Below are positions 1 through 64,000 of a stretch of DNA of 64,000 nucleotides, piece after piece. The stretch is from Candidatus Lindowbacteria bacterium RIFCSPLOWO2_12_FULL_62_27. GTDB lineage: Bacteria; Lindowbacteria; 2-12-FULL-62-27. A program made the position numbers and the translations under genes. Within the stretch, counting starts at the first letter, position 1. Each line of letters opens with the position of its first letter. The stretch lies in contig MFPR01000002.1 in NCBI GenBank assembly GCA_001784175.1, forward strand, positions 46,221 to 110,220, read 5' to 3'. The notes beneath the pieces are model-generated. The model was given only the letters and a program-made list of their open reading frames with translations, was not told where the DNA came from and ran no database searches.

Positions 1-3000
1 TCCAAAGCGGTCGAGCGGTTCGGAGACGAACGTATACACGCCGGGCGTGTCCAGCGTGAAGAGCCTGCTCCAGGCCTTGGCGCCGGACGCCTCGTAGAAG
101 GCGAACTGCGCGCCGGCGTCTGGGCCCTTGACGCCGACGCGGATGCGGACGATGTCATTGGGGGACGCGTCGGTGTCGGCGGCGACGCCGTTGATGAGGA
201 TCTGCGCGGCGTTGACCTGGGTACCGGTGGCCGGCGTGTTGATCCTGGAGCTGAGGGTGCTGCGGACGAATTTCTGCTTCTGCAGAGGCGCGATGAGGGT
301 GGTGTCGATGGTGAGGACGTTGTTGACCGAGTCAAAAATCTTGATCCTGACCGTAATGGGCAAAGACTCGGCGGCGGCGTAGTGGAAGGCCCAGTAGTAG
401 GTGTCGTTGGCGGTATTATCGGCGACATCCTCGTCGACGAGCGGGAAGATGAGCGTGCCGACCTTCGTCGCGACCACCTTGCTCGATCCGGGGAACCGGA
501 CCTCGTTGGCGCCGTTGTAGACGTAGGGATTGGTGTCGGCGACGTGCGCGAGCATGACCTTGTCGGCGCCGAGGGTGTATCTCCACGCGTAGAGGCCATC
601 GGGGTCGTCGACCCAGAAATCTCCGGCGACGCCGCCGAAGGCGCCCGGATAGTCATCGTTGATGTGATAGGAATCGGCGGCCTCCTCGTCCAGGAGCCCG
701 TCGCGGTCGTTGTCGACGCCGTCCCCGGCCACCATGGCGGGCATGTCTGACATCCCGTCGGCCGCGATGCTGACGCGGACGGCCGTGACGCGCGTGCGGC
801 GGGTGACGTTGCCGTTGGGGATGGTGGCGTCGGCGACGCCGTGGATGCGGAGGCCGAAGGTGTCCTGCGTGATCTGGACGGTGGATGAGGGCTTGCTGGA
901 GTCGATGGTGAAGACGACCGTATCGTAGGCGGTGTTGCCCATCCCGTCGGTGGCGCGCACGACGAAGGTCCAGACGCCGTCGGCGAGGTTGAGGGTCGAG
1001 AGCGCGAAGGAGAACATGGCCGCGCCGGTATCGGGCGAAGCGAAGAGCTGGAAGGATCCGGCGTCGGGCGCGACGGCATTGCCGGCCTTGACGGCGTACT
1101 CGAGTTTGGCGATGCGCCCGTTGTCGGACGTGACGCCGCGGATGATGGTGAGCGGGATGCTGGTGTCGGCGGTGACGGTCGAGTAGAGGCCGGCGAACTG
1201 CGTAACGGCGTTTTGTTGTGTCACAAGATTTTTGACCCCCGTGATGGACCCGCCGGTGTTGGCGGTGGCGAGGAGGAGGTTGGGGTTCTTGACGGATCCG
1301 GAGAGGTCGATGGCGTCGACGACGATATTGGACAGCTTGGCTTCGGAGGTGGCCTGCGGCATCGCCTCGGGCTTTTCGTCTTCGGCGCGTCCCAGCGACA
1401 GGAGGAGGATGCGCCGGTTGGTGGCGGTGGCGTTGGTCCGGATGAGGGACACGGCGTTGTTGATGGCCGATGGCAGGAAGGACTGAACGCCGGTGATGGT
1501 GACATTGTCGTTGATGGACCGCTTGAGCAGGTCCTTGTCGGCCGTGAACGTCTGGAGGACCTTGATCTGGGTCGGGTCGCTGAAGGACACGATGGCCGCC
1601 CGGACCTTGGCGGGCATGCCGTCGATGATGCCATTGGCCACGACCTTGGCGGCCTGCAGGAGCGAGATCGTGTCGGAGGACAGGATGCCGAAGACGTTGG
1701 ACATTCCCGTGGTCGCGTCAAAGACGATCACGACGTCGAGCGGGTTCGTCACGATGGCTTCGGGGAAGATGATATTGGAGAGCAGCGCGCCGTCGCCGGG
1801 GAAGGTGATGTCGACGGCGGGCGGCGTGAAGTCGCTGACGCTGGTGATGCGGGCGGACGCGGCCGACAGGCGCGCGCCGAGCGTCTGGGTGGCGTCCTCG
1901 AAGATGATGTCGTTGGGTTCCAGCCTGACCACGAACGCGTCGTCCCGGCCGATGGTGGAAGAGGTGCGGATGAGGACGAAGAAGTCGTTCCCGGCGAGCG
2001 GCCCGAGGTCGGTGTCGGGAATGGCCGAGTCGGCGGCGCCGGCGGCCCGAACCTGGAGGGTGGTGCGGTAAGCGCCGCCGAATCCGGTCCAGGTGATCGG
2101 CGCGGTGACGGGCAGGATGCTGTCGGCCGCGTCGTAGAGGCCGGTTTCGGCGCCGTTGTCCACAGCGATCGCGATGCCGGACTCGGCGTGGAGATCGGAC
2201 GGCGAAAACCCGCCGAGGTCGTCAATCCGCACCGTGACCTGTTTGAGGTAGGGACCTGTCGTGTCGTCCCGGACGTTCAGGCCGAAGACCGAGACGTACC
2301 CGGATGCGCTCGGGACGGCGGTGTCGGACGGAATGACCGACGCCAGTTTCGCCGAGATTTCGAACAGGACCGTGTCCGTATAGACGGCGGCCTGCGGGAA
2401 GACGCCGTTATTGAGCACGATGCCTCCGGCCGGAATGTAGGCGCGGAAGGACTCCTTGTATTTTGCCGACGCGCTGGTGCGAATAGCGACGAAGAAGTCG
2501 GCGCCGGCGTCGCTGATGGTCGTGCCGGTCGGCAGAAGGGCCGGGTTGTTAAGCGAGATGGTGAAGGTTTCAGCCTTGTCCCAGGTCGGCAGTCCGCCGA
2601 GGTCGAGGCGCTGATCGAATGGATCGAGCTGTCCCTGGATGAGGCCGTTGTCCTGATAGATCGAGATGCCGCTCGCGTTCGTGTTCGAGAGCGCCGCCAA
2701 GTCCATGCTGTCGAATCCGCCGCTCTTGTCGAAGGCCACCTTCACGGACTGGAGCCGGCCGCCGCCCGAGGGATCGGAGATGTCGAGCCCGAAGAGCGCG
2801 AGGGAATCGGAAGGCACGGGGACGCTGCCGGAGAGCATGGGCGTCGGGACGACGCTGATGCGCGGTTTGACGGTGACGGTCACGGCCGTGTCCGTGACGT
2901 TGCCGGCCGCGTCCTTGATCCGGAGATTTACGGTGAGGACGGACTTGCCCGATGTGTTCAGGTAATAGGCCCAGCGCGCGTGGCTGTCTGGCAGAGACCC

Positions 3001-6000
3001 CCGGGCGATGTCCTCGTCGACCAGAGGATAGAGGACGGCGCCGGTCGGCGTCTGAACGCCCCGGGTGCGGCCCTCGTTCAACACCATGTTTCTGCCTGTG
3101 TACTTGACGAACGGCACGCTTTCCGCGACGTCCATCAGGAAAATCTCGTCGATGCCCGGCTCGAAAATCCCAGCAAGGCCGATCGGGTCGTCCGCCCAGA
3201 AGTCGCCGGCGGCGGCGGGCCCGAAGACGTTGAGCCAGTCGTCGTTCATATTGGGCGAATCGGGCGCCTCGTCGTCCATGATGCCGTCGCTGTCGTTGTC
3301 CTTGCCGTCTCCGGACATGATGGTTTTCTGGAATGTGACGCCGCCGTCGAGGCTGACCTCGACGGACGAAACGCCGGAGACGATGCCGCGCGGCGAGGAG
3401 GTCGCGTCGGCGAGTCCGGCGAGCCGCAGGGATCCGCTGTCGTCGTTGACCTGCAGGGTGGTGGTGGGCTTGGTGGAGTCGAGGGTGAAGAGGACGGTAT
3501 CGGTGGATTCGTTGTTTTTCTCATCGCCCGCCGTGATTGCAAAGACGTAATCGCCGTCGGCAAGCCCGAAGGACGAAACGGGGATCGCGAAATTGGCGGT
3601 GGGACCCAGGTTGATGGGCAGGGAGAAGGGTCCGAAGTAATTCGCCGGGTTGGCCTTTTCGGCGTACCGGTACTGGATGCGGTTGACGGCGACGTTGTCC
3701 GAGGCCGACCCTTCGATCTTGGCGGTTCTCGACACCTCGGTGACCACGGTCGATGAAATTCTCTCCGCGATCGCGGCCAAAGCGTCCGGCAGGTTCAGCA
3801 CGGTTTTCGTCTGGGAGGTGGTGATGGATCCGAGCAGACCGAAACTCGTGGTGGTGGTCACGGTCTTGCTCACGTACAGGTCAAAGGCCGACCCGCCGGT
3901 GGCGTTGGCCAGCGGCAGCAGTTCCTTCTCATTGTCCGGCGTGAGATCCAGTTTCAGGCTGAGTTCGCTGATGACGAAGACCGACACACCGGCGTTGGCG
4001 ATGGTGTCGGCCACGTCAGTGATTTTCAATTTGCTGAGGCCGTCGCCGTCCGACACGTCGTGGGTGGAGGCGTCGGTAACGAGCACGAAGAACCTGCGGC
4101 TGCCGGACTGGAAGGGCAGCCCGAGGGCGGCGGCGAGGGCCTCGAGGGCGGATTCGGCGGGAATGACGCCGTCCGGCGTGGCCTTGGGATCGCTCTTGGC
4201 CGTCAGGGTCAGGACGTTGTTCTGGAACCGTGAGAGGTTGGAAGTGATCCCGAAATTGACGAGCGACGGCGAGTCGACCTTCTCGTCCTTGAACGTGATC
4301 AGTCCCAGATTGACGGACAGGCCGCTGTTGATGAGCGTCTGATAGAAGGCGGCGACGCTGTCGCGGAAGAGGTCGATGTGCGCCTGCATGCCGGTGGTGA
4401 TGTCGAACACGAACACGACGTCCGCGATGGCCGCCGCGGCCGCCGTCAGGTTGTTCGTCATGATGGTCTTGGCGGTCGGGAACGTGACGGAGATCGCGGG
4501 CGGCAAAAGATCGACGGCCTTGGAGGCGACGATGGTTTTGCTCACGGCCGATTTCTGGCTGGCGCCGGAATCGAAGTGGACCGCGCCCGCGTCCAGGGCG
4601 ACCTTGAACTGGTCGCCGATGCTGAGGCTGTTGGAGGTGCGGACGACCACGAAGAAATCAGCGCCGGCGTAGGTGTCGTCGTCGTCGTGCGGCAGGGCGC
4701 GTCCGGCGGCGGGCAGGACGAGTTTGTATTCGTAGTTGCCGCTGGCGTTGATCTTGACGTTGGTCACGCTGGAGGCCAGAGAGACGAGGAGACTGTCTTT
4801 GGTCCGGTCGAAGACGCCCGTGTCGGTCCCGGCGGCGGTGCTGGTGCTGTCGAGCCAGAGTTCAACGGCGTAGAGGTCCTGGATGGAGAAGTTGGCGACG
4901 GGGATGAGGGTGACGATGATGGAATCGAGCCGCAGCCCTTTGCCGAGGTCGCTGATGTTGAGGCCGAAGATCGCGCGCGTATCGTCGAGGGTCATTGAGT
5001 CGCCGGCGACCGTAGTGTCGATGATCGCGAGTTTGGGCAGGATGCGGATGCCCTTGAGCGCGTCGGTGGTGTCGGCTGCGGTGGCGGGCCCGTCGCTGAA
5101 CTGGACGCCATTGGCCGGGATATTGAGGGTGAATGAATCGCCGGGCGTGGTGTTCGGGGAGGTGCGGATGACGACGAAGAAGTCGGCGCCGGCGTCGATG
5201 CCGGTATCGGACGACGGGACAGCTTGGGGCGTCGAGAGTGCGACCGTGATGGCGTGTCGGCCCTGCGTGGGCGTGTTGGGCATCCAAGCCGGCGCGCCGC
5301 CGACCGTCATGAGCTGGTCGAGCGCGTCGAGGGACCCGTCGACGACGCCGTTGTCCTTGTAGATGGACACGCCGTTTTTGATGAGGACCGGCTGGAGGAT
5401 CGAGTTCATGTTGGTGTCGGCCTCGATCGTGATCGCCTGGAATGTCTTGCTGGACGTGCCGATCATATTGAGCGCCCAGAGCGCGATGCCGGGGCTGGAA
5501 TCGTCGATGCTGGCCGGCGAGAGGTCCGATATCTGGAGTTCGACGGAGAACGCGAACGCGTAGGTGAGCGTGGCGGTGTTTCCGGCGTTGTCCTTGAGGG
5601 CGACGGTCAGCGTGTAGGTATCGTTTTCGGAGATCTGGTCGATCGGGTCGGCCGCGAGATCAATATAGAAGGTATCGGCCGCGCCGAAGTTGTGGACGCT
5701 GCCGTTGGCTTTGACGACGCCGGCAGAGTTCTTGAGGGTGACGGTGCTGAGGACGGTGTCGCCTCCGCTGGCGACCACGCGATTGGCGTCGACCAGGAAA
5801 TAGGAATCGGTGACCTGGACCACCACGCGGTCGATCGATTTGCCGTAGGGCGTGGTCGAGATCTCGCCGTCGACGCCGCCGCTCCGTATCTTGACGGACG
5901 CGACGCGCGGCGCGGTGTCGTCGAAGAGGATGGCCGTCCGGGTGTCCTCCGACTTGTTGCCGCTCAGGTCCTCGAGGTGGAACCACAGGGCCGCGCGGGC

Positions 6001-9000
6001 GTTCCGGCCGCCGGCCGCGAACGTGAGGGTCTGGCTGCCGCCGGTGATGGCCTGTCCGGGTGGGCTGAGCCGCTGATCCGCCGCGTCTCCATATATCCCG
6101 TTGTTGTTCATGTCCATCACGACATCGACCCAGGACACGCCCGGGTTGGTGTTGATGCCGGCGAGGGAGTCGGCGGTGTTGACGGTGAAGGTCAGGGCGC
6201 GGGTCGTGCTGCCGGAATCGGGGCTGGCGCTATTGACGAAGGGTCCTTTCGAGTCATACCGGAACTTGCGCGTGTAGGTGGCCTCGTTGCCGTTCTGATC
6301 GACGGCGATGAGATTGAAGACGTAATCCCCGTTCTCGGCGTCCGTATCCACCGGGCTCGCGAACCGGAGGGTGAAAGAGTCGGCGCTGGAGTAACGCGTG
6401 ACGCCGACGTCGGACGCGAGCGTGGAATTCTGGACGCTGGACCGGTCGCGGCTGTTGTTGGCGTCGACCTTGCCGTTGTACGGCGGCGTCGTCCCGAAAA
6501 TGAAGGTGGAGGGCGACGTGTCGGTGAGAAACGTCGTGACGGACGTGACGGTGGTCCCGGTGGCGGACAGGGGCCCGAAGACCTTGATCTCGGAGGCGGT
6601 GGCCCACGTGATCGCGGGGTCGCCGTTGAGGAAGACCGTCTGCGGTTGCGGCGGCGTCACGTCATAGACGAAGGTCCACGAATCGACGCGGGTATTGCCT
6701 GCGCTGTCCGTGAGGGTGACGCGCCCGATGTACTGTCCGTCCTGGGACCCGATACTGGAGAGCGGCGTGAGGAGCGTGAATGTGATATTGCTGCCGCTGA
6801 CGATTTTGGCGTTGAGGAGGCTGCGCTGAACGTCATTGGTATCGATCGCGTTCATGGTATCTCCAACGTCGTAGAAGAGTTCGAGTTTGGTGGCCTGCAT
6901 ATTGGCGCCGAAATCGTCCTGGAGGGCAAGCGAGATGGTGGTGACCTGCGTAGTGATCTTGGCGTTGCGTCCGGGCGTGGGATCGACGAGGGTGGGCGCT
7001 GTGCCATCGAAGAGGAACTGGCGCGAGTCGGACGGAGTTTCGACGTTGCCGGCGTTGTCGGTCGAGAAAACCTGGACCGTATAGATTCCTGAACTGGTGA
7101 CGACCTGCGTTCTGTCCAGGATATATTTGAAGTTCGACAGGCTGCCGGTAATATTCTGTAGTGTGGAACCCGCGAAGGGCGCACTGCTGCCGCTGGGCCG
7201 CGTAATGCGGATGGTGTTGGCCGCAACCGATCCGCCGCCGTATTCGGTGACCGTCCCGCTGACGGCGATGTCCGTATCGCTGAAAATCTTCATACTGACG
7301 CCATTGAGGATGATGGAATTCTGAGCGGGCACCGCGGCCTCGTTCTGAAACGCGACGTTGTCGATTTTGGTCTGCGGCGGCGTGAAATCCGTGAAAATAT
7401 AGAGGAACTGGTCATTGGGTTTGAAGTCAATGGAAACGGTCGAGTCACCGGCGACAATCATGATGGTATCAATCTGGCTGAACTTGCTTGAAGTGATCTT
7501 GCGGCCCAGGAAGCCTGAGTCGGTGACCGTGAGTGTTTCCTGAGTCGTGCCGCCCAAAATCGAGATCTGGACCGTCCCGCTCAAGTTGTTGCTTGCGATG
7601 ACATAGAGTTCGGTCGCCCGCGGGAGGGTCTTGGGCAGCGTGGTGGAAACCGAATCGGTCTGTGCGATCAAATTGGCGCCGTTGAACTTGAATGTGGCCG
7701 AATCGGGCGCGCTGCGGTTGCCGGCGGTGTCCTCGGCGATGCAGAAGACCTCGTTGGTGCCGGACACGGTGATGGCGATACTGCCGGAATAGGCGCCGAT
7801 GGAGGTGGCCGAAAATCCCGTCGTGGCCTGTGACCCCGCCACCACCGGAAACACGAGGCCGCTGGCCTCGCCAAACCCGGAAATGGAGTGTGCCGTTTGG
7901 ATGGACGCGATGTCGGGCTCGGTGATGGAGGGCGCATCCGGTCCCTTGTTGTCGACGAGGACCTGCCCGGCCGCCGTCTTGATCTCCTTGGTGAGTTCGT
8001 CGACCGCCGTGATCTTCCAGTAATACGTCTGCTCGGCGTTGACCGTCAGGACTGACCCCGTGTCGCTGGTGCCGTTCCAAGAGAAGAACTTGGCAGCCGG
8101 GAAGACCGCCAGGGCGGTCGGCGCTGGGCGGTAGACAGGGATGGAGTCGGTCTGTTTGGCGAAGACCTCAAAGATCACGGTGGCGGTATTGGCCGCGCCG
8201 TCGACCTTGTAGGTGATGAAGGCTTGGTCGTTGCGCCCGTCCTGCCGCTGCGGGGAGATGGTCGGGAAGGACACGGAGACGCCGGTCATGGAGAAGGGCG
8301 TGTTGTCGATGATGACCTCGCCGGCGACCTCGCGGGCCAGGCCGTTGTTGTCGACGGCCGTGATGACGTACCGGTAGGCGCCGTCGGACTGGTTCGATCC
8401 GTCCCACGCGATGATGGCGTTGGATGTGTCGCCGGTGAAGGGCCCGAAGGTCTTGACGGTGGCGCCCGTGTTCTTGGACACCATGTCGACCCGGACTTTG
8501 TCGGCCCCGGCGGTCTTGAAGCTGAAGACCGTCACGTCGTCGTCGCCGGGCGTGGTGCCGGGGCTGAACGGGCTGGGCAGGGCGCTGGCGATGAGCGTGA
8601 TGGCCGGCGGCGTCACGTCCTTGACGGCGGTCGCGCGGCCGGTCGACTGGTTCTTGGACCGGTCGGTCACGCGGATTTCGAAGGTATAGGTTCCTTCGAT
8701 GACGATGTTGCCGTTCTTGTCGAGTCCGTTCCAGTGGATGAGGTTCTGGCCGGCGGTCTGCGCGATGCCGGTGTCATGGGGTTCGGTGTCGAGGAGGTTG
8801 CCGGCGGCGTCGAGGATGATGAGCAGGGCGGTGTCGACGTTTTCCGAGAGGACGTAGCGGACGTCAAGCCCGTCGTTTCCGAAGGGCGCCGGCGCCGCGA
8901 TGATATCGCTGATGACCGGCGCGACGACGTCAGCGACGGCGGTGTCGAAATTGAATGAGACCGAGTCAGTGGTGGGGCCGGTGTTGCCGGCGTTGTCGAC

Positions 9001-12000
9001 CGCGTAGGCGTCGATTTTCCAGAGGCCGGGCACGAACCGCGAGTCGCTGAAATTGAGCGTGTAGCTCCAGCTTGACGTCCCGGCCGCCAGGGAATCGTTG
9101 ACCTTGGAGTAGACCGCGCCGTAGGGCGAGGTCGGCGCGAAGACGCGGACGAAGACGCGACCGACGGCGCTGGTGGTGTCGGCCGCGACGCCGGTGACGG
9201 CGATGGGGCTGGCGTTGAACTGCGCGTTGTTGACCGGGTTGACGATGATGGCCGACGGATTGTCGCGGTCGTAGACGAAGGTGACCGTGTCGTACAGGAA
9301 ATTGCCGGCGCGGTCGACGGCCTGGATGATGAGGGTGTAGGTATCGACCTCGGCGGCGTTGTCGATGACGGTGGCGCCGGTGAGTTTCACGCCGATCGTG
9401 TCGGTGCGCGTATCGAAGAGGATGGTGCCGAGACTCTGGCCGGCCGAATTGCGCAGGATCACGAACGTCGATTCGACGGCGTTGGCCGAAAAGCCCGTGA
9501 CGCCGGACGTATCGCCGTTGGGGCTGGTTGTGGTGTCGTCGAGGTCGACGCCGACGAAGACGATGCTGTCGCCGAAGACTTCCTTGCCGAAGAACGTGTC
9601 CTCATACTGGGTCGCGGCGATCCCGTGGGAGATCAAGTAATTTTTTACCGCCGGTTTCTTCGTGTCGTACAGGACGATCGCGGTGTCCTCGCGGAAATTT
9701 CCGGCGTTGTCGTACACGGTGGCGACGAGGGCGTAGTATCCGTCCTGCGTGCCGTCGGTCTTGCGGTTCAGGCCGAAGGTGCTGGTCGTGGGGTTGAGGT
9801 TGAACTGCGCGCCGATGTCGCCGGCGTCGATCCCGTCGCCCTCGTCGTCCCAATACCACCGGAAGGTGGGCAGGAGGGCGCCGGCGGTGGGAATCTGCGC
9901 GGGCGTATCGGACAGCTCGACGGTGACGGCTGCGAGGGAATTGACGAACTTGCCGGTGTCCGGCGTAATCTTGATGTTGGGCGCCGAATCGTCAAAGACG
10001 AACCGGCGGTCGATGGTGGTGTCGTTGCCGTTCTTGTCGCGGGCGAAAATCAGCAGTTCATAAAGGCCGGGCGGCGGGGTCGAATCGGCGGGAACGATGT
10101 AGAAGGAATCGCTGATCTTGGTGACCGTGAAATTGAGGGACTTGCCGGTCGTGAGGTTCGTGAGGCTGAGGACGGTCGTATTGGTGGTATCGACGCCGCC
10201 GACATATCCGCTGGGGCTCGTGTCGGCGAGGAAGACGGTGATGGTTTCGACGGAGGTATTGAACGCGACGGACGCGTCGAGGGTCTTGGCCGGATCGTTG
10301 TTCCGGAACGTCTGCAGGGCGTAGGGGTCGGTCGTGTCGAGAATGAATATCCGCGTGTCGGACAATGTGTTCCGGGCCTTGTCGCGCACGTCGATCTGGA
10401 TGAGGTACGTGTCATCTTTCGAGCCGTTGGCCGGCAGGGAGATCACGGGCGTGAAGATGAGGTCGGTTGAATCGGAGGTGACCGTGCCGCCGACCACGAG
10501 GTCGTTGTTGTCGATGATCGCGTCGCGGTCGAGGTCCTCAAAGAGCTGAATCCGCGCGCCGCCCTGGACTTCGGTGAAGAGCGAGAAATCGACGCCGGAG
10601 AGGGAGTCGACCGGCCGGATTTTGATCTGCGACAGGCTCGACTTGCTCGCGAAGGTCGAGGGATCGACGACGCCGAGATTGGATTTCGCCACCATGCTGG
10701 GCGATGTCGTCGAGAGCGAGGGTTTGGACTGGTCGAAGATGACGACGAGGTCGTCGTCGTTGCCGAACGTGCCGGAGGCTTCGACGTTGCCGGCGTTGTC
10801 GACCGCGAGTCCCTGGATGCGGAAGGACCCCTCGCCGCCGTTGACGAAGGTGGAGATGGGGATGTTTCGGACGCCCCACGTGTCCTGGCCGTCGCTCAGG
10901 GGATTGCGGGCGGTGTCGGTCGTGATCGTGACCGAGGTCCACGTGCTGTCGGGCCGGAGGATCCGCCACTGGACCTGCTTGAGGTCGGACTTGCCGCCGA
11001 CCTGCGGCACGCGGCCGAAGATGTCGATGGCGACGTCGGTGGCGTTGAAGGGACTGCTGTTGCCGCCGGTGGTTTTGGCCGTCGTGACGTCGGCGTCGGG
11101 CGCGACGGTGTCGACGCGGAAGAAGACGATCTGGTCGTTGGACCGCAGGTCCGCCTTGACCGGCGCGTCGCTGTCGCGGGTGGCCGCGACGATGACGCTG
11201 TCGAATGTCTTGAAGACCTGCGCGCCCGTCACGATCTGGCCGCTCTTGGTGCCGGTGTCGATCGTGAGGGTGTCGACGAGGAGCGCGCCGTTGGCGTCGC
11301 GTCCGAAGACGACCACGAGGGTGGCCGTGTCGACGTCGTCGAAGACGACGAGCACGGCCTGGCTCACGCGCGGGAGGGTCTTGACGTTGGAGTCGATCGA
11401 AACGAACCCGGCGGTGCCGTATCCGCCGACATTGACGAGGCTGAACCCGCCCTTGCCGGACACCAGGCTCTTGTTGCCGACCGTGTCGGTGGAGGTGGCG
11501 GTAAAGGTGTTGTTGCCCTGCGGCACGAGTACGCCGGCGATGGAGTATTCGCCGGTCGCGGCGTTGGCCGTGGCGGTTCCGACGGAGGAATCGACGCCGT
11601 TCAGGAGGACGTGGATGATCCCGCCGGGCGCGGTGAATCCGGAGACGGTGACGGTGAGCGTGGAGAGGGCGTTATTGTCGGTGTTGACGATCTGCGGCGC
11701 GTCGGGCCGCAGGTTGTCGACGTTGAACTGGCCGTCGCCGGTGCGGATTTCCTTTGTTTTCTCGTCGACGGCCGTCAATTTCCAGAAGTATGGATTCTCG
11801 GCGTCCTGCGACACAAATGACCCGGAGGCCTTGCCGTCCCAACTGAAGAATTTGGTAGACGGAAAGACCGTAAGGGTGACGGCGTCGGCCACGATGGGCG
11901 AGGTGTCGGTCCGTTTGGCGAAGACCTCAAAGCGGACGGTTGCCGTTTCGTCCGCGCCATCGATCTTGTAGGACACGATCGCGTTGTCCTTGAGGCCGTC

Positions 12001-15000
12001 CTGGTTCTGCGGGGAGAAGGTCGCGTTGGAGACGCTGAGGTCCGACAGCGTGAAGGGCGTATTGTCGATGCGGAGTTCCCCGACGACGCGGGCCGTGAGG
12101 CCGTGCCCGTCGATGGCGGTGATGATGTACTGATAGGTCCCGTCGGCCTGGAAGACGCCGGATGAGTTTTTGCCGTCCCACACGATCTTGCCGGCGGTTG
12201 TGTCGCCGGTGACCGGACCGAAGGTCCGTACGGTGAGTCCGGTGGTCTTGGAGATGATGTCGACGCGGGAACTCTGGGCCAGGAGCGTCGAGTAGACGAA
12301 CTCGGTCTGGTCCTGCTCGCCGGGCGTGGAGTTGGGCGAGAAGGGCGTGGGCGTGGCGGACTGGGCGAGTGTGACCTGCGGCGGCGTCACGTCCTTGATG
12401 CCGGTGGCCTTGCCGGTGGTCACATTGTTGGACAGGTCGTACACGCGGAGCGTGAAGAGGTAGGTGTCCTCGATGACGATGCTGCCGTTTTTATCGAGTC
12501 CATTCCAGTGGATGAGGTTCTGTCCGGCCGTCTGGTTGACGAGGATCGTGTCCTCGCGGATGAAGGCGAAGGCGGAATTGGTCACGGTCAGGACGGCGGT
12601 CTCGACCGATTCGGACAACACATATTTCAGATCCGCGCCCGCGTCTCCGAACGGCGTCGGCTCGACCACGATGTCGGAGACGGTCGGGCCGACCACGTCG
12701 GTCAGGCGGGGGTCATAGACCACGTAGAGGGTGTCGGACATGCTTCCGGTGTTGCCCGCGTTGTCGACCGCGTAGGCCTCGATGTTCCACACGCCGATGG
12801 TGTCGCTGAGCGCTTTGAAGTCGACGGTGCCGAGCCATGAGGCGGCGCCGATGGCGAGGGAGTCGGCGCCGTTGGCGTTGGTGGTGACGTTGACGTGCGC
12901 CGCCGTCGCGATCCCGCCGGTGTCGCGCGGGGCGAAGACGCGGAAGTAGACGCGCGCGACCGTTCCGGTCGTGTCGGTGGAACTGCCGCTAATGGCGATG
13001 GGTCCGGCGCGGAACTGGGTATTGGTGATGGGGCTGATGATGCGTGTGTAGGGTGTGTCGACGTCGAAGACGAAGGACAAGGTGTCCTCGGCGCGGTTGC
13101 CGGCGGCGTCGATGGCGACGTAGTGGAGGTCGTAGTCGCCGACCTCCGCGAGCCCGTCGATGACGCTGCCGCCGGTGAGGACGCGGGCCATGGTGTCGAC
13201 GCCGGTGTCGGCGACGAAGGTCCCGAGCTTGACGCCGGCCTTGCGGAAGATCAGCTCGACGAAGGTCGAGTCGGTGGTCTGCGTGCCGTAGCCGACGATG
13301 TCGGCGGCCCGGTTATAGTTTTTGACCGCAGCGGCGGAGGCGGTGTCGACGAGGTTGACGCCGACCATCACGATACTGTCGTTGAATCCGGCGCCGGACG
13401 TGAACGAATCATAGACACTCGCGGACTTGCCGTGCGTGATGATGAACGCCTCGACCGTGGGCTTGACGGTGTCGTACCGGACGATCCGGGTGTCCTCGCG
13501 GAAGTTTCCGGCCTTGTCGAAGGCGCCGACGACGATGGCGTAGTCGCCGTCCTGGGACCCGTCGGCGAGCCGGCCGAAGTTGACGGTGCTGCTGTCGGCG
13601 TTGAGGGTGGCGGACGAGAGCACTTCGGCGGCGGTGAAGACGCCGTCGCCGTCGGCGTCGTAGTACCACCGGATCCGCGGCTCCTGGCCGGAAGCGGTCG
13701 ACACGCCGGACACGGCGTCGGCGAGGACCACATTGACGGCCGAGAGGGAACTCACGCGCGCGCCGGTGTCGGGCGTGACTTTGATCGAGACCGAATCCTG
13801 ATCGAACAGGAAATTGCGTCGGATGTCGACCAGGTTGCCGTTCTTGTCGCGCGCGCGGACGCTGATGAAATAGGCGCCGGAGGCGGGCGTCGAATCGACG
13901 AGTTCGACGAACAACTGCGAGCCGGCCCGAACGGTCGTTCGAGTCGCGATGGCCTGGTTGGTGGAGAGATTGAAGAACCCGCTGAAGTCGCTGTTGACCG
14001 TGTCGATCCCGCCCACGTATCCGCTGGCGCTCGTGTCGGCCAGCTCCACGCTGATCGTGTCGAGGAACGTCGAGATCACGGCGCTTTCGGCGATCACCTT
14101 TGCAGTTGCGGGCGGCTCGCTGCCGGGCGTGTCGCCGAGGTGCCACGCGACGGCGAAGGGCTTGGTGGAATCGAGGATGAAGCGGACCGTGTCGGCCAGT
14201 ATGTTTTGCGCGTTGTCGCGGCTGTAGATCGGCACGAGGTACGTGTCGTCCCGCGTCCCGTCGCCGGGCAGGGGCAGGAAGAAGGTGAGGGTGACGGTGG
14301 AGTCGGCGTTGGCGACGGAGGGCGTGCCGCCGATCTGGATATCGCCGCCGTCAATGTTCCCGTTGCCGTTTTTGTCCTCCCATACCTGGATGGTGGTGAT
14401 CCCGCCTGTCGTGGTGGTGAGCCGGGCGTCCATGCCGGACCCGCCGTCGGCCGGCTTGATCGAAACCGCCGCGAGGCCGGTGTCCTGGAGCGCGTTGTGG
14501 ACCGGGCTGGATGAGCCGATGGTCGGCGGGGTCTGGTCGTAGATGAACTCGAGATCGTCCTGGTTTCCGCCGTCGTTGGCGACCTCCTGGTTGCCGGTGG
14601 CGTCGACGCCGACGGCCTGCACGCGGTATTTGCCCTCGCCGCCGCTGGTGAGGACGGTGGCGGCGAAGGTGGCGACGAAGGTGTCGTATCCGAGGCTGCC
14701 GTAATTGACGGTGATGGAATCGGCCTCGGTGAGCGCGGTCCAGGTGTTGGTGGGATTGCGGACGCGGATCTTGACCTTGGCGGCCTCCTTGGTCGGCGTG
14801 ATCCGGCCGAGGACGCGGACGTTGCCGGCCGTCAGATTGATCGGCGCCTGCTGGCCGCTCGTCGCCTCGTAGACGGTCCGCACGTCAGCGTTCGGCGAGA
14901 CGCTGTCGACCTTGAAGAAGACGATCTGGTCCTCGGCCCGCAGCTCCACGCTGTTGGCCGGGGTGCTGTCGGTCTGCCTGGCCACGGCGATGGTGTCGAA

Positions 15001-18000
15001 GCGGGTGAAGAGTTTGGACCCGGTGGCGATGGACCCGCTGGAGGCGTTGGTGTCGATGGTGAGGGTGTCGTAGTCGACCGCTCCGTTGACCAGCCCGCCG
15101 ATGACGACGCGGAAGGAGGTGTCGATCGTGTTGGTATGGCGGAGGATGATGAGCGCCTTGGACGCGCGGGGCAAGCCCGTTTCGCCGCCGAGCGCCGTTA
15201 TCGCCAGGCCGGTTTCGCTGACGCCGACGAGAGACACGCCGGAGAGGCCGGTCAGTTTGCTGATGTTGCCGACGGAATCGGCGGCCTGGGCGTAGACGAT
15301 GTTGTTGCCTTCGCTGAGGGCGACGGTGGTGAAGGTGAAGAGCCCGGTGACGTCGTCGGCCTTGGCGGTGGTCGTGAGGAGCGTGCCGTTGACGTTGAGC
15401 TGGATGGTGTTTGAGACTTCGGCGACGCCGGTGACGGTCGAGACGAGCGCGGTCTTGAGCGCGGTATCGTCGGCGGTCGTCATCTTGGGCGCCGGCGGCC
15501 GGGTCTGGTCCACGGTGACTCTGGCGTCGGCCGTGACGACATCATTGAGGAGCGGGTCCATCGCCGAGAGTCTGATCTTGTAGGTCCCGTCGGACACCAC
15601 AGTGTCGCCGTCGCGGGTTCCGGACCAGGTGAAGGAGTAGGTGCCGGTCGCGCTGGGCTTGTTGATCTGCGTGTCCTGCCGGATGGTGCGGACGGTGCTG
15701 TCGGTCGAATCGAGGACCTGGAGGGTGAGGAGGGCGTCCTTGGTGATCTCGAAGGAGATGATGGTTTCGTCCCTGTTGAAATCGCCGTTGGGGCTGATCT
15801 GTGCGTTGGTGAGCGCGAAGTTTTTGATCTGGAGCGTGGCGCTCTGGGCTTTGAGTTCGCCGGTCTTCAGAGAGAGGTTCCCGGACAGGTCCTGCACGGT
15901 GACTTTGACGTCGTAAATCCCGTCCGGGATGCCGCTCGGGCCGGCGGTTGAGATGTAATTGCCGGTGCCGTTGAAGACGGGCTGGAACGAGAGGTCGGAC
16001 TGTTTGGCCCCGTCCTTCTTGAACAATTCCACCCGCATGTTGCCACCGGGCCGTGTGCGGAGTTCGAAATCGGTGTTGATCACCCGTCCGCTGGCGCTGA
16101 GCCGGAGGACGCCGGTGACGCCGGTGATGGTGGCGAATTCGGTATTGACGTCCGCCACCGTATTGACCTGACTGCCCTCTTTGATCGTGACGACCTCGGA
16201 CTGGATCGTCTGGCCTTTGGCATTTGTCCCGAGGACCTGGAGATCAACGCTGGCGTTGATCAGTTGCGTGGTCACGACGATCTGGAGTTTGGTCGGCGTG
16301 GTCGGGTTGACGGGTCCGGCGGTGGGCGTGAGGGCAAACCCGGACGACACGCCGTCGTAGAAGACATTGAAGCGTTCGAGGAGTTCCGCGGATTCGACAT
16401 TCGACACGCTGATGCTGATGGTGGCGACGTCGTTCAGGTTGTCGCCGTTGGGCGAGAAGGGGCTGGGCGCGATTCCTGTGATGTTGACGATCGGCAGGAG
16501 GGTGTCGAGCCGGACCTGGCCGAGTTTCTGGGTGGCGACGTTTGCGGCGGCGTCTCGCACCGAACACCAGACGTCGTAGGTATTGTCGGCGACGCCGCCG
16601 CCCCACGAGAATTTGGCCTGCCCGCCGGTGCGGAACTGGTTGAGGACGACCGTATCGATGGCGTTTTTATCATCGAGGGACCCTGCGGCGGTGATCACGA
16701 CCGTGCAGAAGGCGTCCTCGGAGAGCGTGAAGATGAAGTCGACCGTATCGTTGACGCCGTCGCCGTTGGGCGAGAAGGGGCTGGGCGCGACGGAGACGTT
16801 CGAGATGTTGGGCGCGAGCACATCGGCCGCCGCGGTGTCGTATTTGACGAAAGTGCTGTCTGTCGGGTCCTCGGCATTGTTGCCGGCGTCGATCCCCTTG
16901 GACACGATGAGAACCGTGGTGACGGACTGGACGCTGAATTTGTTCCACTGGATGAAGTAGGTCCAGTTGGTGGTCCCGACGGCGGTGTCGTAGACGAAGG
17001 TGTCGCCGTAGGGCGCGGTGGTGTCGAATCCGACGAGGACGGTCTTGACCGACGAGGTGGTGTCGAAGGCCGATCCGGAGATGGTGACGTCGGTGTTGAA
17101 GATCTTGTTGTTGGGCGGATAGGCCATCGTGGTGACGGGTCCGCGCTTGTCGAAATTGAACCGCCGTTCCGTCGTCGAGATCAGGCCGGTCAGGTCGCGC
17201 GCCGTGACCACGATCCGGTAGTTGCCCTCCTCGGTCACCGCGTCCAGGCTGTCGGACAGCGTCAGTTTCATGACGCTGTCGCCGATGGTCGTCCGCGCGC
17301 CGTCGATCTTGGACGTGCCCTTGTACAGTTCGAGCGTGCTGATGGAGAGGTTGACGCCGGAACTGTCGCGGACGACGACGCCAAGGGTGACGATGCTGTC
17401 GGTGAAGGACTCGTTGTCGTCGATCGTGTCGCCCTGGTCGGCGCGGAACCAGAGGGCGACCCGGGGTTTAAGCGTGTCGAGGAAGAAGGTCCGCGTGTCG
17501 TAGGCGACGTTGCCGGCCTTGTCGGTGGCCGTGACCACAAACCGGTAGGACCGGTCGTAGGCCCCGGTCGTGTCGAACGCGGCGGCCAGGGTGAAGGTCA
17601 GTGTATTGGTGGCGGCGTCGAAGCTGGATGATCCGCCGATGTTGGTGCCGGCGGAATCCGTGAGCAGGACGGAACTCAGGGTTCCGTCGACCCCCGCGAC
17701 CTTGTCCGTGCCGAGGGACAGGGCGTCGTCGCCGAGTGTGACGGTGATCTTTGTGAGCGCGCCCGTGAAGGTGTCCTTACCGGCCGGCACCGACGTCAGG
17801 ATCTGGGGCTGGGTGCGGTCGTAAATGATCATCGTGCCGGTCTTCTTCGTGAGGTCCTCCAGGTTGCCCGCGGTGTCCTGGGCCTGGCTCTTGATGGTGT
17901 ACGCGCCGTCGCCGCCGTCCGAGAAGACGGATGCGCTGACGTTGAAGAAGAAGGTGTCCGGATCGAGCGAGGCGTCGATGTGTCCCTGGCCGCTCGTGAG

Positions 18001-21000
18001 GACACTCTTCTTCTGGATGAGCCCGTTGGGCAGGGTGACCTCGACGAAGACGTCTTTGGCGTCGCTGCCGAAGACGCGGCCGTCGACGCGGATGACCGTC
18101 GTGTCAAACGGCGTAAGCCCCCCCGCCGGGTCCTTGATCGAGTCGATGACCGAAATCGGCGAGATGCTGTCCAGCACGACCTCGGCGACTTCCTTGTCCG
18201 CGTACACGTCGACGGCGATGGAACTGTCGCCGGCGAAGACCTGGAGGGTGTCGATCACGTCGAAGAGCTGGCCGGTCACAGGCTGATAGAGCCGCGCGAT
18301 TTCCGCGCCCTGGATGAGCGTAATCGTGTCCGACACCGCCGTCCCGCTGCTCTTGCCGCGCACGACCAGCGTGGTGGTCGTGTCGATGCTGCTGCGCGTG
18401 ATGATCACGAACTTGGACGGCCGCGGCGAGGTGTCGGGGAACGCGGGCGTAACGGTGGCGGCGGTTTCGGTCGTGAAGGTCACGCGTGCGCCGGTGGTGC
18501 GGCTGATGTTTCCGCCGGCGTCTTTGGCGGACACGGTGATGAGGTTCGGGCCCTCGTTCAGGGTGAGTTTGTGCGTGTACCGGCTGGTGGCCGGGTCGAC
18601 GACCACCGACACTTTTTCCGCGACGGCGTTATTGGAAACCGTCACGGTGAGGCCCGGCTCGCCCTGTCCCGAAATTTCCTGCTGCGAGACATTGACCACA
18701 ATGTCGCCGTTGTCGACGGTGGGCCGGGTTGGGGCGGTCAGATCGATGGTGATCCGGACGCTGGCCCTTGCCGATTCACCCGTCTTGGGATCGAACGCCG
18801 TGACCACGGCCTCGTAAGGGCCGTCGACCTGCACGACACCGGAATCGTTCTTGCCGTCCCACACCGCCGTCTGGCCGCCCTTGAGAAGCGCCTTGGCCGA
18901 ATGGATCACGCGGACGGGTGTTGTGTCGGAGAGGTCCTTGTAGACTTTGACCGAAACATCCGCGTTGTCCGACAGCTCATAGGTCATGACGCTCTCATCC
19001 GTGACGAAGTCGAGGTTCGGCGAAATGACGTCGGGCACGGCTTTGACGTTCTTGATCGACAGCGGCGTATTGTCCACGCGAACGCTGCCGGTATGAAGCG
19101 CTTGATTGCCGGAAACGTCCGCGACCCGGATGGTGAAGGTCCAGTCGCCGTCCGGTGAAACGACGGCGCCGACCTTGGGCGGCTGGAAGGACCCGAAATT
19201 GCCGCCGTACGTTCCCGGGCCGATGAATACCGGCGACATGTCCGGAAGAACGGTGACGGTGCCGTCGGGCGACCGCATTTCGATGTTGGCCGATCCGGTG
19301 GCGGTGGTGATCATGAGGGACCCGCCGGTCCCCGCGTCGATTCCGTCGACCTGCACGTTGAGGACCTCAAAAAATTCGGCGTTGATCAGCTTGCTGGCGC
19401 CGATGGGGTCATCTTCAGGCAAGCGGACCGAGGAGGTGACGATATTTCCGACGGCGTCGCGGCCGATCACGATGACATCCACCGTCGTGGTGGTCTTGGA
19501 GGTTTTGACGACCCGCAATTTGGACGGTTTTCCGAGCGATTCCCGCGGATGCACCGGCCCGAAATCGAATTTGTTGAATCCCACCACCCCGATCACCACC
19601 ACGTCGCCGAAGATGCTGGAACTGGCTGATCCGTTGAACCGGGTACGGTCGCTGACGATGCTGGACGTGTACGTCAGCGCGGCCACCTGGAAGGCCTGTT
19701 CAACGCCGGACACGTCGAAATTGATGGTGGTGATGTCATTGACGTTGTCGTTGTTGGGCGAGAACGGGGACACGCCGAGAATGACGTTGAATATTTTCGG
19801 CACCGTCACGTCCAATCGTATCGACCCGAACGCCTCACCCGCATTTCCTTTCGCGTCGAAGGCGCGGATGTTGAACACGTAATTGCCCTCCGGCAGAATC
19901 GTTCCGGTGTCGTTTTTGCCGTCCCACGTAATGTTGTTGACGCCGGCCGTCAGATTCTTGAAAAGGAGGGTGTCGCCGACCCGCGAAACCGTCGTGTCGT
20001 CCGGCCCGAAGAAGGTGATGAGGATGGTGTCGCAGATTTCGGAGAGGCCGAAGGTGATGCCGGCGACGTCGTTCTGGCCATCGTTATTGGGCGAGAACGG
20101 GTTGGGCGTAACCGAGACGTTGAAGACATTGGGCCCGACGATGTCGGTCGCGTCGGTGTCGTAAAAGAGGATGATGCTGTCGCCGATGATGGTGTTGCCG
20201 GAAGCGTCGATCCCCTGGATTTCGACGATGATGAACGTGTCGGGACTGCCGGCCGGGAGGAGGTCGGTCGGGTTCAATCCGAATGTCCAGGAGATCGTGC
20301 CGCCGGTGAGCGCGAAGGCGGTCGCGTCCGTATCGTTGAATTGTCTGAGTCGTCCTTCGACCCGGCGGATGAAGCCGGCGTCGGACGCGGAGCCGGTGAT
20401 CACCGCCGGCCCGTTGATGACCGCGCCATCGGCGACCGGATACAGAATCGTGATCTTCGGGGGCGTGCGGTCATACTGGAATGTCCGGAAATACGTCTGC
20501 GCGTCCTGGCCGGCCTTGTCGTAAGCGATGACCTTGACGCGGTATTCGCCTTCATCCGTGCTCTCATCCAGGGCGTTGGTCGGGAAGAATGTGTAGGTGT
20601 CGCCCGAAATCACCTGTGTGCCGCTCACGACGGTATAGGTGGGGGTCGACAATCCCGCGATGCGTTTCTCGAGATTGATCTGGCTGCGCGCCGGATCCAC
20701 GCCCGCGAAACTGTCGGCCAGGACCACGGACACGGAAATGACGGTGGTGCCTGTGGACGCGCCGGTGGCCGTGATGGTTTCAGAGGGAATCCCGTTCAGA
20801 TAGAAGAGTGTGGCCAGGGGCGGCGCGGCGTCGTGGAAGAAGGAGAAGGTGTCGAAGGCGATGTTGCCGGACTTGTCCTGAACGCTCGCCGATATCATGT
20901 AGGTGCCGTCGGCGGTGCCGTCGAGCGGCAGCGGTGTCGAAAAATCGAAAGAGAGGATAAAGACGGAGGTGTCGGTCTTGGAGGTGCGCATCTTGTACGT

Positions 21001-24000
21001 GCCGGTCTTGTTCACGGTGGCCGGCGACACAACGATTTTGACGCTCGATGCCGCCTCGTCCACGCTCGAGGCTATTTCCCGCGTGTGGACTTGGATGGTG
21101 GCCAGGCCGGCGATTCCGGCGATGCCGGTTTCGTCATGGCCGTCCACAAGGGCGCCCGAGAAGGGCGACCGGGAGGTGATGAGCGGCGGCGTGATGTCGT
21201 ACATGAAGGACTTGGCGTTGGCCAACTGGGGTTCCTCGAAGAGCCCGTTGATGTTTCTCGCCCGCGACCGCACCGTGTAGGGGCCTTCGCCGCCGAGGTC
21301 CAGATGGAATTTGGACAGCGTGAACACCCAGGTATCGGGATCGGGCACGGTGGAGAGGGTGTCGACCCTGACCCAGCCGGTGACGGCGCCGTTGGGATAG
21401 GTGATCTGGATTTCGACACTGGCAAGGTTGGCGCCGGAGGATGCGCCGCGCACCGTCAGGGGTCCCGTGTTGTAGAAGAGATCGGCGTCGGTCCCAAATA
21501 CGACGTCGTCCACCCGGGTGGTGGGCGGGGCCTCCGGCGCGACGATGCGGGCCTCGACCACGGCTTCCGCGGCCGCGACGTTGGCGGCGGCGTCCGACGC
21601 CGTGATCACGATCTTGTACTCGCCGTCGGCAATCGCCGCCAGTTCCACCGACGAGCCAATCACCTTGCCCGATCCGAACTGCACGACGTATTCGCTGTCC
21701 ACGGTGAACTCCAGGTACTTGCCGCCCTTGCCGCCGAACGCCGGGTCGTCCACCACCCGGGTCAGGTCCGAATCGATGAGATGCAGGTTCGTCGAGACGG
21801 TCACGTTGACGCCCGACATGGTCTGGGCCTCGATGGTGCCCTGTTTCACGCCGCTTGTCCGGAACCGCACAAACACGTGGTCCAGAATGCCGTCGTTGTC
21901 GGGTGAAAACGGCGTCGGCCCCACCGACAGGATGGTGATCACCGGCGGCGTAATGTCCTTGCGGGCCGCCGTCATGGCCACGCTCTGGTTCCGGCCCGCA
22001 TCGATCGCCGTCAGCTCAAACCGGTAGTCGCCCTCGGGCACGAACAGTCCCTGATAGTCCCGGCCGTCCCACGAGAGGGCATTTTGGCCGGCGGGCTGGG
22101 CCACGCCGCCGGACGATGGAACGGTGTCGACAAACGCGCCGGCGCCGGTCTTGATCAGGATGACGGCCGTGTCGATGTTTTCCGTAAAGATGTAGCTGAA
22201 CGTCACGCCGGAATCCTTGAAGGGACTGGGGTTGGCCACAAAACTCGATATGAGGGGCGGTGTGATGTCGGTCAGGCGCGTGTCGTAGCGGATCGTGAGG
22301 GTATCGGACAGCGGGCCGGTATTGCCGGCGACGTCGACCGCGTAGGCCTGGATCTTCCAGTAGCCGAGGGTATCCCCGAAGAGATTGAAGTGGAGGGTGG
22401 CGATCCAGGGCGCGACGGCGGCGGCCAGGGTGTCGATCCCGTCCGCGAGGGCCGTGGAGTCGTCCGACCTCGGCGCGAAGACGCGCACGTAGACTTTCGA
22501 TACGGCCGAGTTCGTGTCGGAGGCCGTGCCGCTGACCGCGATGGGTCCTGTGTTGAACGCGGCATTTTGCGCGGGCGACAAAATGATCGCCGACGGCAGA
22601 TCCCGGTCGAACACGAAGGTGGCGGTGTCGGCGGTGAAGTTCCCGGCGGCGTCGATGGCCGTGACGGCGAGGGTGTACAGTCCGGCCTCGGCGGCGGCGT
22701 CCAGGGCCGACGCAATCGTCAGCCGGCGGGCCATCGTGTCGGGGCCGGTGTCAAACTCGAACGATCCGATCTGCTGGTTGAGGGCGTTGTAGAGGTAAAC
22801 CCGGGTCGTGTCGTTGTATCCGGCCACGTCCGAAACCTTGCCGTTGGGGCTGGAGGTGGTGTCCAGGAGGTCGACGCCGACCACGATCACGCTGTCGTTG
22901 AAGGCCGTGCCGCTTTTGGCCGTGAAGGTTTCCATGACGCTGACGGACACGCCATGGACAGCGAAGAAGTTCTGGATCGATGGCTTGACCGTATCGTACC
23001 GGATGATCCGCGTGTCCGTGACGCCCGCGACGTTGCCGCCCTTGTCGTAGACGACCATGTAAATCGCGTAGTCGCCGTCCTGGATCCCGTTGGTCGCCCG
23101 AACCAGATTCACCCCTCGGGTGTCGGTCACGCCCGGCAGGCCACTCGAAGCGAGGGTGACGATGTTGACCTGCTCGCCGAACACGCCGTCGCCGTTTTCG
23201 TCCCAGATCCACCTTAGCTCCGGCGCCGTGTCCGTCCCCGTCACCGTATCGCCGAACGTCACGACCAGGTTGTCCAGCCGGTTGGTCCGGGCGCCCGACT
23301 CGAGGCTGATCGAATAGAAGGGCGGCTCGCCGTCGTATTTGAATGTCCGCTTCGACGCGCTCTGATTGCCGGCCATGTCGAACGCATTGACCTGGACTTC
23401 CAGAATTCCGTTGGCCGGCGTCGAATCGGACAGCCAGAAGATCAGGAGCGAGTCGCCGGCGCGGCTCACGACCCCCGGGACGTTCTGGTTCGCCGTCAGG
23501 TTCCAGACGTTGATGCCGCTGGCGGCCAGACTGAGTCCGCCATTGAATTTGAAGCCCATGTCGGTGGCGGTCTGACTCGAAGAATCTGTGAGATGCACGG
23601 CGATCGAATCGATGGAATCCTTGCCGCCGAAGATCCGGCCCTCCGCCATCGTCTCCCCGCCGCCCCGGTTGTTCAAATAGAAGATGCTCCCCAGGACCGT
23701 TGGCCCCACGCTGTCGAGGACAAAGGAATCGGACAGGGTCGAGGTATTGCCGACGTTGTCCACCGCCGTCACATAAATGCCATAGACGCCGTCTTTTTTA
23801 CCGTCGGGCGCCACGTCGAAAATGAGGTCCAACGTCAGTTCGTTCACATTGTTTTGGCTCTTCGTCACCACCGCGTCCGCTCCCACCGGCTCCACCAGCC
23901 GGGCGCCGCCGAGGGTCGAGTTCAGATTCAAGCCCGCCATGCCGACGTCCGAGAGCTTCACCCGGACGAGGCCAATACCCGTCTTGACGGTCGTGTCAAG

Positions 24001-27000
24001 ACTCGTAAGGACCTTGGCGACCCCCGCCGAGTCGACCACGGTGATGGCGGCCGACGTGTCAAACGCCGGGCCGAGCCGGTCGACCACAAAGGTCGCCGCC
24101 ACCGAAGTGTCCTGATTGCCGACGTTGTCGACCGCGACGGCCGTGACGGTGTAGAGGCCGTCGCCGCCGGCCAGGAGGGTCGAGTTGGGGACCCGGACAA
24201 TCCACGTGTCTGAGGCCGTGCTCGAGGTGGTGTCGATCGACCTGCCCGGGAAATCCGGCGTTTTGACGAGCTGGGCGGATCCGTCCGGCAGACGCACGGT
24301 GACGTCCACCCGTGTGAGCATCCCGTTGAGGCCGGCCGGCGTGCTCCGGCCGATCACCAGGACCGCCTCCGTCGGATCGATGGCGCTCTTGCCGTCCAGC
24401 GGACTGACCTGACTGCTGAACTCCTCGCGGATGGTGGTGATCGAGGGTTTCGGCGCGGTGATGTCGCGGGTGAAGATCACGATCTGGTCGTCGGCCCTAA
24501 TTTCGATGGTGTTCGGCGGATTGGAGTCGGCGGAAGCTCCCGACACGGCGATGGTGTCGAACCGGATGAAGGACTGGCTGCCTTTGAACATCTGGCCGGC
24601 CACGGCGCCGGAGTCGATCTGGATGGTGTCGTAAATGACCGCGCCCAGCGTGTTGGCGCCGCCAATCACCACCGTCGTCGCGCGAGTGTCGACGTCCACC
24701 CGCAGAATAATGGCGGCCGGGCTGGGCCTCGGCAAGGCGGTTTCTCCCCCGATGGACACCCCGGCCGGACCCACGCCGACCAGCGTCACGCTGGCCTGGC
24801 CGGACAGGCGGCTCACGTTGGATACGGAATCAATGGCTTCGGTGTAAATGAGGTTGCGACCCTCCACGATCGGCACGTTTGCGAACGTGAAGAGGCCGGT
24901 CAAAGGCGCGGCGGTCTGGGGCGTGCCCGTCCCCGCGCCGTTCACCACCAGCCGCACCGCCGCCTCCGGCTCCGCCACGCCGGTGACGGTGACGGCGGAG
25001 GCGGTGACGAACGCGTCCGGCGAGGCGATCTGCGGCGGCGCCGGACGCGTAAGGTCCAATTTGACCGTGCCGCTCACGCTGACGCCGTCTCCCGTCAGGG
25101 GATCGACCGCGATGATCTTGAAGGCGTACGTCTTGTCCGGCATCGTGTCCCCGGCGGTCCGCAGGCCGTCCCAGGACTCGACGTAGGTCCCGGCGGGCCG
25201 CGGCTCGCTGTCGGACACGACCACGCGGACCACCGAATCGGCGTCCAGAATCTGGACCGCCACTCTGGCCCGGTCGTTCGTGGTGAACTGGAAAAAGACC
25301 TTGTCCTGCACAAAATCGCCGTTCGGGCTGAACGTCGGATTGATCACCTGCAGGCCGGTCACGGCCAGCGACACGCTCTTGGCGGTCACCTGCCCTGTTT
25401 TGATCTCGATGTTCCCGCTTCGGTCCGTCGCCGTGATTTTGTAGGTGTAACTGTTGTCCGGTATTTTCACGGCCGCGCCGTTTTCGATGAGGAAGTTCAC
25501 ATCGTAGCTGCCGTCGCCGACGAAATTCGAAGTGAGTTTGAGGGCCCGGAAGACCGTGCCGTCCGGATTGAGTATGAGGGCGGATGCGTTGCCGCTGAAG
25601 AAGATGAGGCTGAAGGCGGCGCCATCGTCCTCGTTTTGGGCGCCGTCGATGAGGACCCCGTTGATGCTGTCGAAGAAATCAGGGTCGCCGTTCAGGTCCT
25701 TGAAACTGGCAATCCCGGTTTTGATGCCGAGTGAATTGGAAGTCTTGGCGGTCACGCCATACGAGCCGCTCACCCGCATCGTCACGGTCTTCGAAAAATT
25801 GCCCACCACGGCCACATGAACCCCGGAGGGAAACGTGATGGGCCCCGACGTGAAGGTGGCGAAAGGCGGGTTGCCGGACGGCACGGACAGTTTGAGCGCG
25901 CCGATCGTGCCGGACGGTCCGCTGCCGGCGATGGAGAAGCGGACCTGGCTGAAATCGTTCACGCCGTCGAGGTCCGGCGAGAACGGATTGGGCGCCACCG
26001 ACAGGACGTCGATGGTCGGTTTCACTGCGTCCCGGATGACCTTCCCAACCCGCTCGACCACGACGTTCCCGGAATCGTCCCGGGCGGTGATCCAGATCTC
26101 GTAGGTGGCGTCCAGCAGATTCCCGCCGGCCCAGAAGACCCGGTTGATGCCGGTCTGGACGGCGACGTTCGGGGGCGCGAGGGTGTCGACGGCGGCGGCG
26201 GGTCCGGCGGAATTTTCGGGCGTGATGAAGAAGGTGCAGTTGGCGTTTTCGGAAATCACGAACGTGACCTGCGTCGAATCGTTTTTCCCGTCGCCGTTCG
26301 GCGTGAAGGGGTTGGGCGAAATGACGACGTTGGAGATGTCGGGCGGCGTGACGTCGGCCTGGGCCGGTTTGTAGTAGACGGTCAGGGTGTCCGACTCGAC
26401 TTCGACGTTCCCCGCCTTGTCCCGGCCTCTCGTCACCAGCCGGACCGGCGAATCCGGACCGACCGACAGGGTGGAGAGGTTGAGGAAATAGGCCCATTCG
26501 AAAGCGCTGGGGGTGAGGAGCGCCGGCGTTCCGGTGTCGTACCGGACGCCCGTCCCGGTGTCGACGCCGATGTGGACCGAATCGATGCCGCTGAAGGCTT
26601 CCGAGTAAGTTCCCGCGATGGAGACGTTGGTGTTGAAGATTTTGCCGGTGATTTCGGGGAACTTGATTTTCGTCACCGGACCGACGCGGTCAAACGTGAA
26701 GTTGCGGACAAAGGTCCCGGCATTGCCGGCGTTGTCCCTCCTCGTGATCAAGAGTTGATAGAACCCCTCCTCCTCGACGGTGTCCAGGGCGTTGGAAAGC
26801 CGGAGGATGAGGCTGTCGCCGGAAACGGTCTGCGTGCCGAACACGGACACGCCGTTCTTGAAGAGGTTGACGCTGGAAGCCGCGACGTTCACGCCGTTGA
26901 AACTGTCCGTGATCTGCACCACAAAGCTGTCGACGTTGAGGCTCACCGGCTCGTTTTCCGTGATGTCGTCCGTTGCGCCGTTCCGCAGAATCGCCACGAC

Positions 27001-30000
27001 GGCCGGGGGCGTCACGTCATAGAAAAATACCAGGGTGTCCTCCAGAATGTTTCCGGCCTGATCGACCGTCCGGACGGCAAACCGGTAGAGGCCGTCGGCC
27101 GCCCCGGTCGCGACCAGCGGGCTGGCGAGGGTGAACGTGAGCGTGTTTTTGGGGGGATCAAACGTGGTGGCGCCGCCGATGAGCGCGCCGGCCGAATCGT
27201 ACAGCCGAATGGAGCTGGCGGCGCTGTCGACTCCGGCCACGTCGCCGGCGCTGAGGCCGACCACGGTGTCGGTGATGACCACCGTGATGTTGCTGAGCTG
27301 CGAAATGTGCGTGTCGTTGCGGACCGGCACGGACGACAGGATGGACGGCGCGGACTGGTCGTAAATGAGGCTCAGATCGTCGGCCGACGTGGCGTCCGGT
27401 TCCGCCTCCAGGTTCCCCGCGCCGTCGATCGCCCGGGCCTGCAGGAAGTATCCGCCGTCGCCGGCGGCGGTGAAGATCGACGCCGGGATGCTCGCGCCCC
27501 AGGTGTCAAACCCCGCCGTGGTCGTCATCGTGTCCGTCGCGTTTATCCAGCCGGTGAAGGTGCCGTTGGGCTGGCGCACCCGCACCTGCACGTTCACCAT
27601 CTTCGGTCCGAAACTCCGGCCGGTCACCCGCACGGGGCCTTCGTTGATCGGCGTCGTTTTCTGGCTCGCATTGAATTCCTTCGCCACCTGGACGTCCGCG
27701 GCCGGCGGCGTCGAGTCAAGGGTGAAGAGAACGATTTGGTCCTCCGCCCGCACGTCCACGCTGGTCGGGGGATTGGAGTCGCCGGCGCCCGAAACCGCCA
27801 GCGTGTCGAACCTCGAAAATCGCTTCGTTCCCGTGAGGACTTCGCCCGTCACGGCGTTGGAGTCGATGAGAATCGTGTCATACACGACGTCGCCCGTGTC
27901 GGACAGCCCGCCCACCACGACCAGGCACGCCCGCGTGTCCATGTCCACATTCAAAACGATCGCCGCCTTCGCCGCCCTCGGCAGATTCGTGTCACCCGTC
28001 AGCGTGATCCCCGACGGCCCCACGCCCTTCAGCGACTTGCCCGTCTGACCGGAAAGAACGCTCCGGTTGAACACGGTATCGGTCGCCTGGGTATAGAGGA
28101 CGTTCTTGCCTTCGGTCAATAAAACATTCGAAAATGTAAAGGCGCCGGTGACGGCGTCCGCAAAGAGCGGCGATCCCTGGACCGATCCGTTCACAAACAG
28201 GATGACACTCGCGCTGGGTTCCGCTTCCCCCAGGACGCTGACCAGACTGGTCCTGACAATCTGGTCCGGAGACGCGATGACCGGCGCCGCGGGCCGGTTC
28301 AGGTCGATCGTGACCTTGCCGGTGTGGCTGACGCCGTCCCCGGTGATGGCGTCGAGGGCCATGATCCTGAACGCGTAAGTCTTGTCGGCAAAGGTGTCGC
28401 CGGCGGCGCGGATGCCGTCCCAGGACTCGACATACGTTCCCGCCAGACGCGGGCTGACACTGTCGGACACCACGACATCCACCACCGAGTCGTTGTCCAG
28501 AATTTCGATCGTGACGAAGGCCCGGTCGTTGATGGTGAATTTGAAAAAGGATTTGTCCTGCAGAAAATCGTTGTTGGGGCTGAAAACCGAATTGGTCACC
28601 TGCACGTTCGTGATCGTCACGGCCTTGCTCTTCGCCGTCACAATCCCTGTCTTGATGTCGACGTTCCCGCTCTGGTCCACGGCCACGAGCTTGTACGTGT
28701 AGTTGTCGTCCGGTACAACGTCCACCGTGACTGCCGCCACGGGGTCGACCAGTCCATTGGTGAAAGATGCGTCGTAGGTGCCGTCCCCGGAGAACGTCTG
28801 GCCGAGGGGCAGGCGGTTGAACAGCGGTGTCCCGTCGGACTTGAGGATCGACATGGAAACGTTGCCGCTGTAATAAACAAGTTTGGCCTGGGCGCCGATC
28901 TCTACAGTCCCGAAGCCGGAGAAATCGACGCCGTCGACGGAGTCAAAGAAGTCGGGGTCTCCGTTCAAGTCGGTGAAAAAGAACGTGCCTACGGCGGCGG
29001 CCGGGATGATGACCAATCTGGAGGTTTTGGTCGTATTGCCCAATCTCCCGGTAAGTCGAATATCCGAGCGGTTGGTTATATCCAAAGGCGTTGTGACAAC
29101 GAGGGCGACATGAACATTTCTGGGCATCGGGATGGGTGAGCGAGTAAAGGATACGCTAAAGTTTGACGTGAGAGCGACATCCCCGACCTCGCCGGTCCCG
29201 CCGCTGCCGGCGACGGTGAATCGAATGACCGAAACGTCATTGATCCCGTCCTCGTTCGGAGAAAACGGGTTCGGCGCCACGGAAAGGATGGTGACCGTGG
29301 GTTTGATCGAATCACGGATGACCGAAGCCAGCCGCTCCACCACCACGTTGCCGGAGGCGTCCCGCGCGGTGATCCAGAAGTCGTAGGCGCCGTCGATCAC
29401 GTTGCCGCCGTTCCAGTAGAACCGGTTCTGGCCGGTTTGCACGGCCACGTTGATCCCGATCGTATCCACGGCCGCCGCCGGCCCGGCGGCGCCAAACGGC
29501 GTCATGACGATGGTGCAGACGGCATTTTCGGAAATCACGAACATCAGTTGCGCCGAGTCATTGTTGCCGTCGCCGTTCGGCGAAAAGGGGTTCGGAGAGA
29601 TTTCGACATTGGAGATGTCCGGCGGCGCCGCGTCGGCCTGCGCCGGCTTGTAGTAAACGGTGATCGTGTCCGATTCGATTTCGATGTTCCCCGACTTGTC
29701 GCGCCCCCGCGTGACCAGCCGGACCGGGCTGTCCGGCCCCACCGACAGGGTCGACAGTTTCAGCGCGTAGGACCACTCGCTGGAGGCCAACGTCAGGGTC
29801 GCCGGGGTGGCGGTGTCGTACCGCACGCCGGCGCCGGTGTCGACGCCGATCTCGATCGTGTCGATGCCCGCGAAGGTTTCGGTGTAGGTGCCGGAGATCG
29901 CGACGTTGGTATTGAAATTTTTGCCGCTGATTTCCGGATACGTGAACCGGGTGACCGGGGCCGTGAGGTCGAATCGGAAGGTGCGCGTAAACACGCCGGC

Positions 30001-33000
30001 ATTACCTTTTTTATCCCGGCGCGATATCTGCAGTTGATACGTCCCCTCTTCGGAAACGGTGTCCAGGCGGTTGCCCAGAATCAGTATGAGGCTGTCCCCG
30101 GCTGTGGCTTGCGACGTCTGCAGGATGGTCAGTCCCTTGAGGAGCGACAGGGTCGATACGCCGATGTCCACGCCGGAGAAACTGTCGGCCAGTGGAACGA
30201 CGACGCTGTCGACGTTCAACCCCACGGGCCGGTTTTCAAAGATTTCGTCGGAATCGCCGTTCCTCAAAACCTTCAGCACCGCCGGCGGCGTCACATCCAA
30301 TATGATCGTCTGCGTGTCTTCGCTCATCCGATTGCCCGCCTTGTCGCCCGCGCGCGTGTAGATTTTGTAGAGGCCGTCGAACCCGCCCGAGATCGACAGG
30401 GGGGTGGCGAGGTTCAGGGTGAATGTGACATTGCTGTCGTTGGTGAGGGAGCCGGGGACATAGAATCCGGCCGGATCGATCAGCCGGACGGTGACGCTGT
30501 CGACGCTCAGGCCGGCGCCCACTTCGGTGAAGGTCACTTTGACGATCGACACGGATTCGGTCACGTTCGTGTCCGAGGGCGTGATGATCTTGGACCCCAA
30601 CTGCACCGTGGCGATGGACGGCGCGTCGGAATCGAAGACGAAGGCCCGGTTCTCCTGCCGCAGGTTGCCGGCGCCGTCGTAGGCGGAGACGAGGATCTCG
30701 TATCGGCCTGACACCGGCGTCGAGTCGGAGAGCCAGAAGACGAGGAGGGAGTCGCCGGCAAGGCTCTGGACGCCGGCCACGCCCTCGCCGGTTGTGGTGT
30801 TTCTGATTTTGAGGGTGGTGGCCGCCTGGTTGATGACGCCGCGGTAGTTGAATCCCAGATCGCCGGAGATGATGCTGGACGAGTCGATGAGCTGAACCGC
30901 GATCGAATCGATGTACCCGCTCGAGCCGATGATCCGGCCTTCCGCCATCGAATCCCCGCCGCCCCGGTTGTTCAGCCAGAACGCGCTGTTCAGCACCCTC
31001 GGGCCGATGCCGTCGACGATGAAGGAATCGCTCAGGGCGGACGTGTTGCCGGCGTTGTCCGCCGCCGCGACGTAGATGCCGTAGATGCCGTCCATCCGGC
31101 CGGAGCTGTCAATGTCCGTGGTCAGGCCGAGTTTGAGGGTGATCTGCTGGTTCCGCGTGGACTGCGTCGTCAGGTTGTTGGTCTTCGTGATGACAATGTC
31201 CACGCCCTTCGGATCTACGAACCTCGCGCCGGTGGTGGTCACCGGCGCGTCGATGCCGGCCACGTCCGTCGCCGACAGGCCCGCCGGCACGGGGTCTTCG
31301 ACAATCACCTGGATCGTGGAATCGATGCCCTGGGTAATGGTCGAGTCGCTGTTGGTCAATGTCTTGTTGCTGAGTTTTTTGTAGACGATGGTGATTCCGC
31401 TCGTTAAAGTGACGGGATCGGAAAACAACCTGGGTTGCGTCACATCGTAAATGAATTGGGCCGTCTGCTTGCCCAAGGGTTGCGCGTTGCCGATGTTGTC
31501 CACGGCCGAAACGTCCACGGTGAATATCCCTTCGCCGCCGCCGGTGACCACGTTGTTCGGGATTCGCACCTGCCAGGTGTCAAACGTTCCGCCCGTGACG
31601 TTGGTATCGATGTAGCCGCCGGCGTCCAGGGTGCTGAGTTTCGTCTTCACAAGGTTGGGAGACGTCACCGACACGTCCACCCTCGCCAGGCCGCCGCCCG
31701 TTCCCACCGGCGCGCTGCGGCCCAGCACCAGGATGTTCTCGTTGGCGGTGAAAGAACTCTTGGCGTCCAGTGGGCTTGCCTTTTTCGACAGCTCCTCCTG
31801 AATGGCCGTCACGCTCGCCACCGGCGCCACCGTGAAGATCCGGTAGAACACGTACTGGTCCTCCGCGCGGATTTCCAGGCTCGCCAGGTTCGCGTCGCTG
31901 TCGCCCGGCGCGCCGGTCGCAACGGCGATGGTGTCGAACCTTGAAAAGTCGACGGCGCCCGTCACCCGCTGGCCTACGGTGGCGCCCGTGTCGATGGTGA
32001 GCGTGTCTTCCAGCCCTCCGCCCCGGATCACCACACGCGTCTGCGTGTCGATTACATCGCCACGCACGATGACCACCGCCTTGCTCACCCTCGGCAACAC
32101 CGTGTCCCCGCCCGACTCCGGACCGATCGCCACCCCCGCCGGGCCCACCCCTTTCAGCGTCACCTGCAGGCCGCTCCGCGCGCTCTTGTTTCCGACGGTG
32201 TCCGACGCCGTCGCGTAGACGATATGGGACCCGTCCCCGAGCGTGAGCGTCGTGCTCCACAGGCCCGTCACCGAGTCGGCCTGTATGCTGCCGACGTCGG
32301 CGCCGTTCGCATTCAGCGTCACCAGCGCGCCGGGTTCGGCGGCGCCGCTGACCAGCTGGCCGGCGCTGCGGGCCGTCAGATTGTCGGCCGCGAAAATCTG
32401 CGGCGGCAGCGGGCGGCTGTTGTCGATCAGGACGTCGCCGCCGGCGGTCAGCACCTGGCCGTTCGTGCCGTCCACGGCCGTGATCTTCCAGAAATAGGTC
32501 CGGGTCGCGCTCGGACTCAGGATCGCGCCGGCGTCGTTCTTGCCGCGAAATGTAAACGTCCGGACGGCGGGGAACACGAATAAGGTCACGCTGTCCGTAT
32601 AGACGGGGACCGTGTCCGACGCGCCCGCGAACACCTGAAATCGGATCGACGCCGAATCTTTCACACCGCCGACGGCGTAACTGATCGATGCGAAATCGTT
32701 GACACCGTCGGCGTTTTCCGGACTGAGCTTCGTCGGGGTGATGGTGACGCCCGTCAGCGCAAACGGCGTGTTGTCGATCTCGACCTCGCTCGATACTTCC
32801 GCCGTCAGACCGTTTCCATCGACCGCCGTCACCAGCACCCGGTACAGTCCGTCCGGCTGGCCGCTGCCGTCCCATACCACCCGCGTGTCCGTCCCGTCGC
32901 CGGTCGCCGTGAAGATCGGCTTGCCGGTCACCAGCACGCCGGTCGCCTTGGAATAAATGTCCACCCGGCTGAACACCGCGCCTGTCGTGGTGTACCGGAT

Positions 33001-36000
33001 CGCCGTCACGTCGTCTTCGCCGGACGTCACGGCCGGACTGAATGGATTGGGGATCGGCGACTGCGTGAGCGTCACCACGGGCGGCACGACGTCCTTTACG
33101 CCCTTCACCGTCACCGCCGCGCGGTTCCCGCCCTTGTCCGTCACTCGAATCTCAAACGAGTACGTGTCGTCCGGCACCGGATTTTCGCTCACATCTTTTC
33201 CGTCCCACACGATCGCGTTCTGCCCCGCGACCTGCGCCGCGCCTCCCGTCGGCGCCGTGTCGATGAACGCCCCGTTGCTCCCCTGGATCACTACCAGGGC
33301 GGTATCCACGGACTCGCCTAACACATATTTGATCGTGGCGCCGTTGGCGCCAAATACCCCCGGATCGACCGTCGCGTCGCTGATCTGCGGTGGCGTCACG
33401 TCCACAATTCCCGTGTCGTACCGGATCACCAGCGTGTCGCTGGTCGGGCTGGTGTTGCCCGCCGCGTCCACCGCGTAGGCCACGATCCGCCAGTCGCCCA
33501 GCGTGTCGCCGAGCCGTGTGAAATTGATCGTCCCCAGCCACGACGCCGTGCCCGACGCCGCGCTGTCCATCCGCGCGACCGTTTCCGACGCGCCGAAATC
33601 CGCGCCCGGCAGATACACGCGGACGAACACTTTCGCGACGATCCCGGTCGTGTCGGTCGCCACGCCCGTGACGGCGATCGGGCCCGCGTTGAACTGCGCG
33701 TTTTGCGCCGGCGTTGTGATCCGCGCCTGCGGGTTGTCCTTGTCGAACACGAAGGTTGTGGTTTCGGCCATGAAGTTTCCGGCGCGGTCAATCGCCTGGA
33801 CGGCGAGGGTGTAGACGCCGCTCTGGGATGTGAGGCTGAGGGCGGAGGCGCCGTCGAGGGCGCGGCCGAGGGTGTCGGGGCCGTCGTTGTAGACGAAGGC
33901 GCCGATGGACGCGCCGGTCGGATTGATGAGCCGGACCGTGGTCGTTTCGCCGTAGGCCGTGAGGTCCGCCGTGTCGCCGGCCGGTCCGGTGTTGGTGTCG
34001 TTGAGGTCGACGCCGACGAACGTCACGCTGTCGCCGAATGCGGCGCCGGCGGTGAGCGTGTCCTCCACCGCGGCGGCGCTCACGCCGTGCGTGATCAGAT
34101 ACCGGGCGACCTTCGGTTTGACCGTGTCGTACACGACGATCCGAGTGTCTTCGGTGACGTTGCCGGCTTTGTCGACGGCCCGGACGACCACGGCGTAGAG
34201 TCCGTCCTCGGCGCCGTCGGTCCGGCGGCCGAGGTTGAACGGCGTGGTATCCGCGGGGAGATGGATGGTGAAGACCAACTCGGCCGGCTCAAATTGCCGA
34301 TTGGCGTTTCTGTCCAGGAAGACGCGAAGGGTCGAGGGGTTCGACAGGGCCGTCGAAATGCCCGCGCCGGCGTCCGTCAGGGACACCGCGATGGAATCGA
34401 GGCTGTTCACAAACGCGCCGGAATCAAGGGACCGGTCGATAAAGACCGCCGCGCCGGTCGTGTCGAGCGCCGGGCGTTTCTGCAGAACGGCCGCGACGAC
34501 CGGCGCGACGTAGTCGCTGACGCTGGTGATCCTGGCCGACGCGTATCCGCGGGTGACCGGAATGTCGGTGTTTCCGGTGTCGGCGAAGACCAGGCCGTCG
34601 GACGCGATCCGGACGCGGAACGCGTCCCCCGAACCGATGGTGGCCGAAGTCTGCAGGACGAGGAAGAAGTCCGACCCGGCGAAATCGTTGGCGTCCGTGT
34701 CGGGCACGCTCGTGTCGCCGTAGACCGACAGCGTCAGAGTCGCGCGGTATGTATTGCCAAATCCGTCCCAGGCGAGGGGCGAGGCGTCGGGGAGGATGGC
34801 GTCGGAGGAGTCGAAGGCGCCGGTGACGAGGCCGTTGTCCCGGGCGATCGCGAGGCCCGAATCGGCGTGGAGATCGGCCGGCGTGAATCCGCCGAGGTCG
34901 TCGATGGTGACGGTCAGTTTTTTGAGGAACGGCCCGGATGTGCCGTCGCGGGTGTTGAGTCCGAAGACGGGGAAGAATCCGGAGGAGTTCAATATCTGCG
35001 TGTCGCCGCCGAGCATGTCCGCGACCGTCACCGGCATCTGCACGGAGATCGTGTCGGTCCGGACCTCGTAGGCCGGCAGGGTCTGGGCGTTGTTGAAGAC
35101 GAGGCCGCCGGCCGGAATCCGAAGCCGGGCGCGGTCACGGAAGGCGGCGGTGGCAGAGGTTTTCAGGGCGATGTAAAAATCCGGCCCGAGATTGCTGAGC
35201 GTGTTGGCGGCCGGAACGGTTTCGGACACCGACAGGTACAGCGTCGCCGTTTCGGCGGCCGTCCAGGCCGGGACGCCCGCCAGATGGATCCGCCGGTCGA
35301 GCGCGTCAAACACTCCCTCGATCGGGCCGTCGTCCCGGTAGAACTGCAGGCCCCCCGTCGTGTCGTTGGCGAGGGCGGCGAGGTCGGTGGAGTCGAACCC
35401 GCCGAGATTGTCGAAGGCGATCTGCACCGCCGTCAGGCGTCCGCCGCTGGTGGGGTCGGTGATGTCGAGCGCGAAGACGGCGACGGTGTCGGACGGCGCG
35501 GGGACCTGGGCGGGCGTGAGGTTGGAGATGCTGACGGCGATCCGGGGTGAGACCTGGATGAGGAACGTTGTTTCGTGAATGTTCGTGGCCTCGTCCACCA
35601 CGCGGAGCTTGATCGTCAACGCCGAAACCTGGGCGGTGGGATCCACGTAGAAGGTCCACTGCGCCTGGGTTTCGCCAAGCGTCCCGCGCGCCATGTCCTC
35701 GTCGATGAGCGGGAAGAGCTCGGCGCCGATCGGCGTCTGGATGCCGGAGGTCTTGCCCTCCGACAGGACCTGATTGGACCCCGTGTACTTGACAAACGGC
35801 ACGCTGTCGGTCACGGACATGAGGAACACCTCGTCGATCCCGCGTTCATAGACGCCGGCCTTGCCGCCCGGATCGTCCGCCCAGAAATCGCCCCGGGATC
35901 CGGCCTGGGCGAAGAACGAGCCCCAGTCGTCGTTCGCGTTCGTGGAATCGGGAGACTCCTCATCCCGCAGGCCGTCGCTGTCGTTGTCCGCGCCGTCGCC

Positions 36001-39000
36001 CGAAAGGACCGCCTTGGAGTAATTCAGCCCGCCGTCCATGCTGACGAGGACGGACTGGATGGAGGACAGAAGGCCGCGCGGGGACGCCGTGGCGTCGGCC
36101 AGACCGGTGATCCGGATCGACCCGCTGTCGTCATACACGGTGACGGTGGTCTTCGGCCGCGTGGAATCGAGCGTGAAGATGGCCGTCCGGGTCTCCTCGT
36201 TGCCGTTCCCGTCGACCGCGACCACTTCGAACGTGTAATCTCCGTCCGGCAGGCCGAGGGACGACACTTGGATCTTGAAGTTGACCGAGTCGGACGGAAC
36301 GAGCGGGGACACGGCGTAGGAACCGGAGAAGGCGCCGGTTCCCTCCTTGTACCGGTAGCGGATGTTCGTCACGGTCGACACGTCGGTCGAAATGCCCTCG
36401 ATCCGGGCCAGCCGGTTTTCGTTGCCGATGAGCGAGATGATGGTCGCGGCTACAGAGTTGAGCAGGGGCGCGAAACTTGATGCGGTCGTGTCGAGCTCCA
36501 TGATCTGGCCGCCGGTGTTGAACGCGAGCGGGAACAGCTCGGACTGGCCGGCGAGTCCGGCGGTATCGGTGACGAGGAACAGGGTGACGCCGGCGCGGAC
36601 CAGGCTGTCGGACACGGTCTGGATCCGGACCTTGCCCGTGGGCTCGTGCCCGAAATTCTTCGACTCGGCGTCCGTGATCAGCACAAAGAACCGCTTGGCG
36701 CCCGGTGTCGCCAGGTTCAGCGCCTCCAGCGTTCCCTCCAGGGACGATTCCGGCAGGTCGCCGCCGCCGCTGGCGGTGAGCTGGGAGACGTTGTTTCGGA
36801 ATGTGTTGATGTCGGCGGTGATCCCGTAATTCACGACGGCCGGATTGTCCACGTCGACATCCTTGAAGGTCACCAAGCCGAGGTTGAGGGGGATGCCGGC
36901 GTTGAGGATCTGGGTGGCGAAGGAGGTCACGTTGTTTTTGACGCCGGTGATGGCGAATCCCATGCTGCCCGTGATGTCGACCACGAACACGACCTCGGCC
37001 GTCGGCGAGATCGCGGCGGCGTCGGCGTTGTTCGTGAGCTCGATGTTGACCTTCGGGAAATTGATCGTCATCGCGGGCTTCGTGAAATCGCTGACGCTGG
37101 TGATCCTCGCCGTCGCAAAGCCCCGCGTCACCGGCGCGTCCGTGTTGATCGTGTCGCCGAAGACCAGATCGTCCGAAATCATCCGGACGCGGAACGCGTC
37201 GCCGGCGCCGAAGGTGGCGGACGTGCGCATGAGGATGAAGAAGTCGCTGCCCGCAAGGTCATTGCCGTCCGAGTCCGGCACCGATGAATCCGTCGCCGCC
37301 GAGAGCGTCAGGGTTGCGCGGTAGGTGGCGCCGAACCCGTCCCACACGAGGGGCGTGGCGTGCGACAGGATCGCGTCGCCGGTGTCGAACACGCCCGTGT
37401 CGAAGCCGTTGTCCCGCGCGATCGAAAAGCCGCTGTCGGCGTGGAGGTCGGAGGGCGTGAATCCTCCGAGGTCCTCCACGGTCAGCGTCACCTTCTTCAG
37501 GAACGGCCCCGGCGTGCCGTCTTTCGCGTTCAGGCCGAACACCGGAAGGTAGCCGGACGACTCGCGGATGCGGGTGTCGGCCTCGATCAGGCGCGTCACC
37601 CCCACCGGCATCTGCACGACGATCGTGTCGGTCCGGACGTCCGCGGCGGGCGAGATTTGCGCGTTGTTGAAGGCGATGCCGCCCCGCGGGATCCGGAACC
37701 GCGCGCGGTCGCGGAAGGCGGCGGAAGAGGAAGTTTTGATGACGACGAAGAAGTCCGGGCCCGCGTCGTTGCCCGTGTTGTTGATCGGCACCGATTCGGA
37801 GGTCGAGAGAACCAGTCCCACGGTTTCGTTTCCGCTCCATGCCGGAACGCCGCCCAGGGTAAGCCGCTGGTCGAGCGGGTCCAGCGAGCCCGAAACGATG
37901 CCGTTGTCCGCGTAGAGCTGGACGCCGCCGGTCGTGTCGTTCGCGAGCGCGGCAAGATCGGTCGAATCAAACCCGCCCAGGTTGTCGAACGCGACCTGCA
38001 CCGACACCAGCCGGCCGCCGGCGGTCGGGTCGGAGATGTCAAGCCCGAAGACGGCGATGGTGTCGGACGGCGCCGGGACCTGGGCCGGCGCGACATTCGT
38101 GACGGCGACGGATATCTGGGGAGATATCTGGATCGTGACGCTGGTCTCCAGGACATTGCCGGCCTCGTCATGAACGCGCAATTTCACGTTCAGGGTCGGC
38201 TGGCCGGGCGGCGGAAGATAGAAGGTCCACCGCGCGAGCGTGTCGGTCAGCGCGCCCGTTCCCACGTCCTCGTCGATCAGCGGGAACAGCTCTGAACCGA
38301 TCGTTGTCTGAACGCCGGCGGTTTTTCCCTGATAGAGGACCATGTTGGCGGCCGTGTATTTCACAAAGGGGACGCTGTCCGTCACCGACATCAGGAACAC
38401 CTCGTCCACGCCGGGCTCGAACACGCCCGGCCGGCCGGCCGGATCGTCCGCCCAGAAGTCCCCGCGGGCGTCGGCCTGCGGAAAGACGGTCGACCAGTCC
38501 TCGTTCTGGTTGGTCGAGTCGGGCGACTCTTCGTCCACGACCCCGTCGCTGTCGTTGTCGATCCCGTCTCCTGAAGTGACCGCCGAACCGTACGTCTTGC
38601 CGTCATCGACGCTCACCGCGACGCGCGTGATGCGGGTCCGCCGGCCGCGCGGGGACGCGGTGGCGTTGGCGAGGCCGGACAGCCGGATGGACCCGCTGTC
38701 GTCGTAGACGCGCAGGTCGGTCGAGGGTTTCGTGGAATCGAGCGTGAAGGTCACAGAGCGGGTGTCCTCGTTGTCGCTCTCGTCCGCGGCCGTGACCTCG
38801 AAGGTGTACCGGCCATCGGGCAGGCCGAATCCGGAGACTTGGATTTCAAACAGGGACGCGATGTTGGGCGTGATCGGCTGCGTGAACGGCCCGGTATATC
38901 CGCCGGCGGCGTCCTCCTTGTAGCGGTACCGGACGGTCTTGATCCGGTGGTTGTCGACGGCGTTGCCCTTGATGATGGCCAGCGTGCTGGTGGTGGTGGT

Positions 39001-42000
39001 TTCCGTGACGGTGGTGCTGACGACCTGGATCTTGGTGGCGAACTGGCTGAAGACCTGGTTCAGGGTGGCCGAATTGGCGGCCGACACGAATGTCCCGCCG
39101 GTCTTGCTGGCCACCTGCTGCATGATATTGGCGAGGCTCTGGCTGTTCGCAACGGCGCTGCCGAACGCGATGGCGTCGACCACGATGCCCGCGGCGGCGG
39201 CGGTATCGGCGGCTATCGGGACCGCGGCCGGATCGTTGGGTTCGCCGTCGGTCAGCAGGATGATCCGCTTGTTGTTCGCGGTGGATTTCGTCACGAGTTC
39301 CTTGACGGCGAATTCGATGGCCTCCGCGGTTCCAGTGCCGCCACTGGCTTGGAGAGCGGAGATGACGGTCGTGAGTTTTGTTTTGTCGCCCGTGAGGTCC
39401 TGTTCGAGTTTCGGGGTGGATTCAAAGCTCACCACCGAAATCTGGATGCCGGACCCGATCTGATTGATGAAATTGATCGCGGTCTGCTTGGCCACTTCCA
39501 TCCGGCTCATCGTGTCGGGCGAATCGATGGACCCCATGCTGCCGGACACGTCGATCAGCAGGACGACGTCCACCGACGTGGTGGTGGTGACGGTGGAGGC
39601 GACCTGGACGTCGGTGAAGGGCACGTTGGTGAGGAGCGCGCCGTCGGCCGGGTACACCAGCGACACCGTCGGTTTCATCTTGTCAGCCGTGGGCGCCGCC
39701 TTGACCGGCTTTGTGGTGACGGTCCTCTGGCTCGCGCCGGAATCGAATTTCGCGCCGCCCGCGAGAATTTTTACCTGGAACTGGTCGCCCACCGAGAAAT
39801 TCTCGGCGGTGCGGACGACGATGTAGAAGTCGGACGTATCGTGTGTGCCGGTATCGAACGGCGGAAGCGCGCTGTCGGGCACGTCGATCGTGAACAGGTA
39901 ATTGCCGGCCGAGTCCTGCTGGATAGCGGTTGGCGTGGAGGCGACGGAGACGAGCCGGTGGTCGGTCGAGGCGCTGAACGCGCCGGTGTCGGTCGCGCCC
40001 GAATCGATCCAGAGGTCGATCGCGAGCAGGTCCTGGAGCGTGAATCCCAGGCCGGGCGTCACGGCCACCACGATCGTGTCCAGCCGGAGTCCCCGGCCGG
40101 AATCGCCCACGTCGATCCCGATCACGGCGCGCGTGTCCTGCGACAACATCGAGTCCGTGGACGTCGTCAGATCGATCAGATTCAGGCGCGGCAGGACCCG
40201 GATGACGCCGCTGGTGTCCGCAAGGCCCGAAACCCCGTCGTTGAACTGGATGCCGCCCGGCGGTATGCCGATCACAAACGTGTCGCCCGGCCGGGCCCAC
40301 GGGGCGGTCTTGACGACCACGAAGAAGTCATTCCCCGCGTCCGCGCCGCTGTCCGAGAGCGGGACCGATTGTGGCTCGCTCAAAGCCAGTGTCAACCGGA
40401 AGCCCGGCCCGCTGTCCCAGACCGGCGCGCCGCCCGGCGCAAGGCGCGCGTCAAACGTGTCGAAGACGCCGTCCTGCGATCCATTGTCCCTGTAGATGGC
40501 CACCCCGTTGTTTCCGCCGCCCACCGGCAGGAGGATGTTGTCGAGGTCGGTGTCGGCCTGCAGGGTGACGGCCTGAAGTGTCTTGGCGGCGGATCCCATG
40601 ACATTGATGCCGAAGAGGACGACATGGTCGCTTGCGACGTCGATCGCGTTGGGCGCCAGGTTCGCGATGACGGCTTCGGACGTGAACGTGAAGACGAACG
40701 TGGCGGTGTCGGCGTTGCCGGCCTTGTCCTGAATGAAGATGGTCAGAACATAGGTGTCGTTTTCCGTCACGTCGTCCAGAATGTTCCCACCCGTCAGCGT
40801 CAAGAGGAGGCTGTCGGCGCCGGCGAAGTTGGCCGTGCCGGTCGTCGAGCCGAGCAGGGCGCCGGTGGACCCGCGCGTCAGGGTCAGCCGGGCGGTTGGC
40901 GTGTCGACGCCCGAGAACGCGACCACGGTCGGGCTCGAATCGGACACCGCCACCCAGATACGATCGACCGCGCGGGTCACGACGTTGTCCGCCGCCGTCA
41001 GCGCCTTCGCCACGCCGCCGGTCCGGACGTTGAACGACGCGGATCGGGCGGCGGTATTGTCCAGCAGAATCCTCGTGCGCGTGTCCTCCGCGATGTTGCC
41101 GGTATTGTCCTCCATGTGGAACACGATCGCATGGTAGGCGTTGGCGGCGGCCGCGAAGGTCAGGGTGTCAACGGCGGCGGTCAGATTGACCGATTGAAGA
41201 ACGTCCGGGCCGTCTCCATATATATTATTGCCGTTCAGATCGCTGATCAGGCTCGCCCGCGTCGCGCCCCCGACCAGCTTGACGCCCGCCGGCTGGTCCG
41301 AGATCGCGTAGGCGAACACGGTCGTGCGCGTCATGGCGCCCGAATCCGGCGCGAGGCTCGTGAGGACCGGCCCGGCGGTGTCGCTGATGATCTTCGAGGA
41401 CACCACGCCGCGCGTCACCGGGACGTCCGTGTTGGTCGTGTCGCCGAAGACCAGATAGTCGGGCAGAATCCGCACGCGGAAGGATTCGCCCAGACCCATG
41501 CTCGCGGACGCGCGGATGAGGACGAAGAAATCGTTGCCCGCGAAGTCGCCGCCGTCCGTGTCCGGCACGCTTGTGTCTCCGGCCGACGAGAGCGTCAGGG
41601 TCGTGCGGTAGATGTTGCCGAAGCCGTCCCAAATGAGGGGCGACACGTCGGCCAGGATCGAATCGGCGGAATCGTAGACGCCCGTGTCGCTGCCGTTGTC
41701 CCGCGCGATCACGAGGCCCGAATCGGGATCGAGGTCGGACGGCGTGAATCCTCCGAGGTCCTCCACCTCGATCGTGACCTTCTTCAGGAACGGACCCGGC
41801 ACGCTGTCCCGGACGTTGAGTCCGATGACGGCCGTGTAGGCGGCCGTGTTCAGTATCTTCGGGTCCGTCGTCAGAAGGTTCGCCGCCACCACCGGCATCT
41901 GCACTGTGATCGTGTCGGTCCGCACGTCGGCGGAAGGCACGGTCTGCGCGTTGTTGAAGACGATGCCGCCCTTCGGAATCCGGACCCGCATGCGGTCCCG

Positions 42001-45000
42001 GAACGTTGCCGTGGCCGAGGTGCGGATGACGACGTAGAGGTCGGGCCCGATCTCGGAGCCGGTGTTCGCGACCGGGATGGTTTCGGACACCGACAGATAT
42101 AGCGTGACCGTTTCGGCCGCGCTCCAGACCGGCGCGCCCGACAGCGGGATCCGCTGGTCCTTGCCGTCGAATACGCCCGAGAGCATCCCGTCGTCGCGGT
42201 AAAGCTGGATGCCGCTCGAGCTGTCGTTGGTCGTTGCGGCCAGATCGCTCGAATCGAATCCGTTCAGATTGTCCAACGCCACCTGCACCGCCGTCAGCCG
42301 GCCGCCGGCCGTCGGGTCCCACAGGTCGAGCCCGAAAACCGCGATCGTATCGGACGGCGCCGGCACGCCGGCCGGGGCCAGGTTCGAGACGCTCACGGTC
42401 AGGCGCGGAGAGATCGCGATGGTGAATACCGTGTCGTGTGCGTTGCCCGCCTCATCGATCACGCGGAGTTTGACGGCGAGAGACGTGACGTTCGATCCGG
42501 GATTGACGTAGTAAATCCACCGGGCCTGCGAGTCAGTGAGACCCGCCTTGCCCATGTCTTCGTCGATCAGCGGGAAGAGCTCGGCTCCCACCGGCGTCTG
42601 AACGCCCGCAGTCTTGCCCTGCGACACGACCTGATTGGCGCCGGTGTACCGCACGGCCGGCAGGCTGTCCGACGGGATCATGAGGAAGACTTCATCGACG
42701 CCGGGCTCGAACACGCCCGCCTTGCCGGCCGGATCATCCGCCCAGAAATCTCCGCGGGCGGAGGCCTGCGGGAAGACGGCCGACCAGTCGTCGTTCTGGT
42801 TGACCGAGTCCTGATATTCCTCGTCGACCACGCCGTCCTTGTCGTTGTCGACGCCGTCGCCGGACAGACTGGCCGTGTCGAAGGTCGACCCGCCGTCCAG
42901 GCTGATCTCGACTTTCCGCACCTTGCTCACGCGCCCGCGCGGCGACATCGTGGCGTCGGCGAGGCCGGACAGCCGGATGGATCCGCTGTCGTCGTAGGTG
43001 GTGGACGACGTGGTGGGCCGGGTGGAGTCGAGGGTGAAGACGATTGTTTTTGTGTCCTCGTTGCCGCGCTCATCGGCCGCGATGACTTCAAATGTGTACT
43101 GGCCGTCGGCGAGGGTGAATCCGGACACCTGGATGTTGTAGTTGATGTTGGCCGCGGGCGTGATCGGCAGGGTGAACGGCCCGGAATAACCGCCGGCGGC
43201 GTCCTCCTTGTACCGGTACCGGATCGACGTGATCTTGAAGTTGTCCGTCACGGTGCCGCGGACGGCCGCAAGCGTGCTGGTGTCGATGAGGACGCTGGCG
43301 AGTTTCTGGGCGAACTGGGTGAAGTAGGCGTTGAGTTCGTTCAGATCGTTGGCCCGGGTCATGATGCCGCCAGTCTTGGCGGCCATGTCCTGCATGAGGA
43401 TGAGGTCGGTGCCCACCAGGGACGGATTGAAAATCACCGGGTCGACCACCACGAAGGACTGGACCGCCGTGTCGGTCGCCGCCTGCACCACCGTGTCCGC
43501 CTCGGTCGGCCTGCCGTCCGTCACCATCATGATCCGCTTGTTCGTCGACGCGAGGTTCGCGTTGACGTACTGGACGGCGAAACTGATGGCGGTGCCGGTC
43601 GCGGTCTGGCCGCCGGTGGTCACGAAGCCTGATATTTTGTTCTTGAGCGCGGTCTTGTCCGTCGTGAACGTCTGCTCGATCCGCGTCAGCTCCGGCGTGC
43701 TGAAGGACGCGATGGCGATGCGGATGTTGGGATCGACCTGGTCGATGAACGACAGCAGCGCTGTCCGAGCGTCCGACAACCGCGTGGTGCCGGAGCCGGT
43801 CGATGCGTCCATGCTGAGGGACAGATCGAGCAGAACGACGAGGTCCATGCTGCTGACGGGATTAAAGATGAACGGATTGTTGGACAAAAGCGCGTTCGCG
43901 GACGGATAGACGATCGTCACGGCCGGCGCCTGGTTGTCGGCGGTCGGCGCTGCGGTTACGGTCTTCGTGATCATCCCGCGGCGGCTCGGCCCCGAATCGA
44001 AGATTGCGCCGTGCGGCGCCACGCGCACCTGGAAGACGTCGCCGTTCGTGAGCGAGGCCGACGTGCGGACGATGACGTAGAAGTCGGAGGTGTCGTAGGC
44101 GCCCGTGTCAAAGGCCGGCAACGGGGTGTCGGGCAGATCAAGGGTGAAGACGTACTGGCCGCCCGAATCGAGTTTGGCGTTGGTCGCGTTGGACGCGACC
44201 GAGACGATCATGCTGTCGGTGAACCGGTTGAACGTGCCGGCGTCGGTGGAGCCGGAGTCAATCCAGATTTCAACCGCGATCAGGTCCTGCAGGGAGAAAT
44301 TGGTAATCGGGACGATGCTGACCGCGATCGTGTCCAGCCGCAGGCCCCGGCCGGTGTCGCCGACGTCGATCCCGATCACGGCTTTCGTGTCCTCGGCCGT
44401 CACGGAATCGTTCGCGACGGTGAGGTCGATCAGGTTCAGGCGCGGTAGAATCCGGATGACCGGCGACGTGTCCGAAATCGACGAGAGGCCGTCGCTGAAT
44501 TGAATGCCGCTCGCCGGGATGATCACCACAAACGTGTCGCCCGGCCGCGCGTTCGTCGAGGTCCGGATGACCACGTAAAAGTCGCTGCCCGACGCCGAGC
44601 CGCTGTCCGACGCCGGGATGGCCTGCGGCGCGGTCAGGGCCAGCGTGATTCTGAATCCGCCCAGCCCGCTGTCCCACACCGGCGCGCCGCCCACCGGCAG
44701 GAGCGCGTCGGTGGTGTCGAAGACGCCGTCGATCGTTCCGTTATCGGCGTAGATCGCCACGCCGCCTGATCCGGCCGGCATCAGGATGTTGTCGAGGTCG
44801 GTGTCGGCCTGGAGCGTGACCGCCTGGAAGGTCTTGCTGGCGACGCCGGCCATGTTGAGTCCGAAGAGCGCGACCTTGTCGCTGCCGACGTCGATCGAGA
44901 CTGGCGCGAGGTTGGTGACGTTGACTTCGGCAGTGAAGGTGAAGACGAAGGTGATCGTATCCGCGTTGCCGGCCTTGTCCTGCTTGAAGACCGTCAGGAA

Positions 45001-48000
45001 GTAGGTGTCGCTTTCGTCGATGGCGTCGATGATGTTGGCGCCGGCCAGCGGGATGGCGATGCTGTCGGCGCCGGCGGTGTTCGCGGCGCCGATGACGGTC
45101 GAAAGGACGCTGCCGTTGCCCCGCGTGAGCGTCACACGGGACACGCCGGTGTCGACGCCCGAAAACGCCAGGACGTTGGGGTTCGAATCCGACAGCACGA
45201 CCCAGATGAGGTCAATCGCCTGCGATACGATGCTGTCCGAGGCCGAGATGACCTTCGGCGCGCCGCCCGCGCGGACGTTGAACGACGTGGCGCGCGCGAC
45301 GGTGTCGTCGAACAGAATCCGGGTGCGGGTGTCCTCGGTGACGTTCCCGGCGCTGTCCTCCATATGGAAGACGAGGGCCTGCCGGGCGTTGGTGACGTTG
45401 ATGAAGGTCAGGGTGTCGGCGGCGGCCGTCAGGTTGAGGGTCTGCGCGACATCCACGCCGTCGTTGTAGACGTCGTTGTTGTTCATGTCGGTGATCAACC
45501 GCGCCCGGCTCGTCGCGCCGCTCAGTTTCAGGCCCGCCGGAAAGTCCGTGATCGAATACGTAAATACGGTGGTCCGCGTCGTCCCGCCGGTGTCGGGCGA
45601 CAGCGCCGACAGGACCGGGCCGGCGTTGTCATAGGAGAATTTGCGGGCGAGCTGGAAGATGTTGCCGTTGTTGTCCCGCGCCACGGCCGAGGCCTGGTAG
45701 ATGCCCGGCGGGGGCGTGCTGTCGGTGAGCCAGAAGTAGGCGCGGTTGCCCTTCTTGAATTTCGTGCCGGTGATCGTCGCGCCCGTGGTGGTGTTGATGA
45801 GCGTGAGGATGTCGCTCGTGGCGGTGTCGATCCCGGCGGTGTAGCCGCTGAGAGACGTGTCGACGAACTCGACGCTGAGGGTGTCGAGTTCGGTCGAGAA
45901 GGCCTCGTTCTCCTCGATCGTGTCGTTGATCGTCCCGCTCAGGCTGTCGCCCCGGTACCAGTTCCAAGCCGAGGGGAAGGTCATGTCGACGATGAAGAGG
46001 CGGGTGTCGTTCAGGATGTTCAGCGCGTGGTCCCGCGTGCGGAATTCGATCAGGTAGGTATCGTCGTGCAGGCCGGTCTTGGACAGGGCCAAAAAGAAGG
46101 TCAGGGTGATCTTGGAATCCGACGTTGCGACCGACAGCGTCCCGCCGATTTCGACGTCGACCGAATCGATGATGTTGTTGCTGTTCTCGTCGCGCCAGAC
46201 CTTGGCGTAGGAGACCCCGCCCTGTGTCGTCAGCCGGCCGTCGATCTTCGTCAGGTTGTCCGACGCCGTCACTTCGACCTTCGTCAGGCCGTTTTGCGTG
46301 TCGTTGACGACGGTCGTCGCCGGCGCCAGCGCCGAGATGCTCGGCTTCGTCTGGTCAAACACAAACGTCTTGTCGTCCGGGTCCGTGCCGGTCGTGGCGT
46401 TGGCCTCGAAGTTCCCCGCTGCGTCGACGGCCTGCGCCTGCACTTTGTACGTGCCCTCGCCGCCGGCGGTCAGGGTCGCGGACGGAATGACGGCCGAATA
46501 CGTGTCATAGCCGAGGCTCTGCCAGTTGGAGACGGTGTCGGCCGACTCGATGTAGGAGCCGAAGGTGCCATCGGGATTCTGGACCCGGATCCGCGCGCGC
46601 CGCATCTCGCCCGAGGGCGTGGACCGGCCGAAGACAATGAGGGGGCCGGCGTTGAAGGGACTGGTCTGCGAGCCGCCCTGGACGATGATGGTCTGAACGT
46701 CGGCGTCCGGCGAGAGGGTGTCGATGCGGAAGAAGGTGAATTGATCTTCGGCCCGGACCTCGACTGAGGTCAGGTTGACGTCGCTGTCGGCCGTGTCCGC
46801 GGTCACGACGCCCATGACCGAGACTGTGTCGATCCGCGTGAAGAGTTTGGTGAGATCGCCGGTTACCGCCTGGCCGACCTCCGTGCCGGTGTCAAGCGTG
46901 ATCGTGTCCTCGAGGCCCCCGCCGCGGACCACCACGCGCGTCTGCGTGTCGATCTTGTCGCCCCGCACGATCACCACGATCGGGCTGGCCCGCGGCAGAA
47001 TCGAATCGCCGCTCACCGCAACGCCCGTGTCGCCCACGCCCTTGAGATTGACGCTCCCGCCGCTCGAGATGCTCTGGTTGCCGTCCGTGTCGGTGGCGCG
47101 GGCGAAGACGACGTTGAATCCCTGGCTGAGCGGGATGGTGGTCGTGAACGCGCCGGACACGGACGCGGTGACGCTCACTGCGAAAATGTCGTTCACCGAG
47201 ATGTCCACCACCGCGCCCGGATCGGCCTGGCCGGTCACGATCGAACTCGTCGCGGACAGCGACAGGTTATCGGCCGTCAGAATCTTGGGCGCGGCCGGAC
47301 GCTTGTTGTTGATGACGACTTCGCCGCCGGCCGTGAGAACCTCGCTGGTCGTGCCCTCCAGCGCGGTGATCTTCCAGAAATAGGTCTTGATGGCGGCCTG
47401 CGACAGATACACGCCGGCGTTGTCCTTGCCGAAAAACACGAAGGATTTGCCCGCCGGATAGACGTTCAGGGTGTGGCTGTCGGTGAAGACGGGGGCGGTG
47501 TCGTTGGCGTTGGCGAAGATCTGGAAGGTGACGGTCGACGTATTTTCGGCGCCGTCCACTTTGTAGCCGATCGACGCAAAGTCATTTTTCCCGTCGGCCA
47601 GAATCGGCGAGATGCTGGTCGGGGTGAGGGCGACGTTGGTCAGCGAGAACGGCGTGTTGTCGATCCGGACCTCCGCGCTGGCCTCGGCGGTGAGGCCGTG
47701 CCCGTCCGCGGTCTTGACGACGACCCGGTACAGGCCGTCGGAGAGCTTCGTGCCCTTGTTGCCGTCCCACGTGACGAGGGCGTCCGTCACGTCGCCGGTC
47801 ACCTGGTTCAGGGTCTTGACGAGCGCGCCGGTGGCTTTCGAGTAAATCTCAACCCGGCTGGTCGCGGCGCCGATCGTCGAGTACCGGATGGTCGTTGCGT
47901 CCTTGTCGCCCGGCGTGACTTCGGGGCTGAAGGGGCTGGGCAGCGGAGACTGCGTGATGGTGACGACCGGCGGCACCTGGTCCTTCACGCCGGTCACCGT

Positions 48001-51000
48001 CACGTTGGTCTTGTTGCCGCTCTTGTCCGTCACCCGGATCTCGAAGGTGTAGGTGTCGTCCAGCACCAGATTGCCGTTGATATCTTTTCCGTCCCACACG
48101 ATCACGTTCTGGCCCGCGCTCTGGGACACGCCGGCCGCGGTCGGCGCCGTGTCGATGAAGGTTCCGTCGCTGGCCTTGATCACCACGAGGGCGGTGTCGA
48201 CGGTTTCGTTCAATACATATTTGACGGCCGCGCCGTTTCCACCGAACACCGCCGGGTCGACCACCGCGTCCGAAATCACGGGTGCCGTCACGTCCGCGAT
48301 CCCCGTGTCGTACCGGATCACCAGCGTGTCGCTGGTGGGGCCGGTGTTGCCCGCCGCGTCCACGGCGTAGGCCACGATCCGCCAGTCGCCCAGCGTGTCG
48401 CCGAGCTGCGCGAAGTTGATCGTCCCCAGCCACGATGACGCGCCCGACGCCTGGCTGTCCATCCGCGCGACCGTTTCCGACGCGCCGAAGTCCGCGCCCG
48501 GCAGATAGACGCGCACGAACACTTTCGCGACGCTTCCGGTCGTGTCGGTCGCCACGCCCGTGACGGCGATGGGGCCGACGTTGAACTGTGCGTTCTGCGC
48601 CGGCGTCACGATCCGCGCCTGCGGCAGGTCCTTGTCGAAGATGAAGGTCGCGGTTTCGGACATGAAGTTGCCCGCGGCGTCGATGGCCGTCACCACGATC
48701 GTGCAGACGCCCGCCTCGACCGCGAGGTCCAGGATGTTGCCGCCGACGAGCTGCCGGCCCATCGTGTCGGTCGCGGATTCGAAAACGAACGAGCCGACTT
48801 TCTGGTTGGCCGCGTTGTAGAAGGTCACGGTCGTGGTGTCGTTGTAGCCGGTCACGTCCGTCGTGTCGCCGTTCGTGCTCGGGGCGGTGTCATCGAGGTC
48901 GACGCCGGCGAAAATTACGCTGTCGTTGTAGGCCCGCGTCGCCACGAAAACCTCCTGAATCCCCGATCCGGTCGCGGTCACGGGAATGGTCTCCGTGACG
49001 CTCACGCCGGATCCGTGGACGATCACAAAATTCTGCCGCGTGGGTTTGACGGTGTCGTACCGGATGATTCGCGTGTCTTCCTGGACGTTGCCCGCGCGGT
49101 CGACCACGCGGACCCACAGGGCGTAGTCGCCGTCCTGCGTGCCGTTGGTCTGCCGGCCCAAGCTAAGCGTGCTGACGTCGATGGCGCCGGGGGTGCCGCT
49201 CGCGTTGAGGTTGAGGGCGGTGACCGCCTCGCTGAACGTCGCGTCGCCGTTTTCGTCCCAGATCCACCGCAGTTGCGGCGGGGTGTCGGCGCTGACGCCG
49301 GTCACGGTGTCGCCGACGCGGATCACGATGTTGTCCAGCTTGGGCGTCTTGGCGCCGGTGTCGGGCGAAATCGAGAAGAACGGCAGTTGCGCGTCGTACC
49401 TGAAGGTCCGCTTCTCGCTCTTCTGGTTGCCCGCGCGGTCGAAGGCCGTGATCTGGACCTCCAGCTCGCCGCTGACCGGCGTTGAGTCGGTCAGCCAGAA
49501 AATCGCCATCGAATCGCCGGCCGTGCTCACAACGCCCGCCACACTCTGGCCCGTGGTCTTGTTCGTGGCGCTGATCGAACTGCCGGCGAGGTTGATCCCT
49601 CCGTTGAATTTGAAGCCGATGTCCGTCGCGACCTGGCTGGAGGAGTCGGTGAGCAGGATGACGATCGAGTCGATGACCTGCGTCGCGCCGAAGATCTGGC
49701 CCTCCGCGATGGTCGCGCCGCTGCCGCGCTCGTTCACATAAAAATTGCTCCCGATTACGGCCGGACCCACGCTGTCGACCACGAAGGAGTCGGTCAGGGT
49801 TGCGGTGTTGCCCGCGTTGTCCGACACCACGACGTACACGCCGTAGACGCCGTCCTTGCGGCCGTCCGGCGCGATGTCGAAGACGAGGTCCATCGTGACC
49901 TGATCGCCGGGCACCGGGCCGTTGTGACTCAGGACAATTCCGACGCCGGCGCCGGACGGGTCGACCAGCCGGCCGGTGCCGGTGGTGGTGTTGATGTCAA
50001 CGCCGGAATTTTTCTGGCCGGTCACGGGCGCGGCCGGGTCGGTGAACTTCAGGCGGACCTTGCCGACGGACGTGCGGACGGTCGTATCGAAACTCGTGAG
50101 GGTCTTCGAGCCGGCCGCCGTGTCGTCCACGATGAGGAATCCGGCGCTGATGAAGGCCGGCGCGGTCTGGTCCAGCGTGAACTCGAACGCGGCCGAGGTG
50201 TCCTGGTTGCCCGCCTCGTCGACGGCGACCGCTTCGACCTTGTAATCGCCGTCGCCGCCGGCCAGCAGGTTCGCGTTTGGCAGGCGCGCCACCCACGTGT
50301 CAAACGCGCCGCCCGACACGGCCGTGTCGGGGTTGTTGAGGCCCGCAAAGTCCGTCGTGCTGACTCTGACGGTTGTCTTGTTCGGCAGCGTTACCACAAC
50401 GTCGACGCGCTTGAGGCCGCCGGTCTTGCCGGCCGGGGTGCTTCGGCCCAGAATCAGGATGTCTTCCGACGGGTCCTGGATGCTCTTGCCGTTGAAGGGA
50501 CCGACCTGCCCGCTGGCCTCCTCTCTGGCCTGCGTGACGCTCGGCAGGGGTGCGACATTGTCGAGCCGTAAAAAGACGAATTGATCTTCCGCGCGCACTT
50601 CGAGTGAAAGGCCCGTCGCGTCGCTGTCGCCGGATTTGACGCCGATGGTGTCGAGCCGGCTGAAATTTATGTTGCCGGTCACGGCTTGGCCGATGAGCGT
50701 GCCTGTGTCGATCACAATCGTGTCCTGCAGCGACCCGCCGCCGACGACGACCACCGTGCGCGTGTCGACGTTCGAGCCTCGCACGATCAGGACCGCCTTG
50801 CCTGCGCGCGGCAGAACCGTGTCGCCGCCCGACTCCACCCCGATCACGACGCCGCCTGACGTGTCCGCGCCGGCCATGCTGACCTGCTTGCCGCTTCGCA
50901 CGCTCTTGTTGCCGACCGCGTCGGTCGCGGTGGCGTAGAGGGCGTTGTCGCCCTGCGCGATCGTGACGGTCGCGCTCCACGCGCCGGTGGTGGCGTTGGC

Positions 51001-54000
51001 GGTGGCTGTCGTGACGTCGGAGCCGTTCAGGTTCACGGTCACCAGCGCCCCCGCCTCCGCCACGCCGCTGACCGTCTGGCCCGTGAGGGCGGTGGCGAGG
51101 TTGTCGGGCGTGAATATCTGCGGGGCGTCCGGCCGGGCGTTGTCGATGGAGACGTTGCCGCTGGCGGTCAGGATCTGGCCGTTGGAATTGTCGATCGCGG
51201 TGACTTTCCAGTAATAGGTCTTCGTGGCGCTCGGACTCAGGATGACGCCGGCGTCGGTCTTGCCGCGGAAAATGAACGACTTGGCCGCCGGGTAAACGTT
51301 GACGGTCACGCTGTCGTTAAAGACCGCGACGGTGTCGCCGGGATTGGCGAATACCTGGAAGAGCGCCGACGCGCTGTCCTTGGCGCCGTCCATCTTGAAG
51401 CTGATCGTGGTGAAATCGTTGACTGCGTCGCCGTTCTCGGGGCTGATGGTCGCCGGGCTCATGGCGACGTTCGTCAGGCTGAAGGGCGTGTTGTCGATCT
51501 CGACCTCGGTCGAGACTTCCGACGTGAGGCCATGCCCGTCCACCGCCGTGACCACGATCCGGTACTGGCCGTCCGGTTGAGGCGAAGCCGCGCCGCCGCC
51601 GTCGAGGGTGACCAGCGCGTTCGTCACGTCGCCGGTCGGCGCCGCGTACGACGTGAACGTGACCTTCGCGCCCGTGACTTTCGAATAAACGTCCACACGG
51701 CTCGTGACGGCGCCTATCGTGCTGTACCGGATCGTCGTCACGTCGTCCTCTCCCGGCGTTGCGGCGGGACTGAACGGGTTCGGGATCGCGCTCTGCGTCA
51801 GAGTCACCACCGGCGCCACCTGGTCCTTGATGCCGGCCACCGACACGCTCGCCTTGTTGCCGCTCTTGTCCGTGACGCGGATTTCAAACGTGTAGGTGTC
51901 GTCCAGCACGAGATTGTCGTTGATATCTTTTCCGTCCCACACGATCGCGTTCTGCCCGGCGCCCTGGGAGAGGCCGACGGTCGGGACCGAATCGATGAAC
52001 GTCCCGTCGCTGGCCTTGATCACCACAAAGGCCGAATCGACGGACTCGTTCAATACGTATTTGATCGTCGCGCCGCCCGCGCCGAACACGGCCGGGTCGA
52101 CCACGGCGTCGCCGATCTGCGGCGCCGTGACGTCCGTGATGCCGGTGTCGTACCGGATCGTCAGCGTGTCGCTGAGCGCGCCCGTGTTGCCGGCGGCGTC
52201 GACGGCGTAGGCCACGATCTTCCAGTCGCCCAGCGTGTCGCCGAGGAGCGTGAAATTCACGGTGCCGAGCCAGGAGGCGGCGCCCGAAGCCTGGCTGTCC
52301 TGTTTCAGCTTCGTGATCTGGCCGAAGTCGGTGTCCGGAACGTACACGCGCACGAACACCTTCGAGACGCTGCCGACCGTGTCGGTTGCGGATCCGGTGA
52401 CCGAGATCGGGCCGGCGTTGAACTGCGAGTTCTGCGCCGGCGTCGTGATCCGCGCCTGCGGGTTGTCCTTGTCGAACACGAAGGTTGCGGTTTCGGCCAT
52501 GAAGTTTCCGGCGACGTCGACGGCGGTCACGACGATCGTGCAGATTCCGGCCTCGGCCGCCGCGTCCAGGATGTTGCCGCCGGACAGCAGCCTTCCCATC
52601 GAGTCGGCGGCGGCGTTGAAGTCGAACGTGCCCACTTTCTGGTTTGACGCGTTGTAGAAGGTCACCGTGGTCGTCTCGTTGTAGGCCGTGACGTCCGTCA
52701 CCCGGCCGCTCTGGCTCGGCGTTGTGTCGACGAGGTCGACGCCCGCCAGCACCACGCTGTCGCCGTAGGCTCGCGTCGCCACAAAGACCTGCTGGGCGCC
52801 GGACCCGGACGCGGTCACGGGGATCGTCTCGAAAATCGTCGCGGACAGGCCGTGGGCCAGAATGAAATCGACCCGCGTCGGCTTGACGGTGTCATAGCGG
52901 ATGATTCGCGTGTCTTCGAGAATATTGCCCACGCGGTCGACCACCCGCACCCACAGGGCGTAGTCGCCGTCCTGGGTGCCGTCGGTGAGCCGGCCGAGCG
53001 AGAGGGTGCTGACATCGATGGCGCCCGGGGTGCCGCTCGCGTTGAGGTTGAGGGCGGTGGCGGCTTCGGTGAAGGCGCTGTCGCCGTTTTCGTCCCAGAT
53101 CCACCGAAGCTGCGGCACGGTGTCGCCGCTCACGCCGGTCACGGTGTCGCCCACGCGAACCACGATGTTGTCCAGCCGGTTCACCTTGGCGGCGGTGTCG
53201 GGGAAGATGGAGAAGAACGGCAGCTCCGCGTCGTATTTGAACGTCCGCTTTTCGCTCCGCTGGTTGCCCGCCTGGTCGAAGGCCGTCACGAGGACCTCGA
53301 GGTCGCCGCTGACCGGGGTCGAGTCGGTCAGCCAGAAGACCACGAGGGAGTCCCCGGCCGTGCTGATGACCCCGCCGATGCTCTGGCCGGTCGTCTTGTT
53401 CGTGACGCTGATGGAACTGCCGGCGAGGTTGATCCCGCCGTTGAATTTGAAGCCGAGGTCCGTCGCGACCTGGCTCGAGGAATCGGTGAGCTGGACGACG
53501 ATCGAGTCGATCTGCTGGCTCGCGCCGACGATCTGGCCCTCCACGACGGTCGGGCCGCCGCCCCGGTTGTTCAGATAGAAATTACTGCCGATGATGCTCG
53601 GACCCACGCTGTCGATCACAAAGGAGTCGGTCAGCGTGGCCGTGTTGCCCGCGTTGTCGGCCACCACGATGTAGACGCCGTAGACGCCGTCCTTCTTGCC
53701 GTCCCCGGCCACGTCGAAGACCAGGTCCAGCGTGACGGCGTCGCCCGGGGTCGGGGCGTTGTTGCTCCGCACGATCCCGACGTTCGCGCCCACCGGATCG
53801 ACCAGCCGGGCGCCGCTGGTGGTCGTGTTGATGTCGACCCCCGCGTTGTTCTGGCCTGCCACGGGCGCGGCCGGGTCCGTGAACGTCACCTTCACGCGGT
53901 CGACGCTCGTCCGGACGGTCGTATCGAAACTCGTCAGGGTCTTGGAGGCCGTGCCCGTGTCGAACACCACGATCTTGCTCGTGCTCGCAAACGCCGGCGC

Positions 54001-57000
54001 CGTCTGGTCCAGCGTGAACGTGAAGGACGCCGAGGTGTCGCGGTTGCCGGCGTCGTCGATCGCGACCGCCGCCACGACATAGTTGCCGTCCCCGCCGGCC
54101 ACCAGGGTCGAGTTGGCGATGCGGGCAATCCACGTGTCGAAGGAACCGCCCGCGTTCGTGTCCGGGTTGTTGATCCCGCCGAAGTCCGCCGACTTGACGG
54201 TCACCGTCGAGTTGTTCGGCAGCGTCACGAGAAGCTCCACGCGGTTCAGGCCGCCGGTCGCGCCCGCCGGGGTGCTCCGGCCCGAAATCAAAATGTCCTC
54301 GGTCGCGTCCTGCGTGCTCTTGCCGTTGAAGGGACTGACCTGCCCGCTCGCCTCCTCCTTCGCGGTCGTGACGCTCGGTTTCGGCGCGACGTTGTCGAGC
54401 CGGTAAAAGACGAATTGATCTTCGGCGCGCACTTCGAGTTGGAGCGTGTTGGCGTCGCTGTCGCCCGGCGCGACGCCGATCGTGTCCAGCCGCGTGAAGT
54501 CCACAGCGCCGGTCACGCGCCGGCCGATGGTCGTGCCCGTGTCGATGACGATCGTGTCCTCAAGGCCCCCGCCGCGAACGATGACCGTCGTCCGCGTGTC
54601 CACGTTCGAGCCTCGCACGATCAGCACGACCTTGCTCGGACGCGGCAGCGCCGTGTCGCCGCCCGCTTCCGTGCCGATCGTCACGCCGGTGGTGTCCACG
54701 CCTTTCAGGCTGACCTGCTTGCCGCTCCGGACGCTCGTGTTGCCGACGGTGTCGGCGGCCGTCGCGTAGAGGACGTTGTCGCCCTGCGAGATCGTCACGG
54801 TCGCGCTCCAGGCGCCGGTCGTGGTGTTCGCGGTGACGGTGCCGACGTCCGCGCCGTTCAGGTTGACGGTCACCAGCGACCCGGCCTCGGCCTGGCCGCT
54901 CACGGTCTGCGCCGAGGCGGACACGGCGAGGTTGTCCGGCGAGAAAATCTGCGGCGGGTCCGGCCGCTGGTTGTCGATGTTGATGTTGCCGGCGGCGGTC
55001 AGGACCTGTCCGTTGCCGCCGTCGATGGCGGTGATCTTCCAGTAATATGTTTTCGTCGTCCTCGGACTGAGAATCCCGCCGGTGTCGATCTTGCCGCGGA
55101 AAATGAACGTCTTGACGGCCGGGAACACGTTGATGGTCAGGCTGTCGTTGAAAACCGCGGTCGTGTCGGTGGGGTTCGCGAACACCTGGAACCGCACGGT
55201 CGCGCTGTCCTTCGCGCCGTCCGCGGTGAACCGGACGGTCGTGAAGTCGTTCTGGGCGTCGGCGTTTTCGGGGCTGATGGTCGTCGGGCTGATCGATACG
55301 CCGGTCAGCGAGAATGGCGTCACGTCGATCTCCACCTCGCTCGCCACCTGCGCCGCCAGGCCGTGCCCGTCCACCGCCGTTACGACGATGCGGTACAGGC
55401 CGTCCGGCGGCGTCGTCGCGCCGGTTCCGGTCCATGTGACGAGCGAGTCCGTGACGTCACCCGACACGCTGAACACGGTGGCCGCAAGCGCGCCGGTCGT
55501 CTTCGCGTAGACCTCCACCCGGCTCGTCACCGCGCCCACCGTCGTGTACCGGAGGGTTGTGACGTCGTCCTGGCCGGGCGTGACGCCGGGGCTGAACGGA
55601 TTGGGAATGGGCGACTGCGTCAGCGTCACGACCGCCGGCACCACGTCCTTCACGCCCTGCACCGTCACGCTCGTCTTGTTGCCGCTCTTGTCGGTCACGC
55701 GGATTTCAAAGGAATACGTGTCGTCCAGCACGAGATTGCCATCCACGTCTTTTCCGTCCCACACGATCGCGTTCTGGCCCGCGCCCTGCGCCACGCCGTT
55801 GGTGGGCGCCGTGTCAATAAACGTGCCGTCGCTGGACTTGATCACCACGAGCGCGGTGTCGACGGCTTCGTTCAATACATATTTAATGGCGGCGCCGGCC
55901 GCGCCGAACACGCCCGGATCGACGGCGGCGTCGCTGATGATCGGCGCCGTCACGTCCGTGATGCCGGTGTCGTAGCGGATCGTGAGCGTATCGCTCAAAG
56001 CGCCCGTGTTGCCGGCCGCATCCACTGCATACGCGACGATCTTCCAGTCGCCCAGCGTGTCGCCGAGGAGCGAGAAATTGACGGTACCGAGCCATGAGGC
56101 GGCGCCGGACACCTGGCTGTCCTGTTTCAGCTTCGTGATCTGGCCGAAATCGGTGTCCGGAACGTAGACGCGCATGAAGACCTTGGCGACGGTGCCGGTC
56201 GTGTCGGTGGCGACGCCGCTGATGGCCGTGGGGCTGACGTTGAACTGCGTGTTCTGGGGCGGCGCCACGATCCGCGCGATCGGCAGGTCCTTATCGAAGA
56301 CGAAGGTCGCGGTTTCGGCCATGAAATTTCCCGCGGCATCGACGGCCGTGACGACGATCGTGCAAATGCCGATCTCGCTCGCCGCGTCCAGAATCGTCCC
56401 GCCCGTCAGGTACCGGCCCATCGTGTCGGGAATCGCCTGCGACACGAAGGCGCCGACCTTCTGGTTGGCGGAGTTGTAGAAGGTCACGGTCGTGGTGTCG
56501 CCGTAGCCGGTGACGTCGGTCGTGTCGCCGTTCGGGCTCGGCGCCGAGTCGACAAGGTCGACGCCGGCGAAGATCACGCTGTCGTTGTAGGCGCGGGTCG
56601 CGACGTAAATCGTCTGGCCCAAGGCGTCGGTCGTCGCCGTGACCGGGACCGTCTCGGTCACGGTCGCGCTGGCGCCGTGGACGATCAGAAAGTCCTCCCG
56701 GCGCGGCTTGACGGTGTCGTACCGCACAATCTTCGTGTCCTCCGTCACGTTGCCGGCCCGGTCGGTCACGCGGACCCACAGGGCGTAGTCTCCGTCCTGG
56801 GCGCCGGTGACCGCGCGGCCCAGGCTGAGGTTGCTCGTGTCGATCTGGCCGGCGGCGCCGCTCGTGTTCAGAATGAGGGTGGTGACGGCCTCGTCGAAGG
56901 TCCCGTCTCCGTTTTCGTCATAGATCCATATCAATTGCGGCGACGTGTCGGGACTGACGCCCGAAACGGTGTCGCCGATGCGCACGACGAGGTTGTCCAG

Positions 57001-60000
57001 GCGGTTCACATTTTTTCCGGTGTCGGGCGAGATCGTGAAGAACGGCGCCTGCGCGTCGTACTTGAAGGTCCGCTTTTCGCTCCGCTGGTTGCCGACCTGG
57101 TCGAAGGCGGTGACGTTGATTTCAAGCTCGCCGCTCACGGGCGTTGAATCGGTGAGCTGGAAGATCAGGAGGGAATCGCCGGCCGTGCTGCTCGTGCCGC
57201 CGATGCTCTGGCCGGTCGTTTTGTTCGTCACGCTGATCGAACTGCCGCTGAGGTTCACGCCGCCGTTGAATCCGAAGCCGAGGTCGCCGGCCACTGAACT
57301 TGACGAGTCCGTGATCTGGAGGGCGATGGTTTCGATGGTTGAATTTGCGCCGAAGATCTGGCCCTCGTCGATCACCGAACCGCCGCCGCGGTTGTTCACG
57401 TAGAAGGCGCTTCCCACGATCCGCGGACCCACGCTGTCGATCAGGAAAGAGTCGGTCACGGCGGCGGTGTTGCCCGCGTTGTCCGCCACGATCACGTACA
57501 CGCCGTAGACGCCGTCTTTGCGGCCGTCGCCGCTCACGTCGAAGATCAGGTCCATCGCGACTTCGTCGCCCGGCGTCGGGCCGTTGTTGCTCCGCACGAC
57601 GCCGACGTTCGCGCCGCGCGGGTCCACCAGCCGGCCGCCGCTGGTGGTGGTGTTGATGTCGATGCCCGCGTTCTTCTGGCCTGCCGTGGGCGCCGCGGCG
57701 TCCGCCAGTTTCACCCGCACCTTGCCGACGCCCGACCGGACGGTCGTGTCAAACGGCGTCAGCGTCTTGGAGGTCGTGCCGCTGTCCGGATCGACCGTGA
57801 TGGCCCCGGTCGCGGCGAGGCCCGGCGCGGTCTGGTCCAGCGTAAAGGTGGAGGCCGTCGAGGAATCCTGGTTGCCGGCATTGTCGATCGCCACCGCGAC
57901 GATCTGATAGTCGCCGTCGCCGCCGGCCAGCAGGGTCGAGTTCGGAATCCGGACCACCCACGTGTCGAAGGAGGCGCCCGCACCCGTGTCCGGATTGTTC
58001 AGGCCGGGGAAATCCACCGACTTGATCGTCGACGTCGCCTTGTTTGGCAGCGTCACCACCAGTTCCACCCGGCTCAGGCCGCCCGTCGTCCCCGCCGGAG
58101 TGCTGCGGCCGAGTACCAGCACGTCCTCGGTCGCGTCCAGCGTGCTCTTCGCGTTGAAGGGGCTCACCTGGCCCGACAGCTCCTCCCGCACGGCGGTGAT
58201 GGTCGGTTTCGGCGCGACGTTGTCAAGCCGGAAAAATACGAATTGATCCTCGGCGCGGACTTCCAACTCAAGTCCGGCCGCGTCGCTGTCGCCCGATTTC
58301 AGGCCGATCGTGTCCAGCCGGCTGAACTCCACGCTGCCGGTGACCGCACGGCCGATGGGCGTGCCCGTGTCGATCGTGATCGTGTCCTCAAGTCCGCCGC
58401 CGCGCACAATTACCACCGTGCGCGTATCGACGTTCGAGCCCCGCACGATCAGGACGGCCTTGCTCGACCGCGGAAGTATCGTGTCGCCGCCGGCGGCCAC
58501 CGCGATCGCCACGCCGGCCGTGTCGGCGCCTTTCACGCCGACCTGCCCGCCGCTTCGCACGCTCTTGTTGCCGACGGCGTCCGTCGCCGTGGCGTAGACG
58601 ATGTTGTCGCCCTGCACGATGCCCACGGTCGCGCTCCAGGCGCCGGTCGTCGCGTTCGACGTGATGGTCGCCACGTCCGAGCCGTTCACGTTGAGCGTTA
58701 CGAGCGCGCCGGCCTCGGCCGAACCGCTGATGGTCTGGCCGGTGGCGGACGTCGCGAGGTTGTCGGGCGTGAAAATCTGCGGGGGATCGGGGCGCTCGTT
58801 GTCGAGGTTGACGTTGCCGCTGGCGGTCAGAATCTGGCCATTGCCGCCGTCGATCGCCGTGACTTTCCAGTAGTATGTTTTGGTCGCGTTCGGGCTCAAG
58901 ATGCCGCCGGTGTCGATCTTGCCCCGGAAGATGAACGATTTCGACGCCGGAAAGACGTTGACGGTCACGCTGTCATTGAAGACCGCGGTCGTGTCGGTCG
59001 GGTTCGCAAAGACTTGGAATCGTATCGTCGCGCTGTCCTTCGCGCCGTCCGACGTGAACCGGATGGTCGCGAAATCGTCCTGGGCGTCGCCGTTTTCGGG
59101 GCTGATGGTCGCCGGCGTGATCGATACGCCCGTCAACGAGAACGGCGTGATGTCGATCTCCACTTCGCTCGAGGCTTCCGACGTCAGGCCGTGGCCGTCC
59201 ACGGCGGTCACGACGATCCGGTAGAGACCGTCCGGCGGGGTCGGCGCGCCGGAACCGGTCCACGTCACCACCGAGTCGGTCACGTCGCCCGCCACGTTGA
59301 CCAGCGTCGCGATCAGCGCGCCCGTCGTCTTTGCGTAGACCTCCACCCGGCTGCTCACGGCGCTCACGGTCGTGTAGCGGAGGGTCGTCACGTCGTCCTG
59401 GCCCGGGGTGGCGGGCGAGGGACTGAACGGATTCGGAATGGGCGATTGCGTCAGCGTCACCACCGGCGGCACCACGTCCTTGACGCCCTTCACGGTCACG
59501 CTGGTCTTGTTGCCGCTCCGGTCGGTCACCCGGATCTCGAACGAGTAGGTGTCGTCCAGCACCAGATTGCCGTTCACATCTTTTCCGTCCCACACGATCA
59601 CGTTCTGGCCCGCGCCCTGCGTTACGCCGTTGGTGGGCGCCGTGTCGATGAACGCGCCGTCGCTGGCCTTGACCACCACGAGGGCGGTGTCGACGGTTTC
59701 GTTCAATACATATTTAATGGCGGCGCCGCTTGCGCCGAACACGCCGGGATCGACCACGGCGTCGCTGATCTGCGGCGCCGTCACGTCGGTGATGCCGGTG
59801 TCGTACCGGATCGTCAGCGTGTCGCTGAGCGCGCCGGTGTTGCCGGCGGCGTCGATGGCGTACGCGACGATCTTCCAGTCGCCCAGCGTGTCGCCGAGGA
59901 GCGTGAAATTGACGGTGCCGAGCCAGGAGGCCGCGCCGGAGGCCTGGCTGTCCTGCTTCAGTTTCGTGATCTGGCCGAAGTCGGTGTCCGGAACGTAGAC

Positions 60001-63000
60001 CCGCACGAAGACTTTGGCCACGCTCCCGGTCGTGTCGCTCGCGATGCCGGTGACGGCGATGGGACCGATGTTGAACTGCGTGTTCTCGGCCGGCGTCACG
60101 ATCCGGGCCTGCGGCAGGTCCTTGTCGAACACAAACGTCGCGGTTTCGCTCATGTAGTTGCCCGCGGCGTCGGCCGCCGTCACCACGATCGTGCAGACGC
60201 CGACCTCCGACGCAAGGTCGAGGATGTTGCCGCCGCTCAGTTGCCGGCCCATCGTGTCGGCGCCGGCCTCAAAGACGAATGAGCCGACTTTCTGGTTGGC
60301 CGCGTTGTAGAAGGTGAGGGTCGTGGTGTCGTTGTAACCGGCGACGTCCGTGACCCGGCCGTTCGGGCTGGCTGCGGTATCGACGAGATCGATGCCGGCG
60401 AACACCACGCTGTCATTGTAAGCCCGCGTCGCCACGTGGACGGTCTGGAGGCCGGAACCGGTCTTCGCCACCGGGATCGTTTCGGTCACGCTCGCGCTCG
60501 CGCCGTGTACCAGCACGAAATCCTGCAGGGTGGGTTTCACCGTGTCATAGCGGAGAATCCGCGTGTCCTCGAGGATGTTGCCGGCCCGGTCGGTCACTCG
60601 CACCCACAGGGCGTAATCGCCGTCCTGCGTGCCGCCGGTCGCGCGGCCCAAGCTGAGCGAGCTCACGTCGATCTGTGCGGCGACGCCGCTCGCGTTGAGG
60701 GACAGGGTCGTCGCCGGCTCGGTGAAGGCGCTGTCGCCGTTTTCGTCCCAGATCCATTTCAGTTCCGGCGGCGTGTCGGAGCTGACACCCGTGACCGTGT
60801 CGCCCACCCGGACCGTAATGCTGTCCAGGCGGTTCATCTTCGCGCCGGTATCCGGGGAGATCGTGAAGAACGGCAGTTGCGCGTCATATTTGAACGTCCG
60901 CTTCTCCGTGCGCTGGTTCCCCGACTGGTCAAAAGCCGTCACCTGCACCTCGAGGTCGCCGCTGACCGGTGTCGAGTCCGTCAGCCAGAAAATCACCAGC
61001 GAGTCGCCGGCGGTGCTTACCACGCCCGACACGCTCTGGCCCGTGGTCCTGTTCGTCGCGCTGATGGAACTGCCGGCGAGGTTGACCCCGCCGTTGAATT
61101 TGAAGCCGAGGTCGGTCGTGACCTGGCTCGATGAGTCGGTGAGCTGGATGACGATCGAATCGATGACTTGTGTCGCGCCGAAGATCTGGCCCTCCGAGAG
61201 GGTCGAGCCGCTGCCGCGCTCGTTCAGATAAAAATTGCTCCCGACCACGGCCGGGCCCACGCTGTCGATCACGAAGGAGTCCCGCAGGGTCGCCGTGTTG
61301 CCGGCGTTGTCCGACACCACGATCTGCACGCCGTAGACGCCGTCCTTCTTGCCGTCGCCCGCCACGTCGAACACGAGGTCCAGCGCGACCTGGTCCCCCG
61401 GCGTCGGGCCGTTGTTGCTTCGCACGACGCCGACGTTCGCGCCGGCCGGATCGATCAGGCGAGCGCCGCTCGTGGTCGTGTTGATGTCGAGGCCCGCGTT
61501 GCTGTGGCCGGCGACGGGCGCGGCCGGGTCCGTGAACGTCACGCTCACCTTGCCGACCGCCGTCCGAACGGTCGTGTCGAAACTGGTGAGGCTCTTGAAA
61601 CCGCTGCTGGTGTCGTGAACGATGATGAAGCCGGTCGTCGCGAACACCGGCGCGGTCTGGTCCAGCGTGAAGGTCGAGGCGGTCGAGGAGTCCTGGTTGC
61701 CGGCGTTGTCGATCGACACCGCCACCACCTGGTAATCGCCGTCGCCGCCGGTCACCAGCGTGGTATTTGCGATGCGGACGATCCACGTGTCGAACGCGCC
61801 GCCCGAGACGTTCGTGTCCGGATTGTTGACGCCCGGAAAGTCGGTGGACTTCACGGTCACCGTCGTCTTGTTCGGCAGCGTCACCACCACGTCGACCCGG
61901 TTGAGACCGCCGGTCTTGCCCGCCGGGAAACTCCGGCCGGTGACGAGGATGTCCTCGGTCGCATCCTGCGTGCTCTTGCCGTTGAAGGGACTCACCTGGC
62001 CCGACAGCTCCTCCCGGATCGCCGTGACGCTCGGTTTCGGTGCGACGTTGTCCAGCCGGAAAAAGACGAATTGATCCTCCGCGCGCACCTCGAGCTCCAA
62101 CCCGGTCGCGTCGCTGTCCCCCGATTTCACGCCGATCGTGTCCAGACGGCTGAACTCCACGCTGCCGGTCACCGACTGGCCGATCAGCGTGCCGGTGTCG
62201 ATCACGATCGTGTCCTCCAGCGCGCCGCCCCGCACGATCACCGTCGTACGCGTGTCTACGTTCGAACCGCGCACGATCAGCACGACTTTCGAAACCCGCG
62301 GCAGGATCGTGTCGCCGCCGGCCTCCGTGCCGATCGCTACGCCGGTGTCGACGCCGGCCATGCTCACCTTCCGGCCGCTCCGCACGCTCTTGTTGCCCAC
62401 GGTGTCGGTCACGGTCCCGTACACGATGTTGTCGCCCTGCGCGACGGTCAGGGTCGTGCTCCACGAGCCGGTTACGGCGTTGGCGCTGACGGTCGTCACG
62501 TCCGAGCCGTTCAGGTTGACGGTCACCTGAGCGCCCGGCTCCGCCAGGCCGCTCACCGTATGGGAGGTGAGGGCGGTGGCGAGGTTGTCCGGGGTGAAAA
62601 TCTGCGCGGCCGCCGGCCGCTGGTTGTCGATGTCGACGTTGCCGCTCGCGGTCAGGATCTGGCCGTTCGAGCCGTCGATCGCGGTGACCTTCCAGTAATA
62701 TGTCTTCGTCGCGTTCGGGCTTAGAATCCCGCCGGTGTCGGACTTGCCCCGGAATATGAACGTCCGGATGGCCGGGAAGACGTTGACGGTCACGCTGTCG
62801 TTGTAGACCGCCGTCGTGTCGGTCGGGTTCGCAAAGACCTGGAACCGCACCGTCGCGCTGTCCTTCGCGCCGCCCACCGTGAATCCGATCGACGCGAAAT
62901 CGTTCACGGCATCGCCGTTCTCCGGGCTGATCGCCGTCGGGCTGATCGAAACGCCGGTCAGGCTGAACGGCGTAACGTCAATCTCTACTTCGCTCGAAAC

Positions 63001-63999: not shown

Positions 64000-64000
64000 C

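Follow-up and report, generated by a model that had tools for sequence, protein, structure and literature searches.

The DNA analysed here, referred to as the window, encompasses 64,000 nucleotides of a bacterial genome (C2:46,221-110,220 of G000, a 4.39 Mb assembly in 44 contigs with an estimated completeness of 94%) and lies inside a giant gene. Read on the minus strand from base 63,999, the window contains 0 stops in 21,333 codons, and the remaining five frames hold between 61 and 1,246 stops over the same stretch. Around 517 stops are expected from the base composition, and the probability of finding none is around 10^-227. The GC content at codon positions 1, 2 and 3 (~0.58, 0.47 and 0.89) is steady over the length of the gene, and since it is coherent from end to end the frame is taken to be coding throughout. 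The single stop-free frame that an earlier note had described in this DNA is thus borne out, and its 21,333 gap-free codons form one uninterrupted open reading frame beyond the 20 kb that defines a bacterial giant gene. Self-similarity between diverged copies spans nearly all of the frame. Only four tandem repeats, all weak and short, are found in the window at the DNA level, which makes a collapsed-repeat assembly unlikely within it, and an Rfam search of the window gave no match.

The body of the encoded protein consists, by profile and self-comparison, of hundreds of Ig-like beta-sandwich domains arranged in super-repeats of ~1,278 aa. The Pfam families Big_13, FlgD_ig, Big_3_2 and Big_6, together with related Ig-like families, are matched in almost every 1,000-aa piece. 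Five von Willebrand factor A (VWA) domains form two clusters, one in the middle and one near the C-terminus; the MIDAS metal-ion motif, of the DxSxS type, is intact in three of them and degenerate in the two near the C-terminus. Stretches that lack a Pfam match are filled by an unnamed beta-domain of ~165 aa, termed U, of which an HMM built from the copies finds 21, seven of them making up the N-terminal head and fourteen placed as pairs around the VWA clusters. In the order of the gene, the features of the window (numbered within it), followed by the two flanking genes (numbered on their contigs), are:

1..63999, minus strand: internal 21,333 codons of the giant gene (frame scan)
59704..63534, minus strand: super-repeat copy 1, ~1,278 aa of tandem Ig-like domains, the best preserved on C2 (BLAST of the module against the protein)
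55873..59709, minus strand: super-repeat copy 2, 78% identical (BLAST)
52051..55878, minus strand: super-repeat copy 3, 80% identical (BLAST)
48211..52056, minus strand: super-repeat copy 4, 76% identical (BLAST)
44941..48216, minus strand: diverged super-repeat copy, 41% identical (BLAST)
43942..44928, minus strand: U pair (HMM)
43447..43845, minus strand: VWA 1, MIDAS DLSLS at 43,827 (Pfam VWA_2, E 6e-16)
41383..42399, minus strand: U pair (HMM)
39688..40677, minus strand: U pair (HMM)
39046..39570, minus strand: VWA 2, MIDAS DVSGS at 39,552 (Pfam VWA, E 1.7e-20)
37099..38115, minus strand: U pair, the first resembling the GH33 sialidase N-terminal domain in predicted fold (HMM and model)
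36568..36993, minus strand: VWA 3, MIDAS DITGS at 36,978 (Pfam VWA_4, E 3e-16)
34525..35538, minus strand: U pair (HMM)
4516..5541, minus strand: U pair near the C-terminal end (HMM)
3883..4419, minus strand: VWA-like 4, degenerate MIDAS DITTG (Pfam VWA_4, E 0.002, below cut-off)
1843..2856, minus strand: U pair near the C-terminal end (HMM)
1273..1737, minus strand: VWA 5, degenerate MIDAS DATTG (Pfam VWA, E 5.6e-5, at cut-off)
C2 ~42,300-43,770, minus strand: PorV/PorQ-family outer-membrane barrel fused to a TolB-like part
C40:31,314-37,760, minus strand: upstream operon gene of at most 2,148 codons

More diverged copies of the super-repeat continue down to around window position 5,500. Several EF-hand-like DxDxDG loops are present, mostly beside the VWA clusters, for which calcium binding is plausible and is not claimed here. 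The protein is acidic, with a pI of 4.4. In a simple hydropathy scan, the signal peptide described below is the one strongly hydrophobic segment; the other short matches have the appearance of beta-strands, and no further membrane-anchor segment is seen. The sequence contains no HExxH motif and no SLH domain detectable by Pfam.

The description of the frame in the earlier note as open at both ends reflects the cut of the window and a scaffold gap, and extension of the contig, which the note had proposed, provides the stop but not the start. Beyond the left edge of the window the frame runs for 798 more codons to a TGA at C2:43,824-43,826, 2.4 kb away, and the C-terminus of the protein reads ...GVYLMRLEINGKVQIVPIAVVK. 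At the right edge, just beyond base 64,000, the window is abutted by an 18-N scaffold gap (C2:110,221-110,238). An identical 11 bp, CGCGGTCCACC, is found on both sides of this gap and represents an overlap left unmerged by the assembler. Taken literally, the gap would give rise to an apparent frame break in the annotation. Once the overlap is merged, the frame goes on as ...LHYVAVDRAGNVLEDT... for 145 more codons to the contig end, and the part on C2 (110,685 bp) comprises 22,276 aa with a mass of 2.33 MDa. We infer the merge across the gap; in the unmerged form, the gap-free frame still spans the whole window.

The start is not found on C2 and probably lies on another contig, C40. This was the one further contig recovered when the genome was searched with the upstream end, and it carries the same repeat in an open frame of 10,454 codons; the search found neither other contigs of the genome with the repeat nor a small contig filling the gap between C40 and C2. 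From an ATG at C40:31,317, which forms an ATGA overlap with the stop codon (TGA) of the preceding gene, the frame runs for 10,439 codons with no stop and leaves the contig at its left end within a super-repeat. It begins with a signal peptide, recognized by inspection from a K/R-rich start, a hydrophobic core and an A-x-A site, and the same is seen on contig C42 of a related genome, G002. On the ~1,278-aa super-repeat, C40 ends around position 445 and C2 begins around position 964, so that the part lost between them amounts to no less than ~520 aa and may hold complete modules in any number besides. The two parts sum to 32,715 aa and 3.41 MDa. We strongly infer from these sequences that the C40 frame is the 5' part of the gene in the window, across an unsequenced junction. 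Both the end of C40 within the same super-repeat and an ortholog in G002, split in the same manner and with the same flanking genes, suggest a single gene that encodes 32,715 aa (3.4 MDa) or more, or at least ~33,200 aa once the missing repeat of at least ~520 aa is counted. The mass of over 2 MDa given in the earlier note is supported, with 2.33 MDa on C2 for this repeat protein of secreted type, and would rise to ~3.4 MDa with the putative 5' part.

Genome G002 belongs to the same family but another genus, and carries the ortholog in two halves on contigs C42 and C6, both of which break at a contig end within the repeat. Its N-terminal half (C42) is 58.6% identical to the N-terminus on C40 over 3,329 alignment columns, and its C-terminal half (C6) is 57.5% identical to C2 17,251-20,865 and 44% identical to the last 940 aa. 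The upstream neighbours in G000 and G002 are orthologs of one another (66%), the one in G002 containing PLD-like, fibronectin III and lamin-tail domains. In both genera the next gene after the giant one encodes a PorV/PorQ-family barrel with a TolB-like C-terminal part, and two genes further downstream are also common to both (54% and 48%), appearing ComEA- and ComEC-like by inspection. This split ortholog with matching neighbours is the main argument for treating C40 and C2 as one locus, although the synteny is also compatible with two adjacent giant genes. Between copies within the gene, dN is 0.15 and dS 0.55, whereas between the orthologs the values are 0.36 and 1.14 at the N end and 0.52 and 0.99 at the C end, synonymous distances near 1 being approximate. 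By such codon comparison, the frame has been maintained as protein, and the super-repeats have been duplicated and have then diverged under purifying selection. A scan of genome contigs with the C-terminal query found no relative, nor was one found among viral contigs.

The fold of the repeat was modelled with AlphaFold on the first half of the super-repeat, using twelve copies from the window, and is predicted as a string of beta-sandwiches (pLDDT 82). The best Foldseek match is 6xi3, an extender repeat of a large adhesion protein (E 2e-11), and the matches also include 4p99, the extender of the ice adhesin MpAFP, and 7ptp, an in-situ pentameric S-layer protein. With VIA-align, SiiE and the grappling-hook protein GhpA of Aureispira are found at Z 9.6-10 (9.7 for the GhpA fragment); many Ig-like proteins have a similar Z, and these matches are therefore read as fold class and not as kinship. 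Both the profiles and the model thus point to the long tandem array of Ig-like beta-sandwiches that characterizes extender adhesins. The RTX extender adhesins MpAFP (1.5 MDa), MhLap and SiiE likewise consist of tandem Ig-like beta-sandwiches that are predicted to extend a binding region. In contrast to these, the giant protein has more than twice the mass, its repeats are highly diverged rather than identical, its C-terminal tail is of the FlgD-Ig type and it lacks an RTX nonapeptide array: one isolated GGxGxD occurs in 32,715 aa, and none near the C-terminus. An RTX adhesin secreted by the type I route was rejected on the absence of this C-terminal array.

The U domain gave no match in a Pfam search, even at E 10, and a sequence search of the PDB returned antibody matches only, which are attributed to chance. 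Its predicted model has a pLDDT of 68 overall, and of 73-91 over most of the domain that is matched by the N-terminal, non-catalytic domain of GH33 sialidase (Z 12.4, 2.8 A over 143 residues, 18% identity). This match clearly exceeds the unrelated entries. A GH33 sialidase as such was considered and rejected, since the catalytic BNR propeller was not found and the scanned pieces gave no sialidase match in Pfam. The domain also occurs in six genomes of other, distant lineages, in surface-type ORFs of 559 to 2,903 aa (loci L174-L178), and two of the five such ORFs that were inspected end in an FlgD-Ig-type tail.

A similar tail closes the giant protein, where the C-terminal 96 aa score 20.1 bits with FlgD_ig (cut-off 27), 14.9 with CHU_C (cut-off 27) and 15.9 with the type A T9SS model TIGR04183 (cut-off 23). 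Further proteins in each of the three genomes of the phylum close with the same tail, which every time ends exactly at the stop codon. The downstream PorV-family gene of G000 matches NF033709 at E 1e-12, with 48 bits against a cut-off of 90. A SprA-like ORF of 1,826 aa is present in G000 (E 6e-20, 70 bits against a cut-off of 200) and also in G001 (E 5e-13); Pfam SprA_N gave no match in the three genomes, in a search run with no positive control. Collectively, these sequences are suggestive of a diverged type IX-like export route. Surface proteins of the T9SS, such as GhpA and the SprB-type adhesins (PMC11205867), share with the giant protein a signal peptide and an Ig-rich body, and the likeness extends to a C-terminal beta-domain that recurs in many of the genome's proteins, to a neighbouring gene resembling PorV and to an ORF resembling SprA. 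However, no component here reaches its curated cut-off, and the size is far larger.

Other large ORFs are found in the same genome. A second giant ORF on its contig C6 (C6:153,699-181,043, plus strand; L185/L186) has 9,114 codons, is closed at both ends and carries an FlgD-Ig tail, and ORFs of 4,500-5,500 codons with CHU_C tails are present on C14, C24, C28, C34 and C6. A GC-rich, palindromic REP-like element occurs on C40 near 31,270 and at C6:180,407-180,493. Each copy is read in frame as part of a giant gene, within the N-terminus in one case and close to the C-terminus in the other, and the two are translated in different frames.

Taken together, the architecture and models suggest that the window is probably the interior of a giant gene for a secreted, extender-type surface adhesin, with its 5' part on C40 and a type IX-like mode of export. 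The protein would first be exported by the Sec route and would then cross the outer membrane in a type IX-like manner, with its FlgD-Ig-like tail being read and the PorV-like barrel encoded downstream being used. At the surface it would form a stiff rod, with the VWA and lectin-like domains available for contact with other cells or glycan surfaces. For MpAFP, a rod of ~0.6 um has been proposed for its ~120 repeats of 104 residues (PMC4083281), and at the same rise per residue, as a matter of arithmetic, the giant protein could reach up to ~1.6 um. A bolder and more tentative version, possible but below an even chance, is that a single chain of ~33,000 residues or longer passes in one piece through a diverged type IX-like translocon, in a phylum of which very little has been sampled; it would then be by far the largest cargo of this route and give a micrometre-scale fibre in which the inner repeats expand fast while the ends and the operon are conserved between genera.

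Several other explanations bear on whether there is a single gene and on what it does. It is unlikely that two giant genes lie side by side, one running from C40 to an end in the gap and the second starting in the gap and continuing on C2; the junction is unassembled, and unequal recombination between super-repeats could yield such neighbours, but in two genera no C-terminal tail is seen on the N-terminal half and no signal peptide on the C-terminal half, each of the four halves is open to a contig end within the repeat and no further contig of the genome carries it. Even then, the gene around the window would exceed 22,276 codons. An assembly artefact, in the form of a chimeric frame or an over-expanded repeat, is very improbable. 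Although the assembly is fragmented, a scaffold gap falls exactly at the right edge of the window and local mis-joins are conceivable among the first four super-repeats with their 76-80% identity, the copies differ by at least 20% in protein, DNA tandem repeats are almost absent, the frame and codon statistics are unbroken and both ends are collinear with the ortholog of another genus.

With regard to function, a structural coat or sheath, S-layer-like and possibly cut into pieces after export, is unlikely: the grouping of VWA and lectin-fold domains in clusters is suggestive of binding heads and Pfam detects no SLH domain, even though such a role would suit a very large, acidic protein of mostly uniform Ig domains with 7ptp among its Foldseek matches. 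Also unlikely is a predatory surface weapon with which the bacterium would break down the wall or glycans of other cells, a role that has been proposed for giant ORFs of the Omnitrophota. The size, the five VWA domains, the sialidase-like fold of U and the PLD-like domain in the upstream operon gene all fit such a weapon, but the part of the sialidase that U matches is non-catalytic, HExxH is absent and Pfam finds no catalytic domain in the C40 part or in the window, where one piece on the 20-kDa scale is left only at the borders between the searched pieces.

The earlier note had also pointed to the Omnitrophota and had placed the gene among the largest bacterial coding regions. The first of these does not hold for the host, whose phylum comprises only three genomes of the 97,973 in the genome set, when the Omnitrophota already had 276 species in 2023 (PMC10066038); an RpoB query gave only matches of 51-62% in many phyla, mostly Bacillota and Actinomycetota. 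The size claim agrees with published giants of 36,805 aa in Chlorobium chlorochromatii (PMC6837184; an adhesion role is mentioned in PMC10066038), 39,678 aa in V. archaeovorus, where 42 transmembrane helices are reported (PMC10066038), and up to ~85,800 aa (as quoted in PMC12057145, which cites West-Roberts). The giants of the Omnitrophota likewise have tens of thousands of codons, secreted surface-type repeats and few annotated domains in an uncultivated lineage, whereas the gene described here belongs to a different phylum and has an Ig/VWA architecture. By hydropathy scan, the multiple transmembrane helices of the V. archaeovorus protein are not seen, and unlike most Velamenicoccia giants, which are called poorly conserved (PMC10066038), the gene has a sister-genus ortholog with the same neighbours. 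The C. chlorochromatii giant, compared by description only, is alike in size class and suspected adhesion role but differs in phylum. The gene is thus a member of the class of reported giants and not a record, with precedents for both its size and its kinds of domain, and its interest lies in the unusual size, the conserved operon and the candidate export route.

If the join holds, this would be among the longest bacterial coding regions known, outside the groups that are usually cited for giant genes. With its N- and C-terminal ends, super-repeat and flanking genes defined, the question of how repeats expand while the frame is kept becomes testable, as do the export and anchoring of a protein longer than a typical cell and the nature of its binding target. 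The locus offers concrete candidates for export, in the PorV-like neighbour and the SprA-like ORF, together with a widespread unnamed domain.
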